IMG/VR virus record: IMGVR_UViG_3300049793_000366
Span: 434,865 to 498,864 of that record
Direction: 5' to 3' (one strand)
DNA: 64,000 bases
Source: a virus
Shown here: positions 1-64,000 of the stretch, piece by piece
How positions within the stretch are numbered: the first letter of the stretch is position 1
How the letters are laid out: every line of letters begins with the position of its first letter
Made by a program: the position numbers and the translations under genes
The notes under the pieces: generated by a model
Database searches by the model: none
What the model was told of the DNA's origin: nothing
Seen by the model: only the letters and a program-made list of their open reading frames with translations

Positions 1-7
1 AATCAAA

Positions 8-538
8 ATGGTTGCTCTGGTATCAGTTAAGAATTATGATATCGTTGGTGTTGGTCAAGACATAAAAGACGCTATACGTCAATACAAATCAGCTTTAAAC
101 TCAAGTGGTAACGTCACTACATTTGAAGGTAAGAAGTCAGACTTTGAAGTAACTGGTAAGATAACCCGATTCTCTGTTGATAATCGAAGTGGTAACTCTT
201 ATTACTATTTTATGATTGATACTATTAAAACTAAAATATTCGTAGCAACATCCAATATATCTGATGAAGTAGTTTTAACACAGCTTAATGATATAGCAAC
301 TGTAACGTTTGCTGATGCTAATTCATATCTTATTGATGTAAGAACCTTTGATAATAAGGGACTGAGCTTATCTAAGAGCGAAAGTCAGAATAAAGTTGAA
401 AAATATTTTAAAACAGTTAACGATTCAATTAGTATAAAGCAAGACGCAAATGATGCAAATGCTTTATGGGACACATTGAGTGAATCTAAAAAAGCTGAAA
501 TTTTGAAATCATATCAAAAGACAAACACTAAAAAGTAA
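8..538 (+). CDS. Unknown protein, possibly the C-terminal part of a longer one
   Basis: Not recognised. The frame is still open at the left edge of the window, so this may be the end of a longer protein rather than a complete 176-residue one. A beta-rich middle (about residues 40-115) is followed by a charged tail rich in Lys, Ser and Asn that ends in NTKK. Only six bases separate it from the CYTH gene, so the two are probably co-transcribed. It carries neither tag. Confidence 0.65.
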   Translation: MVALVSVKNYDIVGVGQDIKDAIRQYKSALNSSGNVTTFEGKKSDFEVTGKITRFSVDNRSGNSYYYFMIDTIKTKIFVATSNISDEVVLTQLNDIATVTFADANSYLIDVRTFDNKGLSLSKSESQNKVEKYFKTVNDSISIKQDANDANALWDTLSESKKAEILKSYQKTNTKK

Positions 539-544
539 TATATA

Positions 545-1051
545 ATGGGTGATATGCCACAACATCTTGAAATTGAACGTAAGTTTTTGGTTAAAGACTT
601 ACCGAATAGAAAACCGTCATGTATAGTACAAATTGACCAATACTATTGGAAAAATCCAAAGGGTGTCTGGGAGCGTGTGAGAACATGGCACACTAACACT
701 GGTGAGAGACGATGGATTCACACCGTTAAAAAATATCTCAGCAAGGGAGTCAACATCGAAGACGAGAAAGACATCACCGAATCAGAATATAAAAGCTTTA
801 TTAAGAAGTGTTCAAGTGTTGGTCAGAGTGGTAAATTTATCTCAAAGACAAGACATATATACATTGATGCGAACAAGATGAAGTGGGAGATAGATGTGTT
901 CAATACTGGTGCTAAGATTATTATGGCAGAGGTTGAATTACCTAAGAAAAGCTTTAGACTTAAGATACCAAAGTTTGTAAAGGAGATAGTATTATTAGAA
1001 GTGACTGAACTAAAGAAGTTCAGCAATCGCAACTTAGCAAACGAAATATAA
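545..1051 (+). CDS. CYTH-domain triphosphate tunnel metalloenzyme
   Basis: The N-terminal EIERKFLV stretch (residues 9-16) is the diagnostic first strand of the CYTH / triphosphate tunnel family, which hydrolyses inorganic or thiamine triphosphate or cyclises ATP. Charged strands follow in the expected order: ERVRTW, HTVKK, EDEKDI, SKTRH, KWEIDVF and MAEVEL, which would supply the basic and acidic residues lining the tunnel. At 168 residues it is a complete single-domain enzyme. A second Met at residue 4 is an equally good start. The substrate cannot be read from sequence. It shares the first operon with the CoaB-type gene. Confidence 0.9.
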   Translation: MGDMPQHLEIERKFLVKDLPNRKPSCIVQIDQYYWKNPKGVWERVRTWHTNTGERRWIHTVKKYLSKGVNIEDEKDITESEYKSFIKKCSSVGQSGKFISKTRHIYIDANKMKWEIDVFNTGAKIIMAEVELPKKSFRLKIPKFVKEIVLLEVTELKKFSNRNLANEI

Positions 1052-1312
1052 ATGCGCTTTAAAATTATATGCAATGACAAGGAGTTCGAACACGAAGTCT
1101 CTGTTAAAAATATTACTTACTTTGGTAAACCAGGTAAGATATCAGAGCTTTACATTCAGATAGAACAACTATTGAGTCTTGACCGCAAACTTTTTGAATA
1201 TCACATCGACTACTTTCAAGAAAAGATTTACATTGAGAATACTCATGCTAATTTCATGTCACACTTGCGCGAGAATAGACTTTCTAACCTTTTAGATATC
1301 GAATTGGTATGA
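1052..1312 (+). CDS. Unknown 86-aa C-tag protein
   Basis: Not recognised. The start codon follows the CYTH stop directly. The body is a mixed alpha/beta sequence with a helix around ELYIQIEQLL. The end, LRENRLSNLL plus five residues, matches the C-tag found on many unrelated proteins here. Its stop overlaps the next start. Confidence 0.75.
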   Translation: MRFKIICNDKEFEHEVSVKNITYFGKPGKISELYIQIEQLLSLDRKLFEYHIDYFQEKIYIENTHANFMSHLRENRLSNLLDIELV

Positions 1313-1602
1313 TGAACAACAACTCTAAGAGACCACATATTATCTTGAAACGAAATCCGGAAAGGGATAAATTTATTGATGCTATAAAATCAATAGGGTT
1401 TAGGCCCAGGATGGAGCAGAAGAATGTTGTTATCAGTACAACTGATTCAAATTCTGATTCTTCTACATATACACAATTGTGGGTAAAGGGTGACTTTGAA
1501 ATAAAGCTAACACACAAGAATGTAGAATTCGATGGTGATTTCTATGATTACAATGAGAGTGAAATATTATTCAGAAATTTAAAATTAAAAAACATTATAT
1601 GA
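1309..1602 (+). CDS. Unknown 97-aa C-tag protein
   Basis: Not recognised. Two consecutive ATG codons (1309 and 1312) are possible starts, both overlapping the upstream TGA. A basic N-terminus (KRPHIILKRNPERDKF) leads into a Ser/Thr-rich stretch and a short beta region. It ends FRNLKLKNII, a clear C-tag, and its last codons overlap the CoaB-type gene. Confidence 0.75.
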   Translation: MMNNNSKRPHIILKRNPERDKFIDAIKSIGFRPRMEQKNVVISTTDSNSDSSTYTQLWVKGDFEIKLTHKNVEFDGDFYDYNESEILFRNLKLKNII

Positions 1603-2375
1603 AAGCTTTAGTAACAGCGGGACCAACATATGAACACATTGACCCAGTTAGATTTATTGGTAATCATTCCTCTGGTAAAATGGGAATTGAAATTGCTGAG
1701 GAATTAAAACGTAGAGGTTATGATGTAACACTTATCATTGGACCCACACACTTAACGTGTTCGGAAAGTATTAACCGTGTTGATGTAACATCTGCTGATG
1801 ATATGTATGAGGCTTGTATTAAAGAGTTCCCATCATGTGATGTTGCTATAATGTCAGCCGCAGTAGCAGATTATAAACCAAGCTTTTGTTCTGATAAGAA
1901 GATAAAACGAAATGGTGATAACCTCACTATTGAATTAATTCCAAATAAAGACATCGCTTCTGAGTTAGGTAAAATGAAGAAGGCTAACCAAAAGTTAATC
2001 GGTTTTGCACTTGAAACAAATGATGGTGTTGACAATGCTATTAGAAAAATCATATCTAAAAACTTAGATATGATTGTGTTGAATCAGATAGGTGAGAAGG
2101 GTGTTGGTTTTAAAGTAGATACCAATAAAATATCTCTTATAAAACTGAAACATAATTTCACAAAAGCAAACCTACAAACTATGGTTTCTTTTCAGGATAT
2201 GTTAAAGAATTATCGTGAGTCACTTCTTCAAGATCCATCAAGTACATTCTACAATGGATTAGTTAAAAATACCGAAGCTCAGATAAGTGAGTGGAAACAT
2301 TTATTCATAACAACAAAAGATTTTGAAATGAAATCTAAGTCTGATGTTGCAGTTGATATAGTAAACTCATTGTGA
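1599..2375 (+). CDS. coaB: Phosphopantothenate-cysteine ligase-like protein (CoaB domain)
   Basis: CoaB joins 4'-phosphopantothenate and cysteine in coenzyme A synthesis. Diagnostic features are the N-terminal VTAGPTYEHIDPVRFI with HSSGKMG (about residues 5-29), SAAVADYKP near 85-95, KIKR, and the GFALET nucleotide-binding turn near 140. Cellular enzymes usually fuse CoaB to the decarboxylase CoaC; here the ligase stands alone. Between the last beta strand (about residue 185) and the usual final MSKxxVAxxI helix there is an extra segment of about 50 residues, which I have not seen in host CoaB. It lies in an operon with CYTH and C-tag genes. A role in boosting CoA or redirecting the ligase chemistry is inference. 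Confidence 0.9.
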   Translation: MKALVTAGPTYEHIDPVRFIGNHSSGKMGIEIAEELKRRGYDVTLIIGPTHLTCSESINRVDVTSADDMYEACIKEFPSCDVAIMSAAVADYKPSFCSDKKIKRNGDNLTIELIPNKDIASELGKMKKANQKLIGFALETNDGVDNAIRKIISKNLDMIVLNQIGEKGVGFKVDTNKISLIKLKHNFTKANLQTMVSFQDMLKNYRESLLQDPSSTFYNGLVKNTEAQISEWKHLFITTKDFEMKSKSDVAVDIVNSL

Positions 2376-2728
2376 TGATTGGTGGTGTTCACGGTTATAC
2401 TGGTCATTCTGTTGGTCAACAAACACCATGTGTGTGCTTCATATCATATGTTTCGCTATCACTTGAAGACCTCGTTGTACTCATAGGTATTGGTTTGAAG
2501 ATAACAAGACCAGAAGTTTTAAAATTTATCAAAGCATATTCCAAGAGTGATTCCGGTAGCAGAGCATTCAACTTTCCATTTACCGAAGAAGAATTAGAAC
2601 CATTTAAATATAAAGATTGTGTAGATGGTATCGATTGGGGTGTTCGTAGAGAATATGAAAACTTACCTAAATATGAAGCTATAAGAAAGGAATATTTTAG
2701 GAATTTAAAAATAGATAAAATTATATGA
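2375..2728 (+). CDS. Unknown 117-aa C-tag protein
   Basis: Not recognised. ATG at 2375 overlaps the coaB stop (TGATG); a GTG one codon earlier is less likely. The N-terminal part is Gly/His/Cys-rich (GGVHGYTGHS, PCVC), followed by a hydrophobic helix near LEDLVVLIGIGL. It ends YFRNLKIDKII, a typical C-tag. The stop overlaps the next ATG (ATGA). Confidence 0.75.
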   Translation: MIGGVHGYTGHSVGQQTPCVCFISYVSLSLEDLVVLIGIGLKITRPEVLKFIKAYSKSDSGSRAFNFPFTEEELEPFKYKDCVDGIDWGVRREYENLPKYEAIRKEYFRNLKIDKII

Positions 2729-2877
2729 TTAAAGAGAAATTAGAATTGCGTATGTACGGATTAGTTCCGTATAACATCAGTCCAATTCAACAATCAATAC
2801 AGTACGGTCACTCAGTTGTTGAATATGGTTTAGATTTCTTCAACAGTGATGAATATCAAGACTGGGCGAGAAACTGA
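2725..2877 (+). pseudogene. N-terminal part of a PTH2-like gene, cut by an in-frame TGA
   Basis: Fifty residues beginning MIKEKLELRMYGLV. They contain PIQQSIQYGHSVVEY, which resembles the first strand and helix of the peptidyl-tRNA hydrolase 2 fold (compare QxGHAxxE). The frame meets TGA at 2875-2877 and continues in the same frame as KTFMVMNGGTT into the next entry. Replacing the stop by Trp would give WARN-W-KTFMV, a natural-looking joint. This is a nonsense mutation, a sequence error, or a site of programmed readthrough. Confidence 0.7.
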
Positions 2878-2886
2878 AAAACATTT

Positions 2887-3267
2887 ATGGTTATGAATGG
2901 TGGTACAACTAATAACAACCCGAATAAATTGGGTACGTTAAATATGCACTTAGCTACTCTTAAAGAAGCTGGTATTAAAGTTGGTGAATTCTATGAACCA
3001 GACTTGAATGATGCTTTAACCGCAGTTACATTTCTTGCTGATGAAAGAGTATTCAACAGAGAAAAATATCCGGACCTTAATTATAAATCACCACATAGAT
3101 TACCAGATGATATGATTGGGTTTTCTGTTTATCGAATGAACCAAATAACAAATGACGAAGACCACGCTAAGAAGCAATGGATTAAGTCAATCGGTGGTGA
3201 ACAGAACGCTTTTCTTAGAGCATTTTTATTCACCGGGAATAATGGTAAATCGTTCCAATTCGCGTAA
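2887..3267 (+). pseudogene. C-terminal part of the same PTH2-like gene
   Basis: Read from the ATG at 2887 this gives 126 residues, but the frame runs back without a break to the TGA at 2875. NGGTT, LATLKEAG, FYEPDLNDALTAV and LADE are in the order expected for PTH2-like phage proteins, where the EPDL...LTA segment lies by the active site. On its own this piece lacks the first strand and helix, so a separately translated product is unlikely to fold. Whether the pair still yields a full-length protein cannot be told from DNA alone. Confidence 0.7.
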
Positions 3268-3299
3268 TTTGCATTCTTGAGAAAATATCCTTATATTTA
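3268..3299 (+). promoter_or_regulatory. Bacteroidota-type promoter, leaderless spacing
   Basis: TTTG (3268-3271), 20 bases, then TATATTTA (3292-3299); ATG follows after four bases. This placement decides the start of the next gene at 3304, because the upstream TTG-started extension would be encoded by the promoter itself. Confidence 0.75.
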
Positions 3300-3303
3300 C
3301 GGA

Positions 3304-3747
3304 ATGGATTATAAAGCCTACTATGCTAATTGTGGTTCTGAAAGGGAATATCCATATGATATACCGACATTAGAAGTTCTTGAATCTGATTCAGAATACA
3401 TGATGTCTGTGTTCAAAGAAGTTGTACACAAGGTAGTTTTTAATGTGTGTGATGATACGGATTACAGTGATAGATTGCGTGATCCTCGATTTATGGCTAC
3501 TAAGTTTTTTGGATTTACGGAGTCAATTCGCGGAGTAGCATTTATAAAATATTATAAGAAAGTAAAAAAAGAGGATAGATGGTTTATGGATTTCGTTAAA
3601 GATTTCGTTACCGTATATAAACCTAAAATAAGTAAGGATGAAAATGGCGAAACTATTCACGTAATTGATAGCGACCCAGTGAAGATACTAACACATCTTA
3701 AAGCATACAAGAGAGATATAGAATTAAAAACATTACTAAATGAATAA
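3304..3747 (+). CDS. Unknown 147-aa C-tag protein
   Basis: Not recognised. Starts MDYKAYYANC just after the promoter. An acidic N-terminal half is followed by a basic, aromatic stretch (FIKYYKKVKKEDRWF). It ends YKRDIELKTLLNE, a C-tag with two extra residues. Eight bases overlap the PARG gene, so it heads that operon. Confidence 0.75.
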   Translation: MDYKAYYANCGSEREYPYDIPTLEVLESDSEYMMSVFKEVVHKVVFNVCDDTDYSDRLRDPRFMATKFFGFTESIRGVAFIKYYKKVKKEDRWFMDFVKDFVTVYKPKISKDENGETIHVIDSDPVKILTHLKAYKRDIELKTLLNE

Positions 3748-4486
3748 AGAACAATTAATAGCAGTATTTGAAAATACGACAAGTATAATTAACTCAACAC
3801 CTGGGTTTCAATTATCAATTACGTCTAAACATAACACGAATAGTATTTCAGTACCTCGTGGTGAAACTATTGCAAACATACAGACGATTAATTCTGATAC
3901 AGTTTCAGCCGCTTTAGAGTATTCAAGAAAAGGAAGAACAGCAATTTTAAATATGGCATCATTTAAGAGACCAGGTGGTGGCGTTGCCAATGGTGCTAAA
4001 GCTCAAGAAGAATGCTTATTCAGATGTTCTAACTTATCTAAAGTTATTTCTAATGAATTCTATCCATTGGGTGTAAATGAAGGTCTATACACAAGAGATG
4101 CAGTCTTCTTCAAGGATTTTAACTACAACCAAATTGAACCATTCATGGTAGACGTTATCACGGTTGCTGCGATTAATTTATCTAAAGAAGATAACCCTAA
4201 GGAAATATTAGATTCGTATGATGTTATTATGATGGATAAGATGCGACTGATGTTCGATATGGCGTTACAGAATGGTTGTAAAAACATTATTCTTGGTGCT
4301 TGGGGTTGTGGTGTGTTTAGCAACAACCCAGTTAACATCGCGAGTATGTTTGAAGAAGTTATGATGAAGCGAAAAAACAGAGTTGATTCAACATATCACG
4401 AATGTTTCGAGAATATTATTTTTGCGGTTATCAATGACCACAATTCGGTTGGTGATAACTATGATGTATTTAGTAAATTTTTTTAA
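3740..4486 (+). CDS. Microbial-type poly(ADP-ribose) glycohydrolase (PARG/TIGR02452-like macrodomain)
   Basis: These enzymes remove ADP-ribose from proteins or nucleic acids. The signature is plain: NMASFKRPGGGVANGAKAQEE (about residues 72-92), combining the Asn-Ala-type strand, the PGGG loop and the GAxAQEE catalytic glutamates, then LxRxSNL. Further on, VITVAAIN and GAWGCGVFSNNP give the second substrate loop. At 248 residues it is close to family length. In a phage such an enzyme could reverse host ADP-ribosylation defences or clear ADP-ribose signals; that role is inference. It is followed two bases later by a small gene and then the ATP-grasp gene. Confidence 0.9.
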   Translation: MNKEQLIAVFENTTSIINSTPGFQLSITSKHNTNSISVPRGETIANIQTINSDTVSAALEYSRKGRTAILNMASFKRPGGGVANGAKAQEECLFRCSNLSKVISNEFYPLGVNEGLYTRDAVFFKDFNYNQIEPFMVDVITVAAINLSKEDNPKEILDSYDVIMMDKMRLMFDMALQNGCKNIILGAWGCGVFSNNPVNIASMFEEVMMKRKNRVDSTYHECFENIIFAVINDHNSVGDNYDVFSKFF

Positions 4487-4487
4487 A

Positions 4488-4772
4488 ATGTATTTCTATC
4501 ACGTAACAAATAAGGGAGAGAACGCAAAGTCACATTGGTTACTTGCTAAAGACGATACTGATGCGATTAGAATTGCTTCAACTGAAAAAGGCGTAGTTGA
4601 CTTAGACTCATTGGAGAAGTTAAAACCATACGCTAATATAAATAAACTAATTAAAGAAGGTAAGGCTGGTTTACTTGCCGCTAAAATTTTAGGAATGAAG
4701 GCATCTGACCTTATTGGTGGTAAAAAACCAAAACAGATTGAAGATCCTTGGTTTCTATATAAAGAAGTATAA
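4488..4772 (+). CDS. Unknown 94-aa protein between PARG and ATP-grasp genes
   Basis: Not recognised. The start ATG at 4488 lies just after the PARG stop. It begins MYFYHVTNKGENAKSHWLLAKDD, which suggests a small alpha/beta domain, and has a helical middle (INKLIKEGKAGLLAAKILG). Without a C-tag, it ends WFLYKEV. Position makes it a candidate partner of its two neighbours. Confidence 0.7.
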   Translation: MYFYHVTNKGENAKSHWLLAKDDTDAIRIASTEKGVVDLDSLEKLKPYANINKLIKEGKAGLLAAKILGMKASDLIGGKKPKQIEDPWFLYKEV

Positions 4773-4776
4773 ACAT

Positions 4777-5517
4777 ATGAGAGTATTTATTCCAAAAGGT
4801 TCACACGATTTTATTTCAAAAGAAGTTTTGAATGAGAATTGTTTTGCCGCGTTTTCTGGATTCAGTCTTATGGGTTGGGAAGTTATCTTCTATGATGCTA
4901 AAGAACAACCTGATAACTTACTTCGCTCTGATGTTGTAGTTGGTTATATAACTCATGTTAAACAAGCACTGAGAAAACTCGATATTGTACCACCAACTGA
5001 AATAGATTACCCAGAAGAATTGAATGAATACTTTGGTCGTAAGTTATGGAAGTCAACATTACACACTGTTTATAATGATGAAACAATGTGGCCAGTTTTT
5101 GTTAAACCAGTATTAGGAAAACAATTCAATGGTACACTAGTTGAAAGTCTTACAAACTTGGTAGGTCTTGGTGCACAGGAAGACAGAGAGATATGGTGTT
5201 CAGAGCCAGTTAAGTTTGTATCTGAATATCGCTGTTTCGTTCGTTATGGGAAGGTTTTAGATGCAAGACGATATAAGGGTTCATTTAAACACATACCCGA
5301 TTTTAATGTCATAGAACGTTGTATAGAAGACTTCAAAGGTCAACCAGCGGCTTATACATTAGACTTTGGTATAACAGAAGATGGTCGTTCACTTCTCATT
5401 GAAGTTAATGATGGATTTGCTTGTGGTTGTTATGGATTACATAGCATCGATTATGCTAAATTTATGTCAGCAAGATGGCACCAAATGGTTGGCTTACCTG
5501 ATCCATGTATCTTCTAA
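4777..5517 (+). CDS. ATP-grasp ligase-like protein, R2K clade
   Basis: ATP-grasp enzymes activate a carboxylate with ATP and join it to an amine or thiol. FVKPV with KQFNG (about residues 108-118) provides the nucleotide-binding lysine and loop, WCSEPV and VSEYRCFVRYGKVLDARRY the middle strand, and LDFGITEDGRSLLIEVNDGFACGCYGL the metal-binding Glu/Asn and C-terminal part. This order fits the R2K clade, known in phages and linked to peptide ligation or protein modification. Start ATG at 4777 fits the preceding stop. Length 246. The substrate is unknown; proximity to PARG is suggestive only. Confidence 0.8.
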   Translation: MRVFIPKGSHDFISKEVLNENCFAAFSGFSLMGWEVIFYDAKEQPDNLLRSDVVVGYITHVKQALRKLDIVPPTEIDYPEELNEYFGRKLWKSTLHTVYNDETMWPVFVKPVLGKQFNGTLVESLTNLVGLGAQEDREIWCSEPVKFVSEYRCFVRYGKVLDARRYKGSFKHIPDFNVIERCIEDFKGQPAAYTLDFGITEDGRSLLIEVNDGFACGCYGLHSIDYAKFMSARWHQMVGLPDPCIF

Positions 5518-5771
5518 TGAAAACATTAAATGATTATAATAAGTTTGAATTCATTGAAGATGAATTGGTTTATTTAGGAGAGAGTGAGAACTTTACATAT
5601 GGTAAAACATACAGAATAGAAAACGATTACGATGTAAGTGATGATAGTGAGTATAGATTTTATATGGTATCACTAAAGAATGATAACTCATTATATGAGC
5701 GTGTACCAGGTAATAAGTTATGTAAGCTATCAGATTTTAGAAACGAAAAAATTGAAAATATAATAAAATGA
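5517..5771 (+). CDS. Unknown 84-aa C-tag protein
   Basis: Starts at ATG 5517, overlapping the ATP-grasp stop (TAATGA). Acidic, with beta-type repeats of Tyr and Asp (EDELVYLGESENFTYGKTYRI), which resembles the middle of family A. Ends DFRNEKIENIIK, a C-tag. Four bases overlap the next gene. Confidence 0.75.
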   Translation: MKTLNDYNKFEFIEDELVYLGESENFTYGKTYRIENDYDVSDDSEYRFYMVSLKNDNSLYERVPGNKLCKLSDFRNEKIENIIK

Positions 5772-6403
5772 AAAAGCAAATTTTAACAATCAACGCACAA
5801 TCTTTTGTGGATGTAATTACAAATAGTTCATCTGAATTATTTATTTGTAATACTGACAAATCTATTGATTTAGTTAATGAAATATTACAGGAGTTACTCA
5901 ATGGTTATGTTGAGAGAAATGGTGGTGGTCCATCATTCTCAGATTGCTTTGGTGCAATTGCTATCGTTGGTGATAACAACCAAACTGGTACATACTTCAT
6001 CGATGATTTACCATTAACTGAACAAGATGCTTTAGAAGAGCGTAGAAAGGAAATAATCAAGGCACAGATTATCCGTGAGCTTGAGAAGGATCCATCTTGG
6101 GATAAAAAGAATTGGCAAGAAAGAGATAAAATTTCAGTTAAGAAAACAGAAGCACAATTCCTTGAATATAAAAGAGAAGAGAAACTTGCTACGGTTACCA
6201 GTGAGAAATCAAATCTACCTGAGTGGTGGTTCACTGGTGCTATGCCTAAGAAAAACTCTTGGGATTATGATTCACCAATGAGGTGGAGAGGAATGTACAA
6301 AGGTAAAATAATCATTGAGTCAGCAACAGACAATTCAATTCCATACGATTTATTCGATGAAATTGAATCAGCGTTTAATGCTGAAAGACACCACATGGGA
6401 TAA
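5768..6403 (+). CDS. Unknown protein with N-terminal DVITNSSSE motif
   Basis: The N-terminus (QSFVDVITNSSSELFICN, residues 12-29) is a motif I recall from Bacteroidota phage hypothetical proteins; its function is unknown to me. A long charged, probably coiled-coil helix (about residues 85-145, rich in E, K and R) leads to a Trp-rich C-terminal part (EWWFTG, PMRWRGMYKG). It is directly followed by the radical SAM gene, so it could be that enzyme's substrate or partner. That link rests on adjacency only. Confidence 0.7.
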   Translation: MKKQILTINAQSFVDVITNSSSELFICNTDKSIDLVNEILQELLNGYVERNGGGPSFSDCFGAIAIVGDNNQTGTYFIDDLPLTEQDALEERRKEIIKAQIIRELEKDPSWDKKNWQERDKISVKKTEAQFLEYKREEKLATVTSEKSNLPEWWFTGAMPKKNSWDYDSPMRWRGMYKGKIIIESATDNSIPYDLFDEIESAFNAERHHMG

Positions 6404-6404
6404 T

Positions 6405-7259
6405 ATGAAAGTAAGAGAATTTAAAGATAAAAATTATAAAGCTATTTTTCATAATGGTAAAACCATTAGGATAGCTACTGATGCGTCTAAACTAATTTCA
6501 GAGTTGGACTATCCTGAATTCTACGATGTTGCTATAAACAACAAATGTAAAGCTAATTGCTCTTACTGTTATGTTAGTGCAATGAAGGGTGGTGAGAACT
6601 GGGAGAATGTAACCACTCGCATTTCAAATTTCTTTTCAAAAATGACAACCAATCAAAGACCATTTCAGGTTGCGATTGGTGGTCATGGTGAACCTACATT
6701 GCATCCCGACTTCATTCCGGTATTGGAAACATTTCATAAATTAGGAATTGTTCCAAACTATACTACGAATGGAATGCACGTAACAAATGACATCATTGAT
6801 GCTACTAAGAAATATTCTGGTGGTGTTGCTATATCATGTCACCCACACTTAGATAAGACTTGGAAGCAAGCAGTAGTTGATTATTCAAGTGCTGGTATCA
6901 AAACAAATTTACACATCATCGTTGGTGAGAGTGGTTCAGTTGATAGATTTAAAGATATCTACGCTGAGTTTGAAAATATAGTTGACTACTTTGTTATTCT
7001 ACCATACATGGCTGTTGGTCGTGCTAAGGAAATAGAAGTTAAAAATGAATGGGATAAACTATTCAAAGAATTAAAAGACTACAACAGAGGTAAGGTTGCT
7101 TTTGGTGCTTTGTTCTATCCTTATTTAAAAGATAACGAAGAAGGTGTTAAGTATTTAGATATCTCTTTATATGAGCCAGAGTTGATGTCTGGTTACATTA
7201 TGTTTGACGTAGAAGAACCTATTGTCAGAAAATCCTCATACGACTTAGAGTACAAATGA
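6405..7259 (+). CDS. Radical SAM domain enzyme
   Basis: Radical SAM enzymes use a 4Fe-4S cluster to cleave S-adenosylmethionine. The cluster motif CKANCSYC (CX3CX2C) is at about residues 47-54, followed by GGHGEPTLHPDF, the GGEP-type SAM contact, and TTNG and HIIVGESG in later strands. At 284 residues it has a core fold and no obvious SPASM cysteine-rich extension. The start MKVREFKDKNYK at 6405 follows the upstream stop by one base. It may modify a protein, a peptide or RNA; the upstream NSSSE protein is the nearest candidate partner. Confidence 0.88.
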   Translation: MKVREFKDKNYKAIFHNGKTIRIATDASKLISELDYPEFYDVAINNKCKANCSYCYVSAMKGGENWENVTTRISNFFSKMTTNQRPFQVAIGGHGEPTLHPDFIPVLETFHKLGIVPNYTTNGMHVTNDIIDATKKYSGGVAISCHPHLDKTWKQAVVDYSSAGIKTNLHIIVGESGSVDRFKDIYAEFENIVDYFVILPYMAVGRAKEIEVKNEWDKLFKELKDYNRGKVAFGALFYPYLKDNEEGVKYLDISLYEPELMSGYIMFDVEEPIVRKSSYDLEYK

Positions 7260-7267
7260 GTTAGTGT

Positions 7268-7354
7268 GATATAAAAATTTATTGTTTTAACTAAAGTTGT
7301 AAAAACTTTCACTAATGGGTTAATATAACCATTAAGAAACAATAAACTTATATC
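7268..7354 (+). ncRNA. Folded 5' leader of the clpC-like gene
   Basis: The whole gap can fold as nested stems. P1: GATATAA 7268-7274 with TTATATC 7348-7354. P2: ATTGTTT 7281-7287 with AAACAAT 7337-7343. Inside are two hairpins, AAAGTT/AACTTT (7293-7298/7304-7309) and TAATGG-G-TTA/TAACCATTA (7313-7334). All pairs are perfect apart from one bulged G. P1 ends at the base before ATG, so opening it could control translation. The stems are AT-rich, as a thermosensor would need. The function is inference. Confidence 0.65.
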
Positions 7355-9484
7355 ATGTCACAAAACTCAGAAGATTTAAAAAAGCACCGCCTTTACTCAG
7401 AAACAGAATTCGATATCAAAGCTTCCGCATCAGACGGTGGCGAGGATGATGAAGATGAAGGTAGTATGTTTAATAAGCCAAAGGCCGACACAAAATCAAA
7501 AACCCCAGTACTCGATAATTTCGGACGCGATTTAACAAAAATGGCTGAAGAGGGTAAGTTAGATGCCATCGTAGGAAGAGACAAAGAGATAGAAAGGGTT
7601 TCCCAGATTCTATCTCGTAGAAAGAAAAACAATCCAATTCTTATTGGTGAGCCAGGTGTTGGTAAATCTGCTGTAGCAGAAGGACTAGCACTTCGTATTG
7701 TTCAGAAGAAAGTATCACGTTTACTTTTTAATAAAAGAGTAGTGACATTGGACTTAGGTTCTATGGTTGCTGGTACTAAATATCGTGGTCAATTCGAAGA
7801 GCGAATGAAAGCTCTTATGAATGAACTTGAGAAGAACAAAGATGTTATTTTATTCATTGATGAAATTCATACAATCGTTGGTGCCGGTGGTGCTAGTGGT
7901 TCACTTGATGCTTCTAATATGTTTAAACCACCATTAGCTCGTGGTGAAATACAAGTAGTAGGTGCTACAACCGTAGATGAATACCGTAAGCACATTGAAA
8001 AAGATGGTGCGTTAGAAAGAAGGTTTCAAAAAGTTGTTATTGAACCAGCTACACCAGAGGAAACTCTACAAATTCTTCATAACATCAAAGATAAATATGA
8101 AGACCACCACAACGTATTCTATTCAGAAGATGCTATTGCGGCTTGCGTTAGTTTAACTACTCGCTATATGTCTGATAGACACTTACCTGATAAAGCTATT
8201 GATGCTTTGGATGAAGTTGGTTCTCGCGTTCACATCACTAACATAAAAGTACCTCAAGAGATACTTGACATCGAGAAAAAAATCGAAGAGATTAAAACAG
8301 AAAAGAATCGTGTTGTTAAGAATCAAAAATACGAAGAGGCTGCTAAATTAAGAGATGTTGAAAAACAATTAATCAATCAATTAGATGATGCTCGTAAGAA
8401 TTGGGAAGACGACCAAAAGAACAACCGAGAGATTGTTACAGAGGAACACGTTGCTCAAGTAGTATCGATGATGACTGGTATACCAGTTACAAAGATAGGA
8501 CAATCTGAAGGTAAGAAGCTAATCGATATGTATAAAGAGTTATCTGGTAAGGTAATTGGACAAGATGATGCTTTAAAGAAAATTGTTAAATCAATTCAAA
8601 GAAGCCGTGTTGGTATGAAGGATCCTAATAGACCAATCTTCTCTGGTATGTTAATTGGAAATTCAGGAGTTGGTAAAACAGAAATGGCTAAGCAATTAGC
8701 TAAGTATATGTTTGACTCAGAAGATGCATTAATCAGATTAGATATGTCTGAGTTCATGGAGAAAATTGATGTAACTAAAATAATTGGTTCATCTGCGGGT
8801 TATGTTGGATTCGAAGAAGGTTCAGCATTCTTAAACAAAGTTAGGTCAAAGCCATACTCAGTAATCTTATTAGATGAAATTGAGAAAGCACATCCAGAAA
8901 TCTTCAATGTATTCTTACAAATGTTAGATGATGGTCAATTAAGTGATTCACATGGTAGAAAAATTAACTTCAAGAATTGTGTTATTCTTATGACATCGAA
9001 TGTCGGAACAAAAGTAGTTAAAGACTTTGGTGCTGGTGTTGGATTTGTAACTCAAGCTAAGTCAACATCATCTAATGATGATTTAAAGGGTACACTTGAA
9101 AAAGAATTGAAAAAGAAATTCGCTCCTGAGTTCATTAACCGTCTTGATGATATCATTTACTTCAAAGATTTAACTAAAGAAGATATTGGTAGAATTGTTG
9201 ACATCGAATTAAATAAATCACTTAATCGTTTGAAAACAATGGGTTACGAAGCTGTAATCGAAGAGTCTTTAAAAGAACAGTTAATTGAATCTGGTTATGA
9301 TCCTAACTATGGCGCAAGACCATTGAAGAGAGCAATTCAGAGATTAGTTGATGATGCTCTTACTGATACATTACTTGAAGAGCCAGCAGTTGGATCTACT
9401 ATGAGTATGGGATTCGATAAAGAAAAGGATGAGACAGTTATTACTGTTAAGAAGCCAAAAAAGAAACCAACAAAGAATGATTAA
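7355..9484 (+). CDS. clpC: ClpC-type AAA+ unfoldase without the N-terminal Clp-N domain
   Basis: Two AAA+ modules unfold proteins for a ClpP peptidase or for disaggregation. The first has GEPGVGKSA (Walker A) and ILFIDEIH (Walker B); the second has GNSGVGKTE and [11 protein letters not shown], with the sensor and arginine-finger region PEFINRLDD. Between them, [14 protein letters not shown] is the UVR motif typical of ClpC. The loop GVGFVTQ in the second module matches the G-[FL] loop by which ClpA/C/X docks ClpP. In place of the usual 140-residue Clp-N domain there are about 50 acidic, low-complexity residues (GGEDDEDEG). At 709 residues it is therefore shorter than host ClpC. Loss of the adaptor-binding domain implies different substrate choice. 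Confidence 0.93.
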
Positions 9485-9737
9485 GGATTATAAAGACTAC
9501 CCAATTCCTGGGCGTAAATATAAACACTACAAAGGTGGTGTGTATGAGATAGTTTCAATGGCTACTCATACTGAAACTCAGGAAGCTATCGTTGTCTATA
9601 AGTCTTTACTATTCGGTTCTTTATATGTTAGACCATTAGATATCTGGAATAAGGTAGCATTGGATGACGATGAAGAAGAGGTAACTCGATTCGAATTGAT
9701 TGACATAGAAGATGAAGATGAATACTATTGCTTATAA
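9477..9737 (+). CDS. DUF1653-family protein
   Basis: Start ATG at 9477 overlaps the end of the unfoldase gene. The sequence GRKYKHYKGGVYEIVSMATH followed by ETQEAIVVYKSL and VRPLDIW matches the DUF1653 family (small beta-barrel-like domain, function unknown), here with an acidic tail (IEDEDEYYCL). Length 86, close to the family's usual 70-90. A transcription terminator follows, so it closes the operon. Confidence 0.85.
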   Translation: MIKDYKDYPIPGRKYKHYKGGVYEIVSMATHTETQEAIVVYKSLLFGSLYVRPLDIWNKVALDDDEEEVTRFELIDIEDEDEYYCL

Positions 9738-9740
9738 AAT

Positions 9741-9766
9741 AAAATCCAGCTTAAATGCTGGATTTT
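9741..9766 (+). terminator. Rho-independent-type terminator
   Basis: AAAATCCAGC (9741-9750), loop TTAAAT, GCTGGATTTT (9757-9766): a perfect 10-bp stem whose 3' arm runs into a T stretch. It lies just after the DUF1653 stop. Confidence 0.85.
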
Positions 9767-9788
9767 TCAATTGATTAATAAATTAAAT

Positions 9789-10190
9789 ATGGAAGAAGAA
9801 AAAATACCAACATCATTACAAGAAGCAATTGACTTTTTAATAGAAGCTGATGCTAATTTAGGAATGGGAAGCGGAATGGGAATGAGAAACAGTTGGGGGT
9901 TATGGCACGGTTCAAAACTCGCGCAATGGTTTTATAGACATCAAATATACCATGCTGATGATATGAGTGGCATCATTATGGATTCTTATAAAAGAACTAA
10001 AAATGGTGAACCAATTGAGTTAAAAGAACAAATAGCTAAGTATCATAAACACTGGGAGATAAATCATGGACCAAACCATTTAAGCGAAATGAAAGCCATG
10101 ATTGTTGAAAATCTTATTAAGATGCGGGCTGAAAATCTTGATGAAATATTGAAAGATATTAACTCTGAGGATATTGAAGGTAAAAGCTAA
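9789..10190 (+). CDS. Unknown 133-aa protein, possibly DUF6794-like
   Basis: ATG at 9789 is preferred over a TTG at 9771. The central GMGMRNSWGLWHGSKLAQWFY...HADDMSGIIMDSYKR resembles a DUF6794-like domain; I recall that family but cannot check it. Mostly helical elsewhere. Its 3' end overlaps the convergent gene by about 30 bases. No tag. Confidence 0.65.
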   Translation: MEEEKIPTSLQEAIDFLIEADANLGMGSGMGMRNSWGLWHGSKLAQWFYRHQIYHADDMSGIIMDSYKRTKNGEPIELKEQIAKYHKHWEINHGPNHLSEMKAMIVENLIKMRAENLDEILKDINSEDIEGKS

Positions 10191-10497
10191 TATTTACAGC
10201 AGTATAGTCAAAGCCACTGACTCTGACATTTTGTAATTCAGCACCACATTCTTTAGCAATATAGGGTAGAATTCCATTGTTGAGTTCTAATGCTTCATCG
10301 TTATTAACCGCATTTGGGAATCTCTCAGTAGCAGTTACGCTGAATAGGTTATTTCCCATATTTCTTACTTGGACCTTCATTAATTCGAAGTTTTCGTTGT
10401 CGGATAGGTATGATTCTACATCAGATTCAATATCGTCCATATCAATTCTGCCTTTCATATTAAAAATAAATTTCTCATACTTTTGAAGGTGCTTCAT
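10159..10497 (-). CDS. N-tag protein, 112 aa
   Basis: Begins MKHLQKYEKF, a member of the N-tag group. The rest (VQVRNMGNNLFSVTATERFP and a beta-rich end) is unrecognised and does not clearly carry the family B domain. It is a single-gene unit reading towards the preceding operon, with its own TATATA element. Confidence 0.75.
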   Translation of the reverse strand: MKHLQKYEKFIFNMKGRIDMDDIESDVESYLSDNENFELMKVQVRNMGNNLFSVTATERFPNAVNNDEALELNNGILPYIAKECGAELQNVRVSGFDYTAVNISFYLQYPQS

Positions 10498-10512
10498 ATG
10501 TTATATATTATT
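10498..10512 (-). promoter_or_regulatory. TATATA-type element of an N-tag gene
   Basis: On the minus strand AATAATATATAACAT runs directly into the ATG at 10497. It is the same AATATATA core found before other N-tag genes. Confidence 0.5.
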
Positions 10513-10538
10513 TAAAACATATAAAAAATTACACTTTT

Positions 10539-10555
10539 AATTAAACTGCCACACC
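10539..10555 (+). repeat. 17-base repeat AATTAAACTGCCACACC
   Basis: An isolated copy of the repeat that clusters at 33.4-36 kb and 44.6 kb, here 20 bases upstream of the serine recombinase ATG. Confidence 0.75.
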
Positions 10556-10575
10556 ATTATTCGATATAATCAACT

Positions 10576-11151
10576 ATGAATTCTATACTATTTACAAGGG
10601 TATCTACACCACAACAAACACACGATGAACAGGTTGATACGCTGACTAAAATATCACAGGATAAAGGCTGGTCAATAGATACAGTATATCGCGAGGTTGG
10701 TTCTGGGCTTATTTCAGGTAATTTGAGGGAAACACTGACAACTATGTTGAAATACATACCAACAACCACAGTGTCAGTAGTAGCAGTTTCAAACATATCT
10801 AAGCTATCTTGTAGACCCAATGACGTAGAGAAATTAATGACTTGGTTACATAGTAAGGGTATCTCAATATATGTTGCTAATCTTGATATTTTATCAATTG
10901 GTAATGAAGATATAATTAGAGAGCAAGCATTGTTAGCAGAGCAACAAATTAATCAAATGAAGAGTAATTATGTTGAGAGTAATAAACTACCAATTGGTAG
11001 AAAAGAGGGTTATAGAAAGCCTAAGATATCAATGATGCTTGACCACAAAGATGTTGCTGATTTACTTAAGCAGGGATATTCTATACGAAAGGTTGGTGAA
11101 ATGACTGGTAAAAGCACAACCACCGTACAAAAAGTTAAAAGATTATTGTGA
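10576..11151 (+). CDS. Small serine recombinase (resolvase/invertase type)
   Basis: Starts MNSILFTRVSTPQQTHDEQ: the RVS serine (residue 10) is the expected nucleophile and the Gln run fits the family. EVGSGLISGNLRETLTTML and IYVANLD follow in catalytic-domain order. The C-terminal LLKQGYSIRKVGEMTGKSTTTVQKVKR (about 160-188) is a helix-turn-helix for DNA binding. At 191 residues it is a normal short recombinase. A copy of the 17-base repeat lies just upstream, so the repeat could be its site; that is inference. Confidence 0.88.
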   Translation: MNSILFTRVSTPQQTHDEQVDTLTKISQDKGWSIDTVYREVGSGLISGNLRETLTTMLKYIPTTTVSVVAVSNISKLSCRPNDVEKLMTWLHSKGISIYVANLDILSIGNEDIIREQALLAEQQINQMKSNYVESNKLPIGRKEGYRKPKISMMLDHKDVADLLKQGYSIRKVGEMTGKSTTTVQKVKRLL

Positions 11152-11420
11152 TTAACCCAACCGAAAATGAATTAGACAATTTCGTTTACTATAAGTTACA
11201 AGAAGATATAAAAAACAGTCCAAATAACGGACATAGCCCTCGTGTTAATGATGCACTTAGTGGTAAATATAAACTAATTTATTATAGATATGGTGTTGGT
11301 AGGGTCAAAGTAATGATGTACGTTGAGTCAGAAGAGAAAGAAGTAGGAGTCTGTATATTCGATGATACAGAATTTGACAATTGGTTAAGGGAAACCAAGC
11401 TCAGTCAGCTAATCAGCTAA
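11148..11420 (+). CDS. Unknown 90-aa C-tag protein
   Basis: GTG start overlapping the recombinase TGA. Beta-rich middle (YKLIYYRYGVGRVKVMMYVES). Ends WLRETKLSQLIS, a C-tag. Its last codons lead into the next promoter. Confidence 0.75.
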   Translation: MINPTENELDNFVYYKLQEDIKNSPNNGHSPRVNDALSGKYKLIYYRYGVGRVKVMMYVESEEKEVGVCIFDDTEFDNWLRETKLSQLIS

Positions 11421-11422
11421 TA

Positions 11423-11454
11423 TTTGCAAATCCGCATTTTAATCCGTACATTTG
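11423..11454 (+). promoter_or_regulatory. Bacteroidota-type promoter with imperfect palindromic spacer
   Basis: TTTG (11423-11426), 20 bases including CCGCATTTTAATCCG, then TACATTTG (11447-11454). ATG follows after four bases, so the message is predicted to be leaderless. Confidence 0.85.
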
Positions 11455-11458
11455 TAGA

Positions 11459-12181
11459 ATGGAAAAGAGACTCACAACTGAGAACTTACAATATTATGTA
11501 GACTACGATTACGACACTAGTTATTCATGTGAAGATAGTGGTTGTGATAACGAAGGTATATGTCGTTGTGGTAGCATAGAGAATGCTGTTGTGAATCCTA
11601 TAAACATATCAGAATTCGCAAAGAAGATGTATGAGTTATACAATCCACCAACAAAAGATAAAACAATACTTCGTGATAGAAAGATAAAATCTTTATTTGA
11701 TTCATCAATTGAGGAAATAAATATCTATTGCATCGATAGAATTTGTAGAGTACTCAAAGTATGGGACTTGAATAAGTGGGAGGTTAATGTATGTGGTGGT
11801 TATTACGGTGATGAAGTAGACTCAGTTAAGTTTGAAGATGTTGTAAAATTAGCAGAGAAGATAGAAGCTGTTTTAGAATTAAGCTCAGTCAAAGAAAAGA
11901 TAGAGTATGTGTTAACTGTTGAGTATGGTAGCATTCTACCAGAGCTTAAAGATAAAGAATATTCATTGATAGAGATATCAAAAGATGATGTTATATTTGG
12001 TAGCGAAGGACAATACAAAAAAGTATCAACCGAAGACCTTACTCACTATTCAAATAAAGAGTATAGTGGCATAAGAGGTTTGCTTTTACCAAAGGGTGAG
12101 AAGTTCAGACTAATCGATGGCTACCACAGAATGTTTGCCACAAATAACAAAAAGAAAATAAGAGTACTATTAGCACAATGA
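11459..12181 (+). CDS. Unknown protein with ParB/sulfiredoxin-like C-terminal motif
   Basis: Start MEKRLTTENLQYY is fixed by the promoter four bases upstream. A Cys-rich stretch (CEDSGCDNEGICRCG, about residues 24-38) may bind metal. The C-terminal RLIDGYHRMFA resembles the DGxHR motif of ParB/sulfiredoxin-like nucleotide-dependent domains. An internal TILRDRKIKSLF (about residue 70) looks like the C-tag. Function not assigned. Confidence 0.7.
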   Translation: MEKRLTTENLQYYVDYDYDTSYSCEDSGCDNEGICRCGSIENAVVNPINISEFAKKMYELYNPPTKDKTILRDRKIKSLFDSSIEEINIYCIDRICRVLKVWDLNKWEVNVCGGYYGDEVDSVKFEDVVKLAEKIEAVLELSSVKEKIEYVLTVEYGSILPELKDKEYSLIEISKDDVIFGSEGQYKKVSTEDLTHYSNKEYSGIRGLLLPKGEKFRLIDGYHRMFATNNKKKIRVLLAQ

Positions 12182-12594
12182 GAATAAGAAAATTAAACAG
12201 GTCTGATTATAACTCATATATTTCTTTACTCGACCAGCTAACAGAAGTTGGTTCAGTAACTAACAGTCAATTCAATCTATACGTTGATAATCAATCTCAG
12301 CTACATCAAACATTGGTGTACGAAGAGGACAATCAACTATTGGGCTGTCTTACTTATTTCTGCGAACAGAAAGTACATCATTCATTTAGCTACGTTATTC
12401 ATATCGAAGATGTTGTTACTGACGCTAAACACAGAGGTAAGGGTGTTGCTAAGACACTCATTGATAATGCTATTAAGATAGCAAAGGCATTCAAGTGTTA
12501 CAAGGTAATTCTAAATTGTAGCGATAGGAATACGGACTACTATAAAAAACTTGGCTTTCAACTAGTTGGTAATCAAATGGTTATAAAGTTTTAG
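12178..12594 (+). CDS. GNAT acetyltransferase, GNA1-like
   Basis: Resembles glucosamine-6-phosphate N-acetyltransferase. HIEDVVTDAKHRGKGVAKTLI (about residues 80-100) contains the acetyl-CoA loop R-x-x-G-x-[AG], followed by CYKVILNCSDRNTDYYKKLGF, the GNA1-type end. Length 138 is normal. Overlaps the previous stop by four bases. In a phage it might act on sugar nucleotides or on proteins or antibiotics; the sequence favours the GNA1 group but not the substrate. Confidence 0.85.
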   Translation: MRIRKLNRSDYNSYISLLDQLTEVGSVTNSQFNLYVDNQSQLHQTLVYEEDNQLLGCLTYFCEQKVHHSFSYVIHIEDVVTDAKHRGKGVAKTLIDNAIKIAKAFKCYKVILNCSDRNTDYYKKLGFQLVGNQMVIKF

Positions 12595-12599
12595 AAAAA

Positions 12600-12631
12600 T
12601 TTGCATATCCGGATTATTATCCGTACTTTTG
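12600..12631 (+). promoter_or_regulatory. Promoter with palindromic spacer
   Basis: TTTG (12600-12603), spacer with the near-perfect palindrome CCGGATTATTATCCG, TACTTTTG (12624-12631). Here 19 bases separate the box from ATG, so this one should make a short leader. Confidence 0.85.
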
Positions 12632-12650
12632 TTAAACAAAATCGGACAAT

Positions 12651-13142
12651 ATGCAATTCAAAGACATTCGCTACGCTCAATTACTAATCGAAACAATCCT
12701 AAAAGATTCTGGTGCTAACACTGTTAGCTTCGAAACTATTGACAATAGAAATGTTTGTGTTGTTAATAATTTCACTGTGTCTATGTTGGCGGTTGATGCC
12801 GCAAATCGTAACTTAGAGAAAATGAATATTCGCTTAGTACAACGTGTTAAAGAAGATAACGGTAGTCGTAAAGACTTCTATGAAATAATCGACTTATCTG
12901 TTGTACAAAAGATAAAAGATATCTGTATCACAAATGGTTGTTCTGATAATTTCAGAATCGATACAAACACCGTATGGGGTGACAGAAACGTTAGTGTTAG
13001 CTTACGCTACGGTTACTGGAGAAAGTTAGACGTTGATACTCTTAATCCACTATTAAAAGAACTTGGCGTTAAATTAGAATTAGATTCTTTTGACGATGAT
13101 GATTGTGGTACACAATATACAAATCAAATTATTAACCTTTAA
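12651..13142 (+). CDS. Unknown 163-aa protein
   Basis: Not recognised. Two similar-sized alpha/beta halves are suggested by repeated helix-strand patterns (YAQLLIETILKDSG, then KIKDICITNG). Ends acidic then NQIINL, without a tag. First gene of a rightward operon. Confidence 0.7.
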   Translation: MQFKDIRYAQLLIETILKDSGANTVSFETIDNRNVCVVNNFTVSMLAVDAANRNLEKMNIRLVQRVKEDNGSRKDFYEIIDLSVVQKIKDICITNGCSDNFRIDTNTVWGDRNVSVSLRYGYWRKLDVDTLNPLLKELGVKLELDSFDDDDCGTQYTNQIINL

Positions 13143-13154
13143 ACTATATAAGAT

Positions 13155-13346
13155 ATGTTAGTCTCAAACTGTTGTTCAGCTACACCAACACCAATCGATA
13201 ATCGCGGTGCTGATACGAGTGATATCGGAATCTGTTCCAAGTGCTTAGACCATTGTTCCTATGAGGACGATGAAGAACCAGTACGTCCTACTACGAATGC
13301 TGATTGGAATGAGTTGTCTAATAGTTTCTTTAACGCTGGTGTTTAA
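13155..13346 (+). CDS. Small zinc-ribbon-like protein, 63 aa
   Basis: NCCSATP near the N-terminus and GICSKCLDHCS about 20 residues later give two Cys pairs for one zinc. The rest is acidic and flexible. No tag. Confidence 0.7.
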   Translation: MLVSNCCSATPTPIDNRGADTSDIGICSKCLDHCSYEDDEEPVRPTTNADWNELSNSFFNAGV

Positions 13347-13348
13347 TT

Positions 13349-14020
13349 ATGGCTAAAGAAAATATAGGATGTTTCGACTTCGAGAGAGAAGTAAGAAGAA
13401 TAGAAAGTGGCATACTTAAGTCATTCGATGATATTCTACCTAAGGTAGAAGAAATGTATTCTCTTTTAGTGAAGAAGAATTTCACAGCTAAAATTGATAC
13501 GAGTAATGATAACCTGAGAGGGCTATTTAACGATGATAGTTGCTACATTGGTGTTCTTGATACAAAGCTTAACTTCAAATCACGGGCGTTATACCTATAC
13601 AACGGTAGATGTCAATGGGTAATGATATTCAATCCAAAGAAAAGAACTGTTGATAATGAAACTATTCGCGCTGGATATTCAGTGTATAGAGTTTACAACG
13701 AAGTTGATTTGGATTGTATAGAGAATTCTTGGGGTTTAAAAACAACTGAGCAATTTATTACGGGTGTTGATTTAATCGCTGAGTGCTTCACTGATGTTAC
13801 TAAACATTCACAGAAAGTTGATAAGCAAGTTGTTTGTCATAGACCAACTACTCAGAGATTAATACACGATTATAATACCAATGCGTTTCAGCATTATTAT
13901 CCAACAATCACATCAATGGGTCACTTCGGAACTAACGGTAACTTAGGTGAAGTTGGTGCTGTATTCTCTACACTATTGGTTATGTGTTACCGCTTAAAAA
14001 TAAAAGGAGTAGAACTATAA
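13349..14020 (+). CDS. Unknown 223-aa protein
   Basis: Not recognised. Begins MAKENIGCFDFEREV. A helical first 60 residues is followed by beta-rich sequence and a Gly-rich end (GHFGTNGNLGEVGAVF). Overlaps the next gene by one base. Confidence 0.7.
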   Translation: MAKENIGCFDFEREVRRIESGILKSFDDILPKVEEMYSLLVKKNFTAKIDTSNDNLRGLFNDDSCYIGVLDTKLNFKSRALYLYNGRCQWVMIFNPKKRTVDNETIRAGYSVYRVYNEVDLDCIENSWGLKTTEQFITGVDLIAECFTDVTKHSQKVDKQVVCHRPTTQRLIHDYNTNAFQHYYPTITSMGHFGTNGNLGEVGAVFSTLLVMCYRLKIKGVEL

Positions 14021-14385
14021 TGAGTTATCGTTTACATAAAGAATTCGAGAGAAGCTTCAACAAGCGACAATATACTTCTGTGTTGTTACAGAGTATGTTG
14101 TTTTCTTTTATATTGGTAGCACTGATGATTATTGTTGGTATGTTTATATCAATGTGTCGTAGTGGTGAATTCATAGATGGTATAAAGAAGATGTTTGACT
14201 TAATGTGGTATACCTACATAAGTATCTTCGTTATGGTTACTGGTATACTATTCATAGCTAATCGCAATAGAAGAGACCTATCCGGTTTGGATGAAACCAA
14301 AGAATTCAGTACATTTGAAACTGCATTCAAAGAACAAGAAAGAGACGAAAAAATAAAAAATATATTAGATGGAAGTAAAGATTAA
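14020..14385 (+). CDS. Two-helix membrane protein with cytoplasmic C-tag
   Basis: ATG at 14020 overlaps the upstream stop (TAATGAG). Two membrane segments are visible: LLQSMLFSFILVALMIIVGM (about 25-45) and YISIFVMVTGILFIA (about 68-83). Positive residues suggest both ends face the cytoplasm. The tail ends QERDEKIKNIL plus GSKD, so the C-tag also occurs on an inner-membrane protein. Confidence 0.75.
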   Translation: MSYRLHKEFERSFNKRQYTSVLLQSMLFSFILVALMIIVGMFISMCRSGEFIDGIKKMFDLMWYTYISIFVMVTGILFIANRNRRDLSGLDETKEFSTFETAFKEQERDEKIKNILDGSKD

Positions 14386-14896
14386 ATCACTTGAAGAACT
14401 AACAAAAGCAGGACAGTTATTGTTAATGAAGTCACCATTTGGTGGTGATGATATTGCTGTGTACTCCGGTAAACACAAGACATATAAATACCCAATCACT
14501 ACCGATGGTAGAAAAGCACGTTCGCTTGGTTATGACCAGAAAAAGGGATTCAACTATGTATTCGCTGATGATTCTGGTGACAAGGGCGATGAAATGATTT
14601 GGCAATATGACTTCTTAACGAAGATGGGTGCCACTGTAACACTTGATGAATGTGATGATATCAAGACCTGGAACTTTAGATTGATTGATAATACACACGC
14701 TGAGTACGATGAAGAATTTGCTAAATACGGAAACAACTTCGCAAGTATGTTAAGCTTAGTAAGTAAATCATTCGGTGATGAAGGTCCCGAAGGTGGTATC
14801 GTTGGTGTGGATGAATCTGATGTATCGGACTTTATGAAAATGATTGGTGGTGGTTTGATGGGTATAGATCCAAGTAAGAAAAAGAAGAAAAAGTAA
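14369..14896 (+). CDS. Unknown 175-aa protein with polylysine end
   Basis: Not recognised. Starts MEVKIKSLEELTKAGQ. Gly-rich loops (SPFGGDD, GDEGPEGGIVGVDES) and a C-terminal run of six Lys after SK. Overlaps both neighbours. Confidence 0.7.
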   Translation: MEVKIKSLEELTKAGQLLLMKSPFGGDDIAVYSGKHKTYKYPITTDGRKARSLGYDQKKGFNYVFADDSGDKGDEMIWQYDFLTKMGATVTLDECDDIKTWNFRLIDNTHAEYDEEFAKYGNNFASMLSLVSKSFGDEGPEGGIVGVDESDVSDFMKMIGGGLMGIDPSKKKKKK

Positions 14897-15516
14897 TGGA
14901 GAGTGATGTTATAGATATAAGTGAGTTTAGACTACAAAGAGAACGTGAGCGTCTTATAGAGCATCATGGTATTAAACCATATGAAGATATAAGGGAACAC
15001 TATATAATACGTCTGAAAGAACGCTATGGCATCACAATCACTGAAGCTGAGTATGATGATATACTTGATAGATTTAAACGAAATGATTTCATAAAAATGT
15101 ACAGTCTTTCATACAATAGAAAGGTTGTATGGGTTAAAGTAAAGGGTAGATATATTTTCAGCATCTATAATAAGAAAATAAGCAATCTAAGAGAAGGTGC
15201 ATTGCTTACTTGTTTAGAGTTTAATTCTACATTAAGAATGCCAGTACCTAAGATATTTGGTATAAATGGATTTCGACCTGCTGATTTTGAGAAGAGTGTA
15301 AATGAAACAATAGAAGAAGCGTTTACACTATTGAATGATTATTATGAAATGGGTACTAAGGATTTCTTTATGAAGCACCCAGCAAATAAAAATCATAAAT
15401 CAATCATACACTTCTGGGCTAAGTCTGGTGAGATTGAATTGGATAGAGTAATTGATTACATGGAAAATAAATTCAAAGAAGACGGTACTTTTAAGATAAC
15501 TGAAATAAAATACTAA
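14896..15516 (+). CDS. Unknown 206-aa protein
   Basis: Not recognised. A helical, charged N-terminus (EFRLQRERERLIEHHG) is followed by a beta section (NRKVVWVKVKGRYIFSIYNKK) and a helical C-terminal half. One-base overlaps with both neighbours. Confidence 0.7.
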   Translation: MESDVIDISEFRLQRERERLIEHHGIKPYEDIREHYIIRLKERYGITITEAEYDDILDRFKRNDFIKMYSLSYNRKVVWVKVKGRYIFSIYNKKISNLREGALLTCLEFNSTLRMPVPKIFGINGFRPADFEKSVNETIEEAFTLLNDYYEMGTKDFFMKHPANKNHKSIIHFWAKSGEIELDRVIDYMENKFKEDGTFKITEIKY

Positions 15517-15815
15517 TGAATATTTTCGACAAAGCAAATATAAACTCAATACTCGATGCTAAATTAAATACACACGAGATACTTGCTTGGCGTAGTGAGG
15601 GTAATAAATTACATCTAAAGATACTGACTGGAGCAACCGGACGTAAGAATAAGAAGAAGTATTTTTTTGACTTTGAATTCGATATTACTAACATTGGTAC
15701 AAAAGATTTAGTGATGTTACTATCTAAGAAAATATCAGCAACATCACCAGAGCAACTAAAAGAATTTTGGAAAAAAGAACTAAGAGAAGTTAAAATTAGA
15801 AATCTAACAAAATGA
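15516..15815 (+). CDS. Unknown 99-aa C-tag protein
   Basis: Not recognised. Basic loop TGRKNKKKY in the middle. Ends ELREVKIRNLTK, a C-tag variant with Thr in place of the last aliphatic residue. Confidence 0.7.
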   Translation: MNIFDKANINSILDAKLNTHEILAWRSEGNKLHLKILTGATGRKNKKKYFFDFEFDITNIGTKDLVMLLSKKISATSPEQLKEFWKKELREVKIRNLTK

Positions 15816-16159
15816 AACCATCAGCATTAGAGAGAGATATGTCATTAGCAAAGCTATTGATGTCACCTGAGCAAGCAATGTATCAAGAAACACATTCTGC
15901 TTTTTATGGTATCTATGACGACCAGGGACTAGAAAGCTTTATCGCTATCGGTGACCATTTTACTATGCCTGCTCTTGATAAAGTATCACAGAGAATTAAT
16001 ATGCTGGATATTCGTGCCAGATATTCAAGTCAGCGAAACGCAAAGGTATATGTTTGTTGGATTAAGAATTCTGATGTAGAAAGAATAAATTCACTATGTA
16101 ACTCTAGTGAGTTTATAGAAGCTAAAGACTTATTAAAATCAATCGCAAATTTCGTATAA
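15812..16159 (+). CDS. Unknown 115-aa protein
   Basis: Not recognised. Helical start (ALERDMSLAKLLMSPEQAM), central beta strands (FYGIYDDQGLESFIAIGDH; VYVCWI), helical end. No tag. Confidence 0.7.
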   Translation: MKPSALERDMSLAKLLMSPEQAMYQETHSAFYGIYDDQGLESFIAIGDHFTMPALDKVSQRINMLDIRARYSSQRNAKVYVCWIKNSDVERINSLCNSSEFIEAKDLLKSIANFV

Positions 16160-16359
16160 TGAATACAAATGACTTACCAATAGACTTCCTGAGTGAAGTA
16201 CTTATACAAGGTAGAATACTATCGAAGAACCCGTGTGAAGAACCAGATTGTGAAATAGGTTCTGTCGAACTTGTAGTTGACTACAAAGGGAAAACATATT
16301 CTGTAATAACAGATACACATGGTGATAATATTTATCAAAATTACTGTCAAGAAATATGA
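16159..16359 (+). CDS. Unknown 66-aa protein
   Basis: Not recognised. Short, acidic, beta-rich (SVELVVDYKGKTYSVITD). Overlaps neighbours at both ends. Confidence 0.6.
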   Translation: MNTNDLPIDFLSEVLIQGRILSKNPCEEPDCEIGSVELVVDYKGKTYSVITDTHGDNIYQNYCQEI

Positions 16360-16709
16360 AGCTAAGAGATGCAGTTAAGAGAATAGTTGAGACTGGTGGT
16401 ATTGTAGAGATAGCACATAAGTCTAAGATTAATGAATGGTACGGTAGCGTTAAGGTTTATAAATCTACTTATAGCGGTAAATATTTCGTTGAACATGGTC
16501 GTGGTGAGTTTAAGACGGTAGATGAAGCAGTTGATGTGTTTATGGATCTTGCATATACTTCTAAAAATATTGGCTACATTCAAAAGAGATTAGACGAGAA
16601 GGGAATAAACTTCGAGGATGATTATGACCTTGAAAAACCATCAACAGAGCTAAGAAAAATGTTTAAGGATGAAGGTGTTATTGTTGATGAAGAATATAAA
16701 TCATTATGA
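16356..16709 (+). CDS. Unknown 117-aa protein
   Basis: Not recognised. Beta strands KVYKSTYSGKYFVEHG precede a helix TVDEAVDVFMDLAY, then a charged tail. No tag. Confidence 0.65.
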   Translation: MKLRDAVKRIVETGGIVEIAHKSKINEWYGSVKVYKSTYSGKYFVEHGRGEFKTVDEAVDVFMDLAYTSKNIGYIQKRLDEKGINFEDDYDLEKPSTELRKMFKDEGVIVDEEYKSL

Positions 16710-17026
16710 CACTAAACGAGAAGTTCAGAAGTGAATTTGGAACTGATGTGTTCTTAGAAATGATGGATATCTTCATCACGGGTGATACTCCGTTTATGCA
16801 ATGTCTGAGCATTGGTACTACCAGTCCAATTACTAAAGATGTCTACCTTTTAGTTGGTGATACTTACATTCATGCTTCTTATACATTATGTATGACGAGT
16901 GATGATGGTGTTGGTAATGGTTGGGACTTGGAGATATTGGAATATGGTAAAGAGATAACGATGCCATTGGGACCAGCGTTTGACGACCACAGGCGCAATA
17001 TGAGAATCAATAAAATAGTTGATTAA
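16706..17026 (+). CDS. Unknown 106-aa C-tag protein
   Basis: Not recognised. Ends DDHRRNMRINKIVD, a C-tag. It meets the convergent family A gene with a 20-base overlap in which both genes encode their C-tags, so the two tags are coded on opposite strands of the same DNA. Confidence 0.7.
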   Translation: MTLNEKFRSEFGTDVFLEMMDIFITGDTPFMQCLSIGTTSPITKDVYLLVGDTYIHASYTLCMTSDDGVGNGWDLEILEYGKEITMPLGPAFDDHRRNMRINKIVD

Positions 17027-17267
17027 GCTTTTCCTCCCTACGTATATGAAGGTCTGAGAAGTGTTTAGAAAATTCAACACGCCTACTTTCATTAAAGAAG
17101 TACATACCATCAACATCATCTTTTATCTTGAATGTCGTAGTATCTATTTGTCTCTTAAGATTACTTGTGGTTGATAGAAATAATTCATAGTCATATTGTC
17201 TTCCTTCTTCGAAAACAACATTACCTGTATAGTCATAATATGATTTAATACAAATACATTTCTTCAC
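17007..17267 (-). CDS. Family A / C-tag protein, 86 aa
   Basis: Starts MKKCICIKSYYDYTGNVVFEEGRQYDYELF, the classic family A beginning, then a beta middle, SKHFSDL and the tag IRREEKLNQLF. Last gene of a three-gene minus-strand operon. Confidence 0.78.
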   Translation of the reverse strand: MKKCICIKSYYDYTGNVVFEEGRQYDYELFLSTTSNLKRQIDTTTFKIKDDVDGMYFFNESRRVEFSKHFSDLHIRREEKLNQLFY

Positions 17268-17452
17268 TAAGCGAATACAAGCTGAGATGGATATAGAATA
17301 CGTCTCAGTTCTTCTTTTTCACCATCCAATACCCAAACAGAATTTCTTCTTGCTTTAGTAATATCTGGTTGTCTGGTCAATTTTGTGATATCAAGCTCAA
17401 CTCTTTTTATTTCCTTAGAGTTAGAATCGGTGATAATTTCATATACTTTCAT
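17267..17452 (-). CDS. Unknown 61-aa protein
   Basis: Not recognised. Beta-rich start (MKVYEIITDSNSKEI) and WVLDGEKEELRRIL near the end. No tag. Overlaps the downstream gene by one base. Confidence 0.6.
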   Translation of the reverse strand: MKVYEIITDSNSKEIKRVELDITKLTRQPDITKARRNSVWVLDGEKEELRRILYPSQLVFA

Positions 17453-17457
17453 TGATA

Positions 17458-18003
17458 TTATTTTTCAAGGTTAAATACTTCGTCTAAATTTGCTTCTCTT
17501 ATTACACCAGAGTCTTTCATTATACTCTGATAAATGTCATTAAAATTATTTCGGTTCAACTCATCATTTATCTTTTTAATATCGGACAATAACTCATCAT
17601 ACATCTTTACGTCCATGTATTTAGTATAACCGAAATCATTATAAGTAATCGTGAAGCCTCTATCTTTATAGATGTATATCTCGATGTAGTTGCCGTGACT
17701 TACCAACATTTTATTGTTAGTATTTTTTGGCTTTTTAATGTTAGTTAGGTCGCTACATGATATGTATATCTCGCTCTCAGTAAGTGTTACCGATAGTCTA
17801 TCACGGTACTGATATAGACTAACAACCAACTTCTTAGTTTTCTCTGAAACACTCGGATCATAATCATTGAAGTTGGTCCAATTGTAGTTAGTTGGCTCAT
17901 CAACCTCATAAACCTCTTGCAATTCTTCTTCTGGTTCAGAATTATATTTGTCAATTTCTTTAATCAAGAATTTGGCAATCTTTTTGAGTTTCCTTCGTTT
18001 CAT
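17458..18003 (-). CDS. Unknown 181-aa protein
   Basis: Not recognised. Strongly basic start (MKRRKLKKIAKFLIKEID), acidic linker, then beta-rich sequence (ESEIYISC; YIEIYIYKDRGFTITY) and helical end. First gene of its operon, divergent from the 18,059 family A run. Confidence 0.68.
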   Translation of the reverse strand: MKRRKLKKIAKFLIKEIDKYNSEPEEELQEVYEVDEPTNYNWTNFNDYDPSVSEKTKKLVVSLYQYRDRLSVTLTESEIYISCSDLTNIKKPKNTNNKMLVSHGNYIEIYIYKDRGFTITYNDFGYTKYMDVKMYDELLSDIKKINDELNRNNFNDIYQSIMKDSGVIREANLDEVFNLEK

Positions 18004-18022
18004 TTCATTTTTATAAAAATTC

Positions 18023-18054
18023 TTGATAAAAGTTTAAGAAAGTCCGTATATTTA
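18023..18054 (+). promoter_or_regulatory. Promoter, leaderless spacing
   Basis: TTG (18023-18025), 21 bases, TATATTTA (18047-18054) preceded by TCCG; ATG four bases later. Confidence 0.75.
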
Positions 18055-18058
18055 TAAA

Positions 18059-18325
18059 ATGAAATGTAGATGCATCTTAACACTTGATGCCGGTAAACGA
18101 ATGGGTATATTCGAAGAAGGTAAATTATATGAATTCTTTGAATCAGATTTGAGTGACCATATCGGTAAGTCAACAATGCGAAATGGTTGGGAATTAACTA
18201 ATCATTACACGGTTGTTAGTGACACTGGATCAACACACACATTCTCAACCAGTGAATTCGATGAACGTTTTGTAGATATTAAAGAACACCGCGATAAGAA
18301 AATTAATAAAATATTAAATGGATAA
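18059..18325 (+). CDS. Family A / C-tag protein, 88 aa
   Basis: MKCRCILTL start, EGKLYEFFE, FDERFVDI and the tag EHRDKKINKIL give all family A landmarks in order. Heads a rightward run of relatives directly under the promoter. Confidence 0.8.
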   Translation: MKCRCILTLDAGKRMGIFEEGKLYEFFESDLSDHIGKSTMRNGWELTNHYTVVSDTGSTHTFSTSEFDERFVDIKEHRDKKINKILNG

Positions 18326-18695
18326 CATAGTTAAAGAAGGTGATGTACTCGTGTGTAAAAAACGAGATACAATTGGTGCATATCCAGATACGCTACACTT
18401 ATTAGAAATAGGTAAGCATTATCGTATAGAAAGACTTGATGCTATAAACTCAACGATAGGACTATTTCGCGCATATATACTTATTGATAGCAAACCAGTT
18501 CAATTCTACTATCCATTGGATATTAATCTAGTTCGCAACCAATTGAACATGACCAAGCACCGTGATGAAATTGATTATGTAAACAAACTTATAGATGGTT
18601 GTTATGAGTGGGGCTTATTAACATATTTTGATACAGTAGAAAATTTTAGAGAATTACAATTAAATAAATTAGTAGATGGTTACTATCAAAAATAA
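18318..18695 (+). CDS. Divergent family A / C-tag protein, 125 aa
   Basis: VLVCKKRD and IGKHYRIERL resemble family A, but about 30 residues are inserted before the tag NFRELQLNKLV. An internal TKHRDEIDYVNKLI sits where the tag would normally be, so the C-terminal part may be a duplicated tag segment. Confidence 0.75.
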   Translation: MDNIVKEGDVLVCKKRDTIGAYPDTLHLLEIGKHYRIERLDAINSTIGLFRAYILIDSKPVQFYYPLDINLVRNQLNMTKHRDEIDYVNKLIDGCYEWGLLTYFDTVENFRELQLNKLVDGYYQK

Positions 18696-18936
18696 TGCTG
18701 ATACCGTTGGTAGTGCTATATTGACTTATAAGCAGTGTGGTAAGTTAATAGCACGTATGGACTTTAAAACATCAGAGGGTTTGGATTTCAAGAAGGGTGA
18801 GATAATAGAATATACTCACTACGAAAACTATGGTGATAAGATATACTATACAATAACCAGCACTCTTTATCTTAGTAGCGAGGTTGTTATGGAGTTGAAT
18901 GAGTATAGAGAAGAGCAAATAAATAAATTGGATTAA
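18676..18936 (+). CDS. Divergent family A / C-tag protein, 86 aa
   Basis: KKGEIIEYTHYENYGDKIYYTI gives the G-x-x-Y-x-Y section. Ends ELNEYREEQINKLD, a C-tag cut one residue short. Overlaps both neighbours. Confidence 0.72.
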   Translation: MVTIKNNADTVGSAILTYKQCGKLIARMDFKTSEGLDFKKGEIIEYTHYENYGDKIYYTITSTLYLSSEVVMELNEYREEQINKLD

Positions 18937-19283
18937 TGGAAAAGTATATTTTAGGTGTAGAACTAGAACCGAATGGTAGTATTAAAATTGTTCAAATGTG
19001 TGTTTCTAAATGTATCTGTATTAAATATAATGCTGATCCATACACACAGCTAAGTACTTCAATACCAAAGACTGATTTCAATGAAGGTAATATCTATTAC
19101 TATGGTATTGATGATACTCGACCTGTGACTAATCCATACTTTGTAGTAGAAGAGGGTAAAACACATAGGTATTTCACAGAAGACGAATTCAATGCACATT
19201 TCGTTGACTACATAAAAAATAGAGAAAATAAAATATCAAACATAGTTGATGAATCATTAAACAATTCATCAGATTGTGAATAA
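18936..19283 (+). CDS. Family A / C-tag protein, 115 aa
   Basis: About 25 extra residues precede the KCICIKYN start of the family. NEGNIYYYGI, FNAHFVDY and the tag KNRENKISNIV follow, with a ten-residue tail DESLNNSSDCE. Confidence 0.76.
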   Translation: MEKYILGVELEPNGSIKIVQMCVSKCICIKYNADPYTQLSTSIPKTDFNEGNIYYYGIDDTRPVTNPYFVVEEGKTHRYFTEDEFNAHFVDYIKNRENKISNIVDESLNNSSDCE

Positions 19284-19606
19284 AAGAGTACTTGATACTC
19301 GATTTAAAACAAATAACAACCGACGAATTTCACGAGAGTACTGACTACACAAATCCGGAAGCCAATCCGTTAATCTTCTGTGGTGAGACAAACGTATTCC
19401 TTGTCAATGGTGAGGTGTATAATACATACGCACCTAATATTTTCTGGTACAAAGATAATGGTAGTTATGATAATCCAGTTGGTAGACTAATATATGTTAT
19501 TCAAGAGACTGGCGTTTATATCAGAATATATTTTGATGTAGATGATAAACCATTTAAAACAAAAGAGGATTTAAGAAATATCAAACTAAGCGAATTACTA
19601 CTTTAA
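19280..19606 (+). CDS. C-tag protein, uncertain start (ATA 19280 or TTG 19292)
   Basis: No ATG or GTG is available in frame after the upstream TGA. A TTG at 19292 gives MILDLKQ; an ATA at 19280, overlapping the preceding stop, would give the more natural MKEYLILDLKQ. Ends DLRNIKLSELL, a C-tag. Confidence 0.68.
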   Translation: MKEYLILDLKQITTDEFHESTDYTNPEANPLIFCGETNVFLVNGEVYNTYAPNIFWYKDNGSYDNPVGRLIYVIQETGVYIRIYFDVDDKPFKTKEDLRNIKLSELLL

Positions 19607-19617
19607 AAATATATACT

Positions 19618-19965
19618 ATGAAGAAAGAAACACTTTATATACTAAACCAGGTTAAAAACGGTGAACTAAGCGTAGAAGATGCGTATGATGAGATAATGAA
19701 TATACATGGTCTTAGTAAGAGTAGTGTATTATGTGGTGGTGATAAGATAGGTGAGTATGGTGAAAGACATCGAGAAGAAGCAGAACTAATCAAAGAGGTT
19801 TTGATTGAAAATGGATTCATCAATGCTGGATTAAACGATGCTATTTGGTTATGGGGTGAGTATTCAGATAGTTATTGTGCTGGGTGGCTTGGTCTACCAG
19901 ATGAGAAAGAAGAGATATACGATTGTATAAAAAGATACATTGTCAAAACACACTACTGTGGTTAA
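19618..19965 (+). CDS. Unknown 115-aa protein
   Basis: Not recognised. Helical start (ETLYILNQVKNGELSVEDAYDEIM), then GGDKIGEYGERHREEAELIKEVL and a Trp-rich middle (IWLWGEYSDSYCAGWLGL). It lacks a tag although its neighbours have one. Confidence 0.7.
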   Translation: MKKETLYILNQVKNGELSVEDAYDEIMNIHGLSKSSVLCGGDKIGEYGERHREEAELIKEVLIENGFINAGLNDAIWLWGEYSDSYCAGWLGLPDEKEEIYDCIKRYIVKTHYCG

Positions 19966-19978
19966 AATTAAAACAGTT

Positions 19979-20224
19979 ATGAATAAGTACTTCTGTTATT
20001 GTATAGAAGAAATAGAAACCACTGGGTATCACACTTCATTGTTCGAGGTCGGAGTTATGTATGAATATGCGTATAAGACAAATGAAGTATCAGCAGGATA
20101 TATTAGAATCTATGTTAATCCAAAAAATAGTATTCAACTAACTCATAAACAATTCAGAAGGTTTTTCAAACCAGTAACCGAGAGACGGGATATGTTAATC
20201 AATGATATTATAGGAACAGATTAA
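19979..20224 (+). CDS. Family A / C-tag protein, 81 aa
   Basis: ATG at 19979 places MNKYFCYCIEE at the family start; a TTG 13 codons upstream is less likely. EVGVMYEYAY, FRRFFKPV and ERRDMLINDII complete the pattern. The 3' end overlaps the convergent N-tag gene. Confidence 0.75.
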   Translation: MNKYFCYCIEEIETTGYHTSLFEVGVMYEYAYKTNEVSAGYIRIYVNPKNSIQLTHKQFRRFFKPVTERRDMLINDIIGTD

Positions 20225-21377
20225 ACGTCAGCGTTGCTTTATCACCTCTAACACTACCAATAGCAGCTTCCTTTGTTATATCCTTTAAATCATCAAAAGC
20301 ATTTTTCAATCCATTTTTGAACTCAATTAGTTGCATAAACTTTGGGATAAACTTAGCATTATAAAACTCTTCAACCGAGAATGTGACTACGTATGAATTT
20401 GGTTTCTCAATTACGTTCATCAATCCTTTATACTTACTATTCAAATGTGGTAATATATCATAGCTTGGTAAGCTAACACCATCCAACTCTTTTGCTAAAT
20501 CAGAAATATGTGCTTCTAAATCACAATCATTATTAAATACCGACATTATCATAGCTACATCAAATAATCTATTTAATAGTTCTTCTTTGTTAGCTGAGAA
20601 ATTTTGCTTATGTCGAATTGAGCCATACTTAGTTTTATGATAACCATAACCAATTTTAATAGAGAATTCAAAGTTACAACTACCATGTTCATTTTCATTA
20701 TTGAATCTGAATCCACCTAAGTCAGTAGTTTTATTGTAGTGATATAGAAATAAATCCGTTATACCATCTTCGCTTATTGTTGGATTAATATCTTTAGCCG
20801 CCATCGTTATCGATTCTACTGTCCAACCTTTATCTTCAATTAAGATGTTAGTGATATAATTTACTAACTCATTAGGGTCTAATTGACCACTATCACCAGC
20901 AGACTCTCTATCTCTCTTCTCGATAACTGAATAACTATTGGTATAATCTTCATATATAGAATATAAATCTATAATCAATTTATATTCTTTCATTTTCTCG
21001 TCATCAAAAATATTTAAATTGAAATTAGTAATCTCAAAACTACCGTACAAAGTAAATAAAGCCTCTAAAGATGGGATGATATTATCTATGAATCCGTTTC
21101 CCTGTATATTTGTTTTATTAAGTCGCTCATTATATAAGTCGAAATATGACATATGATAACCAGAGTTCTTTAACCTCTTAGATACTTTCTTAATTGCTTC
21201 TAAAAATTCCTTATTCAATGTAACTGAATCTGCTGAATACACATACTGAGAAGGAAATCCTGAAACAGGTAAAACAGATTTAACAAAATCTAAATCCAAT
21301 AAGTCAATCATATTTGAATTGACATCTACTTCGCTACTCACGTTTAAATTCTCGTTATATGTTTTAAGATATCTCAT
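20208..21377 (-). CDS. Large N-tag protein, 389 aa
   Basis: Starts MRYLKTYNEN; YNE supplies the hydrophobic-x-Glu feature of the tag. It is the longest member. At least two family B-like units are visible (AIKKVSKRLKNSGYHMSYFDL near 70 and a weaker one near 290), suggesting duplication. Otherwise unrecognised. Confidence 0.75.
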   Translation of the reverse strand: MRYLKTYNENLNVSSEVDVNSNMIDLLDLDFVKSVLPVSGFPSQYVYSADSVTLNKEFLEAIKKVSKRLKNSGYHMSYFDLYNERLNKTNIQGNGFIDNIIPSLEALFTLYGSFEITNFNLNIFDDEKMKEYKLIIDLYSIYEDYTNSYSVIEKRDRESAGDSGQLDPNELVNYITNILIEDKGWTVESITMAAKDINPTISEDGITDLFLYHYNKTTDLGGFRFNNENEHGSCNFEFSIKIGYGYHKTKYGSIRHKQNFSANKEELLNRLFDVAMIMSVFNNDCDLEAHISDLAKELDGVSLPSYDILPHLNSKYKGLMNVIEKPNSYVVTFSVEEFYNAKFIPKFMQLIEFKNGLKNAFDDLKDITKEAAIGSVRGDKATLTFNLFL

Positions 21378-21378
21378 T

Positions 21379-21392
21379 TTCTATATATTAAC
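21379..21392 (-). promoter_or_regulatory. TATATA element of the 20,208-21,377 gene
   Basis: On the minus strand AGTTAATATATAG lies four bases before ATG. Confidence 0.5.
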
Positions 21393-21738
21393 TCCAGCTC
21401 ACTGTTATTACAATTGTGTCAGTAAACCTAAATGATGCTCTATATCCATCAGCGTGTAGCTTTTTGATTATCCTCTCACACATACTGAATAAATTCTTGT
21501 ATTTATCGAGGTTTTCATAAAATAAATGACAATCATGTACACTATAATAACCATTTAAATTTGGTGCGCTGTGTACGTAAATATGTGCTTCTGTTGTCTT
21601 TTTCTCAGTAAAATAGCTAACATCAATATCTTCTGTGTCATCAAGCTCAGTCAGTAGTTCCTTCATTAAGCCGGTTGTAAGCTCCGCGTGTAATTTGTCA
21701 AGATTTTCTGAATTTTCAAATGACTTTAAGTATTTCAT
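21388..21738 (-). CDS. N-tag protein, 116 aa
   Basis: MKYLKSFENSEN start. CERIIKKLHADGYRASFRF is the second helix and strand of the family B domain. Divergent from the 21,763 gene over a 24-base AT-only region. Confidence 0.76.
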   Translation of the reverse strand: MKYLKSFENSENLDKLHAELTTGLMKELLTELDDTEDIDVSYFTEKKTTEAHIYVHSAPNLNGYYSVHDCHLFYENLDKYKNLFSMCERIIKKLHADGYRASFRFTDTIVITVSWS

Positions 21739-21739
21739 A

Positions 21740-21760
21740 AACGTATATATTATATATAGC
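21740..21760. promoter_or_regulatory. Bidirectional TATATA element
   Basis: The 24 bases between two divergent N-tag starts contain TATATATTATATATA. It gives AATATATAC before the minus-strand ATG and TATATATAGC before the plus-strand ATG. One AT block seems to serve both directions. Confidence 0.55.
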
Positions 21761-21762
21761 TT

Positions 21763-22191
21763 ATGATTAAATCGTTCAAACTATTTGAAAATAATTCAGA
21801 CTCAAATTCTGCTAAAATTTTGGCTCAACTTGGTGATATAAAATCACAATGCTTTGCGTCAATACAATCAGAGCTTAAGAGAATTAAAGGTATTTATATG
21901 AGAGGATTTAATACCGAGGACTTAACTTATGATGATAGTGAGGACAGAGATTTTGATGGATTTTTAGAGCTAATTGAGCATTTTTCTAAGGATTTTTATG
22001 TAGAACACTATGATACTACTGAAAATCACATGGTGATAGCAATAGATACGAATGGTGAAGAAATACTAGTAGAATGGGGTGACGATTACCAAACATTCCC
22101 GATTACTGAACTTGATGTAGTTGAATCAGTAAAACTTCTTGGAGTTTTAGAGAAAATGGTTAGCTATGAACAAATAGAAATGAGAGACTAA
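21763..22191 (+). CDS. N-tag protein, 142 aa
   Basis: A variant tag, MIKSFKLFENN. The body is acidic (DDSEDRDFDGF; WGDDYQTF) and lacks an obvious family B domain. First of four co-oriented N-tag genes, each overlapping the next. Confidence 0.72.
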   Translation: MIKSFKLFENNSDSNSAKILAQLGDIKSQCFASIQSELKRIKGIYMRGFNTEDLTYDDSEDRDFDGFLELIEHFSKDFYVEHYDTTENHMVIAIDTNGEEILVEWGDDYQTFPITELDVVESVKLLGVLEKMVSYEQIEMRD

Positions 22192-22724
22192 TGAAGAAGA
22201 ATATAAAACTATACGAAGGATTCATAGAGAATATCAAAAACGACTTCGCCAGAACTTTGTATCAAAGGAGACAAAGATTTGAAGATTGTTTACAAATATT
22301 AAAGGATGAATATGGCGTTGATTACTATGAACAATCATTATCTGATGTATTCACACAAGCTAAAATAGAATATATGAATGTTGAGGATATTGATAAGTTT
22401 CCACTATCAGATACGCTCATAGATGACATTATAAAAACGGTAAAGAGACTGAGACAATACGAAGATATTGATATTGAAGGTCGTATTACAATGCGTTTAA
22501 AGGGCTCAAATTATAAAAAAAGTGTATTTTTTAGCACAAATGATTGGTATGATACACCAAATCCTACCGAGAGTCAAAGAAGATATATCAAGAATCCAAA
22601 TGATATTAAAGCACTTTTTGATGAGAGAATGGTTCAATTAATGAAAGCCAAAAGAGAACTAAAAGATGGTGATGATAGCCACGATAATTATATTGTATCT
22701 CTAATAAATATATCTATATGCTAA
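22191..22724 (+). CDS. N-tag / family B protein, 177 aa
   Basis: MKKNIKLYEGFIENI start. FEDCLQILKDEYGVDYYE and DIIKTVKRLRQYEDIDIEG show both helices of family B. A basic C-terminal third follows. Confidence 0.76.
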   Translation: MKKNIKLYEGFIENIKNDFARTLYQRRQRFEDCLQILKDEYGVDYYEQSLSDVFTQAKIEYMNVEDIDKFPLSDTLIDDIIKTVKRLRQYEDIDIEGRITMRLKGSNYKKSVFFSTNDWYDTPNPTESQRRYIKNPNDIKALFDERMVQLMKAKRELKDGDDSHDNYIVSLINISIC

Positions 22725-22942
22725 TGAAACACTTAATGGATTTTAAATTATTCGAAGAAAAAAGCCTTGAATCAAGCTATTTATACTACAAAGAACTTGT
22801 AGATGATGGTAAGAAAAGAGCCAAGAACTCATCAGGTGGTGAGAATGAAATGGATATGGAAAACCTTACGCATAATAGAAAGATGATGAACAGAGCTAAA
22901 GCCGCGCTCAAAAAAGCAGGTAAAGAAATACCAAAGAAGTAA
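22724..22942 (+). CDS. N-tag protein, 72 aa, basic
   Basis: ATG at 22724 (TAATGAAAC) begins MKHLMDFKLFEEK. The remainder is a short Lys/Met-rich helix pair ending KKAGKEIPKK. It lacks family B and looks like a tag plus a small nucleic-acid-binding-type tail (inference from charge). Confidence 0.72.
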   Translation: MKHLMDFKLFEEKSLESSYLYYKELVDDGKKRAKNSSGGENEMDMENLTHNRKMMNRAKAALKKAGKEIPKK

Positions 22943-23415
22943 TGAAACACTTAAAGCTATTCGAAGGATTTATGGATGACATCAGACAATCAGTTGTTGA
23001 TGTGTTCGACAATGCTCGAAAGCCTTATGATGCTTGTTTACACGAGTTAATCGATGATTATGGTTTACAATTCGATGGTGATAAAATCACTAATATGTTT
23101 TCAGATAGGTGTTTAGTGTACTATATAAACGAACCAACTGAACTGAGCTTAGAAGCTGTAAATAAGATAGTCAGAGCAGTCAAAAGATTGGGTGAGTTCG
23201 AAGAACTTCGTATCGCTGGTGCTATCACACTTTACTTTAATAACTCACCGATATCAGCATCATTCGATAAGAAAGTTGATATACATAAATATGTTAGAAA
23301 TATAATGAATACTAAGCTAACTCAATATTATGGTGATGAACACGAAAGAGTAATAGAACCAGAATATTCAGAGTTTACTTTCACAGTAAAATTCACATTA
23401 TACCAAGCAACTTAA
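22942..23415 (+). CDS. N-tag / family B protein, 157 aa
   Basis: MKHLKLFEGFMDDIRQ start; YDACLHELIDDYGLQF and IVRAVKRLGEFEELRI give a textbook family B domain. The 3' end overlaps the convergent small gene. Confidence 0.78.
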   Translation: MKHLKLFEGFMDDIRQSVVDVFDNARKPYDACLHELIDDYGLQFDGDKITNMFSDRCLVYYINEPTELSLEAVNKIVRAVKRLGEFEELRIAGAITLYFNNSPISASFDKKVDIHKYVRNIMNTKLTQYYGDEHERVIEPEYSEFTFTVKFTLYQAT

Positions 23416-23584
23416 GTTTAAGCTCCCTCAATTCATGTGCTGGTCTAAAGTGACCAAAGAAGAATACTGCTGGATATCTTATTGTACCATTGAATAGATT
23501 AGAAACTTCTACACCATTTATATCAAAACTAGTTTTATTTAGATAAACAGTGTGTCCAACCTTTATAGTAACCTTATAATGCAC
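23393..23584 (-). CDS. C-tag protein, 63 aa, GTG start
   Basis: The GTG at 23584, 19 bases after a TATGTTTG box, gives MHYKVTIKVGHTVYLNK; the longer frame upstream would cover the promoter. GHFRPAHELRELKLKLL is the tag region. A single C-tag gene set among N-tag genes, with its own promoter class. Confidence 0.62.
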   Translation of the reverse strand: MHYKVTIKVGHTVYLNKTSFDINGVEVSNLFNGTIRYPAVFFFGHFRPAHELRELKLKLLGIM

Positions 23585-23603
23585 ATCCGTAAATTGCTTT
23601 GTG

Positions 23604-23635
23604 CAAACATATAACATACTTGTTATATTTAGAAA
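23604..23635 (-). promoter_or_regulatory. Promoter of the 23,393-23,584 gene
   Basis: Minus strand TATGTTTG (23611-23604) matches TAnnTTTG; the upstream box is weak (TTTT). Confidence 0.5.
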
Positions 23636-23647
23636 AATGAATAGGTT

Positions 23648-23659
23648 TTTAATATATAC
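23648..23659 (+). promoter_or_regulatory. TTTAATATATAC element
   Basis: Exact copy of the N-tag consensus, three bases before the ATG at 23663. Confidence 0.65.
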
Positions 23660-23662
23660 GAT

Positions 23663-24052
23663 ATGAAACACATTAAGAAATTCAACGAAGATGCCGAGCA
23701 TTTGGTTAGTAAGGAATACTTAGAGCCATTCTTCTTGGAGCTTAGTGATGTGTACGGTGAAGATGTTGAAATAACATTTTCTGGTGAAACTCAGGCTGAT
23801 GTTGAACTTACATTCTCCAATATCATTTTAAATAGAATGAATAAAGGATATAAAGTAGATGGTAGTGAACATGATTACTCATATGATGTTCTAATCGATG
23901 CTTATTCAAAAGCCGCTAATATTACCACATCCTTGAAAAAGATAGCGAAAAAGATTGATGCTGATGGTCTTTACCAATGTAGAATGTTTGTAAATAAACC
24001 ATCACATAAGATAAAATATAGCTTCATTGTGTTTAATAAACACTTTGATTAA
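23663..24052 (+). CDS. N-tag / family B protein, 129 aa
   Basis: MKHIKKFNEDAEHL start. ITTSLKKIAKKIDADGLYQCRMFV is the second helix and strand of family B. It closely resembles the gene at 25,054-25,443 (LLLKKALNKITLDGIYSCEVYI), so the two are probably paralogues. Confidence 0.77.
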   Translation: MKHIKKFNEDAEHLVSKEYLEPFFLELSDVYGEDVEITFSGETQADVELTFSNIILNRMNKGYKVDGSEHDYSYDVLIDAYSKAANITTSLKKIAKKIDADGLYQCRMFVNKPSHKIKYSFIVFNKHFD

Positions 24053-24645
24053 TTCTCTTTAAATACTATATAATCCGCTGATAAATAACCCTTCTTAGTC
24101 TTATACCTTTGTTCAATCATTGTTAAGCTAAATAAGTCTCCCGCTTTTTTACCAATATACATATGTAGACCATAAGATGATAACTTCTTATTAACTCGTA
24201 ATAATTCTTGTAATAACTTTCTATCAACCAATACCGTATTAGAAAAGTCAAACTGCAAAAAGTTTACAGACGTTTTTGGTGTAGAAACTAATTCGTATTC
24301 ATCAATTAATCCTTGAAAGTTAGAAATAATTTCCTGTATTCTATTATGAACATGGGCTTTAATTTCAACATCCATCTTACTTCTATAACTTCTTCCGATT
24401 GCCTCTGTCTCAGACCTTAAATCTGTTATGAATCCTTCAAATAGTTTAATTACGGATTCATTAAATGACTCTTTAAATATTCTAAACTTAAGTAACGGTT
24501 TACCATTGATAGTCACATCACCTTTAGCATTCTTACCAATCTTCTTCACAACAATCTTCTTGTTCTTGAATCTTCCGCCCAAGACCGTATCACCCACGCT
24601 AATAGGTATCTTAATCATTTCGTCTATATGCTTAAGGTATCTCAT
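24049..24645 (-). CDS. N-tag / family B protein with SH3-like insert, 198 aa
   Basis: MRYLKHIDEMIK start. Residues 15-50 (ISVGDTVLGGRFKNKKIVVKKIG) look like a small KOW/SH3-type barrel. After it a second tag-like VIKLFEGFITDLRSE appears near residue 66, then the family B domain (GLIDEYELV; VNKKLSSYGLHMYI). This reads as two tagged units fused. Confidence 0.76.
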   Translation of the reverse strand: MRYLKHIDEMIKIPISVGDTVLGGRFKNKKIVVKKIGKNAKGDVTINGKPLLKFRIFKESFNESVIKLFEGFITDLRSETEAIGRSYRSKMDVEIKAHVHNRIQEIISNFQGLIDEYELVSTPKTSVNFLQFDFSNTVLVDRKLLQELLRVNKKLSSYGLHMYIGKKAGDLFSLTMIEQRYKTKKGYLSADYIVFKEN

Positions 24646-25067
24646 AAGTCAACTACATTTATCATAAAACTACCACCATCTGTGGTGATTGTTACTTCTT
24701 TATATTTATTAATTAGTTTAATAAAATCATCAACAGTTCTTCCACTATTAACTGCGTTCTTTAAACCAGTACCATATCCATTTAATTCAATTGCCATATA
24801 ATGAAAGTCCTTCACTTGAATGAAAGAACCATTTTGTCTTAGTTTTCTATCAGCCATTGCTAACTCTTTCATAAACTCAGCAGTAACATCAAACTTTCTA
24901 TCTATTATGAAGCAATATGACTCATCATAATACCTAAACTCAAGCTCATAGTCATCTATTAAAATTTGTAAAGAGTTCTCTATTAACTTCAAATACTTAT
25001 CAATAGAAGCATCCTGCTCACGTTGTAAATCAGCTATAAATCCTTCATATAGTTTAATCTGCTTCAT
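24642..25067 (-). CDS. N-tag / family B protein, 141 aa
   Basis: Start at 25067 gives MKQIKLYEGFIADLQ. LQILIDDYELEFRYYDE and MADRKLRQNGSFIQV are the family B helices. Overlaps both neighbours in a four-gene minus-strand operon. Confidence 0.77.
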   Translation of the reverse strand: MKQIKLYEGFIADLQREQDASIDKYLKLIENSLQILIDDYELEFRYYDESYCFIIDRKFDVTAEFMKELAMADRKLRQNGSFIQVKDFHYMAIELNGYGTGLKNAVNSGRTVDDFIKLINKYKEVTITTDGGSFMINVVDL

Positions 25068-25443
25068 GTCCCACCATTTTTTCAAAGAATACCCTGAACC
25101 AGGTTAAATCAGCAATGTAAACCTCACAACTATAAATACCATCTAAGGTTATTTTATTCAATGCTTTTTTTAATAATAAGTTAAACTCAAGAAGTCTCCT
25201 TGATGCTTCTGTGTACCTATCAAATTCACTCAATCCCATCATTGATGGTGTTAGACCTTGTGATGTTAATGTGTCAGTGAAATCAAGTCTCAATGATACC
25301 TCATCCATATTCCAATCAAATTCAACACCATCGATATCTTTAATTTCCTGAAAGAACGGCTCTACATAACTAAGAAGATCCTGTTGTTCATCAAGTCTTG
25401 ATTCTGTAACTCTATATTCGTCGTATACCTTTAAGTGTTTCAT
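25054..25443 (-). CDS. N-tag / family B protein, 129 aa
   Basis: MKHLKVYDEYRVTES start; YDE is the hydrophobic-x-Glu element. EASRRLLEFNLLLKKALNKITLDGIYSCEVYI gives the second helix and strand. Confidence 0.76.
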   Translation of the reverse strand: MKHLKVYDEYRVTESRLDEQQDLLSYVEPFFQEIKDIDGVEFDWNMDEVSLRLDFTDTLTSQGLTPSMMGLSEFDRYTEASRRLLEFNLLLKKALNKITLDGIYSCEVYIADLTWFRVFFEKMVGHEAD

Positions 25444-25444
25444 A

Positions 25445-25828
25445 TTATACTATTACTTCTCTGCTTATATTTACAGCAATCGCACCAACACGGTTAACTC
25501 TTACTGATATCTCATAACCTAACTGAGCCAGTTCAACAAATGCCTTAAACTCTGCTTCATTCATTATGGTAGCTGAATTACCAACACTCATCCATACCTG
25601 TGATATGTCATTCACATCACCGTTTATGATGTAGTTACCATCAACATCCACTAAATTAACAGAGAAAACAGACCAATAATCAATCCCACATTTATCCAAT
25701 ACAGAATGTAATTTATTGTTCTCTCTACGTCTTATCTCAAAGAACTCATCAGTTTCACCATTCAATCTGAATTTGGATCCAGTATCGGGTGCTTCATTTT
25801 GCGACTCAAATCTTTTAAGATATCTCAT
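25445..25828 (-). CDS. N-tag protein, 127 aa
   Basis: MRYLKRFESQNEAPD start. AEFKAFVELAQLGYEISVRV is a shortened family B second half. First gene of the operon. Confidence 0.75.
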   Translation of the reverse strand: MRYLKRFESQNEAPDTGSKFRLNGETDEFFEIRRRENNKLHSVLDKCGIDYWSVFSVNLVDVDGNYIINGDVNDISQVWMSVGNSATIMNEAEFKAFVELAQLGYEISVRVNRVGAIAVNISREVIV

Positions 25829-25833
25829 AGTAA

Positions 25834-25845
25834 GTATATATTAAA
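25834..25845 (-). promoter_or_regulatory. TTTAATATATAC element
   Basis: Exact consensus on the minus strand, five bases before the ATG at 25828. Confidence 0.65.
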
Positions 25846-25899
25846 AATATTGTTCAAACATCTTAAAACTTTCACTTACACCTGTATATACTTACTCAA

Positions 25900-26011
25900 C
25901 ACTTTCGCGAAGTGATTACATATATGTTCACAAGTTTGTGTACCAGAAATGGGAACGGCTTCTAGAGCTTAGGTATTTGAATTCCCACAAACCTCTGTGA
26001 ACCCCCTTTTT
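25900..26011 (+). ncRNA. Structured noncoding RNA candidate with terminator-like end
   Basis: Within a 200-base gene-free gap. First hairpin CACTT/AAGTG (25900-25904/25910-25914). Then nested stems: GTTCACA 25926-25932 with TGTGAAC 25996-26002; GTTTGT 25934-25939 with ACAAAC 25987-25992; GGGAA 25951-25955 with TTCCC 25982-25986. A C5T5 run follows at 26002-26011. It could be a small RNA, a processed leader, or an elaborate terminator. A tRNA was considered and rejected. Confidence 0.5.
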
Positions 26012-26047
26012 CTTAAAACTCAAGCACCCTCTTATACTATAAGTCTC

Positions 26048-26416
26048 ATGTCAATAATGAGTCCAGATACAGCCAGAGAATTGGTAAAATTAGCATTACA
26101 TCCATCTAACGGCCATAAATATGATTACATAGTGGATATGCTCGATTTTCGTCCTAAAGATTTTACTACTGGTTACGAGAATTATCCAGGTCTTCACGGT
26201 AAATATTGCTTCTATCACTTGGAAGGTTACTACATTTTATCCATCAATATAATTAAACATACCGTAGATATAAATACACAACTCATCAATCAATTGTATC
26301 ACAAAAGCAATGGATTTACTGGATTATATCCACCATCAGAAAAAATCAATTATGATGATAAAATTTGTGTCCGAGATATCAAAATAAACCATATATTTGA
26401 ATCTCATGTGGTATAA
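26048..26416 (+). CDS. Unknown 122-aa C-tag protein
   Basis: Start MSIMSPDTARELVKL at 26048 is chosen because the upstream frame would include the structured region. A helix-strand body with YCFYHLEGYYILSI. Ends VRDIKINHIFESHVV: the tag plus five residues. First gene of the long rightward array. Confidence 0.7.
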   Translation: MSIMSPDTARELVKLALHPSNGHKYDYIVDMLDFRPKDFTTGYENYPGLHGKYCFYHLEGYYILSINIIKHTVDINTQLINQLYHKSNGFTGLYPPSEKINYDDKICVRDIKINHIFESHVV

Positions 26417-26702
26417 CGTTGGTGACATAATAACTATTAAAGAAAATTGCCGTTTGGCAAGCGGATCTTATATCAAAGATTCTAAATTACTCTATCCGCT
26501 TATTGGTAAAGAAGCATACATCGTTCTAATCCAATCAGATTATAGTCAGGCTGCTAAAAATCATTACTGTCATTATAAACTTAAACTCGTAGACGAAGCC
26601 GACCATAGCTCGTTCGGCTACTTCAAAGTATTCCACGATGATGGCATCTGTATCAAAACATACCGCAGAGAAGAACAACTAAATAAAATACTTAAACCCT
26701 AA
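26406..26702 (+). CDS. Divergent family A / C-tag protein, 98 aa
   Basis: ATG 26406 gives MWYNVGDIITIKENC, an SH3/KOW-like opening. FKVFHDDGICIK and TYRREEQLNKIL end it. It suggests that the family A body is a small barrel of that type. Confidence 0.74.
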   Translation: MWYNVGDIITIKENCRLASGSYIKDSKLLYPLIGKEAYIVLIQSDYSQAAKNHYCHYKLKLVDEADHSSFGYFKVFHDDGICIKTYRREEQLNKILKP

Positions 26703-26705
26703 ACT

Positions 26706-27056
26706 ATGAAAAGACTAATCATCACCGCAGTATTATTACTGACAACATTCTTATTGACCTCACAAACCACACAACACTTCAACTTTAAAACAGTTAAGAA
26801 AGACACCATCAGCCGTAAAGTAAATACATACGTTACGCTCGATAAGACCGCTAAACGCCTTTTTATACAAGATAGTACTCTTCATATGAAGACCACACTT
26901 TTCATCACAAGATATTCATTGGCTACCAAATACCAACTTATGGACTGCAAAGATTCAGCATCTAAAGAAAGTATCTATGTAGAAGTGTACAAAGGAACCA
27001 AAGAATCCTATATGAAATTACAATACGCTAACGACCAAACCTATATCTACAAATGA
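26706..27056 (+). CDS. Secreted or periplasmic unknown protein, 116 aa
   Basis: Residues 1-20 (MKRLIITAVLLLTTFLLTSQ) form a clear signal peptide with probable cleavage near SQ-TT; there is no lipobox Cys. The mature part is a short beta-rich domain with Lys and Thr. It is the only obvious exported protein in the window and has no tag. Confidence 0.75.
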   Translation: MKRLIITAVLLLTTFLLTSQTTQHFNFKTVKKDTISRKVNTYVTLDKTAKRLFIQDSTLHMKTTLFITRYSLATKYQLMDCKDSASKESIYVEVYKGTKESYMKLQYANDQTYIYK

Positions 27057-27361
27057 TAACACTTACCAAAATGGGTGATAGCTACGTTGTTGTAGAGTCC
27101 GATGGTGTACAGTTATGTATCTTAACCACCTCACTCACTGTCTACGATAAGAACACACACGAAGCATATAAGAATATTATGCTACTGCTTAACGCAGACC
27201 AGCAACAACTTATATTAGGTAAGTTCAAGATAAAGGAAACAGAACACGATAAACCGTTCGATGATGTGGAATTCATCCGGGATAACCTAATGAACATCGA
27301 ACACCCAGAATTCTTATTAGTAAGAAGAGACCTAAAATTAAGTGAACTAACGAGTGATTAA
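27053..27361 (+). CDS. Unknown 102-aa C-tag protein
   Basis: Beta-rich start (MGDSYVVVESDGVQLCILTT) and a helical end with VRRDLKLSELTSD, a C-tag variant. Overlaps the genes on both sides. Confidence 0.73.
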   Translation: MITLTKMGDSYVVVESDGVQLCILTTSLTVYDKNTHEAYKNIMLLLNADQQQLILGKFKIKETEHDKPFDDVEFIRDNLMNIEHPEFLLVRRDLKLSELTSD

Positions 27362-27710
27362 GCAGAAATATAAATACAAACTTAAATATTCAGAAATAAA
27401 AGAAACAGACTCAGCTACCAATAGAAACATATTAGTATTATCCACCAAAGATGAAGTATTAATAGAATTCATATTAAGTAACTCAATAGAATCAGGTAAT
27501 AGTAAATACCAATTGAAACGAGCGATATACTTCCTGAACCAAAGCATTAACCACACAGGCGAGTACGAATACGTTACCATCTGTTGTAGTTATTTGGATG
27601 TTGGGATGGATGATATAGACTTCATTGAGTATTACTTCAACGAATTGATGGATGATGATAAACTTAAACACATTAGAAGACATTTAATAATTGATAAAGC
27701 TTTAGAATAA
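27354..27710 (+). CDS. Unknown 118-aa protein with weak C-tag
   Basis: GTG start overlapping the upstream stop. Body EYEYVTICCSYLDVGMDD, end HIRRHLIIDKALE, a degenerate tag. Overlaps the next ATG. Confidence 0.68.
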   Translation: MIKQKYKYKLKYSEIKETDSATNRNILVLSTKDEVLIEFILSNSIESGNSKYQLKRAIYFLNQSINHTGEYEYVTICCSYLDVGMDDIDFIEYYFNELMDDDKLKHIRRHLIIDKALE

Positions 27711-27880
27711 TGGAAAAAATTAAAAAAGAACAATTTGCTGTTTATGAGAAAAAACCAGCTCATCAAAAAGACGTTAATGGTATCATTTTAGCTCCATATA
27801 ATACCAAAGAAGAGGCTGAAAAAGCTGGTACTAAATATGGTTACTCTGGGGATAACTATTATGTTGATAAATTAATATAG
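27710..27880 (+). CDS. Small unknown protein, 56 aa
   Basis: ATG at 27710 overlaps the previous TAA; stop TAG at 27880. MEKIKKEQFAVYEKK start, with APYNTKEEAEKAGTKYG, a strand-helix resembling the end of a small KTSC- or SPOR-like fold. No tag. Confidence 0.65.
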   Translation: MEKIKKEQFAVYEKKPAHQKDVNGIILAPYNTKEEAEKAGTKYGYSGDNYYVDKLI

Positions 27881-27882
27881 AC

Positions 27883-28128
27883 ATGAGAGGATTTTGTAAA
27901 TGTAGAGTAACATTCAAAAAAGATATACACACCTACGTTGGTAACCAAATATATGAATACCGTATATATGGTAGTATGTATACCGTTGAGACACCATCAC
28001 TGCTTAACCCAGATTTAAGTGTCGGGTATCAATTCAGTCAAAAAGCATTTGATGAGCAATTTGATGAGTTTACCCAGCAACAAATAAGAGAAATGAGATT
28101 AGATACCGTATTAAAAGACAATGAGTAA
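27883..28128 (+). CDS. Family A / C-tag protein, 81 aa
   Basis: FCKCRVTFKK start, GNQIYEYRI, FDEQFDEF, tag IREMRLDTVL. Begins the densest part of the family A array. Confidence 0.76.
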   Translation: MRGFCKCRVTFKKDIHTYVGNQIYEYRIYGSMYTVETPSLLNPDLSVGYQFSQKAFDEQFDEFTQQQIREMRLDTVLKDNE

Positions 28129-28387
28129 AGAATCACAACTAATAGAAGGCTATGAGAATTTCAAAGGCTTTGAAGTAAACTCTATTGTCATATGCGTAGA
28201 TGCCAAAGATTGCATATCCATCAAAGAAGGTGATGAGTATACCGTATTGAACCAACCACACTATCATAACATGAGAGGCGTTGGTGTAGAGGTTAGTAGT
28301 CCAGGTACTTCTAATTTTTATCATCCAGGTCGATTCATCAGTAAAGAAGAACTAAGAAATAAGAAAATCCAAACCATATTAGAATGA
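28121..28387 (+). CDS. Family A-like / C-tag protein, 88 aa
   Basis: IVICVDAKDCISIKEGDEYTV corresponds to the family opening after a 17-residue extension. Ends ELRNKKIQTILE. Overlaps both neighbours. Confidence 0.74.
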   Translation: MSKESQLIEGYENFKGFEVNSIVICVDAKDCISIKEGDEYTVLNQPHYHNMRGVGVEVSSPGTSNFYHPGRFISKEELRNKKIQTILE

Positions 28388-28686
28388 CTGTACAATTTCA
28401 TAGAACAGACACCGAGAAGTTTATACTACTCATCTTCACTGGTGGATCTCCGCTCGATAACCGCAAAGCTCTGGATAACTACCTAAGCGATTTAAAAGTT
28501 GATGATAACGGAGAATATGTAGATTATAACCGCTATGACTTCTGTGATATCAAATACTATATGGATGTCTTATGCCTCTTATATAAGAAACCACACAGCT
28601 TAAACGATGAAGATTTTGTTGATTATAATAAGAACTATCCAACAGCACTGAAAAGAATTAAAGGACTAAATAAATTACTGGTATGA
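28384..28686 (+). CDS. Unknown 100-aa protein with C-tag-like end
   Basis: Helical, unlike family A (RKALDNYLSDLKVDD; YYMDVLCLLYKK). Ends ALKRIKGLNKLLV, a tag-like helix with one extra residue. Confidence 0.7.
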   Translation: MTVQFHRTDTEKFILLIFTGGSPLDNRKALDNYLSDLKVDDNGEYVDYNRYDFCDIKYYMDVLCLLYKKPHSLNDEDFVDYNKNYPTALKRIKGLNKLLV

Positions 28687-28877
28687 GCCAACGAATGGAA
28701 GAATTTAACTACGTAAGTGGTGGGCATCACAATAAATTAATTGTGGTTGATATATTATATATGCTAAAGAAACAAATGCGAACAGAAGCTTTTCATAGAC
28801 CAATTGAAATAGTATCAGACTCAAAAGAACTTCTTATAATCGCGGATTATGTCAAAAACAATAAGATAAAATTCTAA
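28683..28877 (+). CDS. Small unknown protein, 64 aa
   Basis: Not recognised. GGHHNKLIVVDILYMLKKQ and a Lys-rich end (YVKNNKIKF). Starts at 28683 or at the Met four codons later. Confidence 0.62.
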   Translation: MSQRMEEFNYVSGGHHNKLIVVDILYMLKKQMRTEAFHRPIEIVSDSKELLIIADYVKNNKIKF

Positions 28878-29138
28878 ATGAAATGTATCTGTCATAACGA
28901 TTTGCTTGAAGGAACAAGGTCAGCTTTCATCAAAGGTAACATATATGAATATAGTATCTACAACAACGGTAAAACCATATCACTTGGTGGAACTTTCATT
29001 GACTTCGAAGGATTCGAATATGTGGCAGACAAACAAGCACTATCAATTGATATGTTCACCCATTACTTTAGAGATTTAGAAGAACACAGAGATTTAACCA
29101 TCAATACACTATTAGAATGGCAATGTACCAAGAAGTAA
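28878..29138 (+). CDS. Family A / C-tag protein, 86 aa
   Basis: MKCICHNDL, KGNIYEYSI, FTHYFRDL and EHRDLTINTLL are all in place; an eight-residue tail WQCTKK arises from overlap with the next gene. Confidence 0.78.
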   Translation: MKCICHNDLLEGTRSAFIKGNIYEYSIYNNGKTISLGGTFIDFEGFEYVADKQALSIDMFTHYFRDLEEHRDLTINTLLEWQCTKK

Positions 29139-29368
29139 GAGATATAGTTTGCACATCATCCAAACTATACCCACAATATATTAAAGGTAAACACTATCGT
29201 GGTAACTTTAGGTTATATTGCTGGGATGTCGTAGATGAATACAATAACATGATGAACTATGGTATAGATAAATTCAATGAGTATTTCACCGAGTTAGAAG
29301 AATTAAGAGATAATAAGATTAAAACAATATTAGATAATGAAGTTCAAACCAATATTCAGCATAGGTGA
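29117..29368 (+). CDS. Family A / C-tag protein, 83 aa
   Basis: DIVCTSSKLYP start, KGKHYRGNF, FNEYFTEL, tag ELRDNKIKTIL, then a tail NEVQTNIQHR overlapping the next gene by 32 bases. Confidence 0.76.
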   Translation: MAMYQEVRDIVCTSSKLYPQYIKGKHYRGNFRLYCWDVVDEYNNMMNYGIDKFNEYFTELEELRDNKIKTILDNEVQTNIQHR

Positions 29369-29567
29369 CTTAGTATATGTGGACACCAATACAATAGCAA
29401 CCATTCTAAGAACCCGCGCCAATATAGAATTTCTCATCGAATACGAAATGTCAAAGAAATACATCAATATGTCAGCTAAACGAAAATACTGGGTCTATTA
29501 TGAAGTCTTGGTCAAATATAACACAGGTATCATACGCGAACAAAAGCTCAATAATCTATTACAATGA
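29337..29567 (+). CDS. C-tag protein with SH3-like opening, 76 aa
   Basis: MKFKPIFSIGDLVYVDTNTIATIL recalls a KOW/SH3 barrel. Ends IIREQKLNNLLQ. Lacks the Cys start of typical family A members. Confidence 0.73.
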   Translation: MKFKPIFSIGDLVYVDTNTIATILRTRANIEFLIEYEMSKKYINMSAKRKYWVYYEVLVKYNTGIIREQKLNNLLQ

Positions 29568-29797
29568 AAGCAAAATGTATTAAACCAATCATAGATGAAT
29601 TCGGAGACCATCAAATGGAACTAATACTGAATGAGAACTATGAATATAGAATAATACTGACCGATAAACCGGCTGATAGGTTCATTTATAAACTCATCGT
29701 AAAAAATAAAGAATATTCATTAACAACAGAGTATTTCGATAGATATCTACTCGACATAACCATTCATAGAGATAACCAACTCGATACACTATTATGA
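29564..29797 (+). CDS. Family A / C-tag protein, 77 aa
   Basis: MKAKCIKPIIDEFG, NENYEYRIIL, FDRYLLDI, IHRDNQLDTLL. Very similar to the protein at 30,507-30,767 (MKAICIKPIIEH), so a recent duplicate. Confidence 0.78.
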   Translation: MKAKCIKPIIDEFGDHQMELILNENYEYRIILTDKPADRFIYKLIVKNKEYSLTTEYFDRYLLDITIHRDNQLDTLL

Positions 29798-30063
29798 GCA
29801 AGAAAGAAGAAATATCACTCATCTGTATAGAAGATATTGTAGACCTGTTCACCAAAGTCGCACAGTTTAAGAAAGGCATAACCTACAAAGCATTCTTAGA
29901 CCCACTACACATTGTCTACATCTATAATGAATCAGGCGCACTCTTCCAAAAGTATAACCTGATGAATACCTATGAACACGATGAATATACAAAACACTTC
30001 GAGATACCCTGGAGACACCGCGATAATAAAATAAACAATATATTGGAAGAACATGGGAACTGA
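29794..30063 (+). CDS. Family A / C-tag protein, 89 aa
   Basis: ISLICIEDIVDLF, KKGITYKAF, YTKHFEI, RHRDNKINNIL. Shares FxKxxLMNTYEHDEY with 30,983-31,357 (FVQFNLLTSKELSDY), marking a sub-branch. Confidence 0.77.
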   Translation: MSKKEEISLICIEDIVDLFTKVAQFKKGITYKAFLDPLHIVYIYNESGALFQKYNLMNTYEHDEYTKHFEIPWRHRDNKINNILEEHGN

Positions 30064-30289
30064 ATTAAGAATATGTCGGTGCGTCAATGATGCCTATATC
30101 GGTTACCGATTAACTATTGAATATAAATTCAGCGTGGTGTATGTAAACCAACACGTAGATATCTATCGGGTCTATTTGGAAGATAGGTCAACCTTTAACC
30201 ATTTCACCAAACTACAATTCAATAAATGCTTCATCGATTTAACCGCCATAGAAGAAAGAGATACTAACATTCAAAAAGTATTAGAGTAA
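30053..30289 (+). CDS. Family A / C-tag protein, 78 aa
   Basis: RICRCVNDAYI opening, YKFSVVYV, FNKCFIDL, tag EERDTNIQKVLE. Ten bases overlap the preceding gene. Confidence 0.75.
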   Translation: MGTELRICRCVNDAYIGYRLTIEYKFSVVYVNQHVDIYRVYLEDRSTFNHFTKLQFNKCFIDLTAIEERDTNIQKVLE

Positions 30290-30510
30290 TGGAAAAGGAA
30301 GAAGAATTAATCATCCGGTGCATAAAAGACACACCCAGCTTTTTTAAAGATAAATGCTATAAAGCAGTTATCAATCATATAGACCACGAGATTAACATAT
30401 TCAGTGAATATTTAAAGGTAGAATTTGAATATCCATCCTATTACTTCAATGAACATTTCCAATTAGAATGGCAACGCCGTGACCAAATTATAGACTCAAT
30501 ACTCAAATGA
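30289..30510 (+). CDS. Family A / C-tag protein, 73 aa
   Basis: One of the shortest members: LIIRCIKDT, FKDKCYKAVI, FNEHFQL, QRRDQIIDSIL. Its stop overlaps the next ATG. Confidence 0.76.
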   Translation: MEKEEELIIRCIKDTPSFFKDKCYKAVINHIDHEINIFSEYLKVEFEYPSYYFNEHFQLEWQRRDQIIDSILK

Positions 30511-30767
30511 AAGCAATCTGTATTAAACCCATCATTGAACACATAAACTGGGAAACCATCACTCTATCCGAAGGAGTCATATATGAGTATGAACTGATGA
30601 TTGATACCGCCCAAGCCACCTTCGGAAGAGTCTATCAAGTTATGATAAATAATAACCCATATAGTATGAAACCAGAATTCTTTAACAAACATCTTAAAAC
30701 CATTGACGAACACCGAGAGAAACAATTAGACAAACTATTAAATGAAGATAAAAGCCATCTGTATTAA
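30507..30767 (+). CDS. Family A / C-tag protein, 86 aa
   Basis: MKAICIKPIIEHINW, EGVIYEYEL, FNKHLKTI, EHREKQLDKLL, then a seven-residue tail made by overlap with the following gene. Confidence 0.78.
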   Translation: MKAICIKPIIEHINWETITLSEGVIYEYELMIDTAQATFGRVYQVMINNNPYSMKPEFFNKHLKTIDEHREKQLDKLLNEDKSHLY

Positions 30768-30993
30768 AACATTCAAAGTCGGCTATGGAATCAAAGAATC
30801 CAACTTCATCGAAGGGGAAATCTATGACTATGAACGACTACTCATCGGTATTATGAATAATGATACCAGAGAATATAGAATACATTCGGGTGATAACCAT
30901 TTCAAATTAAACCCGCAATTCTTTAAACAACACCTGATGGACTTAGAACTATACAGAGAGAAACAATTAAAAGACGTATTGAATGAGCGATAG
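30742..30993 (+). CDS. Family A / C-tag protein, 83 aa
   Basis: MKIKAICIKTFKVG, EGEIYDYERL, FFKQHLMDL, YREKQLKDVL. Overlaps by 26 bases upstream and 11 downstream. Confidence 0.78.
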   Translation: MKIKAICIKTFKVGYGIKESNFIEGEIYDYERLLIGIMNNDTREYRIHSGDNHFKLNPQFFKQHLMDLELYREKQLKDVLNER

Positions 30994-31357
30994 AATGATA
31001 CCAGAACAATTAGATACACTTATCTGTATTGAAGACTATTATGAAAAACTCACCTATGGTAACTATAAACTGAACATCCTATTCAAAAAAGGCAAACAAT
31101 ACATCGCCTATGAACTCAGAGGTATAGTCTATGTACTAAATGAACAAAGCCTATTCGTACAGTTTAACCTTCTCACCAGTAAAGAACTATCCGATTACAA
31201 TAGACACTTTACCGTACTAAGTACACACAGAGAAACATTGATTGATTCTATTATTACTAATAACATTGAGAAAGATGAAACGGTTAAAGAAAGCGAGCCG
31301 CAGGCGAGCTGTAGAGCTTCCGAACCCTTAAATTCATTAAATCCTCCGCGAGATTAG
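30983..31357 (+). CDS. Family A / C-tag protein with GC-rich C-terminal extension, 124 aa
   Basis: TLICIEDYYEKL, KKGKQYIAY, YNRHFTV and THRETLIDSII make a normal member of about 90 residues. A further 30 or so residues (KESEPQASCRASEPLNS) are encoded by an unusually GC-rich stretch (31,290-31,350) that looks inserted. Confidence 0.74.
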   Translation: MSDRMIPEQLDTLICIEDYYEKLTYGNYKLNILFKKGKQYIAYELRGIVYVLNEQSLFVQFNLLTSKELSDYNRHFTVLSTHRETLIDSIITNNIEKDETVKESEPQASCRASEPLNSLNPPRD

Positions 31358-31379
31358 TCGAAATTAACCATATTCCACC

Positions 31380-31616
31380 ATGATAACATTTACCAAACAA
31401 TGCATCTGTATAAACGACAAGAACCCAGTATCACAGGAACAAACCCTGTTCAGAAAAGGAACCATCTATGGCTACGAATTTATGACAGAAGGTATCTATA
31501 AAGACGAATACGTTCTGAGCATTAATACAATGGGTCTTCCACCAGATATGTTCAACCACTATATGATGGACTTACAAGAATACAGAGAGAAACTACTAAA
31601 CAACCTAACCGATTAG
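31380..31616 (+). CDS. Family A / C-tag protein, 78 aa
   Basis: FTKQCICINDKN, KGTIYGYEFM, FNHYMMDL, EYREKLLNNLTD. First gene after a 22-base gap, so translation restarts here. Confidence 0.77.
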   Translation: MITFTKQCICINDKNPVSQEQTLFRKGTIYGYEFMTEGIYKDEYVLSINTMGLPPDMFNHYMMDLQEYREKLLNNLTD

Positions 31617-31619
31617 AAA

Positions 31620-31838
31620 ATGGGCTATATTACCACCGTCATATGTACCGAAACTGTTAAGAATATTACCATAGAGTATAAGAAAGGTCAACACTATGAA
31701 GCATACTTCTACCTCGATAAAGTTAGTATCAACCATAACAATACCTCGATAGAATATGAATGTGATGAATTTTTTAAAGAACACTTCAAACCACTCTATA
31801 AACACCGAGATAATCAAATCAATAACATATTAGATTAA
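31620..31838 (+). CDS. Family A / C-tag protein, 72 aa
   Basis: TTVICTETVKN, KKGQHYEAYF, FFKEHFKPL, KHRDNQINNILD. Compact, with every landmark. Confidence 0.78.
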   Translation: MGYITTVICTETVKNITIEYKKGQHYEAYFYLDKVSINHNNTSIEYECDEFFKEHFKPLYKHRDNQINNILD

Positions 31839-32158
31839 TGTACACCGAAGAAGAATTAGAATATACCTGGCAAAACTATCATAAGAATCAAAAACATTGG
31901 TTCAAATGTATATGTATAAAATCATTCGGTATATACGAAGCCGGTAACATATATGAATATAACATAAACAAAACAAATGTCACCGATACCTCAAACGGCT
32001 ATAAATCATATATCAAATGGGATTTCTATGTAAAGTTCGAGAAATACCCAAAACTATACACAGATACCAATATAGTAAGATATAACCAATTCATAGAATG
32101 TATGATAGATGTATCAAAATATAGAGAGAATCAAATCAATAACATATTAGAACAATGA
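31838..32158 (+). CDS. Family A / C-tag protein, 106 aa
   Basis: A 20-residue helical extension precedes FKCICIKSFG. EAGNIYEYNI and KYRENQINNILEQ follow. The middle loop is longer than usual (YVKFEKYPKLYTDTN). Confidence 0.76.
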   Translation: MYTEEELEYTWQNYHKNQKHWFKCICIKSFGIYEAGNIYEYNINKTNVTDTSNGYKSYIKWDFYVKFEKYPKLYTDTNIVRYNQFIECMIDVSKYRENQINNILEQ

Positions 32159-32388
32159 TTCAGATAGATTCATGTACAACCTGTCCAAATTGTGGTAATG
32201 GCTCATTATCAGAAGTTAAAGTATATCTAAATAAGAATGTACTTGGACTAACATATAAGAAATACTCACATACTAAACAAGTATGCCTGTTCAACTATAA
32301 AACAAGCATGGGTATATGTAACTATGACTCAGATAATACATTAGACGTTATAAGAGATAATAAACTTCAAACACTATTAGACCAGTAA
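32155..32388 (+). CDS. C-tag protein with zinc-ribbon-like start, 77 aa
   Basis: CTTCPNCGNG at the N-terminus and two later Cys residues (VCLFNY, GICNY) may bind metal. Ends VIRDNKLQTLLDQ. It differs from family A in its body. Confidence 0.74.
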   Translation: MIQIDSCTTCPNCGNGSLSEVKVYLNKNVLGLTYKKYSHTKQVCLFNYKTSMGICNYDSDNTLDVIRDNKLQTLLDQ

Positions 32389-32627
32389 TGATAAACACAC
32401 TAATCAAACAAGGATTCGTCTATGATATGGAAGATAACCTCTGGTATGATGAAAACATCTACCGTATCAAATATAAACTCAGAGTCAGTATTCTAAAACG
32501 TATAGACGGTTCTTATAAAGCTACACTATATACAGGTGGGTATAATAACTCAATGACCATTAATAACTCATATGAATTAGAAGCCGCTATAAGAGATTCA
32601 CAATTAGAACGATTAATGAAAGTATGA
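32388..32627 (+). CDS. C-tag protein, 79 aa
   Basis: Not typical family A: GFVYDMEDNLWYDENIYRIKYKLRVSI gives a beta meander. Ends AIRDSQLERLMKV. Confidence 0.73.
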   Translation: MINTLIKQGFVYDMEDNLWYDENIYRIKYKLRVSILKRIDGSYKATLYTGGYNNSMTINNSYELEAAIRDSQLERLMKV

Positions 32628-32866
32628 AAGTTATATGTATTAAGAACTATAAACATACCGGCTTCGATATGATGTTCTTTATGGATAATTTATATGATGC
32701 TGATATATCCAAAGATATGGCTTATGTATGTAGCAATCAATACCTGATGGGTAAACAAGTATCCTTTGGTATGTCCTATGATGAATTCTATGAACACTTT
32801 AAAGTATTAGCAGATTATAGAGAAGAACAAATTAATAACCTTCTTATAGAAAACAAACATGATTAA
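32624..32866 (+). CDS. Family A / C-tag protein, 80 aa
   Basis: MKVICIKNYKHTG, MDNLYDADI, YDEFYEHFKVL, DYREEQINNLL. Its FYEHFK-LxDYREEQI end is shared almost exactly with the next gene, a recent tandem duplication. Confidence 0.79.
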   Translation: MKVICIKNYKHTGFDMMFFMDNLYDADISKDMAYVCSNQYLMGKQVSFGMSYDEFYEHFKVLADYREEQINNLLIENKHD

Positions 32867-33149
32867 TAAAATTATATGTATCAAAAGCTATGTACAAAAA
32901 GGTTCAATATCCTCTTATAGCTTTACTTTCTTAGAAGGACATACATATGAGTATAATCCATTAGAAGAGGTTGGTGGTGTGATAGTAACACTATATACAG
33001 GAGAATATAGGAACACACATAGAGTAGGATTCAATATTACCCGTGGTGAATTCTATGAACACTTTAAGATACTAAAAGATTATAGAGAAGAACAAATAGA
33101 CAGCTTGCTTGCGAACGAAGTGAGCAGTCTGAATAATTTAAACAGTTAG
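32859..33149 (+). CDS. Family A / C-tag protein with hairpin-encoded tail, 96 aa
   Basis: KIICIKSYVQKG, EGHTYEYNP, FYEHFKIL, DYREEQIDSLL. The tag runs on into ANEVSSLNNLNS, encoded by a GC-rich hairpin (33,103-33,125). Confidence 0.76.
   Translation: MINKIICIKSYVQKGSISSYSFTFLEGHTYEYNPLEEVGGVIVTLYTGEYRNTHRVGFNITRGEFYEHFKILKDYREEQIDSLLANEVSSLNNLNS
33103..33125 (+). repeat. GC-rich hairpin inside the end of a family A gene
   Basis: GCTTGCTT (33103-33110), loop GCGAACG, AAGTGAGC (33118-33125): an eight-pair stem with two G-T pairs, in otherwise AT-rich DNA. Confidence 0.6.
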
Positions 33150-33161
33150 AACAATTACACT

Positions 33162-33380
33162 ATGAAGACAGTTTTATTATGTATGAAGAGTAATCACTAT
33201 TCAGATAGACATAAACAAGAGTTTGAAAAAGGTAGATTATATAACGCACAAGTAGTCGATAATAGAGTCAAGATTACAGATGATTTAGGTAATACAAACT
33301 CATTCTCATTCATATATGTTTATCAGTATTTTGTAGATGCTGCTGAATATAGGAAGGAACAGATAGATAAAATACTGTGA
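33162..33380 (+). CDS. Family A / C-tag protein, 72 aa
   Basis: KTVLLCMKSNHYS, EKGRLYNAQV, YQYFVDA, EYRKEQIDKIL. Last member of the continuous array; the origin-like region follows. Confidence 0.77.
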   Translation: MKTVLLCMKSNHYSDRHKQEFEKGRLYNAQVVDNRVKITDDLGNTNSFSFIYVYQYFVDAAEYRKEQIDKIL

Positions 33381-33633
33381 AATGAGTTAAAATGTATATG
33401 CTAAATTTGACTGTTTTCGCAGATTTACATGACGTTTATGTGAAGCCTGTTTGCGGGAACTATTATAATGCCACACTTGTACCACCTTAGTTGTCAGTCT
33501 ATGTCTAACCTTGTCAGCCAGTCAGAACCCGTCAGATTGTTCATAACTTCTATTTTATCCACAATTTATGGACATAAGGTTGTTGATAACTTTCTATCAG
33601 TCTGACGGTAATCTTTTATTAAATTTAAACAAT
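33381..33633. other. Noncoding region with DnaA-box-like sites; candidate replication origin
   Basis: TTATCCACA at 33555-33563 is a perfect DnaA box, and TGTTGATAA at 33581-33589 matches the inverted box at eight of nine positions. GTCAG occurs five or more times between 33,490 and 33,540, and CAGTCTGACGG at 33598-33608 recurs at 33900-33910. A repeat copy lies at 33462-33478. No gene is evident. Use as an origin is inference. Confidence 0.4.
33462..33478 (+). repeat. 17-base repeat, variant ATTATAATGCCACACTT
   Basis: First copy of the cluster, inside the origin-like region. Confidence 0.7.
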
Positions 33634-33849
33634 ATGGAAACACCAATCACTGATAAACAAATAGTTGAGTATTTAAAATACTTGAAGACCGAATTCACTG
33701 AACTATGTAAAACTCCGGATAGGAGTATAAAAGAAATGTCTTACCGTAGTGTATTACTTGAGATGTTTCAGATTGAGACTAACAATGAGAAACACTTCGA
33801 TGTACTTAGTAAAACACTAAATGACTATCGTATATCAAAGCGTAATTAA
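33634..33849 (+). CDS. Unknown 71-aa protein
   Basis: METPITDKQIVEYLKYLKTEF start at 33634 is preferred over an upstream GTG-type or ATG frame that would read through the DnaA-box region. Helical, charged, ending NDYRISKRN. Its stop codon lies inside a repeat copy. Confidence 0.62.
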   Translation: METPITDKQIVEYLKYLKTEFTELCKTPDRSIKEMSYRSVLLEMFQIETNNEKHFDVLSKTLNDYRISKRN

Positions 33850-33960
33850 AATGCCACACCTCAAAGCCTTATTCGGTGAGCATTCAAATTATAATGCCAC
33901 AGTCTGACGGAGTTAAAGTGCCACACTGCTCGTCTCCGACTCGCATTAAACTACCACACC
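33844..33960 (+). repeat. Cluster of four 17-base repeats
   Basis: Copies at 33844-33860 (AATTAAAATGCCACACC), 33887-33903, 33911-33927 (GTTAAAGTGCCACACTG type) and 33944-33960 (CATTAAACTACCACACC). The first two are 43 bases apart, with CCTTATTCGG-type sequence between them that can form a weak hairpin. Confidence 0.8.
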
Positions 33961-33978
33961 TTTCGGACATATAATGGT

Positions 33979-34206
33979 ATGTTTCAATCTATGAATGAGT
34001 TAGAGGTAAAGGCTGACGGTATGTTATGCTACAATGGTGTAAAGCTTCTTAGTGTTGAGGCTTTGAGTGACTTTGTATCTCTAACTGGGTTTGAACCTTT
34101 ACAGGCTTTACAGACGTACTATATAACCACTCAAACACATCAGAGGAATCAAAAGCTTGAGATTCTATTTGATGGAGTTAAAGTGCCACACCTCAAACCG
34201 TTATAG
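33979..34206 (+). CDS. C-tag protein whose end runs into a repeat, 75 aa
   Basis: Starts MFQSMNELEVKADGML. HQRNQKLEILF is the tag. Downstream residues GVKVPHLKPL are encoded by a repeat copy (GTTAAAGTGCCACACC) in which the usual TAA stop is out of frame, so the protein is extended by about ten residues. Confidence 0.68.
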   Translation: MFQSMNELEVKADGMLCYNGVKLLSVEALSDFVSLTGFEPLQALQTYYITTQTHQRNQKLEILFDGVKVPHLKPL

Positions 34207-34291
34207 GGAGAATAAGTTAGAAGTCTTGTTGAATTAAAATGCCACACCTCAACGCCTTATCTGGTAAGGATTAGAATTAAAATGCCACACT
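34175..34291 (+). repeat. Cluster of three 17-base repeats
   Basis: Copies at 34176-34192, 34232-34248 and 34275-34291. The last two are 43 bases apart and enclose CCTTA-TCTGG-TAAGG, a perfect five-pair hairpin. Confidence 0.8.
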
Positions 34292-34292
34292 T

Positions 34293-34517
34293 ATGTTTAA
34301 TATAGGAGATAGAGTTAAAGAATTGGGTAGGGATTGTTATAGGGATGAGCCTATTGAGATAATATCTACGCTCAAGGAGAATAAGCGATATCATTTAAAG
34401 TATTTGAATGTATTTAATGTACAGGGTACTAATATGTTATTCTGGGTTCATGAAGATGATATTATCTTAGACAAGGAGTATTATAGGGATAAGAAGATTA
34501 ATGAGGTGTTGAATTAA
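34293..34517 (+). CDS. Family A-like / C-tag protein with KOW/SH3 opening, 74 aa
   Basis: MFNIGDRVKELGRD is a typical small-barrel opening. YYRDKKINEVLN is the tag. The ATG follows a repeat directly and the stop TAA lies in the next repeat, so the gene looks like a repeat-bounded cassette. Confidence 0.74.
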   Translation: MFNIGDRVKELGRDCYRDEPIEIISTLKENKRYHLKYLNVFNVQGTNMLFWVHEDDIILDKEYYRDKKINEVLN

Positions 34518-34528
34518 AATGCCACACT
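34512..34528 (+). repeat. 17-base repeat
   Basis: AATTAAAATGCCACACT; contains the stop of the preceding gene. Confidence 0.75.
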
Positions 34529-34948
34529 TTATCTTTCTCTATCAACTTCCATTTTCATAATAGCCAGACATTCTTGAACATCTGCTACGATTTCATCAGC
34601 AGTAGCTTTGGTTGACTGCATGGTTTTCATAGACATTTCAATCATTCTGATGGAGCTTTGTAGGCTTTTAATAAGTCTAATCTCTTCTTCTCTTGCTATA
34701 TCGAGACCTTGTTGTATACCTAACTGTACTGCACACGCCATAACCGATTCTACGTGGCTTCTGCCCTGTTCTTTTCTGCTGTACTCTAAGTTGCGTTTAT
34801 TGAGTTGTACATCGATGTTTTGGCTTGTGGCGAGTAATTTACTGGATGTGAGCATAACACCGTCATATGCTTCGAACTTTTTATTAACGATGATTGCGTT
34901 ATAGGCTTTCATAATGCCTTTCATAATATCGGGAAATGTATTTTTCAT
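34529..34948 (-). CDS. Unknown helical protein, 139 aa
   Basis: Start at 34948 (MKNTFPDIMKGIMKAY) is chosen because the longer frame overlaps the upstream membrane-protein gene. The C-terminal two thirds is an amphipathic, probably coiled-coil helix (EEEIRLIKSLQSSIRMIEMSM). No tag. Confidence 0.68.
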   Translation of the reverse strand: MKNTFPDIMKGIMKAYNAIIVNKKFEAYDGVMLTSSKLLATSQNIDVQLNKRNLEYSRKEQGRSHVESVMACAVQLGIQQGLDIAREEEIRLIKSLQSSIRMIEMSMKTMQSTKATADEIVADVQECLAIMKMEVDRER

Positions 34949-34959
34949 GTCTTGTTGTA

Positions 34960-35166
34960 TTAGAATATTGATGGGAATATTAGGTCTAAAGCACCTGCGA
35001 GATATAATAGTATCATTATAAGAAGAGATATGCCAATTTTCCAATTTCGCTCTCTTTTAAACATTTCTTTTGCTTCATCTGAATACTGTTCCATGAAGTT
35101 CAAGGAACTAAATATAACATATACTGTGAATATAAATAAGATGAGTATTTGTATAAATAATTTCAT
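34960..35166 (-). CDS. Small two-helix membrane protein, 68 aa
   Basis: FIQILILFIFTVYVIF (about 4-19) and IGISLLIMILLYLAGALDLIF (about 46-66) are membrane segments separated by a charged loop. Small phage membrane proteins of this form can act in lysis or exclusion, but nothing here decides that. Confidence 0.72.
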   Translation of the reverse strand: MKLFIQILILFIFTVYVIFSSLNFMEQYSDEAKEMFKRERNWKIGISLLIMILLYLAGALDLIFPSIF

Positions 35167-35209
35167 ATTATGATTAATTTATTAGTTGATATCTTTAGTG
35201 TATGGTTTG

Positions 35210-35241
35210 TAAATATACGGATAATATTCCGGATCTCCAAA
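35210..35241 (-). promoter_or_regulatory. Promoter with palindromic spacer
   Basis: Minus strand TTTG (35241-35238), 20 bases containing CCGGAATATTATCCG, TATATTTA (35217-35210). About 44 bases to the ATG, one of the longer leaders. Confidence 0.82.
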
Positions 35242-35272
35242 TGAAAACAACTTAGATAGGGTTGTATCGTAT

Positions 35273-35289
35273 AATTAAAATGCCACACC
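35273..35289 (+). repeat. 17-base repeat supplying a start codon
   Basis: AATTAAAATGCCACACC; its ATG at 35280 is the start of the next gene. Confidence 0.75.
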
Positions 35290-35537
35290 AACCATATCAT
35301 ATGTTATTACCGAAGGTTCGAAATGTATCACCGAGTACATTGGGTCAGAATATACAGATTATTAACACTGCGTATATGATACCAATGCGAAAGTGTTGTG
35401 ATTGTGGTAATGTGATTAATATAATAGATGATGAGTTTGAGACAAAGCCTCGTATGTTTTTGTGGGTTAAGTTGGAGACTGATTATAGGTGTTGTGTATG
35501 TATGCGTGATAATAAGATTCGTAAGATATTTAAGTGA
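35280..35537 (+). CDS. Zinc-ribbon C-tag protein, 85 aa
   Basis: Begins MPHQPYHM from within the repeat. CCDCGNVINIIDDEF and CCVCMRDNKIRKIF give two Cys pairs, the second merged with the C-tag. The protein at 51,510-51,710 is a clear paralogue (CADCNCIIDIIVDE, CEVCYRNSKIESVL). Confidence 0.75.
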   Translation: MPHQPYHMLLPKVRNVSPSTLGQNIQIINTAYMIPMRKCCDCGNVINIIDDEFETKPRMFLWVKLETDYRCCVCMRDNKIRKIFK

Positions 35538-35761
35538 TGTCTGGACTTACTTGTATATGTAAAGCTGACCATGCTTATCGGTTTATCAAGGGTAGGACTT
35601 ATACTTATATGATAATTAATGGGCGGTTTAGTGTTTTAAATAGGGATGCTAAGACTTGGTATAACTTTCACGATGATAACTTCCATGATGATTCGGTTAA
35701 TTTTCACTTATTTTTTGAGTCTATACGTGATTATAATCTAAATGAATTACTGAGCGAATAG
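35537..35761 (+). CDS. Family A / C-tag protein, 74 aa
   Basis: MSGLTCICKADHAYRF, KGRTYTYMII, FHLFFESI, IRDYNLNELL. The ATG at 35537 overlaps the upstream TGA. Confidence 0.76.
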   Translation: MSGLTCICKADHAYRFIKGRTYTYMIINGRFSVLNRDAKTWYNFHDDNFHDDSVNFHLFFESIRDYNLNELLSE

Positions 35762-35762
35762 A

Positions 35763-35794
35763 TTTGGTAATACCGGACTTTATCAATATATTTG
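35763..35794 (+). promoter_or_regulatory. Promoter, leaderless spacing
   Basis: TTTG (35763-35766), exactly 20 bases, TATATTTG (35787-35794); ATG four bases on. Confidence 0.85.
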
Positions 35795-35798
35795 AAAT

Positions 35799-35924
35799 AT
35801 GAAAGCATTCTTAAGAATAATCACTTTTTATAGAGTAAATGATGTAGACTACGTACCTAATGGGTGCTTAGGATTAATATTCTGGCTTATAGTGATAGGT
35901 ATAGTATTAGCAATCGCGAATTAA
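35799..35924 (+). CDS. Small membrane protein, 41 aa
   Basis: MKAFLRIITFYRVNDVDYV, then LGLIFWLIVIGIVLAIAN, one membrane helix at the end. A strong promoter directly upstream supports expression. Its stop TAA lies in a repeat copy. Confidence 0.68.
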   Translation: MKAFLRIITFYRVNDVDYVPNGCLGLIFWLIVIGIVLAIAN

Positions 35925-35935
35925 AATGCCACACC
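35919..35935 (+). repeat. 17-base repeat joining two genes
   Basis: AATTAAAATGCCACACC: holds the TAA of the membrane-protein gene and the ATG of the next gene. Confidence 0.78.
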
Positions 35936-36183
35936 ACTTCAAATGTATATGTAAGAATGAGTATCTACAATCCGGTAGGGAAGATACTTTAGTTATCTTC
36001 ATACTCAATGAGATATATCTGGTGGAGAATACCGCGAGTGGGAACTACTTATTAACTGGTAATATCCGTAGTGGTGATAATATTTTGCGTGAAATAGTAT
36101 CTTTAGATGATGTAGGCTTTAAACGCTATATGATGCACATAGACGAGTATAGGGAGAATAAGTTAGAAGCATTGCTTAATTAG
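35926..36183 (+). CDS. Family A / C-tag protein starting inside a repeat, 85 aa
   Basis: MPHHFKCICKNEYL: the first four residues come from the repeat, followed at once by the family start. FILNEIYLVE, FKRYMMHI, EYRENKLEALLN. The 3' end overlaps the convergent gene. Confidence 0.77.
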   Translation: MPHHFKCICKNEYLQSGREDTLVIFILNEIYLVENTASGNYLLTGNIRSGDNILREIVSLDDVGFKRYMMHIDEYRENKLEALLN

Positions 36184-36703
36184 CTAATGCTTCGTCTAAT
36201 TTCATATCCCTAATCTGAGATTTTACTTCTGATACTTTAGCTTTAAAGGTGAAACCCAGTTCATCATTTCGTAATTGAATGCTTTTCTCAACATCTTTAG
36301 ACCATTTATCTCTCATTGTAGCATTGTACACGTTTACCAATAACCCGGTTTTAATTGAGTTGGTAACTACCTGGTCTTTACACGTAACAACTACTACGAA
36401 TTTTTCGTTTACTGTATTGCTGAGTGCATTGAGTAGTTTATTAAACCTGGTTACTGTTAAACCACTATGCGAACCAACTTCAAGATACTCATAATTATCA
36501 CCAGACATAGCATCTTCTAATAGTTCTTTAATCTCTCTGATGTTGTATTCAGAACCTTTGACAACATTTATCTTACCCTTTTTGAATTTGAAGAAGTTAC
36601 TCTCAAGTGTATCGTTATGTAACTCAAGTGCTAATTTGGAAACGAGTACCCAATCAGGTGACTGTTTTACTATTTCTGCTTTTATTTTATCTGTGTTATT
36701 CAT
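36176..36703 (-). CDS. Unknown 175-aa C-tag protein
   Basis: Alpha/beta body (NEKFVVVVTCKDQVVTNSIKTGLLVNV), not family A. Ends SQIRDMKLDEALAN, a tag with two extra residues. Its tag is coded opposite the tag of the neighbouring convergent gene. Confidence 0.72.
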   Translation of the reverse strand: MNNTDKIKAEIVKQSPDWVLVSKLALELHNDTLESNFFKFKKGKINVVKGSEYNIREIKELLEDAMSGDNYEYLEVGSHSGLTVTRFNKLLNALSNTVNEKFVVVVTCKDQVVTNSIKTGLLVNVYNATMRDKWSKDVEKSIQLRNDELGFTFKAKVSEVKSQIRDMKLDEALAN

Positions 36704-37113
36704 CTACTATCTAACTGTTTTAATGCGGCATCGCGTTTAATCTGCTTAATGAAGTCTTCGTCCATTTCTTTGGGTTGAATTGGATAGCCATTCTCTGCGT
36801 AGAAGTCACTGTGCCATTCGTGTGCGATACCGTATGTGCTTACAAGCTTTCTATATTCTCTTGGCTTTAGGTTGAGTGTAACTAATCGAACCAATTCATC
36901 AATGGTTAGTGGTACGCTTATATCTTGTGACATATAGGTTACTGCTGGATTACCAGAGAGAATGCTTTTTGTATCGGTTGGCTTTAGGTAGAATAGTTCA
37001 CCTTGAAATGTAGCCATGAGTAATGAATTAGGGTCGAACTGGTGTTGACCATCAGCATCTATGATAAGTATCTTAAGGAAACCTAATGGTGTTGTAAGTC
37101 TATTCTTTTTCAT
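36700..37113 (-). CDS. Unknown 137-aa protein with weak C-tag
   Basis: Starts MKKNRLTTPLGFLKILIID. Middle VPLTIDELVRLVTLNLKPREY. Ends IKRDAALKQLDSR, a possible tag. First gene of a two-gene minus-strand operon. Confidence 0.7.
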   Translation of the reverse strand: MKKNRLTTPLGFLKILIIDADGQHQFDPNSLLMATFQGELFYLKPTDTKSILSGNPAVTYMSQDISVPLTIDELVRLVTLNLKPREYRKLVSTYGIAHEWHSDFYAENGYPIQPKEMDEDFIKQIKRDAALKQLDSR

Positions 37114-37129
37114 TAGCTGTATTTTGCCC

Positions 37130-37161
37130 TAAATATACGGATAATAATCCGGATTACCTAA
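37130..37161 (-). promoter_or_regulatory. Promoter with perfect palindromic spacer
   Basis: Minus strand TATATTTA (37137-37130) preceded by CCGGATTATTATCCG. The upstream box is weak (TTAG). ATG about 16 bases on. Confidence 0.75.
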
Positions 37162-37485
37162 TTATACTAAAAATCCACTAAAATATTGACTGAACTCTAC
37201 GGTTCTAAAGAAGTGTTTACGTTGATATTCGGCACAACCAACAGATCCGGTAGAGAAGCTATCATCACTTGACCATATAATGATTCCTGTCTCTCTGGTT
37301 GACATTTGAGGTACCCAGTCGATATACAAGACATCTTCACCCAAGAACTTCTGTATATGCTTATATTCCTGTTCATTTCTAACGACAACGGATAGTCCAT
37401 TGTAGCTTAGAACTTCTTCGATGGTGTTATCTCGCTTATCTGAATTTGGTTCAGTATTAACTATTCCTTTTCTTGTGGTTGCCAT
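37162..37485 (-). CDS. Unknown 107-aa protein
   Basis: Not recognised. Basic, acidic-linker start, then YIDWVPQMSTRETGIIIWSS, which suggests a beta sandwich edge. No tag. Confidence 0.65.
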   Translation of the reverse strand: MATTRKGIVNTEPNSDKRDNTIEEVLSYNGLSVVVRNEQEYKHIQKFLGEDVLYIDWVPQMSTRETGIIIWSSDDSFSTGSVGCAEYQRKHFFRTVEFSQYFSGFLV

Positions 37486-37515
37486 AATTCTCTGATATTA
37501 AATATAAGCAATAAG

Positions 37516-37527
37516 TTTAATATATAC
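37516..37527 (+). promoter_or_regulatory. TTTAATATATAC element
   Basis: Exact consensus, three bases before the ATG at 37531. Confidence 0.65.
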
Positions 37528-37530
37528 TAC

Positions 37531-37995
37531 ATGAAACATATTAAACTATTCGAGGCTTTTTCTGATGATTTAAGTAATATACATCTTGACCTTAGACGTG
37601 CCGAGCAAAAGCTTAAGACTGAATACCGCGATAAAGAGAAACAATTGGGTGATAAGTATAAGAGTGCTGTTGAAGCTTGTATTCAAGACTTATTAGAAGA
37701 TTATGATGCTAAGTTCATTTATGATATGTTTCCACACACTGGTCAGAAGATTGGCTTCGAAGTTAGTGTATTCTTTGATAAACCTACTGGGAGTCAATTA
37801 GAAACTCTATTACCAATCATAGCAAGGACTGATAAGAAGCTTACAGCAGAAGGTTTTATAGTTTCTTATGTATGTGAACATAATCTTGGTAACTTCTCCA
37901 ATGATGATTATTCTAAAGATTTAGCTGAATTATCAAAGAATTTCATACATTACTCTGGTTGTGTTTCATTAAAGGTTAGTATGAGAATCAACTAA
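37531..37995 (+). CDS. N-tag / family B protein, 154 aa
   Basis: MKHIKLFEAFSDDL start, a charged helix (LRRAEQKLKTEYRDKEKQLG), then VEACIQDLLEDYDAKFIYD and ARTDKKLTAEGFIVSYV for family B. A lone gene with a late-type element. Confidence 0.77.
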   Translation: MKHIKLFEAFSDDLSNIHLDLRRAEQKLKTEYRDKEKQLGDKYKSAVEACIQDLLEDYDAKFIYDMFPHTGQKIGFEVSVFFDKPTGSQLETLLPIIARTDKKLTAEGFIVSYVCEHNLGNFSNDDYSKDLAELSKNFIHYSGCVSLKVSMRIN

Positions 37996-38000
37996 TCCTA

Positions 38001-38032
38001 TTTGGTTATATCGAATATAATCCGTATATTCG
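38001..38032 (+). promoter_or_regulatory. Promoter, leaderless spacing
   Basis: TTTG (38001-38004), 20 bases with CGAATATAATCCG, TATATTCG (38025-38032); ATG four bases on. Confidence 0.75.
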
Positions 38033-38036
38033 GACT

Positions 38037-38228
38037 ATGGAAACCTCAATTGTTAGAATCAATTTAATGACTGATAAAGATTACAGACCATATTGTGGTG
38101 CTGATTCTTGTGTATATACTATGCCACGTTCAAAGTGGAATGGTAGTCAATTCGAATGTAAATGTGGGTGGGTATCTGAATTCCCTGCTGATTTCATTAC
38201 TCGTTATAAAGAAAAACACAATCTTTAA
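38037..38228 (+). CDS. Small zinc-ribbon-like protein, 63 aa
   Basis: YCGADSC and later CKCGW form a likely single-zinc site; WVSEFPADFITRY ends it. Overlaps the next gene by one base. Confidence 0.68.
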   Translation: METSIVRINLMTDKDYRPYCGADSCVYTMPRSKWNGSQFECKCGWVSEFPADFITRYKEKHNL

Positions 38229-38563
38229 TGGGTAGAAAAGTTAAAATAAAGAAAGAAGATATTATACTTGAAGCATTAATTGAATGGTTCGATGATGATT
38301 TCAAGACCAGTAGAGCAGAAGCCAAGAAGAATCCTACTGAGGTTACCAACCCACATTTTTGGGAGAAACCACAATTCGTATCACTTAATTACATTGACCA
38401 GTATAATAATATCTGTATCACAGAGACTCAAGCTGGTGTAGACCCATCAGAACCAAATTATACAATAGGAGTAGCTGTTCCATATGTTTGGTATAAGCCC
38501 TATCACGATAAGTATATGAAGATGCGTAACCGCATTGAGAGTATAGATTCTTTAGTCAAATAG
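38228..38563 (+). CDS. Unknown 111-aa protein with C-tag-like end
   Basis: Starts MGRKVKIKKEDIILEALIEWF. NPHFWEKPQFVSLNYI and GVAVPYVWYKPYHDKY suggest a compact beta domain. Ends KMRNRIESIDSLVK, a tag with a spacing slip. Confidence 0.68.
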   Translation: MGRKVKIKKEDIILEALIEWFDDDFKTSRAEAKKNPTEVTNPHFWEKPQFVSLNYIDQYNNICITETQAGVDPSEPNYTIGVAVPYVWYKPYHDKYMKMRNRIESIDSLVK

Positions 38564-38564
38564 A

Positions 38565-38957
38565 CTATTTATTAGACTTTTCAGCATTACAAACCGTACA
38601 CATTGGTTGATAGTTATCGATGTGGTCGGGACCGCCTTTATCTCTTGCTATGATATGGTCTTTAGTCATAAGCACCTCTTCACCCTTTGAATTCACTGCG
38701 TATAGGTTGAGGTGATAAGCCAATGAAGCTTTATTATACTTATCGCGTTCTTTAGCGAAGTATTTACCCTTAGCACCACAGATAACACAATCAATTCCTT
38801 TTACTTTGAAGGTTTTATACCTATCAGAACCCAGCTTGATATCATCACCATCTAAGACTATGATATCTCTTTTGGTATGATGCAGTTCAACAGATGATAG
38901 AATGAGTTGAATTGGATATGTTTCTTTACGATAGTATCTCTTTACTTCAGTTTCCAT
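38565..38957 (-). CDS. HNH endonuclease, 130 aa
   Basis: CVICGAKG and CTVCN bracket the zinc site; TKDHIIARDKGGPDHIDNYQPMC carries the His-Asn-His core (DH...N near 105-118). Free-standing, with no neighbour that would mark it as intron-borne. Typical of homing-type phage nucleases. Confidence 0.88.
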   Translation of the reverse strand: METEVKRYYRKETYPIQLILSSVELHHTKRDIIVLDGDDIKLGSDRYKTFKVKGIDCVICGAKGKYFAKERDKYNKASLAYHLNLYAVNSKGEEVLMTKDHIIARDKGGPDHIDNYQPMCTVCNAEKSNK

Positions 38958-38962
38958 TAATA

Positions 38963-38970
38963 CAAATATA
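38963..38970 (-). promoter_or_regulatory. TATATTTG box of the HNH gene
   Basis: Minus strand TATATTTG ends five bases before the ATG at 38957. No good upstream box is visible. Confidence 0.5.
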
Positions 38971-38986
38971 GCGAATTATTATGACA

Positions 38987-38998
38987 TTTAATATATAC
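38987..38998 (+). promoter_or_regulatory. TTTAATATATAC element before an untagged gene
   Basis: Exact consensus; a potential start at 38981 would read through it, which favours 39008. Confidence 0.6.
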
Positions 38999-39007
38999 TC
39001 TAAACAA

Positions 39008-39736
39008 ATGAGTAAGATGGACACACGATATAAGTTAAAAGAGGTGGGGAGATTTATTAAAGCACTCAGCAATGACTATAAGAATACGGTTGATACTGAT
39101 ATAAAAGCTAAGAAGAAGAAAGCTATATGGAAAACAGTATGCTTGACATTCGACCAGATTTGGAGTGGGATATCAGCATTGTTTGTTTATCCTATTTGGT
39201 ATGCTTTCAGAAAGCAAATAACTAATACCTTATATGAAGGTACTACCTGGGAAGCCGTTCATCAATTGGTGGTTGATAATAAGATTGATGAGGTGAAGTA
39301 TATTGTCAAACGAAAGGGTGCTTTATTGTATTGGTTATGGACTTTTGGTGACTTGAGAGATCCATTAGGTAGAGGTGAGTTACCGGAAGATGGGTATAAA
39401 GGTAGGTATAAGAATAACTTCGTAGGGAGATATTATGAGAATGCTTTGCGTAATCCAAGGTTTACTATTAACTATATGAATTATCGAACTGGTACCATAG
39501 TAGAATCGCATACGGTGATTGATACCAGAGATTATAATATATCGTATTCATCAGAGGGTATTGGTAAGAATCCTGCGGGTGTATTATTCAAATGGGTGGT
39601 TGATGATAAGAATAAGTGGTATTATGTCTATGATGATAATAACAAGGAGAACTTATTTTACTTTGGGTATTCTGGTTTGGGTAAAACTGATATTGGTAAG
39701 AATGGTAGGTTTGAGATTAGTTACAGAAAAAATTGA
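39008..39736 (+). CDS. Unknown 242-aa protein, possibly DUF7338-like
   Basis: MSKMDTRYKLKEVG start. A hydrophobic, aromatic segment (IWSGISALFVYPIWYAF, about 50-66) may meet the membrane. LRDPLGRGELPEDGYKGRY and ENALRNPRF resemble a phage protein family I recall as DUF7338; not verified. Controlled by a late-type element although untagged. Confidence 0.62.
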   Translation: MSKMDTRYKLKEVGRFIKALSNDYKNTVDTDIKAKKKKAIWKTVCLTFDQIWSGISALFVYPIWYAFRKQITNTLYEGTTWEAVHQLVVDNKIDEVKYIVKRKGALLYWLWTFGDLRDPLGRGELPEDGYKGRYKNNFVGRYYENALRNPRFTINYMNYRTGTIVESHTVIDTRDYNISYSSEGIGKNPAGVLFKWVVDDKNKWYYVYDDNNKENLFYFGYSGLGKTDIGKNGRFEISYRKN

Positions 39737-39746
39737 TATATAACAC

Positions 39747-40160
39747 ATGAAACATCTTAGACACTTTAATGAGCATTTGAATAATGAGCTTCAAGAAATA
39801 GCTGAGTTCTTTTACTATGCATTTGAAGACCATAACTATTATGAGTTCAAACCACTCAACAAAGGATATACTGATACTGTTTATTATAATGGTGTTGTTG
39901 AGGTGAGAGATATGTCTTCTGGTCAGTATGAGGTTTATATGAATCTTGGTATACCTGAGCCATATAGTGGTCCTTCTTTATTCGGTGGATCATCTACTAT
40001 GAAATACAGTAATGATGCTGAGTTAAATAAGTTAAATGTTGAGGTTAAGAAGATAGCGAGAAAGCTTGGTTTCAGTGAGAAGTCTCATGTGGATTACATA
40101 TGTAGTTACTTAGATGAGACTGATAATATGATAAAAGCGTCAATTGTTATTTATAAATAA
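39747..40160 (+). CDS. N-tag / family B protein, 137 aa
   Basis: MKHLRHFNEHLNNEL start. KKIARKLGFSEKSHVDYI is a short family B second half. Preceded by GATATATAACAC. Confidence 0.75.
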   Translation: MKHLRHFNEHLNNELQEIAEFFYYAFEDHNYYEFKPLNKGYTDTVYYNGVVEVRDMSSGQYEVYMNLGIPEPYSGPSLFGGSSTMKYSNDAELNKLNVEVKKIARKLGFSEKSHVDYICSYLDETDNMIKASIVIYK

Positions 40161-40171
40161 ATATATAGAGC

Positions 40172-40570
40172 ATGAAATATTTACAAACATTCAATGAAAG
40201 AAAATTCTACACTATCAAATATGATAATCAGGAATTAAGTATCGATGATATTAACAATGGTGAATGGTCTTTAACTGACCATTTAAACCCTAAGATTGAT
40301 AAGCTTATCATGGCATTAGGTGATATGAAAGCGCGAGTTAATACACACGGTAGCAAAGTCTATAAAGACGAAGCAAAGAAGATAGATTTGATGAGTCAGA
40401 TATTAGATTCTGATGTTGCTGAGTCTGCTCCAATTGAAGCAACTGAGACTACAGTTGATATTAATATCGCTTTAGTTGATGAGGTTGAACCGATTGAAGA
40501 TGTGTCAGTAGAAGTTGATAATACACCAATGAATATAGGTGGTGCTATTGATAGGCTTATGTCAACCTAA
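40172..40570 (+). CDS. N-tag protein with acidic tail, 132 aa
   Basis: MKYLQTFNERKF start. No family B domain; the C-terminal half is low-complexity and acidic (EATETTVDI...DEVEPIEDVSVEVD), as in scaffolding or linker regions. Preceded by AAATATATAGAGC. Confidence 0.72.
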   Translation: MKYLQTFNERKFYTIKYDNQELSIDDINNGEWSLTDHLNPKIDKLIMALGDMKARVNTHGSKVYKDEAKKIDLMSQILDSDVAESAPIEATETTVDINIALVDEVEPIEDVSVEVDNTPMNIGGAIDRLMST

Positions 40571-40842
40571 TCGGTTATCTTATCTATTTGTTTAGCCCTG
40601 TATTTGATTTTCTGTTCATCATACCACTTATCGGATGGGTTGTTATACCATACTTTATATAATTCAATTGGGTTTATCCAAGATTCTATTCTATTGACAA
40701 CGCCATTGAATTCTAATTTTGCTGAGGTGTTATTCTCTCTACAATAAACCACCACTACCTCAACGCACTCACATAGTTCGCTACCTGGTATGACTGAGGC
40801 ATAATATCCTTCTTGAATCTTAAATAAGTTATTTAGTTCCAT
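40567..40842 (-). CDS. Family A-like / C-tag protein, 91 aa
   Basis: QEGYYASVIPG, CVEVVVVYCRENN and KYRAKQIDKITD. It lies at the end of a long minus-strand operon (40,567-43,167). Confidence 0.72.
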   Translation of the reverse strand: MELNNLFKIQEGYYASVIPGSELCECVEVVVVYCRENNTSAKLEFNGVVNRIESWINPIELYKVWYNNPSDKWYDEQKIKYRAKQIDKITD

Positions 40843-40844
40843 TG

Positions 40845-41285
40845 TTAGTATCTTGTATTATATAATCCGATATCAATTGTTATTTCTAAGCATTCTATTT
40901 GATTATCCAACATATAGAATGGTTTATCTTTTTTATAAAGGAATGAGAAGAATCCTTTCTTTTGTACTGGTTTATGATTCACCTCAGCCATAAAAGAATA
41001 CAAATCCGAACGCATACTACCACGGGTAATACCTGGGCTGGTTATAATCAATATAGATACATCCTTCTTTACATCCCAACCATCAGCCATTAACTTCCTA
41101 TTGAATCTATTCAGACTCTTTACTAAGTCTTTATCCAGTAGTTGGTCTTTGTATTCAGCTTTCAATCGGATATCTCTCTTACTATTGATTAGACACATAG
41201 AGTAACTTTCCATTAGCTCGAAGCCAGCGGATTCTACTTCTTTGAGTAGGTTCAGTATGAGTTGTTTCTTATAGCTCTTTAACAT
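40845..41285 (-). CDS. Family B-like protein without N-tag, 146 aa
   Basis: LLKEVESAGFELMES and LNRFNRKLMADGWDVKKDVSI follow the family B plan, but the start MLKSYKKQLIL is not an N-tag. Overlaps the upstream gene by one base. Confidence 0.7.
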   Translation of the reverse strand: MLKSYKKQLILNLLKEVESAGFELMESYSMCLINSKRDIRLKAEYKDQLLDKDLVKSLNRFNRKLMADGWDVKKDVSILIITSPGITRGSMRSDLYSFMAEVNHKPVQKKGFFSFLYKKDKPFYMLDNQIECLEITIDIGLYNTRY

Positions 41286-41719
41286 TAGTGTATTCTTATA
41301 TGACCGTGATAATCACCAGCACCATCCCAGAGTGATAATTCAAACCACACCTTGTGTCCTTCGCTTTCAATCTTCTTTAGTAATGATTTGGTATGTAGTA
41401 ACATTTCTTGTTTAGCTCTGAGTACTACCAGTTTAGCTTCCATCTTTGATTCCCATTCGAATAGAGAAGGACCGCCGGTATCTGGTGTTGGCTTTCTTAC
41501 GATGAAGTATATGTTCGCTAAATGGATTAGATTCTTGATTCGTTCTTCTTTGGTGATTGAGAATGGTGACTTACCTTTACAATACCAATGGTCAACGATT
41601 GGGTTATATCCTATACTAAGGTCTTTGAATCCTTCATGTAGGCTCATAGCATCTTCGAATGATTCTACGATGAGGTTAATGGTTGATTCGAAATCCTTCT
41701 GTATTTGTGTGTAGTCCAT
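41285..41719 (-). CDS. Unknown 144-aa protein
   Basis: Start MDYTQIQKDFEST at 41719 is set by the promoter; the longer frame would encode the promoter. LLKKIESEGHKVWFEL resembles the family B second half. No N-tag. Confidence 0.7.
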   Translation of the reverse strand: MDYTQIQKDFESTINLIVESFEDAMSLHEGFKDLSIGYNPIVDHWYCKGKSPFSITKEERIKNLIHLANIYFIVRKPTPDTGGPSLFEWESKMEAKLVVLRAKQEMLLHTKSLLKKIESEGHKVWFELSLWDGAGDYHGHIRIH

Positions 41720-41725
41720 TGGGCA

Positions 41726-41756
41726 TAAATATACGGATAATATTCCGATAACCAAA
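41726..41756 (-). promoter_or_regulatory. Promoter with palindromic spacer
   Basis: Minus strand TTTG, 19 bases with CGGAATATTATCCG, TATATTTA; ATG six bases on. It lies between genes of one operon, so it adds an internal start. Confidence 0.8.
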
Positions 41757-41759
41757 CAG

Positions 41760-42239
41760 TTAAAGTGAACATAGTTCATCCAACTCACTGAACTGATGAT
41801 AACGAATGTCTTCTTTTTTAAATATAACAGCCATGAGTTCTATATCCGTTTCTATACCATCAGTAATATAACGGTGAAGATAACCAGCATCTACCACATC
41901 TTTTATATAGTAGAAGTTCTTAATACCACATGGTAATGTCTCACAATCCTGTAAGCTTGGACAAACAACCGCTTCTTGATAGAACCTGGCGAATAGCTTA
42001 TAACCCATCTTCTCAAGCTTCTTATTAGCTCTCAGTATCTTATTGACCATAGATGTTGTTATAGTGATGTATCTACGGTCTCCGCTTGGACTTGTGTCCT
42101 TTACGTGGTACCAATAGTAATTACTATATTCATCACAGTATTCGGTGGTATATAACTCATATTCATAATCATCACATAATTCGAACATGATATCATTAAC
42201 CTTTGGTACGTCAATAGTATAGATTGACTCTTTTATCAT
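41760..42239 (-). CDS. Family B protein without N-tag, 159 aa
   Basis: VNDIMFELCDDYEYELYTTEY and LRANKKLEKMGYKLFARFY are strong family B matches; the start MIKESIYTIDVPKV lacks the tag. A useful contrast to the tagged members. Confidence 0.73.
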   Translation of the reverse strand: MIKESIYTIDVPKVNDIMFELCDDYEYELYTTEYCDEYSNYYWYHVKDTSPSGDRRYITITTSMVNKILRANKKLEKMGYKLFARFYQEAVVCPSLQDCETLPCGIKNFYYIKDVVDAGYLHRYITDGIETDIELMAVIFKKEDIRYHQFSELDELCSL

Positions 42240-42914
42240 TTAAACGGTTTCTAATTCGAACTGACAGACCTTTACTTTAAGGTCATTGTATTGATAGATT
42301 TTATTCTTCTTCTCAAGGCTTTTGATGTATTCGATATACTCAGGTCTTGCTGGTTCATTCTTGTTGAGGTACATATGTTCAATATGTTCTAACTCAGAAA
42401 ACGATGTTATCTCTGTATCACCGTAACCTATACCACCGCTACCTCTGGGTCCGAAGATAGTACTTGGGATAACAGTTGATTCAATCTCATAGGAAGAGTT
42501 TAATGTCTCCTTATTGAAATGATAGTCTTGATAGTCTGAATGATTTATATTGCGACCAATGTGCCATCTGAATCTTCCGATAGCTTTCTTCTTCTCGATG
42601 GGTTCTTTATGACCAGCCCAGTTATCAATATAGGTAATATGGTCAACACCTTCTAACCTTGCGATAGCGATTTCACGCTGTACTTGCTTATCATCGAATC
42701 CCCAGCCGCTTACCTTTAGTTTATTGGTAAAGTTTTCGAATTCAACCTTTAACTTCATACCATAGACGAATTCAATCAATAGCTCTGCTTCATTACAGTT
42801 GATTGGTCTCTGGACATTAAGACTACGTGTATAGCCTTTAGTTAACAAAGACATATAGAAGTCTTTATGGATGCCCAGCTTGGTCTTAGCTCCTTTATAA
42901 CAATTATTTTTCAT
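42240..42914 (-). CDS. Unknown 224-aa protein
   Basis: Not recognised. FNFTNKLKVSGWGF-like strand, then a Gly-rich loop (IFGPRGSGGIGYGD) and a charged helical end. No tag. Overlaps the upstream gene by 11 bases. Confidence 0.68.
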   Translation of the reverse strand: MKNNCYKGAKTKLGIHKDFYMSLLTKGYTRSLNVQRPINCNEAELLIEFVYGMKLKVEFENFTNKLKVSGWGFDDKQVQREIAIARLEGVDHITYIDNWAGHKEPIEKKKAIGRFRWHIGRNINHSDYQDYHFNKETLNSSYEIESTVIPSTIFGPRGSGGIGYGDTEITSFSELEHIEHMYLNKNEPARPEYIEYIKSLEKKNKIYQYNDLKVKVCQFELETV

Positions 42915-43167
42915 CAGCTTCGGTAATTAATAGTGATAGGTTTATAATCGTTTTATCCTTATTCTTAAAGAACTTCTCTTTGTTATACTCTTTGAACTTC
43001 AATGTACTATTCTTCGATGTGTATAACTTATCGTCTAACTTCTTCGATATCCTATCAATCTCTCTTAATAGTTTATCAGTGAGTACAGTATGCTTAATAG
43101 CACACCCATAAGTTCCAACTGGAACGAACCCAAAGTCTTCAATCAGTGTTAAGAATATATCATTCAT
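42904..43167 (-). CDS. Family B protein without N-tag, 87 aa
   Basis: MNDIFLTLIEDFGFVPVG at the very start corresponds to the family B helix (LIxDYG), so the tag and linker are missing. DRISKKLDDKLY follows. First gene of the operon. Confidence 0.7.
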   Translation of the reverse strand: MNDIFLTLIEDFGFVPVGTYGCAIKHTVLTDKLLREIDRISKKLDDKLYTSKNSTLKFKEYNKEKFFKNKDKTIINLSLLITEADEK

Positions 43168-43176
43168 ATTGTCCAG

Positions 43177-43208
43177 TAAATATACGGATAATAATCGATA
43201 CTACCAAA
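43177..43208 (-). promoter_or_regulatory. Promoter of the 40.6-43.2 kb operon
   Basis: Minus strand TTTG (43208-43205), 20 bases with CGATTATTATCCG, TATATTTA (43184-43177); nine bases to ATG. Confidence 0.82.
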
Positions 43209-43473
43209 TTTATGACCATTAATCATGGATATTAATGGATTCTTATATAAAATATAAGATAAGTTGGAGTCTACTCGGTCTCAGACGCTTGGTTCTGTTA
43301 CAGTCAATCTTATTCTTATTTTTTTAACTTACTGAGTTACAGGTCTTTAGCAGGTTGGGGATTCAGTTCCTCCCTGATGACAATACAAATATAAGGAATA
43401 AATTCTAAACCACCAAATATATCCGCATATTTTGGACAATAAACTTCGATTACCCTCTGGTATATAAGTATTT
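43209..43473. other. Gene-free region with hairpin-rich, GC-richer core
   Basis: 265 bases with no supported gene. GTCT-ACTCGGTCTC-AGAC (43269-43286) and CTGTTACAG (43295-43303) can fold, and GGGGATTCAGTTCCTC (43357-43372) is a second hairpin. A minus-strand TATATTTG (about 43,387-43,394) points into the region and could start a small RNA. The plus-strand box CATATTTTG near 43,430 may serve the next gene, with a leader of about 40 bases. Confidence 0.35.
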
Positions 43474-43770
43474 ATGAACATAAGAGAGAAATTCGCATTA
43501 TATAAACAACTATACAGTGAGATACTGGATGAGTTTGGAATGGATGGCTGGGAACAAATAGATAACAAGCTTGAGGCTAAGTGGAGACATAACGAGAAAC
43601 ACAATGATATGTTATTCTACGAAGGTGATTGTGAGTATGGTATTGATGATGCCAGACTAATCAAAGAAGTCGATGGGTTAGTACTATTCTATTGTAGAGA
43701 CAATGGTGATAAGTTCTACTCTCTATTTGATACCGCTAATAAACTGGGTGAAGAGGATGAAGATGAGTAA
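43474..43770 (+). CDS. Unknown 98-aa protein
   Basis: Not recognised. Helical start (MNIREKFALYKQLYSEILDEFG), beta middle (LVLFYCRDNGDKFYSL), acidic end EEDEDE. No tag. Confidence 0.68.
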   Translation: MNIREKFALYKQLYSEILDEFGMDGWEQIDNKLEAKWRHNEKHNDMLFYEGDCEYGIDDARLIKEVDGLVLFYCRDNGDKFYSLFDTANKLGEEDEDE

Positions 43771-43993
43771 TACTTATATCTGTGTAAAAGAGTGGAGTCT
43801 TGCTTCTATACCATATAGAAAGGGTGATAGGGTACATACTGCTGATATATCATCAAAGATATCACCAAGTAAATTCATTAGCTTAACTAATGGTGCTATA
43901 TTCCGCACACGTACATTTTTAGAACACTTTAAACATATCGATGATTACATTCGTGATATTGATAAGAATATAGACCTTGTGTTAAATGATTAA
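43763..43993 (+). CDS. Family A / C-tag protein, 76 aa
   Basis: Start MSNTYICVKEWSL at 43763. RKGDRVHTADI, FLEHFKHI and YIRDIDKNIDLVL follow; the tag has one extra residue in the middle. Confidence 0.74.
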   Translation: MSNTYICVKEWSLASIPYRKGDRVHTADISSKISPSKFISLTNGAIFRTRTFLEHFKHIDDYIRDIDKNIDLVLND

Positions 43994-44252
43994 CGGTCTA
44001 CCAATAAAAACCTGCGTATGTATTAAGAACTACGCTAAACGAAACGATACCTATCGCTATACCATCGGTGAGGTCTATAAGTATCAAGTAGTCAGTCATT
44101 ATATAAGCCCTGATGTATGGCGTGTCTATACCACTGATGCAGACTATGACTTCTATGAAGTATCAAAGGATCCATGCGAACCAAAGATAATTGAGTACTT
44201 TCAAGATATACAAACGAATAGGGATTCTAAACTTAAGAAGCTATTGAAATGA
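43986..44252 (+). CDS. Family A / C-tag protein, 88 aa
   Basis: KTCVCIKNYAKR, IGEVYKYQV, IIEYFQDI, TNRDSKLKKLLK. Overlaps both neighbours. Confidence 0.77.
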   Translation: MINGLPIKTCVCIKNYAKRNDTYRYTIGEVYKYQVVSHYISPDVWRVYTTDADYDFYEVSKDPCEPKIIEYFQDIQTNRDSKLKKLLK

Positions 44253-44635
44253 CAGCACCCGAACTAATAGAGTATTTAGAGCGATTGGGATTCATTATGG
44301 ATTCTTATACCAGTATGATGGAGTTCATCACCCTACATCTACGCGATAAAGATATTGGTGCTAATGTGAATAACCTAAGTGGTGTATCAATAAGTATCTG
44401 TAAGAGTAAAGGAGTCTATCATCAACAGTATAGTGATAAGCCAAACATATTCAGTATTAAGTATGAGCTAACGGATCATATAGACTTCAATACGAAGATG
44501 CCCGTTAGAAGCCATCAGATGAATCACTATACAATAGATGGTGTGTTGGAGTTCCTCGTAGAGAATCGAATTGGTAAACCGGATGTATTAAGAGAAGCTA
44601 TCATTGAATTAAACTGCCACAGGCTCTTGAATTAA
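44249..44635 (+). CDS. Unknown 128-aa C-tag protein extended through a repeat
   Basis: Alpha/beta body. VLREAIIELN is the tag; the repeat that follows reads TTAAACTGC in this frame, so the usual stop is missed and CHRLLN is added before the next repeat's TAA. Confidence 0.7.
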   Translation: MTAPELIEYLERLGFIMDSYTSMMEFITLHLRDKDIGANVNNLSGVSISICKSKGVYHQQYSDKPNIFSIKYELTDHIDFNTKMPVRSHQMNHYTIDGVLEFLVENRIGKPDVLREAIIELNCHRLLN

Positions 44636-44709
44636 AATGCCACACCAACTAATTAAACTACCACATCCGAAACCCTTACTGGATAAGACTTAGAATTATA
44701 ATGCCACAC
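44606..44709 (+). repeat. Cluster of four 17-base repeats
   Basis: Copies at 44606-44622, 44630-44646, 44651-44667 and 44693-44709. The last two are 42 bases apart and enclose CTTA-CTGGA-TAAG, a hairpin in the same place as in the 34.2 kb pair. Confidence 0.8.
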
Positions 44710-44853
44710 TTAGAAATGTGGATAAGGTATGCCGCCCTTCTGATTATCGTAATGCTCCTTGATACGTTTCTCCCTTTCTGCCTCTAACTTTTCTTTCTCA
44801 AGCTTCTCAACTTTCTCAGTTAGTTCTTTTATCTTTAATTCTTCTGGTGTCAT
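44710..44853 (-). CDS. Small coiled-coil protein, 47 aa
   Basis: MTPEELKIKELTEKVEKLEKEKLEAEREK is a heptad-like coiled coil; GGIPYPHF ends it. ATG overlaps the upstream stop (TAATG), and the stop lies next to a repeat copy. Confidence 0.68.
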   Translation of the reverse strand: MTPEELKIKELTEKVEKLEKEKLEAEREKRIKEHYDNQKGGIPYPHF

Positions 44854-45320
44854 TAGTATATACTGTATGATGGGTTATATGATTTGACGAATGGCTTACC
44901 ATTGAATGTATGCGTACAACACTTACAGTTCGGATGTAAGTCTTCATTCTTGAACTCTGGGTTAACCAATTGAAGTATGTTATTACTATCAACGAATAGA
45001 CCACTGTAATAGCTACTCTCACCACAACATACATAATCACGCTTCTTGCTATCATCTTCTGCTACCAGATGGTAGATTGGTTCAGACTTATCTAAACGAC
45101 TGATGGCTTCGCTATACACTTCATCCCAGTCTTTACCTACCTTTGATAGTAAGAAGCGATACAACGGTGTATAATCAAGCCCACGCTCAACGCCTTTCTT
45201 AAGTGAATGACTCATACCCTTCTTAGTGGATCTGTCGTTCTTAGCATCACCACCGAAGTTATGATGTACACCACGGGCTTTAGTGTTCTGCTTTCTATAT
45301 AGAGGTTCTTTCTGTTTCAT
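44853..45320 (-). CDS. Unknown 155-aa protein of a widespread hypothetical family
   Basis: YRFLLSKVGKDWDEVYSEAISRLDKSEPIYHLV resembles a hypothetical family with the pattern VGxxWDxVYSE found in bacteria and phages. The Cys pairs CCG and CKCC could hold a metal ion. Basic N-terminus. Confidence 0.72.
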   Translation of the reverse strand: MKQKEPLYRKQNTKARGVHHNFGGDAKNDRSTKKGMSHSLKKGVERGLDYTPLYRFLLSKVGKDWDEVYSEAISRLDKSEPIYHLVAEDDSKKRDYVCCGESSYYSGLFVDSNNILQLVNPEFKNEDLHPNCKCCTHTFNGKPFVKSYNPSYSIY

Positions 45321-45498
45321 TCAATTCTGTTTTTAGCTTAGACCAAAATTTATAGTGTTCTGATTGGAAATATTCATCACCCTTTCTGATAGCATTCTCT
45401 TTAACTTCGATGTCACACCAATTCATAGCAAGACCAATATCATTACTGAAGTCTTCGATTATCTCTTTGAGTGATGGTTTATATTCTTGTATTAGCAT
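45295..45498 (-). CDS. Unknown 67-aa protein
   Basis: Helical, acidic (SLKEIIEDFSNDIG), ending TELNETERTSI. Overlaps the downstream gene by 26 bases. No clear tag. Confidence 0.62.
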   Translation of the reverse strand: MLIQEYKPSLKEIIEDFSNDIGLAMNWCDIEVKENAIRKGDEYFQSEHYKFWSKLKTELNETERTSI

Positions 45499-45542
45499 AT
45501 TGGTTCATCATGTGGGTTATCCGCATACGGATCATCTTTTGT

Positions 45543-45749
45543 TTAGTAATCATCGTCAGAGTCTTCGTCTTCTTCTCTATCATCATCACCCAGTAACGAA
45601 TCAACTACGTCACCAACGATACCACCCGCACCCCTTGATACTTCTGTCTCAAATGCGTCTTCGATGAATGAATCATCATGGTCTTTATCAATCGCATCAT
45701 GTACTTTAGATGCTGTGAATAATCCTGCTAATGCTCCAAATAATCCCAT
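45543..45749 (-). CDS. Small acidic protein, 68 aa
   Basis: MGLFGALAGLFTASKVHD begins with a short hydrophobic, Gly-rich helix, then long acidic stretches ending EEDEDSDDDY. A DNA-mimic-like composition, though composition alone proves nothing. Confidence 0.65.
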   Translation of the reverse strand: MGLFGALAGLFTASKVHDAIDKDHDDSFIEDAFETEVSRGAGGIVGDVVDSLLGDDDREEDEDSDDDY

Positions 45750-45765
45750 TGTGTTTAATTTTATT

Positions 45766-45797
45766 TAAATATACGTATAATAATCCGGATCACCAAA
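45766..45797 (-). promoter_or_regulatory. Promoter with palindromic spacer
   Basis: Minus strand TTTG, 20 bases with CCGGATTATTATACG, TATATTTA (45773-45766); about 18 bases to ATG. Confidence 0.8.
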
Positions 45798-45800
45798 CCA

Positions 45801-46478
45801 CTATTTCTTCTTGCTAATTGCTTTCTCGTGCTTGATGGTTTGTTCTATCTCTCTTTTAATACCAGACATAAGAGAAGTTGAGTACTCAACGCATTCATAT
45901 AAGTGAAACGTATTGTCACCCATTTCTTCAATCTTCTTGAAGTCAGCTAACATATCTAAGTCTTGTTGACTTACCTTACCGTTGAGGTGTTCAAGCATTC
46001 TACGTGTAAACGCACTGGAATACTCGTAGGTAAAGATAAACCCTTCACTGGTAAAGCTATCAGCTTCTACCTTATAATCTCTTTGCTTGTATTTGGTTAA
46101 CTCTTTCGATGGGTTATGAAGCTTACGGATATGGAACTTACCATTTGCTTTATCATCTATAACAATGATGTGTTGTAGGTTGGGACCGTAGATGGTTTCA
46201 TCATCGATAACCAACACGTCTAATTCGTCAGTAAGCTTTAACACCTTACACTTCAATGAATGCTTATCATCGTAGTTCTTGATGCTATTATCGCGGGAGT
46301 GCTTGAAGATATAATCAGCAAAGCTTTTAATCTTATCGGCTTGTTGCTTAACCATTTCATTGATAACACCTACGAGGAAGTGATTATCTATACCAAAAGC
46401 TTTTCTATCATCATACTGTAATGAAATGATTTCTTTAGCTATGCGCTGTTCAGCTTTTTGACGTTGGTCGAAATTCAT
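45801..46478 (-). CDS. Unknown 225-aa protein
   Basis: Start MNFDQRQKAEQRIA at 46478; an earlier TTG overlaps the promoter box. Alpha/beta centre (ELDVLVIDDETIYG; HIIVIDDKANGKFHI) and a helical, Lys-rich end. No tag. Confidence 0.68.
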   Translation of the reverse strand: MNFDQRQKAEQRIAKEIISLQYDDRKAFGIDNHFLVGVINEMVKQQADKIKSFADYIFKHSRDNSIKNYDDKHSLKCKVLKLTDELDVLVIDDETIYGPNLQHIIVIDDKANGKFHIRKLHNPSKELTKYKQRDYKVEADSFTSEGFIFTYEYSSAFTRRMLEHLNGKVSQQDLDMLADFKKIEEMGDNTFHLYECVEYSTSLMSGIKREIEQTIKHEKAISKKK

Positions 46479-46499
46479 ACGATAAGGGTTTAATGTCCT

Positions 46500-46531
46500 C
46501 AAATATACGGATAATATTCCGTATTACCAAA
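46500..46531 (-). promoter_or_regulatory. Promoter with palindromic spacer
   Basis: Minus strand TTTG, 20 bases with CGGAATATTATCCG, TATATTTG (46507-46500); overlaps the 3' end of the upstream gene. Confidence 0.82.
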
Positions 46532-46916
46532 TACGTTTGTTTACCTCAATACTACCAGAGGTATAGAACCTTAATCTATATGGATTCTCCTTATCATTCC
46601 ATTGATAAATGATACCTACGTTATCCATGTCACACTTACGGGCAAGCTTTGTAAGCCTACCGAAGATAGCATCCTCTATCCTATAACGAATCTCTCTACC
46701 ATCAAGAGCATACTTCAATTCTTTGTGTCGCCATAGGTCTCGTCTGATACGGGTATCTTCATTGAAGTCTATCTCAGTAATGACGGTGATGTTATGTGGG
46801 TAGTTGGGTGGATATAGTTCACAGCGGGCTAATGTCAAGTCTGGTTGATTCTCCAGCTCGAAGCTGAATATATCTAAGATACTTAGCTCAGTCTTATTAG
46901 GATCACGCATCAACAT
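46524..46916 (-). CDS. Unknown 130-aa protein
   Basis: Not recognised. Acidic N-terminal part, then an Arg-rich middle (EDTRIRRDLWRHKELKY; REIRYRIEDAIFGRL). No tag. Confidence 0.68.
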   Translation of the reverse strand: MLMRDPNKTELSILDIFSFELENQPDLTLARCELYPPNYPHNITVITEIDFNEDTRIRRDLWRHKELKYALDGREIRYRIEDAIFGRLTKLARKCDMDNVGIIYQWNDKENPYRLRFYTSGSIEVNKRIW

Positions 46917-46917
46917 A

Positions 46918-47238
46918 CTAATCTTCTTTCTTTACCGATACAGTTCCTTCATTGTGTGAATGTACGGAGTATGTCTTATAACCTGAGTTTTTACCATAAA
47001 AGATTGTTATCCAACCAAACCAGCGATTGATGAACTTAACTACCTTACCAATACGGACATGGTTCATATAGTCTTTAGGTGTACAAAGAACCTCACCACA
47101 GTTAGGGCATGGCTTATTGACATAGTGTAACAGTTCTTCATCTGGGTTAGCTCCTTTGGTATGTGTGACAATATAGCCACAACCTGGCTTATCGCAGGTC
47201 ACATCGGTTTGGGTACCAGCATCAATTAATTGTCTCAT
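46918..47238 (-). CDS. Zinc-binding unknown protein, 106 aa
   Basis: Start MRQLIDAG at 47238. CDKPGCGYIV and CPNCGEVLC supply four to five Cys in a zinc-ribbon arrangement. The C-terminal half is aromatic and basic (FINRWFGWITIFYGKN). Confidence 0.7.
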   Translation of the reverse strand: MRQLIDAGTQTDVTCDKPGCGYIVTHTKGANPDEELLHYVNKPCPNCGEVLCTPKDYMNHVRIGKVVKFINRWFGWITIFYGKNSGYKTYSVHSHNEGTVSVKKED

Positions 47239-47243
47239 GTGTA

Positions 47244-47363
47244 TTAGATTAATCCTAAGGTTTTCATTGATAGTAATATAGCTATTGCGGCTGTAACGCC
47301 TGTAACAATACAACCTAATAGGAACCCTCTTAGGAATGCTTCTCGTTTAAGTTTTTGAATCAT
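47244..47363 (-). CDS. Single-helix membrane protein, 39 aa
   Basis: MIQKLKREAFLRG, then FLLGCIVTGVTAAIAILLSM, one membrane helix with a basic inside end. The start is set by a promoter five bases upstream. Confidence 0.68.
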   Translation of the reverse strand: MIQKLKREAFLRGFLLGCIVTGVTAAIAILLSMKTLGLI

Positions 47364-47368
47364 AGAAA

Positions 47369-47400
47369 CAAATATACGGATAATAATCCGGAATATCAAA
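47369..47400 (-). promoter_or_regulatory. Promoter with perfect palindromic spacer
   Basis: Minus strand TTTG (47400-47397), 20 bases with CCGGATTATTATCCG, TATATTTG (47376-47369). It lies back to back with the late-type element of the N-tag gene at 47,418. Confidence 0.85.
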
Positions 47401-47403
47401 TTA

Positions 47404-47413
47404 TAATATATAC
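47404..47413 (+). promoter_or_regulatory. TATATAC element
   Basis: TAATATATAC, four bases before the ATG at 47418. Confidence 0.6.
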
Positions 47414-47417
47414 AACT

Positions 47418-47834
47418 ATGAAACATCTTAGAAGATTTAACGAATCAGTAGAATTAGATTATGCTCCAATCTTTACGGAGTTACTTGAAGAAGATTTAGG
47501 TGCTGTGGCTATCTTTGATTTAGTAGAGGATTGGGAAAATGGTGGTGCTGAGTTTTGGTATTTTACAAATGATGAGATGGATGGTGTAAAGGTATCTGAT
47601 GTAAATGATAAGATAAGTATGACCAAGGATCTATTGACTGCTAGTATTCTTGACGCATTAAAGGATGGTACAATAATGGATAACCCATCTAAGGTAATAT
47701 GTATTGTTTATAACCCTGAGCCAGTAGTACAAGAGCTAATCGATAAAATAAAACGTAAGTGTGGTAAGGTAAGTACTACAGTAAGAACTGGTACATGGGG
47801 TATTTATAGTGAAGAAACAATCCTAATATTCTAA
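47418..47834 (+). CDS. N-tag protein, 138 aa
   Basis: MKHLRRFNESVELD start. Body EEDLGAVAIFDLVEDW and LIDKIKRKCGKVSTTVRTG only loosely fits family B. Start chosen after the TATATAC element. Confidence 0.74.
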   Translation: MKHLRRFNESVELDYAPIFTELLEEDLGAVAIFDLVEDWENGGAEFWYFTNDEMDGVKVSDVNDKISMTKDLLTASILDALKDGTIMDNPSKVICIVYNPEPVVQELIDKIKRKCGKVSTTVRTGTWGIYSEETILIF

Positions 47835-48049
47835 TCTGTCTTAAGACTTCTCACGTATTCATTGTGAACCTTTACTATATGTTCAGCATAGACTTTAGGT
47901 ATACATCCGGAAGATGCTATATACATTTCGTGACCACCATCGCTTCTTATCTCAACCACTGGTTCTATAATAGCACACCAGCATCCCTCATCATTACATG
48001 AGGTTGTTTTCCATTCAGTTGTAAGTATCTTATTATCTAATTCGTCCAT
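47831..48049 (-). CDS. Unknown 72-aa protein
   Basis: CNDEGCWCAIIEPVVEI and a later Cys suggest metal or disulfide. Ends YVRSLKTD, perhaps a truncated C-tag. Convergent with the N-tag gene, overlapping by four bases. Confidence 0.65.
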   Translation of the reverse strand: MDELDNKILTTEWKTTSCNDEGCWCAIIEPVVEIRSDGGHEMYIASSGCIPKVYAEHIVKVHNEYVRSLKTD

Positions 48050-48092
48050 ATTTAATTGTATAGTAAAATGTAATATTGTTCTAAAATATTCT

Positions 48093-48100
48093 TATATTTA
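48093..48100 (+). promoter_or_regulatory. TATATTTA box
   Basis: Six bases before the ATG at 48107. The upstream half is not convincing. Confidence 0.45.
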
Positions 48101-48106
48101 CACTGA

Positions 48107-48493
48107 ATGAATATTGATATAGACAAAGAGAAATTTAAAGAGTACGTCAATACCAAACGTGTAGATGATATTCGTATATGTCATATACATTCTATTGCTT
48201 TAAACCAAATGAGATATCATAAAGGTCAGCTACCCAAAGATTCTATGTATGCTGATATACTCGATACGGTTGGATATGTCGATTTAATTATGGTTAAGCC
48301 TATATGGGATGGGTGGAAGTTTATAGATGGTAGAATGGGTGGTACAATCACTCAGTTTACCAATACATGGGCATATCGCGTGAACAGAAGCAATAATAGG
48401 TTCAACCTTGACAATTATAAGAAATGGTTGATTGAAGAGCGCGATTCGAAGATACAGACACTACTCAGTGTTAAGGAATGTAAGATTAAGTAG
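48107..48493 (+). CDS. Unknown 128-aa C-tag protein
   Basis: MNIDIDKEKFKEYVN start. Beta/aromatic middle (MVKPIWDGWKFIDG). EERDSKIQTLL is the tag, followed by VKECKIK where it overlaps the convergent gene. Confidence 0.73.
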   Translation: MNIDIDKEKFKEYVNTKRVDDIRICHIHSIALNQMRYHKGQLPKDSMYADILDTVGYVDLIMVKPIWDGWKFIDGRMGGTITQFTNTWAYRVNRSNNRFNLDNYKKWLIEERDSKIQTLLSVKECKIK

Positions 48494-48652
48494 CCTATCC
48501 TTTTGAGGGTCTGGTAATAGTTGTCTCAGGTTAAATGTCCTGAGACACTTCTTAGTCTTTTGATGTCTATCTAATTTCATAATCATATTATTACCACTGA
48601 GGTACTTACCGCACTTTATACAAATGGTTGATTCTTTCATCGTCATGGACAT
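48461..48652 (-). CDS. Small zinc-finger-like protein, 63 aa
   Basis: Start MSMTMKEST at 48652, four bases after a promoter. CIKCGKYLSGN...RHQKTKKC forms a C2HC-type site. Ends KDRLLNLTFLNTE. Confidence 0.65.
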   Translation of the reverse strand: MSMTMKESTICIKCGKYLSGNNMIMKLDRHQKTKKCLRTFNLRQLLPDPQKDRLLNLTFLNTE

Positions 48653-48656
48653 GATG

Positions 48657-48688
48657 TAAAGATATGGACATTTATTTAAACTACCAAT
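48657..48688 (-). promoter_or_regulatory. Promoter, leaderless spacing
   Basis: Minus strand ATTG, 20 bases, TATCTTTA (48664-48657). No palindromic spacer, so a plain host-like promoter. Confidence 0.6.
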
Positions 48689-48709
48689 AATATTATTTCT
48701 ATAATTCAT

Positions 48710-49231
48710 ATGAGTAATTTGATATTCAAACAGAGCAGGGATATAAAAGATTTCAGACCATTGATAGATTCGTTGATACCTGACTTCGATTATGTATTCC
48801 TTCATACGATATTACAGTGGTGTAATCTTGCGAGTGACCCTTATGATAAGTCTCAACACTGGGAAGTATACCTCTTCTACACTAAAGAGAATCCTGATGA
48901 GGTGATTGGGATATGTGGTTTATATTCCTTAGCACCACACAGCACGAAGGAACTTTGGTTGGGATGGTTTGGTATTATACCAGAGCTACGTAATAAAGGA
49001 TATGGTAGGGAAGTGATGGAGTTATTATACAGCGAGGCTAAGAAGGTTGGGTGTGAGCAGTTGATGTCATACGTTGATAAGGAAGGTAAGCCCTTAACAT
49101 TTTATAAGCGAGAAGGGTTTGAGGTGATTGGTACAGTCGAAGAGTTTTTAAGGGATAGTAATATGCGTCAGATAGACGGTGATGCTTTCGAGAGTCCGGA
49201 AGACTTCGTTATAAGAAAGTATTTAAGATGA
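48710..49231 (+). CDS. GNAT-family N-acetyltransferase, 173 aa
   Basis: EVIGICGLYSL, WLGWFGIIPELRNKGYGREVMELL (acetyl-CoA loop RNKGYG near 105-110) and LTFYKREGFEVIG are GNAT motifs A and B in order. Closer to protein/amine acetyltransferases than to GNA1. Substrate unknown. Confidence 0.87.
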   Translation: MSNLIFKQSRDIKDFRPLIDSLIPDFDYVFLHTILQWCNLASDPYDKSQHWEVYLFYTKENPDEVIGICGLYSLAPHSTKELWLGWFGIIPELRNKGYGREVMELLYSEAKKVGCEQLMSYVDKEGKPLTFYKREGFEVIGTVEEFLRDSNMRQIDGDAFESPEDFVIRKYLR

Positions 49232-49413
49232 GGTTTAAACGTAAATATTGGTGTCGTATGTTTCATATGGCTTATTCTTTAGATAAAGAAAGTCAACGTG
49301 AATATCAATTGGATGCTATACTAAATGATAAAGAATCATACATCGATGGTAAGTATTGTCCTACGTGTGGACACTGTTGGGAATACTTACCAGCACAATT
49401 ATACCCCAAATAA
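49228..49413 (+). CDS. Zinc-ribbon protein with internal C-tag-like motif, 61 aa
   Basis: SQREYQLDAILND at residues 21-33 matches the tag; CPTCGHCW follows, with an earlier Cys-containing basic start (KRKYWCRMFH). The tag motif is here upstream of the metal site rather than at the end. Confidence 0.7.
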   Translation: MRFKRKYWCRMFHMAYSLDKESQREYQLDAILNDKESYIDGKYCPTCGHCWEYLPAQLYPK

Positions 49414-49415
49414 CT

Positions 49416-49838
49416 ATGGAATCATATATTAAAACAAAGATTGAGGATTTTATCACTATACTATTGGAATCAAAGCTAGACATGGTGATGTTTGATATCT
49501 ATATGACTGAGCGGTACAAGACCAAGAAGCATTGGTATACGTTTAAGATTGATACGAAAGTACCAGTGAAGCCTAATTCAATATATGGTTTAAGCTTTTC
49601 ATTCAGTACACAGATGGTTACATTTTCGGTATGCGTGGATGATGGTAGTATCATATTGGAGAAGGATGACTATTTAACGTTTAAAGATACTGATATCGAA
49701 TTTGCTAAGAAGTGTGCAATTCTAATTGAAGAGAAGCATAAGATAAAGCAAGTGACAATATTGGATAGTATAGTAGATACAACGAACACTGAGCTTAAGT
49801 TGAACCGTGAGAGTAATATAAGTAAATTAAAGATATAG
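49416..49838 (+). CDS. Unknown 140-aa C-tag protein
   Basis: Start MESYIKTKIEDFI at 49416. The body LLESKLDMVMFDIYM and CAILIEEKHKIKQ recalls family B, yet it ends LNRESNISKLKI, a C-tag variant. If real, it bridges the two families. Confidence 0.7.
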   Translation: MESYIKTKIEDFITILLESKLDMVMFDIYMTERYKTKKHWYTFKIDTKVPVKPNSIYGLSFSFSTQMVTFSVCVDDGSIILEKDDYLTFKDTDIEFAKKCAILIEEKHKIKQVTILDSIVDTTNTELKLNRESNISKLKI

Positions 49839-50131
49839 TGGTTATTACGACTAAAGTATATTGTATAAGGGATTGGTATTATAATAATGCTGAGAAGCCT
49901 GTGTTTATTAATAGCCACACATATGGTGCTATTAAGGGTAGCAATACCTATATAGTAGTATCTGATGATATTGGTTCGATGGCATCTAATGTACCAATTA
50001 CTTTTCATGTAAATGATGATATTGATTGGAATGATAATAGAACATTCGGTAAATATTTTATAACCGAGGTAGAATATAAAGAGAGTAATAGAGATACTAA
50101 AATTAATGAAATAATTGACGATGTATTTTAA
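49838..50131 (+). CDS. Family A / C-tag protein, 97 aa
   Basis: GTG start. TKVYCIRDWYY, INSHTYGAI, FGKYFITE, SNRDTKINEII, with a short tail DDVF. Confidence 0.74.
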   Translation: MVITTKVYCIRDWYYNNAEKPVFINSHTYGAIKGSNTYIVVSDDIGSMASNVPITFHVNDDIDWNDNRTFGKYFITEVEYKESNRDTKINEIIDDVF

Positions 50132-50405
50132 TCCTGCATTGAAAGTAATAGCGGTTCAACCATCTAAGTTCAGTGGTCCCGATGGTGATTACCTTGCTCC
50201 TGATATAACAGTTGGTAATGCATATGAAGTTGTCTCTACGGATAAGTTTGTATTTGAAGACAATCGGTTTAGTGAATTAGTAGGTTCTGTACCAGAAGAA
50301 TATCTATTAGTGGATGATTCGGGTAGAACATCATGGCACAATGCTAAATACTTTAAGACAATCTCTGAGTACAGAGACGATATAATAAATAAAATACTGA
50401 TATGA
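50121..50405 (+). CDS. Family A-like / C-tag protein, 94 aa
   Basis: ATG 50121 (MYFNPALKVIAVQ) preferred over TTG 50115. ITVGNAYEVV and AKYFKTI lead to EYRDDIINKILI. Confidence 0.74.
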   Translation: MYFNPALKVIAVQPSKFSGPDGDYLAPDITVGNAYEVVSTDKFVFEDNRFSELVGSVPEEYLLVDDSGRTSWHNAKYFKTISEYRDDIINKILI

Positions 50406-50818
50406 GTAAAGAAGAAAACAAACAAGCATTTTTAGATTTCTGTGATAAGCATGAGATATTCGATGCTATTGGTACTCTATGTATCGTTGGCTGTGGTAAC
50501 CCAGAGATAGTTAAGCTGGTAGGGATTGCACAGGATCACTGTGATTACTATTATGTTCTATTGTATCAAGAGAGAGGATTGATATATGATACGTGTGTTG
50601 ATAGGTGTCAATCACTTAAGGGTAAGATAAAGGATTATGATTATCATCTTATGAGATATGATACGGTTACTGAGATGTATTGTAAGAACAGTGATAATAC
50701 TGTATGTTATGACTTATCCGAATTTAAAGAGCGAGGGATGAGAGGGAGTATGGGTGTCTATTTAAGTAGAGATGAGATGGTAAATGAGTATAGAGAAATT
50801 GATTATAAACTAAGATAA
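50402..50818 (+). CDS. Unknown 138-aa protein
   Basis: Not recognised. Cys-rich (six Cys). Ends EYREIDYKLR, a shortened tag-like end. Confidence 0.68.
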   Translation: MSKEENKQAFLDFCDKHEIFDAIGTLCIVGCGNPEIVKLVGIAQDHCDYYYVLLYQERGLIYDTCVDRCQSLKGKIKDYDYHLMRYDTVTEMYCKNSDNTVCYDLSEFKERGMRGSMGVYLSRDEMVNEYREIDYKLR

Positions 50819-50824
50819 TATAAT

Positions 50825-51178
50825 ATGATACCAAACGGAGTACCAGTCAGATGTGCTGATTGTTTTGAATACAAGATAGATTGTATGTGTGATGAAAAAA
50901 TGATAACAAATTTTATAGAGTTAAACGAAATAAGCAAGAATATGTTAACAGCAAGAGAAGCCAGAGAAATGTCTGACAAAGCAAACAAATCACTTATAGA
51001 TACTCAGTATGCTGAGGTGAAACGTATAGTAGAAGCTACCTCTAAGAGAGGTGAGTATCATACTTACATAGAATTATCACTAAGGGCTGATGTGAAGAAG
51101 TTATTAATAGAAGAAGGATTTACTATTGGTGAAAGGGAATCTCACCGTAATGAATCTCATGTGAAGATATCTTGGTAA
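50825..51178 (+). CDS. Unknown 117-aa protein
   Basis: CADCFEYKIDCMCDEK near the start may bind metal. The C-terminal TYIELSLRADVKKLLIEEGFTIGE resembles a family B second half. No tag. Confidence 0.66.
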   Translation: MIPNGVPVRCADCFEYKIDCMCDEKMITNFIELNEISKNMLTAREAREMSDKANKSLIDTQYAEVKRIVEATSKRGEYHTYIELSLRADVKKLLIEEGFTIGERESHRNESHVKISW

Positions 51179-51520
51179 ATGCCAGTCTATTATGAACCAC
51201 AAACAATAGAGACACTAAAGGATTTGGAATCCGTGTTTAAGTGTGAGATAGAGAATAACCATGAGTATAACTATACTGGTATACTCGAACTATCATATAA
51301 CTTCGAACCTGACCAAACGTTAGTTGTATTCCAAGTGGAGTGTGAGATGTTAGATATTCCACCATTGAATAAGATACTCAATCGTTTCATAAAGAAGTAC
51401 AGCATAGCAAAGTGTGAGACAAATACTGATTATCTATTTAGTGATAATTGGGAGAATAGTAATATAAAGGTGTCTTGTTTATTTACATTAGATAATAATT
51501 GGAAGTCAAATGGCAATTGA
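51179..51520 (+). CDS. Unknown 113-aa protein
   Basis: Beta-rich (YTGILELSYNFEPDQTLVVFQVEC) with helix LNKILNRFIKKY. No tag. Overlaps the next gene by 11 bases. Confidence 0.66.
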   Translation: MPVYYEPQTIETLKDLESVFKCEIENNHEYNYTGILELSYNFEPDQTLVVFQVECEMLDIPPLNKILNRFIKKYSIAKCETNTDYLFSDNWENSNIKVSCLFTLDNNWKSNGN

Positions 51521-51710
51521 ACCATTAAATTTAGATAATATGAGTAGATTAACCGAGAGGAATTGTGCTGATTGTAATTGTATTATAGATATAATTGTCG
51601 ATGAATACTATCACAAGAAGCGTAAATTCTTATGGTTTGACTTACCTACTAAATTCTTATGTGAGGTATGTTACCGTAATTCTAAGATTGAGTCAGTACT
51701 CGAATCATAA
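51510..51710 (+). CDS. Zinc-ribbon C-tag protein, 66 aa
   Basis: NCADCNCIIDIIVDEYYHKKRKF and CEVCYRNSKIESVLES; a paralogue of 35,280-35,537, with the same fusion of the second Cys pair and tag. Confidence 0.74.
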   Translation: MAIEPLNLDNMSRLTERNCADCNCIIDIIVDEYYHKKRKFLWFDLPTKFLCEVCYRNSKIESVLES

Positions 51711-52055
51711 GTCCAGCTTGGATATCTTCATATCCCTTATAGTCTTGGTATGCTCCATCATAATATCATTAGCATAGCTGACAAACATCATATCTATATT
51801 ACTGATATATGGTGTGTTCGTGAACTCATCTAGTATTACTTTACAGATACATAGTTGATTATCTGTTAATATGAAGCCTTCTTTAGATACCGTGTCTTTG
51901 AAGTGATTATCTTTTACATCAATCTTATCCAATAAGTCTTTACTAATTGACTCAAGTACAATCAGTACCTTATCAGGAAGGGGATTGCTATCATTAGCAA
52001 GTTGTCTTAGGTAGACACAACCAATGATTGAATCATATATTTCACTATTATCCAT
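51705..52055 (-). CDS. Unknown 116-aa C-tag protein
   Basis: Helical; LVLIVLESISKDLLDKI-type middle. Ends TIRDMKISKLDL, a tag variant. Its end overlaps the convergent gene. Confidence 0.71.
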   Translation of the reverse strand: MDNSEIYDSIIGCVYLRQLANDSNPLPDKVLIVLESISKDLLDKIDVKDNHFKDTVSKEGFILTDNQLCICKVILDEFTNTPYISNIDMMFVSYANDIMMEHTKTIRDMKISKLDL

Positions 52056-52080
52056 GTTAATTGTATATAAAATAGCGTCA

Positions 52081-52108
52081 TTGTTTTCAAAAATTATCCG
52101 TATATTTA
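52081..52108 (+). promoter_or_regulatory. Promoter, leaderless spacing
   Basis: TTG (52081-52083), 17 bases ending ATTATCCG, TATATTTA (52101-52108); six bases to ATG. The spacer is shorter than usual. Confidence 0.6.
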
Positions 52109-52114
52109 CACTAT

Positions 52115-52357
52115 ATGATAATTGGTAAGCTTGACGTATATAATAAGCCCGTAACTATTGGTAGTATAATCGATATACATCAAACGGTTAACGGTTGTAC
52201 GCTATTCATTGTATTTGCTGAGGATGATATCAGATATCACTATGATAAGAACAGACACTATGAATATGATATAGAAGATTTGTTTGATACCCAATTCGAA
52301 ATAGTTGGTGACTATCGAGACATCTTGGATAATAAGATAAACAGTATAATCGAGTAG
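52115..52357 (+). CDS. C-tag protein, 80 aa
   Basis: Beta-rich (KPVTIGSIIDIHQTVNGCTLFIVF). Ends DYRDILDNKINSIIE, where the tag has two or three extra residues. Confidence 0.72.
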   Translation: MIIGKLDVYNKPVTIGSIIDIHQTVNGCTLFIVFAEDDIRYHYDKNRHYEYDIEDLFDTQFEIVGDYRDILDNKINSIIE

Positions 52358-52358
52358 T

Positions 52359-52697
52359 ATGGAATACGATATGTTTAAAAGGATATTATTATCTTATGGT
52401 GCTATTTACTTCCCATATACTCTCATTGATTTAAGGAAGAGTAACCGGGTTGAGCGCATTGACCGTGTGTTGGGTATTGATAGCAAACCGAGTCTATATG
52501 AGATATATCTCGTATTGTTAGAAGAGCATTTCAAAAAATACTGTGAAGAATTTAAGGTTGATATTAGTGTTAAAGATCCGGTATATGAAACTCCAATTAA
52601 GATTGAGAGTTATTCCCATGCGATGAAAACTGAGTTATTGTTATCATATGCTGGTTGGTTACAGAAAGCAAAGGCACATGAACGCTCAATGTTTTGA
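52359..52697 (+). CDS. Unknown 112-aa protein
   Basis: Helical (LYEIYLVLLEEHFKKYCEEF; MKTELLLSYAGWLQKAK). No tag. The stop abuts the convergent N-tag gene. Confidence 0.66.
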   Translation: MEYDMFKRILLSYGAIYFPYTLIDLRKSNRVERIDRVLGIDSKPSLYEIYLVLLEEHFKKYCEEFKVDISVKDPVYETPIKIESYSHAMKTELLLSYAGWLQKAKAHERSMF

Positions 52698-53138
52698 TTA
52701 TATGTCCATATTAGTAAAGTCAATCTCATAGATAACAATCTCACATGAAGTAATCTTGTAGAATCTACTTCTTTCATTATCATATAGTCTTTTAAGTTCA
52801 GTAAGCTTTATTCTATCCTTGCTGATTGGTTTATGTCTATCATTTATATTAAGGTAACTGAATTGAAATCCCAACCCCATTGCTGATAACTTTTTTGATA
52901 GTATATCAAGGCTCTTGAAGAAGTCACCGTTCAACGGTATGTCACTTAAAGCCTCATAACCAAATCTGGATATCGGATGTGTCTCATCATCAAGCACAGT
53001 TCTACTATGTTGAAAGTCATAGACATCCATCAATGCCTGCATAACATTATCAACCTCTGAGCGAGATTTATCTATCTCAACACTAAGGTGTTTGTTTATA
53101 ATAGTGATATATCCTTCGAATGTCTTAAGGTGTTTCAT
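52698..53138 (-). CDS. N-tag / family B protein, 146 aa
   Basis: MKHLKTFEGYITI start. VMQALMDVYDFQHSR and LDILSKKLSAMGLGFQFSYL complete the domain. Last of four minus-strand N-tag genes. Confidence 0.77.
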   Translation of the reverse strand: MKHLKTFEGYITIINKHLSVEIDKSRSEVDNVMQALMDVYDFQHSRTVLDDETHPISRFGYEALSDIPLNGDFFKSLDILSKKLSAMGLGFQFSYLNINDRHKPISKDRIKLTELKRLYDNERSRFYKITSCEIVIYEIDFTNMDI

Positions 53139-53520
53139 GTTCCCAGATTGTCATTTTGATTTGAGTATTACCCTGTTCAATTTTCAAATAGGAAGACTTA
53201 TATCCTTCGGCTTCCAGTTTAAGTATTATCCTCTGACACTTCTTAATGATGTTATAATAATCATCAAGCCTTTCATTTAGCTCACTGAATAATCCTTTAT
53301 CTGATGATACACCTACCGCGTTCGGTGACCTATAAGTACCAACGTGTGTTTTTAATTGTAGATACACTTCCAATAGTTCAGCACCAGATACATCATCATC
53401 GTAGTAGATAATCTCTACGTCATGGTTGTCAGTTATATCAGTCATAAGATATTTAACCTTATCTGCTAACTTTTTCATACCAGGTGACATTGCTTCGTTG
53501 AATCTATATAGGTGTTTCAT
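53125..53520 (-). CDS. N-tag / family B protein, 131 aa
   Basis: Start MKHLYRFNEAMSPG at 53520. CQRIILKLEAEGYKSSYLKI is the family B second half, close to 21,388-21,738 (CERIIKKLHADGYRASF). Confidence 0.76.
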   Translation of the reverse strand: MKHLYRFNEAMSPGMKKLADKVKYLMTDITDNHDVEIIYYDDDVSGAELLEVYLQLKTHVGTYRSPNAVGVSSDKGLFSELNERLDDYYNIIKKCQRIILKLEAEGYKSSYLKIEQGNTQIKMTIWEHETP

Positions 53521-53929
53521 TGTTCTCATATTGTTTTAGTAGGTCAATTATCTTATCAGCTAATTCTCTACCCATATCATCCGCATTAACTTCAGTCCAC
53601 ATAATAGCATATTTTATATCTACATTAGCTCCGTTTTCCAATAGGAATTTCGTTATATCATAATGCCCTAGTTCAGCCGCATATCTTAGTGTCATACCAC
53701 TATCAGCATTTATATCTGCTACATTCTTATTAACTATCTTCTTAACCAACTCAAAATCACCAAATTTAGCAGCTAATCTCAATGCTCTTGACGCGATATC
53801 ACGGTATGAAGCATCTCTATTTCTCTTGATGAATAAGCTAAGACGTTCAATGACATCAGCATTGTTAATACCCAAATCAGATATAAAGGTAAATGTGTCA
53901 TTCTCCTTAAGATATTTAAGATATTTCAT
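53504..53929 (-). CDS. N-tag protein with ankyrin repeats, 141 aa
   Basis: Start MKYLKYLKENDTF at 53929. LRLAAKFGDFELVKKIVN and LRYAAELGHYDITKFLLENGANVD are two good ankyrin repeats with a third, weaker one before. Ankyrin repeats bind proteins; tag plus ankyrin suggests a binding module moved with the N-tag group. Confidence 0.78.
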   Translation of the reverse strand: MKYLKYLKENDTFTFISDLGINNADVIERLSLFIKRNRDASYRDIASRALRLAAKFGDFELVKKIVNKNVADINADSGMTLRYAAELGHYDITKFLLENGANVDIKYAIMWTEVNADDMGRELADKIIDLLKQYENNETPI

Positions 53930-53930
53930 A

Positions 53931-54347
53931 TTAACTATTGTATGGTTCATCAATTGATATCCTAACTTGTCTGATAACAAGTGGTACAGCATTACCTAAA
54001 TTTCTATATTTCTCAGGGTGTTCGGTGATATCCTTATGTTTCTTAACTAAATAGTCAAGTGAATTGATATATAATGCTCCGGTAGCCACGAATGATATAT
54101 ACAACCCGTATGCTTTAACCTTCTTTTCAGCGCGAAGTAACATCTCTACGAACTCATCGGTAACTGTTATATCCATGTTAGATTCATAAAGGAATTGACC
54201 ATCGTGTAGCTTATCAAATACTAGTCCATAATCATCAATCAATTCGTTCAAACAAGCATCGATGTCAACACGGTATTTATCCTGTATGGCTCTTATTTCC
54301 CTGAACATATCAATCATGTAACCTTCGTATAATTTAAGATGCTTCAT
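53931..54347 (-). CDS. N-tag / family B protein, 138 aa
   Basis: MKHLKLYEGYMIDM start at 54347. IDACLNELIDDYGLVFDKLH and LLRAEKKVKAYGLYISFV are strong family B. Closest to 22,942-23,415. First gene of the operon. Confidence 0.78.
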   Translation of the reverse strand: MKHLKLYEGYMIDMFREIRAIQDKYRVDIDACLNELIDDYGLVFDKLHDGQFLYESNMDITVTDEFVEMLLRAEKKVKAYGLYISFVATGALYINSLDYLVKKHKDITEHPEKYRNLGNAVPLVIRQVRISIDEPYNS

Positions 54348-54350
54348 AGG

Positions 54351-54362
54351 GTATATATTTAA
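54351..54362 (-). promoter_or_regulatory. TTAAATATATAC element
   Basis: Minus strand, three bases before ATG; the next base begins the divergent TTTG promoter, so both promoter classes abut here. Confidence 0.62.
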
Positions 54363-54394
54363 TTTGCTAATGCGAATTATTGTCCGTACATTTG
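54363..54394 (+). promoter_or_regulatory. Promoter, leaderless spacing
   Basis: TTTG (54363-54366), 20 bases with GCGAATTATTGTCCG, TACATTTG (54387-54394); five bases to ATG. Confidence 0.85.
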
Positions 54395-54399
54395 GTATA

Positions 54400-54702
54400 A
54401 TGAAAAATACTATAACAATCAATAATGATGAGATTAGTACTCACTTATCATATACTCTTATAGAGAAAGATACCGCCTTTATTGGACACATCACTGCGCT
54501 AAATATACCATTCACATCACCTACTAAAGATAAAGCTTCTGATATTGCTAAAGGTCTTGTAAAAGCTTTATTTCATAAATGGGGAAATACTGGTGGTTTA
54601 GAATTAATAAGAGAGAAGATAAAGTCGTTTAATTTCACACAGGTATATGATACGCACTACGAATATAGTTTACCAGTACCAAAATCTTCATATCAAATGT
54701 AA
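54400..54702 (+). CDS. Unknown 100-aa protein
   Basis: Start MKNTITINNDEIS at 54400 fits the promoter. Helix DKASDIAKGLVKALFHKWG, then IREKIKSFNF. No terminal tag. Confidence 0.68.
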   Translation: MKNTITINNDEISTHLSYTLIEKDTAFIGHITALNIPFTSPTKDKASDIAKGLVKALFHKWGNTGGLELIREKIKSFNFTQVYDTHYEYSLPVPKSSYQM

Positions 54703-55016
54703 TGAAAGGCGTTAGAATAAATGAATCAGTCTGGACATCAGACAATGGTAATACTGGTAAAGTAGCCATTTTCACCTATGCGGGTGATTTAGATCCAAGT
54801 GCTGTATTAGAACAAGCAGTCAGAAACTATGTAGGTGATAGTAAGAAATATGTAGAACTAATGGATGCTCATATGAACTGCCCCTGGATGCGTGGCATCG
54901 TATCTGGTATAAATGATATGAGTCAGGTTGAATGGTCGGGGCAAACACTTAAACAATTTTTACGCGAGAACACAATAAATGAAATATTAAACAATCAAGA
55001 TGATATTAACACCTGA
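54702..55016 (+). CDS. Unknown 104-aa C-tag protein
   Basis: MKGVRINESVWTSDNGNTGKVAIFTY start; ends KQFLRENTINEILNN plus a short tail. Overlaps the next gene by 17 bases. Confidence 0.72.
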   Translation: MKGVRINESVWTSDNGNTGKVAIFTYAGDLDPSAVLEQAVRNYVGDSKKYVELMDAHMNCPWMRGIVSGINDMSQVEWSGQTLKQFLRENTINEILNNQDDINT

Positions 55017-55275
55017 ACAATTAAAGAAGTTCGAGCTTACTAAAGCTATGCACGAACCCGTACATATATGTGCGTTAAGAGTAACACCGAAGTCTTCTCA
55101 GAAGAAATACAAGCTTTATGTGCTTAAAAACGGTGAAATCAAGGATTTTAAGCTAAAATTCGATGATATTGTGTCATTGGATGTCGTTGGTGGGTATGGT
55201 TCTGGTACTATCAGCGTTGAGGATTATGTAGAACGTTCTAATGATATATGTAACTATACAAAGAATCATCAGTAA
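55000..55275 (+). CDS. Unknown 91-aa protein
   Basis: Beta-rich (KKYKLYVLKNGEIKDFKLKFDDIVSLDVV), Gly turn YGSGTIS. No tag. Confidence 0.65.
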   Translation: MILTPEQLKKFELTKAMHEPVHICALRVTPKSSQKKYKLYVLKNGEIKDFKLKFDDIVSLDVVGGYGSGTISVEDYVERSNDICNYTKNHQ

Positions 55276-55823
55276 TGTTCAGATTCAGAAAGAGTAACAA
55301 TTACATCACATTAAAGGATGTTGGGTATAAAGCCTTCTTTCACTTACAAGATCCTGCTACCAATGAAGAACTTAGTAGGACTATGGGTATTGCTATGTGT
55401 AACGAGTATTATATCAATGCTCCGAACCATGTGGAAATATTTGAAAAGACTATGCTTAGTGGAAGAATCGTCAAAAAATACACAAGCAACGATTCATATT
55501 GTAGAGTGAGAACCAGATGGAGATACGGCACCACAAATAGAAAGGGAGAGTATGACGGTGATTCTTGGACAGAGAAAGTTGAAGAGTTTATGATGCAACC
55601 CACTCACAGAAGATGTCCTATATGTGAAGCAATATATAAACAGGTTCCTTTCACAACGATTATAAACAACAGAAATATGGAATTACAAGAAGTATATACA
55701 AAGCTGAATAACTTATTGGATTTACAGGAACACAGGGACTTAACCACTAAGGAAGAAGCTGAACTGAAAAATCTTAAGAAACTACGTAATGAATTGGACC
55801 CTGAGTGGGCTAAACGATTATAA
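55275..55823 (+). CDS. Unknown 182-aa protein with Cys pair
   Basis: RRCPICEAIY (about residue 115) is one zinc knuckle; a matching pair is not obvious. The C-terminal 50 residues are a charged coiled coil (LQEVYTKLNNLLDLQEHRDL). Confidence 0.68.
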   Translation: MFRFRKSNNYITLKDVGYKAFFHLQDPATNEELSRTMGIAMCNEYYINAPNHVEIFEKTMLSGRIVKKYTSNDSYCRVRTRWRYGTTNRKGEYDGDSWTEKVEEFMMQPTHRRCPICEAIYKQVPFTTIINNRNMELQEVYTKLNNLLDLQEHRDLTTKEEAELKNLKKLRNELDPEWAKRL

Positions 55824-55825
55824 TA

Positions 55826-55837
55826 GTTAATATATAC
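55826..55837 (+). promoter_or_regulatory. GTTAATATATAC element
   Basis: Three bases before the ATG at 55841. Confidence 0.6.
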
Positions 55838-55840
55838 TCT

Positions 55841-56296
55841 ATGAGGTATATAAAAACGTTCGAGGGTTTAAGGGCTGACTTAATTGCTATTGATGCTAAA
55901 TTCGCTGATAGGAAGAAGGAGTTAGAATTAGAACTTCATAATATAGATAAAGAAACCCACGCGCTTAAAGCCAAAGCCATTCTCTCTAATAAGGAGAAGG
56001 TATCTGAGTTCGCGTTTGAAATACTTGACGAATACGATACTACTGTTGTCTATAAGAATAAATTAGATATTCAAAGCAGACACTTCAATATAAACATTGA
56101 GATAACTCCGGATATAGACTTCGACAAACTTAAATCAATCGTATCAAGATTTGAAAAGAAATGCTTATCTGAACAATTCGCAATGAGATTCAATATCAGA
56201 TACGAAGATGGTAGAAGCACACACGCTGATACCTTTAGCGATGCACTACCTAAGCTGGTGGATAAAACAGCGAGACTATCTATATTAGCCAGATAA
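55841..56296 (+). CDS. N-tag / family B protein, 151 aa
   Basis: MRYIKTFEGLRADL start, charged coiled coil (DRKKELELELHNIDKE), then FAFEILDEYDTTVVYK and VSRFEKKCLSEQFAMRF. The same coiled coil plus family B plan as 37,531-37,995. Confidence 0.76.
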   Translation: MRYIKTFEGLRADLIAIDAKFADRKKELELELHNIDKETHALKAKAILSNKEKVSEFAFEILDEYDTTVVYKNKLDIQSRHFNINIEITPDIDFDKLKSIVSRFEKKCLSEQFAMRFNIRYEDGRSTHADTFSDALPKLVDKTARLSILAR

Positions 56297-56817
56297 TGAA
56301 GAATCTAAAACTATTCGAAGATTTTAACGAGTCACATAGATATAACACGAGGGATTTTACATTCAGTGGAGTTCCAACGGATAGCGAATTGATAGATACG
56401 TTCATGTCTATGATAGACGATGATATTATTGTCAGACTCAAGCGTGATTTGGATTTTGCTGTGGCTCTTAAAGGACCATCACGCACAATCAGACCAGTTA
56501 AAGAGAGTTGGGAATATACAATCAATACTGATGGTGTTTTGAATATTACTTCTCATAATCATACCGATATTGATGAGGAATCAAAGTTGGTTGGGTTCGT
56601 TGATAAGTTTCAGATATACTGTGAATCACCTCAAGAGATAGATATTTTACTAGGAAAAGAAGTAGATGATATAGCACTCGATGATTCAATCGTAAATAAT
56701 GCTATGCGTAAGTTGAAGTCTTTAGAATGTGTTACTAGTGTTACGCATAAGAAGGTAACTGAATACTACTCAGTATTAATTGTACAATATAACAATCCAA
56801 CGTTTATAATAATTTAA
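56296..56817 (+). CDS. N-tag protein, 173 aa
   Basis: MKNLKLFEDFNESH start, co-operonic with the previous gene. The body (VPTDSELIDTFMSMIDDDIIVRLKRDLD) is unrelated to family B as far as I can see. Confidence 0.73.
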   Translation: MKNLKLFEDFNESHRYNTRDFTFSGVPTDSELIDTFMSMIDDDIIVRLKRDLDFAVALKGPSRTIRPVKESWEYTINTDGVLNITSHNHTDIDEESKLVGFVDKFQIYCESPQEIDILLGKEVDDIALDDSIVNNAMRKLKSLECVTSVTHKKVTEYYSVLIVQYNNPTFIII

Positions 56818-56848
56818 TATTTTCAGTGTATATATGTACAGGCCGTTT

Positions 56849-57124
56849 TCATCTAAATAGTCTGTTTATTTTGACTTCTCGGATTTTTTGCAACTCAAAA
56901 TTTTTTGCAGCGAACGTCTGAATCATTTGTCTACACTGATGAATGAACTTACGCTTGAGAGCATTACCCTTCTTACTACTAATCAGAAAACAATTATCAG
57001 ACCATACATACTTCTCACCGTATGTGATGTAGTAACCAGCTTCATGTCTGCTGATTCTAATATACCGGATATGTAAATCACGAAGACCGCACCTACGTCC
57101 TATCTTAATGAGTTCTTGTTTCAT
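56849..57124 (-). CDS. Basic C-tag protein, 91 aa
   Basis: MKQELIKIGRRCGLRDLHIRYI start; strongly basic and aromatic. Ends KIREVKINRLFR. Could bind nucleic acid (inference from charge). Confidence 0.71.
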   Translation of the reverse strand: MKQELIKIGRRCGLRDLHIRYIRISRHEAGYYITYGEKYVWSDNCFLISSKKGNALKRKFIHQCRQMIQTFAAKNFELQKIREVKINRLFR

Positions 57125-57519
57125 GGTATATGAATCATCATGTTTAATACTACGTGTTTATTAACGAAATAATGTAGATTAATATCGGTTATTGGTATAG
57201 GCTTTGGATATATCACTCTACCTTTTGTAACTATACTAAAGTCTGCTATACCAACTTCTACTTTTAAGTCAAGCTCAGAAAGTTTTTTGAATATCCTTAT
57301 TACTTCTGACCTAAGCTGAGTTGTAAATATAATCATATCTTCTTCTAATATATTATCATTACTGATATTATTAAACAGTATAGGATCTATCAGTCTTATA
57401 TAGCGGGAACCATAGCTTCTACCATTTTGATTATACTTATCAATATTACTAGTGATGAAGAAGTCATATTCTTCTATAATAGTACTGAGCGTGTTAAATA
57501 TAACAATACTATTGTTCAT
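57121..57519 (-). CDS. Family B protein without N-tag, 132 aa
   Basis: FNTLSTIIEEYDFFITSNID and SEVIRIFKKLSELDLKVEVGI are family B; the start MNNSIVI has no tag. A tandem paralogue of the next gene (shared DMIIFTxQLxSEV and NKxVxL). Confidence 0.75.
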   Translation of the reverse strand: MNNSIVIFNTLSTIIEEYDFFITSNIDKYNQNGRSYGSRYIRLIDPILFNNISNDNILEEDMIIFTTQLRSEVIRIFKKLSELDLKVEVGIADFSIVTKGRVIYPKPIPITDINLHYFVNKHVVLNMMIHIP

Positions 57520-57902
57520 TATAATCCAATAACCAATTTAAGTATTACTCGCTTATTTAAAAATTCATTAAGGTCTACCTCTTCAAATTGTTTTGGTTCT
57601 TTAAGCCATGCCATATACATACGAATCATATAGTCGTCTAAGATTCTAATTTTAACTGGTACTTCAAATTCTAAAAGCTTCTTATAAATCTTTACTACCT
57701 CTGACTTCAGTTGTGGTGTAAAGATAATCATATCCTCTTCTCTTATAGTATCTTCGAATATTACAGTGGAAGCCGGATCTACCAGGCGTATTTCTTTGAT
57801 TATTTCACCAGCATTCATAATCTGGTGACCACTCACACTGAAATCATACTCTTCTATGAGAGTGCTTATCGCATCTGTTATGGTTTTACCTTTCTCAGTC
57901 AT
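57519..57902 (-). CDS. Family B protein without N-tag, 127 aa
   Basis: MTEKGKTITDAISTLIEEYDFSVSG start: family B begins at once. EDMIIFTPQLKSEVVKIYKKLLEFEVPVKIRI follows. Controlled by a palindromic-spacer promoter, not a TATATA element. Confidence 0.75.
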   Translation of the reverse strand: MTEKGKTITDAISTLIEEYDFSVSGHQIMNAGEIIKEIRLVDPASTVIFEDTIREEDMIIFTPQLKSEVVKIYKKLLEFEVPVKIRILDDYMIRMYMAWLKEPKQFEEVDLNEFLNKRVILKLVIGL

Positions 57903-57906
57903 GTTA

Positions 57907-57938
57907 TAAATATACGGATAATATTCCGGATTACCAAA
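57907..57938 (-). promoter_or_regulatory. Promoter with palindromic spacer, leaderless spacing
   Basis: Minus strand TTTG (57938-57935), 20 bases with CCGGAATATTATCCG, TATATTTA (57914-57907); four bases to ATG. Confidence 0.86.
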
Positions 57939-58232
57939 TCAGAGTAATTGGGTTAATTTCCTATCACGAGTGAATTGCTCAAAGCTCAATGGTTCTACTT
58001 GGTCGTCATATACAACCATTTTAAGTATGCGCTCGTGTATTTGGTGTATTTTGATATTATTGTATTCATCATCTAATTTACCTTTGATATCAGATAATAC
58101 AAATTCTGGTGGTACATCCGAATGTAGTTCAGCGATGTGAGTAGCGATGTATAGCATATTCTCTGAGTTATACCCAGTGAATCCATATAAATAATACTTA
58201 TATCTTTCTAGTGATTCTAATGTGAGACTCAT
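57939..58232 (-). CDS. Tandem-triplet C-tag protein, 97 aa
   Basis: LESLERYKYYLYGF start and FEQFTRDRKLTQLL end. With the next two genes it forms three neighbouring paralogues (pattern Y-x-x-SLxxYxxYL...FxRDxKLxxLL), all helical. Confidence 0.77.
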   Translation of the reverse strand: MSLTLESLERYKYYLYGFTGYNSENMLYIATHIAELHSDVPPEFVLSDIKGKLDDEYNNIKIHQIHERILKMVVYDDQVEPLSFEQFTRDRKLTQLL

Positions 58233-58492
58233 AGCAATTTGTTTAGCTTATGGTCGCGGATAAATTGTTCATATGGTAATAGTTCCTTCTCAGTAATGAT
58301 TGACTCCATTTCATTCTCAAGACTAATGAAAATATCATGCAGTAAAAAGCTTTCTATGGTTCTGTGTTTGGCTGTTTCAATATACTTATCTATACGTATT
58401 CTCATATAATCCAATGTCTCAGGCTTATTGAACTTATATAAGTATTCCTGATAGGCTTGTAACGATTCTAAATATGTTATCTGTGATGTCAT
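58229..58492 (-). CDS. Tandem-triplet C-tag protein, 87 aa
   Basis: TYLESLQAYQEYLYKF start; YEQFIRDHKLNKLL end, close to the tag consensus. Overlaps by four bases with each neighbour. Confidence 0.78.
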   Translation of the reverse strand: MTSQITYLESLQAYQEYLYKFNKPETLDYMRIRIDKYIETAKHRTIESFLLHDIFISLENEMESIITEKELLPYEQFIRDHKLNKLL

Positions 58493-58755
58493 AGTATCTG
58501 GTCTAATTTATTATCACGCATGAACTCTATATAGGATAATACTTTACCCTTTGATATGTGTATGGTATCTACTTCATATTTTAGCTTAGATATAACATCC
58601 AACATAACTATATTTGATATAGGTTGTGTCTTGATGATGTTCATTAAGTTATTTATCTGAACACCAAGTATCATCATAGAATCAGAGTTGCTTATATCAA
58701 ATAAATATTCTTGATAGGCTTTTAATGATTTCAAATATGTTAACTGGTCTTCCAC
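58489..58755 (-). CDS. Tandem-triplet C-tag protein, 88 aa
   Basis: TYLKSLKAYQEYLFDI start; YIEFMRDNKLDQIL end. Oldest-looking of the three by position in the operon; the order of duplication cannot be read. Confidence 0.78.
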   Translation of the reverse strand: MEDQLTYLKSLKAYQEYLFDISNSDSMMILGVQINNLMNIIKTQPISNIVMLDVISKLKYEVDTIHISKGKVLSYIEFMRDNKLDQIL

Positions 58756-59177
58756 TACTTGTATTCAGGTTCTATTGTAGAAATTTCATCAAGTTCTTTT
58801 TTGTTTTCAACCAACCAAATATTATAAGCTTCCATAAAGTCTTTATCCTTTAAAGCTTCTTCGAGTGGAAAATCATCACCATTATCATCTACTAATGTTT
58901 CGATGTTTAAGAATGCGCGGATGAAGTTAAGGTTGTCAATACCTTCATCACTTTCCTCTAAGCAATATCCTTTGGTTAAACAAATCCACTCTTCATTATG
59001 AATGAACATATTATCACCATCGATAACTTTAAGTTTACCTTCTGAAATCAATTCATCGAGTAAGGCACCTAAACCATGTGGTCTAAGTATGTGGCCCGGT
59101 AAGCCTTGTCCTGTTTCTTTATACACATCTACTGCCGCTTTATAAAGCTCTTGTTTTGTCATTTCTACTTGTTCCAT
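58755..59177 (-). CDS. Unknown 140-aa protein
   Basis: N-terminal ELYKAAVDVYKETGQGLPGHILRPHGLGALLDELISEGKLKVI looks like a winged-helix-type domain; the C-terminal half is acidic. No tag. Confidence 0.7.
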   Translation of the reverse strand: MEQVEMTKQELYKAAVDVYKETGQGLPGHILRPHGLGALLDELISEGKLKVIDGDNMFIHNEEWICLTKGYCLEESDEGIDNLNFIRAFLNIETLVDDNGDDFPLEEALKDKDFMEAYNIWLVENKKELDEISTIEPEYK

Positions 59178-59885
59178 TTACCAAATTTTAGGATTAATTT
59201 CTTTTTGTTGTTTAAATATATCTTGACCAACAGCTACCCATTGGTTCCAATTCATTCTAAGTTCTTCTGGGTGATAACCAGTCGCGCTACCGTTATGTCG
59301 TGACACATACGACATGATACACTCAGCATGAATAGAGTGATGATTATATTCGTTCTCACCGCAACCACAGGCAGTGCCTCTACCGTTATTATATTCCCAT
59401 ACGAGTGGAATTAAACCACAGATTTTACATGGCGCCCATGCGCTTGGATTTGTCACTCGTTTGTATGCTGAGATAGCTTTATAATTCCTACGATGTTCAA
59501 GCCATACTTTCATAGACTTAAGCATACCAGCTTTCATTTTAACATTACGCTTGGTGATGAAGTTATCAATCTCATACTTATCTGGTATAAGATTGATGAA
59601 TGTATCGGCATCCATTTCTTGTATCGCCATCACATTAGAAGCAGTGATTGTAACAGAATCACCAGCAGCTTTTCTATCCTTGAAGAACCGCGCATATTTC
59701 AAATCAGTAATACTGTATAGTGTGTCTTTTTTATCAGGGCTACCACTATCACAGCCCATGAAGAATCGTTTTTCATCTTCATCAAATAAAGCAGATAATT
59801 TATTATCGCGCTGACGTTGTTTATCAGTAATCTCTATGTAATAGAATATGTCTCTCTTGGTAGAGTAGTATAATTTATTATCCAT
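59178..59885 (-). CDS. Lar-like zinc protein with internal C-tag motif, 235 aa
   Basis: KQRQRDNKLSALFDED at about residues 22-37 matches the C-tag, here near the N-terminus. The C-terminal part (CKICGLIPLVWEY...CGCGE, then HSIHAECIM and ELRMNWNQW) resembles phage Lar-family restriction-alleviation-type zinc proteins. Middle region unrecognised. Counter-defence is possible but inferred. Confidence 0.75.
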   Translation of the reverse strand: MDNKLYYSTKRDIFYYIEITDKQRQRDNKLSALFDEDEKRFFMGCDSGSPDKKDTLYSITDLKYARFFKDRKAAGDSVTITASNVMAIQEMDADTFINLIPDKYEIDNFITKRNVKMKAGMLKSMKVWLEHRRNYKAISAYKRVTNPSAWAPCKICGLIPLVWEYNNGRGTACGCGENEYNHHSIHAECIMSYVSRHNGSATGYHPEELRMNWNQWVAVGQDIFKQQKEINPKIW

Positions 59886-60183
59886 TTATTAATTGTTTGA
59901 GCTTTCTATCTCTATTCTCTGGTATATTTATCTTGAAGTTATCTAAGTTAAAATATGGTTCGCGTTGACCATATACCTCCGTGTGTATTGGTTCATTATG
60001 AATCTCATTTAGTACTATACCATACACAACTGTATTGTCAACTTTTTCTGATATAATATCTCGTATGGTATAAGTTTGTTCATTAACTGGGTACATAACA
60101 CCTTTCATATCACCAGCCCCTTCAAAGTTTTTATTTGTAGGTCTTAAATAAGTGACGCTATCTCCTATTTTTATATTAGCCAT
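59878..60183 (-). CDS. C-tag protein with KOW/SH3-like opening, 101 aa
   Basis: MANIKIGDSVTYLRP start (barrel-like), QTYTIRDIISEKVDNTVVYGIVL middle, ENRDRKLKQLING end. Overlaps both neighbours. Confidence 0.76.
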   Translation of the reverse strand: MANIKIGDSVTYLRPTNKNFEGAGDMKGVMYPVNEQTYTIRDIISEKVDNTVVYGIVLNEIHNEPIHTEVYGQREPYFNLDNFKINIPENRDRKLKQLING

Positions 60184-60556
60184 TGATTATATTTTCTGCG
60201 ACTGTTCTGAATAAATCTTCTGCGATTAAATCGTCAATAACAATCTCTCTACACTCCTGTTTGAATACTTCTCTGAATCTTTCATTAAGATGATTTCTTC
60301 TCCACTCATTATCTGGTGCGAGTTGGAATACACAATCTACATTCTCACCAGTTACATTATGATGTGTGTATAAACGATAATCGGCAGTGTCGTAATTGAT
60401 TTCACTATTGGTATCACCATGACTAAATACAACAAGTGTGTAGTGTTTATCAACGAAGTAATCTGGGTAGTATTTATACTCTATTGCCCAGCCAGCACCA
60501 GGGTGTGTGATACCAATTTGCACGAATCCTATATTAGTAAACTTCTCTATGAACAT
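60176..60556 (-). CDS. Unknown 126-aa protein
   Basis: Not recognised. HPGAGWAIEYKYYPDYF and YTLVVFSHGDTNSEI; helical end (VFKQECREIVIDDLIAEDLF). No clear tag. Confidence 0.66.
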   Translation of the reverse strand: MFIEKFTNIGFVQIGITHPGAGWAIEYKYYPDYFVDKHYTLVVFSHGDTNSEINYDTADYRLYTHHNVTGENVDCVFQLAPDNEWRRNHLNERFREVFKQECREIVIDDLIAEDLFRTVAENIING

Positions 60557-60783
60557 AATTTACTCAACTTATAATCTCTGATGAATTCTAATGATAGGTG
60601 TATCGTAACTTCAGCGTGTGATGTTAAACCATATCTATCACCTGGTCTCAATCTATATTCAACGTGTTGTTTATCGTGTTCTGCTTTTAATTCATCTGGG
60701 TTGTAACATTCATATCTACAACCTACGTTACTGATGCAGTCGATGAACCACTTATCGTCCTTTTTATCTAATCTACCTATCAT
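60547..60783 (-). CDS. C-tag protein, 78 aa
   Basis: IGRLDKKDDKWFIDCISNVG start; RPGDRYGLTSH; ends EFIRDYKLSKLCS. First gene after the 60.8 kb promoter. Confidence 0.75.
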   Translation of the reverse strand: MIGRLDKKDDKWFIDCISNVGCRYECYNPDELKAEHDKQHVEYRLRPGDRYGLTSHAEVTIHLSLEFIRDYKLSKLCS

Positions 60784-60787
60784 GTCC

Positions 60788-60819
60788 TAAATGTACGGAT
60801 AATATCCCGTATTACCAAA
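60788..60819 (-). promoter_or_regulatory. Promoter with palindromic spacer, leaderless spacing
   Basis: Minus strand TTTG (60819-60816), 20 bases with CGGGATATTATCCG, TACATTTA (60795-60788); four bases to ATG. Confidence 0.86.
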
Positions 60820-60825
60820 TTTATG

Positions 60826-61098
60826 CTAAAATTGCCAATAAACTATCTCTTTTACGTCTTTAAACCTCTCTTTTAGCGCAATAACATACTTATTATCCAA
60901 TATACAGATGTCTTTCTTATAATCGAAGTGCTTTTCACATAATGTAATATTTTCAAAGGAATTTGTATAATCGAAGCCATCCATATGATTTGAATATACT
61001 TCAACCAGACCGTCCTTATTTACCAAAGCAATAGAGTGACAATGGTCAGTATCTTTTATAATACCTGGTATATTATTTATAACATCTGCTACGGTCAT
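60826..61098 (-). CDS. Unknown 90-aa protein
   Basis: Start MTVADVINNIPG at 61098, just after the upstream stop. SIALVNKDGLVEVYSNHMDGFDY and KYVIALKERFKDVKEIVYW. No tag. Confidence 0.68.
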   Translation of the reverse strand: MTVADVINNIPGIIKDTDHCHSIALVNKDGLVEVYSNHMDGFDYTNSFENITLCEKHFDYKKDICILDNKYVIALKERFKDVKEIVYWQF

Positions 61099-61102
61099 GT
61101 TT

Positions 61103-61471
61103 CTATACGGGATTAACTTCTTTATAACCAAACATATTTCTCTCAATCATTTTGCGCTCTGTGTAGAAGAACAATCGGAATGGTCGTGGTGGTTCTAAGT
61201 AACGCTCTACACCATCTATCATTGTTTTTATTTGATACTCACATAGACGGTGCTTATTACCATCAGTGTCAGTATGTGTCTTATCTTTTCGTTCAACTGT
61301 AAATTCGGTACCAAGTGGTATCAACACCGTTTTATTAGTGTTAGTTGTCCGGAATCTACTAAAGCATACTTCATTATTCAACTGTCTCAGCTTACTATCA
61401 CGAACGAAGCTTTTATCTGTAAACTCACTATAATCATATATAGTATGGTTTATGGATTTAAATATAGTCAT
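61103..61471 (-). CDS. Unknown 122-aa protein with N-terminal tag-like motif
   Basis: DKSFVRDSKLRQLNNEV (about residues 19-35) is the C-tag motif near the N-terminus; the rest is a basic beta domain (EYQIKTMIDGVERYLEPP). It may be a fusion in which a tagged small protein gained a C-terminal domain. Confidence 0.7.
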   Translation of the reverse strand: MTIFKSINHTIYDYSEFTDKSFVRDSKLRQLNNEVCFSRFRTTNTNKTVLIPLGTEFTVERKDKTHTDTDGNKHRLCEYQIKTMIDGVERYLEPPRPFRLFFYTERKMIERNMFGYKEVNPV

Positions 61472-61758
61472 TACTCAAATAGTTTATTTATTTTTGAATC
61501 GAGTATTATTTGTTTTATTATATCAGGTAGAAATCCAATACTCGTGTTACCTATGAATGGATTAGCTGTGCGATATATTTCAACACCCTTGTGTAATTCT
61601 TCCGCTTCTTCAATAGTCTCAACATCAGTTATGCTATTTTCAGTGATAGTGTAGGTTTTATTATGCCCTTTGAAATTAACCGTTCGTATATTTATAGCAT
61701 AGCTGGTATAATCAACAACATCACCACTTTGTATATTCACACTTGTTACAATTATCAT
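61471..61758 (-). CDS. C-tag protein, 95 aa
   Basis: MIIVTSVNIQSGDVVDY start; TIEEAEELHKGVEIYRTANPF helix; ends IILDSKINKLFE, a tag lacking the usual Arg. Resembles 61,898-62,191 (SSEEAQSLYDALEAY). Confidence 0.73.
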   Translation of the reverse strand: MIIVTSVNIQSGDVVDYTSYAINIRTVNFKGHNKTYTITENSITDVETIEEAEELHKGVEIYRTANPFIGNTSIGFLPDIIKQIILDSKINKLFE

Positions 61759-61901
61759 TTATTCATTAACTTCTTATACAATCTGTTTAAATCTGTTTTG
61801 GTTCCGACTAACTTAGCTAACTTAAGTTTCTTCTTTTGCTTCTTACCGAGTCCAATGCCCATATCAATGAATTTGATATGTCTTTCTATTTGTTTATTCA
61901 T
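61755..61901 (-). CDS. Small basic protein, 48 aa
   Basis: MNKQIERHIKFIDMGIGLGKKQKKKLKLAKLVG, Lys-rich helix; ends NRLYKKLMNK, tag-like in form. Start and stop overlap both neighbouring genes by four bases. Confidence 0.68.
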   Translation of the reverse strand: MNKQIERHIKFIDMGIGLGKKQKKKLKLAKLVGTKTDLNRLYKKLMNK

Positions 61902-62191
61902 TTTGTTAGTTCATCAAGCTTAAGTGTTCGTATTTCTTCTTTTAATACTGTTTGTAGAAATCTGATATGTTGATTGTCTCTCTTTATAATGTAGGCTTCG
62001 AGTGCGTCATATAAACTCTGTGCTTCTTCGGATGATTCAACTGGTGTCCACAACTTATTATCATTTGCCTTTGCATTTGTATAGCGTATGACATAAGTTC
62101 TGTTGTCAGTTTTTATATTCCAAAATAGTGTATTACCACTTGGATCTTTGGGGTTCCCGCCAGTTTTAGCCATGACGCTCCCTACTACCAT
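61898..62191 (-). CDS. C-tag protein, 97 aa
   Basis: DNRTYVIRYTNAKAND beta start, SSEEAQSLYDALEAYIIKRD helix, end EEIRTLKLDELTK. ATG at 62191 overlaps the upstream stop; MAKTGGN at 62173 is an alternative start. Confidence 0.73.
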   Translation of the reverse strand: MVVGSVMAKTGGNPKDPSGNTLFWNIKTDNRTYVIRYTNAKANDNKLWTPVESSEEAQSLYDALEAYIIKRDNQHIRFLQTVLKEEIRTLKLDELTK

Positions 62192-62505
62192 TAGTAATTG
62201 ATAGTGAATGGTTCGTATGACATGATTTGATTACCGTTGTTCCAGTTAGATGTGTCTAACTGAGATTCATCATCAGTCTTTGAATTGAAGACTTGTACAC
62301 AACCATTGATAATCTTTTTACCCTCTGTTATCTTGTAGGGTAGTCGGTCTTTTTTTGGTGAGCATAAGTACTCAGTTTTACTTGTTGTGTTCTTAACAAG
62401 CACTTCTGTGTCTTTTGGTGTCTTATAGATACTGAATACTTCTTTAGATGCAATCAGTTCTTGTACTTGTTGTACGCTGAGATATCCGATGTTTGTTACT
62501 ATCAT
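62191..62505 (-). CDS. Unknown 104-aa protein
   Basis: LSVQQVQELIASKEVFSIYKTPKD, then TEYLCSPKKDRLPYKITEGKKI. No tag. Ends TINY. Confidence 0.66.
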   Translation of the reverse strand: MIVTNIGYLSVQQVQELIASKEVFSIYKTPKDTEVLVKNTTSKTEYLCSPKKDRLPYKITEGKKIINGCVQVFNSKTDDESQLDTSNWNNGNQIMSYEPFTINY

Positions 62506-62870
62506 ACTAATTCGTTTAAAAATTTATTACGCTTTGCTTGTTTTAATATCTTCTCACACAAGATTATATTCTGTTCGTATTTTCTATTCGTACTATCTGG
62601 GTCAAGATGGTTCTTAATCATCTGTGAATAACCGATAAGATAATTTTTAAATACGACTGTAAAAAAGGATTTTGGTTTCCTTTCTACACCACCGAGATTA
62701 GGGTCGAATTTATCTTCTTTCTTCTTTGTGAATTCAATACCATTATTCAATAATATTTCTCCTATCTCTTCATGTAAATCAGTGAACTTCTTAAGTTTAT
62801 TCATATAGACATAACAGTTGCTTCGGTATAAGCTAATCAAATGTTTTTCAATATTTTCGGTAAAATACAT
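62502..62870 (-). CDS. Helical C-tag protein, 122 aa
   Basis: MYFTENIEKHLISLY start; mostly helical with KKKEDKFDPNLGGVERKPKSFF loop. Ends AKRNKFLNELV, a C-tag variant. Confidence 0.7.
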   Translation of the reverse strand: MYFTENIEKHLISLYRSNCYVYMNKLKKFTDLHEEIGEILLNNGIEFTKKKEDKFDPNLGGVERKPKSFFTVVFKNYLIGYSQMIKNHLDPDSTNRKYEQNIILCEKILKQAKRNKFLNELV

Positions 62871-62890
62871 CGAATAATTGTCCGTGTAAC

Positions 62891-63124
62891 CTAATCCCTT
62901 ATTAGGTCAGGGTCTACGCGATATTCCGGATCTATTTGTTCTGGCTTAAACCATTCATTTAGCTTTTCTTTGGCTTCATCTTCTGTATCAAAAGAGTGAG
63001 CTTCATTAGAGCTATCTTTAACAAAGTTATTCGCGTAATAGTCACCTTCATCAAACCATTGTAAACACACAATAGTAATTAGACCATTCTCTCTTTTGTA
63101 TAATTTATAATATATTGCGCTCAT
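62891..63124 (-). CDS. Unknown 77-aa protein
   Basis: MSAIYYKLYKRENGLITIVCL start; DTEDEAKEKLNEWFKPE helix. Ends PDLIRD, cut short compared with a tag. Confidence 0.65.
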   Translation of the reverse strand: MSAIYYKLYKRENGLITIVCLQWFDEGDYYANNFVKDSSNEAHSFDTEDEAKEKLNEWFKPEQIDPEYRVDPDLIRD

Positions 63125-63987
63125 TAGTAAAATCTTCTATTTTTGTTTTTTAATTGTCTTTCATTGAATACGTGTTCTTCACACTTCTCTATGATGCTAC
63201 TTGATCCTTCGTGACACTCTTCACTATCATATTTCATTAGCATTTGTTGAGCTTCGTGTAGTGCGTATTCCAATTCTACGAAGTGTGTACCAATTGTATA
63301 TGGTATGCGTGATGTCTTAGTCGAGCCGCTTGAATGATGAATGATATCCAATGCTTTCTCAGCATATTCACACAACCTGCGTTTAAATTCTTTCTCTGTT
63401 TCTTTGAAGAGGTAACCATACATCTTGAATTGCTTCCCACTTTTTATATCAGCAACAGTTACTTTAAAGCAATCACTCTTAAGGTAGTAAAGGTCGTATT
63501 CTTTAGTAGGCATATCAGTCTCCCAACCAATTAGCTTAACCCGCGATTTATTATATACCTCACCTATTTGGCCAGATGATATTTTAACCACCTCAGTGGT
63601 ATTCTTTAGTGATTCGATTAGTTCTTCTAACTCAGTTTCATCTATACCACCAAATATATCCAAGATATAATGTTCATCACAATCTTTTGGTATAGCAGTT
63701 CTTGGCTTAGGATAATCGTTATAAACACTTTCGAATTTGAATTTACGTAATGTTACATCAGGCTTTACTTTAATTGGTTTAGCAACCTCAGCCTCTTTAC
63801 AAGCGACATTTATTATCACATAGTCTTCGTTGAAATTAATTTCGGTATTATAACCCTCTTCTTCTATTTTTCTACACGCACGTCTGAATTGTTTGAATAG
63901 TGTACTAAGAGAGTCAAGCTTATCTATGACATCACCGATTAATATACTTTTATATACATCGTCTAAATTAAGTGTTGAGTCTACCAA
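63124..63987 (-). CDS. Family B-like protein, probably cut by the window edge
   Basis: The first listed codon is TTG, and the frame stays open to base 64,000, so the true start probably lies outside. TLFKQFRRACRKIEEEGYNTEINF is the family B second half. A long unrecognised region follows, ending KNKNRRFY. Confidence 0.68.
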   Translation of the reverse strand: MVDSTLNLDDVYKSILIGDVIDKLDSLSTLFKQFRRACRKIEEEGYNTEINFNEDYVIINVACKEAEVAKPIKVKPDVTLRKFKFESVYNDYPKPRTAIPKDCDEHYILDIFGGIDETELEELIESLKNTTEVVKISSGQIGEVYNKSRVKLIGWETDMPTKEYDLYYLKSDCFKVTVADIKSGKQFKMYGYLFKETEKEFKRRLCEYAEKALDIIHHSSGSTKTSRIPYTIGTHFVELEYALHEAQQMLMKYDSEECHEGSSSIIEKCEEHVFNERQLKNKNRRFY

Positions 63988-64000
63988 ATGTATGGTTGTA

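Follow-up and report, generated by a model that had tools for sequence, protein, structure and literature searches.

Why do about 65 otherwise different proteins of one giant phage carry the same short peptide at their C-terminus, and which partner reads it? We addressed this question in a window of 64,000 nucleotides, the whole stretch of DNA analysed. The strict motif R[DEN].[KQ][IL]..[IL][ILFV], sought in the last 28 residues of each gene, was found in 34 of the 166 window genes against 0.056 expected (500 shuffles, maximum 1) and in 1 of 505 internal 28-mers. An iterated profile, in which a score above 12 defined a tag carrier, recovered 65 of the 166 genes, so that the number of carriers given by the sequence-only reading, about 65, and their coordinates were right. 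The score distribution is interrupted, with no value from 8.9 to 12.6; a hand review removed four doubtful window calls (9771, 23393, 60176 and 62502), and 61 remain. In a 264-kb sample of the same phage, 101 of 471 genes passed the profile versus 0.45 per shuffled set, which bears out the enrichment over shuffled C-termini that had been proposed as a check, and 5 of 2043 internal 30-mers matched. In an unprimed motif search the C-terminal patterns that ranked highest were R...L..L (37 seen versus 0.5 expected), R..K...L and RD.K. The window profile is R-[DEN]-x-[KQ]-[IL]-[ND]-x-[IL]-[IL], C-terminal and in frame, and is trailed by 0-12 residues before the stop. Gene starts are mechanical ORF starts, which leaves the tags unaffected since they sit at the stops. 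The shared tail tag in the window is therefore confirmed as real. Its carriers are mostly small and make up about one tenth to one fifth of the proteins in this giant-phage group (12-22% of the genes sampled, in the genomes with the best sampling), whose hosts are probably Bacteroidota.

Tags are given below with their positions and those of their genes, on the plus strand unless marked minus; all pass the profile. Those that also match the strict motif are RNLKLKNII (1573..1599, gene 1309-1602), RNLKIDKII (2699..2725, gene 2372-2728), RNEKIENII (5739..5765, gene 5505-5771), RETKLSQLI (11388..11414, gene 11148-11420), RELQLNKLV (18648..18674, gene 18318-18695), RNIKLSELL (19574..19600, gene 19292-19606), RDIKINHIF (26372..26398, gene 25997-26416), REEQLNKIL (26667..26693, gene 26397-26702), RNKKIQTIL (28355..28381, gene 28121-28387), RDNKIKTIL (29306..29332, gene 29117-29368), REQKLNNLL (29535..29561, gene 29337-29567), RNQKLEILF (34144..34170, gene 33979-34206), RDSKIQTLL (48440..48466, gene 48107-48493), RDTKINEII (50090..50116, gene 49838-50131), REVKINRLF (56855..56881, minus, gene 56849-57124) and RDRKLKQLI (59887..59913, minus, gene 59878-60183). 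The same holds for RDEKIKNIL of a likely membrane protein (14341..14367, gene 13984-14385), for RDNKLQTLL (32353..32379, gene 32155-32388) and RDNKIRKIF (35505..35531, gene 35262-35537) of zinc-ribbon-like proteins, and for three minus-strand genes modelled as all-helical: RDRKLTQLL (57942..57968, gene 57939-58232), RDHKLNKLL (58232..58258, gene 58229-58492) and RDNKLDQIL (58492..58518, gene 58489-58755). The profile but not the strict motif is matched by RENRLSNLL (1268..1294, gene 1052-1312), RDIELKTLL (3712..3738, gene 3277-3747), REVKIRNLT (15783..15809, gene 15516-15815), RNMRINKIV (16994..17020, gene 16706-17026), REEQINKLD (18907..18933, gene 18676-18936), RDLKLSELT (27326..27352, gene 27053-27361), RHLIIDKAL (27678..27704, gene 27354-27710), RDTNIQKVL (30257..30283, gene 30053-30289), RDQIIDSIL (30478..30504, gene 30289-30510), RDSQLERLM (32592..32618, gene 32388-32627), RDKKINEVL (34485..34511, gene 34293-34517), RDMKLDEAL (36185..36211, minus, gene 36176-36703), RAKQIDKIT (40573..40599, minus, gene 40567-40842), RDDIINKIL (50373..50399, gene 50115-50405), RNSKIESVL of a zinc-ribbon-like protein (51675..51701, gene 51510-51710), RDMKISKLD (51711..51737, minus, gene 51705-52055), the weak tag LDNKINSII (52325..52351, gene 52115-52357), RENTINEIL (54963..54989, gene 54702-55016), RDYKLSKLC (60553..60579, minus, gene 60547-60783) and RTLKLDELT (61904..61930, minus, gene 61898-62191).

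An iterated HMM joined only 19 window carriers into one SH3-like family. Strict tags in this family are REEKLNQLF (17013..17039, minus, gene 17007-17267), RDKKINKIL (18290..18316, gene 18059-18325), RENKISNIV (19221..19247, gene 18936-19283), RDNQLDTLL (29768..29794, gene 29564-29797), RDNKINNIL (30019..30045, gene 29794-30063), REKQLDKLL (30714..30740, gene 30507-30767), RDNQINNIL (31806..31832, gene 31620-31838), RENQINNIL (32123..32149, gene 31838-32158), REEQINNLL (32819..32845, gene 32624-32866), REEQIDSLL (33084..33110, gene 32859-33149), RENKLEALL (36151..36177, gene 35926-36183) and RDSKLKKLL (44220..44246, gene 43986-44252); tags matched by the profile alone are RDMLINDII (20186..20212, gene 19940-20224), REMRLDTVL (28087..28113, gene 27883-28128), RDLTINTLL (29088..29114, gene 28878-29138), REKQLKDVL (30955..30981, gene 30742-30993), REKLLNNLT (31584..31610, gene 31380-31616), RKEQIDKIL (33351..33377, gene 33162-33380) and RDYNLNELL (35726..35752, gene 35534-35761). 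The family thus accounts for at most about 20 window carriers, and the remainder look unrelated. By body-only BLAST the 65 carriers fall into 60 families, so the description of the carriers as otherwise different proteins holds against the single homologous fold that would have contradicted it. A Pfam scan of 95 tagged proteins from this phage gave no convincing domain, and the tag is confined to proteins in which no core function is recognisable.

The constrained positions 0, 1, 3, 4, 7 and 8 are all on the same side of a helix predicted at the C-terminus, and in the AlphaFold2 model of the SH3-like carrier encoded at 30507-30767 the tag forms a helix beyond the barrel. R0 is near-invariant, position +1 is D, E or N and +5 is N or D; there are three hydrophobic positions and few aromatics. 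The tag arginine was retained in 32 of 32 ortholog pairs, and the tag persists in orthologs whose bodies diverged. These features support the earlier proposal of an amphipathic linear motif that is placed on unrelated bodies and read by one partner.

The phage encodes a candidate for this partner. The gene at 7355..9484 (plus strand) specifies a ClpC/ClpA-type AAA+ unfoldase of 709 aa (Pfam AAA_2 4e-57, AAA_lid_9, ClpB_D2-small and UVR), without a Clp N-domain and with a UVR-type middle domain and a VGF loop, a candidate ClpP contact. The genes for ClpP, ClpS and a tmRNA are present in the rest of the genome, so that an unfoldase and a peptidase would occur in the same cell, their cognate pairing being putative. 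The phage ClpS has a PF02617 core (E 1e-16), and its N-degron pocket (N26 D27 D28, H58) is invariant among 56 phage and 77 cellular ClpS sequences; with this pocket intact, ClpS may serve N-degrons only. It retains the NDD...H pocket of Bacteroidota ClpS, whereas the phage ClpC differs from the ClpA/ClpC of such systems in lacking the N-domain, the usual docking site of ClpS. Nevertheless, M. tuberculosis ClpS works on ClpC1 without its N-domain through the middle domain (PMC6274998). The NTEs of the phage ClpS proteins are unusually conserved and contain S-[KQ]-V-x-E-I-L, which is similar to tag positions 3-8, but this similarity is weak: it is equalled by about 7% of random stretches, and it is degenerate in the ClpS of this very phage.

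The distribution of ClpS follows that of the tag. ClpS is encoded by all 10 clearly tagged genomes for which enough sequence is available (G000, LR745206, LR756502, LR756504, G010, G011, G012, G021, G022 and G024) and was found in 0 of 7 untagged genomes (LR756501, LR756508, Lak-A1, G007, G008, G009 and G014). G010 and G021-G025 had been selected because they encode ClpS, and their tails were inspected only afterwards; four of these six contigs (G010, G021, G022 and G024) are clearly tagged, G023 and G025 offering small tail samples only. In G010, 59 of 386 tails carry R..KL, where 2.5 were expected. Additionally, a tblastn search with this ClpS against 50,697 phage records matched only the three tag-bearing ones. 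Four contigs with ClpC but no ClpS gave 0/163, 1/207, 0/155 and 0/136 tags. Elsewhere, ClpC (in LR756501) and ClpP (in Lak) are found in phages that lack the tag, and the ClpC tree is compatible with one to three origins. ClpS was not found in the tag-bearing G001-G004, short contigs that are each part of a genome, and phage CBB has a degenerate ClpS-domain protein and no tag.

As the tag accompanies a phage-borne ClpS, it may serve as a signal, made by the phage, for destruction or docking. The reading we favour, with a probability of about 0.4, is that the tag is a helix that docks proteins by their C-terminus on the phage Clp protease (ClpC, ClpP and ClpS), and most likely a degron. The tag would bring many small accessory, probably early host-takeover, proteins to ClpC-ClpP, its helix face (R0, D/E/N1, K/Q3, I/L4, I/L7 and I/L8) fitting into a groove of ClpC or into its entry pore. 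ClpS might gate this traffic in the manner of E. coli ClpS, which disfavours ssrA-tag substrates and favours N-degron ones, and the tagged proteins would be removed on schedule or else co-localised. We infer ClpC or ClpS as the reader and degradation as the outcome. Of the partners suggested by the sequence-only reading (a protease, a localisation factor, a ribosome or polymerase subunit), the protease system is thus favoured because the ClpS adaptor follows the tag phyletically. If the tag is a degron, the phage would run a genome-wide protein turnover programme.

Like the C-terminal degrons of ssrA/ClpXP and ClpAP, the tag is a short C-terminal signal on unrelated proteins (65 of 70 matches in a six-frame window scan lie in called genes, at most 20 residues from the stop), in a genome with Clp subunits and a tmRNA. 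It differs in being gene-encoded, helical, followed by up to 12 residues and phage-specific in sequence, its degron role being putative. ssrA requires a free C-terminal end, whereas 0-12 residues may follow the tag, and the tag is not a tmRNA product, being degenerate and unlike the tmRNA peptide AKSKTTATQVEELEIA. LPXTG, PEP-CTERM, GlyGly-CTERM and T9SS CTD signals also serve many bodies and one reading machine, but for export they include a membrane segment or an entire domain, whereas the phage tag is a 9-residue helix with neither. The FtsZ tail and sliding-clamp motifs are likewise helical or linear docking peptides for a single hub, on a handful of proteins rather than the proportion seen here. 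To our knowledge no phage system gives more than 100 unrelated proteins the same C-terminal recognition helix; a literature search found none, in line with the earlier statement that no described phage tag of this kind is known, nor did it find a phage-borne ClpS linked to a tag at the C-terminus.

The T4 internal proteins also share one short terminal tag among many unrelated phage proteins, but their capsid-targeting sequences are N-terminal and removed by the prohead protease; the C-terminal tag is therefore not of this kind. The same phage has a capsid-targeting-like N-terminal tag, MKHLKxFE, that is rarely joined with the C-terminal one (6/215; avoidance p 6e-9). A wider labelling code, in which the docking helix is read by ClpS/ClpC/ClpP and the N-terminal tag marks another fate, perhaps the capsid, is conceivable though doubtful. 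A set of host-takeover proteins would then be switched off or brought together simultaneously. The tag recurs in other giant phages, and its form drifts from lineage to lineage (RD-K-I in LR745206 and LR756502, RK-K-I in LR756504, RK-K-L in an IMG/VR contig).

The most serious alternative, tentative but credible, is that the tag docks its carriers on another hub of phage or host (RNA polymerase, ribosome, replisome, a phage compartment, or a MoxR-type AAA+ with its vWA partner) as an address or assembly label, ClpS and the tag being merely co-inherited because the phages are related. The pattern is that of a classic helical linear motif, and +1 varies by phage (D versus K), as expected with a co-evolving partner. 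Seven LR745206 gene families, ClpS among them, have a tag-like distribution in the sampled genomes. Such a distribution is seen for a MoxR-like AAA ATPase and a vWA/DUF2201 protein, and the vWA gene adjoins the sole large tagged protein (731, 622 and 713 aa in LR745206, LR756502 and G001). However, the whole-genome test of rival families, which covered vWA/DUF2201 only, found DUF2201 also in LR756501, Lak, BF and CBB, which carry no tag, and no candidate besides ClpS tracked the tag so closely. An address would reveal a hub organising hundreds of uncharacterised giant-phage proteins; either way, the tag is a handle on proteins without annotation, and its lineage-specific sequences are built-in specificity controls.

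Self-pairing, by which the tag would be an oligomerisation helix joining carriers to each other, is improbable. The spacing 0, 4, 7/8 is heptad-like with charged flanks, but the tag is only about two turns long, and the +1 charge is opposite in different phages whereas R0 and K3 are kept, so that a single self-pairing geometry does not fit all phages. Slightly less probable still is a weak amphipathic membrane-binding helix of the MinD/FtsA C-terminal type: the tag is amphipathic, C-terminal and basic, and some carriers resemble membrane proteins (gene 13984-14385), but the near-invariant arginine and the fixed polar positions are more specific than lipid binding needs, which goes with variable sequence.

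It is highly implausible that the carriers are remote homologs of one ancestral family with the tag as part of the fold, as the SH3-like members might suggest, since the modelled carriers differ in fold (SH3-like barrel versus all-helical) and others are likely membrane proteins or 731 aa long. A nucleic-acid element at gene ends dictating the residues, such as the next gene's ribosome-binding or a termination signal, is equally remote, as out-of-frame copies are almost absent, the distance to the stop varies over 0-12 codons and tag codons follow background usage at every position but one. That position, +7, over-uses A-ending codons (ATA 27/35, CTA 19/48), the one feature in favour of such an element, and does so irrespective of where the stop lies.

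The C-tag, R-[DEN]-x-[KQ]-[IL]-[ND]-x-[IL]-[IL] with positions 0 to 8 counted from the arginine, was searched for in a gene set of mechanical calls (166 genes in the window). The strict motif ended 34 of these genes, against 0.056 in shuffled tails. An iterated profile, whose matches and non-matches were separated by an empty gap in score, detected 65 window genes, with 61 tags kept after review, and 101 of the 471 proteins in a 264 kb sample covering about half of the genome of this phage, compared with 0.45 per shuffled set. The count of about 65 tagged window proteins given in the sequence-only reading is thus borne out, together with an enrichment over shuffled C-termini. Additionally, a C-terminal pattern search made without prior knowledge of the motif recovered the same pattern.

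The carriers had been described as otherwise different proteins, and this description stands: body-only BLAST distributed the 65 into 60 families, and iterated HMM searches grouped 19 of them in one family. The AlphaFold2 model of the latter (mean pLDDT 89) is an SH3-like barrel that matches SH3 domains with weak E-values, the tag lying in the C-terminal helix (residues 66-83), toward the end of which the confidence drops. A second carrier family (n = 3) gave an all-helical model of modest confidence, in which most of the tag is non-helical. Further carriers have the appearance of zinc-ribbon or membrane proteins. Pfam gave no convincing domain for any of 95 tagged proteins from this phage, and only isolated weak or short matches for 111 from the giant phage LR745206. 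Most of the constraint in the profile is held by positions 0, 1, 3, 4, 7 and 8. With a helix turn of 100 degrees per residue, these would cover an arc of about 160 degrees, and positions 2 and 6, which are weakly constrained, would point away; this pattern looks like that of a docking helix.

The pattern belongs to the protein and not to the DNA. The codon use of the tag followed the genome background at all positions tested except +7. At this position only, A-ending codons were favoured in this phage, independently of the distance to the stop (ATA in 27 of 35 Ile and CTA in 19 of 48 Leu codons, against backgrounds of 40% and 13%). A six-frame scan of the window placed 65 of 70 matches at the ends of called genes. 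The tag lies 0 to 12 codons from the stop and, as residues may trail it, an end-recognised degron of the ssrA type is ruled out. The tmRNA of this phage (G000:C1:59955-60348) encodes a different tag peptide, AKSKTTATQVEELEIA, which was therefore rejected as the same signal.

The source virus record contains 507,910 bases (the window being its bases 434,865-498,864), and its nearest named relatives are LR745206 (634-kb) and LR756502 (642-kb). The tag is present in both (127/862 and 113/923, respectively) and in the IMG/VR contigs G001-G004. Thirty-two reciprocal best pairs of LR745206 and LR756502 are tagged on both sides, with the arginine retained in 32 of 32 and bodies only about 41% identical; 14 discordant pairs are mostly near-threshold versions of the same tail. 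LR756504 carries a variant, R-K-x-[KR]-I-x-x-L; because tags cluster, it first appeared tag-free, a sampling artefact corrected by wider sampling, and the same caution covers contigs G005 and G006. The stretches sampled from LR756501 (735-kb), LR756508, Lak phages and four other ClpC-bearing contigs showed no tag. A DNA pattern search of IMG/VR returned 47 loci, with clustered tags in 5 and chance matches in the rest, and a Y....WL C-terminal pattern at other ClpC-bearing loci proved to be one orthologous gene and no tag. Bacteroidetes are the predicted hosts of the Mahaphage clade (PMC7162821); the closest relatives of the phage ClpS are Flavobacteriales ClpS, which agrees with a Bacteroidetes host. 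Neither Rfam nor tRNA scans matched anything in the window.

In our leading model, to which we give roughly four chances in ten, the tag would serve the phage ClpC-ClpP as a docking or degron helix, and ClpS would gate the access of tagged proteins. The ClpC of the window (7355-9484, + strand) has no N-domain, and ClpP and tmRNA are encoded in the genome of this phage. ClpS is able to act on a ClpC via the middle domain, the N-domain not being needed (PMC6274998), and E. coli ClpS, whose N-terminal extension is a degron mimic, suppresses ssrA-tagged substrates (PMC9663308), a precedent that fits the ClpS-gated model. Among phage ClpS proteins the N-terminal extension is conserved, and it shows a modest similarity to the core of the tag that is lost in the ClpS of this phage.

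All tag-bearing genomes of the first test encode ClpS and all complete tag-free ones lack it, and among 50,697 phage records close homologs of this ClpS occurred only in the three tag-bearing ones. Further contigs were selected by ClpS before most of their tails were read: G010 was tagged with a further variant, R-K-x-K-L-x-K-[IL] (p about 1e-58), G021, G022 and G024 were tagged, and small samples gave a non-significant result for G023 and a borderline one for G025. Four ClpC-bearing contigs without ClpS were untagged. Almost no tags occurred within 10 kb either side of the phage ClpS genes, the tags lying farther off on the same contigs. In the ClpC tree the tag is spread over up to three lineages; shared ancestry of these phages calls for caution on the ClpS-tag link.

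Docking of the tag onto another hub is a possible, somewhat less probable explanation. Six other LR745206 genes have the same distribution as ClpS in the sampled stretches. A vWA/DUF2201 protein and a MoxR-like AAA+ protein (LR745206 L165:11257-12741 and L166:2980-4101) are conserved in tag-bearing phages. Of the six genes, vWA/DUF2201 is the one that was followed over whole genomes, and as tag partner it failed, being also present in tag-free phages. The UVR middle domain of ClpC was rejected as a co-varying partner, its motif being identical with and without detected tags, and as the tag origin, the registers lying one residue apart. ClpC or ClpP alone does not explain the tag, since both exist in tag-free phages. 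The one tagged protein of large size, with 731 aa, is encoded beside the vWA gene of LR745206.

A tagged 99-aa protein of LR745206 (L159:6085-6384) contains a UVR segment that is a homolog of the middle domain of phage ClpC (E about 1e-5), and could be a ClpC mimic or adaptor. A conserved protein of 116-131 aa, with the tag and then a short polar tail, lies directly upstream of clpC (L013:19445-19840, L014:19459-19848, L023:2130-2480, L026:9604-9954); no such protein was seen next to the window clpC. Small McsA-like phage proteins of 111-153 aa end in a UVR motif (L160:6859-7248, L181:19394-19855, L193:7425-7790, L027:9172-9519, L191:17124-17459), and in G005 one lies just upstream of ClpC. 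The N-terminal 45 residues of the window ClpC show an acidic run after IKxA, common to most close ClpC relatives. Next to clpC, PARG-type domain, R2K ATP-grasp and radical-SAM proteins (3740-4486, 4714-5517, 6315-7259) are possible protein or nucleotide modification genes.

Many proteins without the C-tag start with MKHLKxFE. This N-tag, MK[HY][LI]K.[FY][EN], is like the T4 capsid-targeting sequences and occurs on at least 14 window genes (10159-10497, 20208-25828, 37531-40570, 52698-53138, 55841-56817). The two tags are almost mutually exclusive: across six genomes they coincide in 6 of 215 (p 6e-9), and those six are doubtful N-tags. In LR756501 a motif different from the C-tag, DPYGEExW, recurs both C-terminally and at other sites; with the N-tag, it suggests therefore that protein labelling in giant phages may be more widespread. 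As DPYGEE[NED]W, it ends about 15 unrelated proteins and stands just after the N-tag or inside about 25 others (LR756501.1 loci L127, L128, L207-L217).
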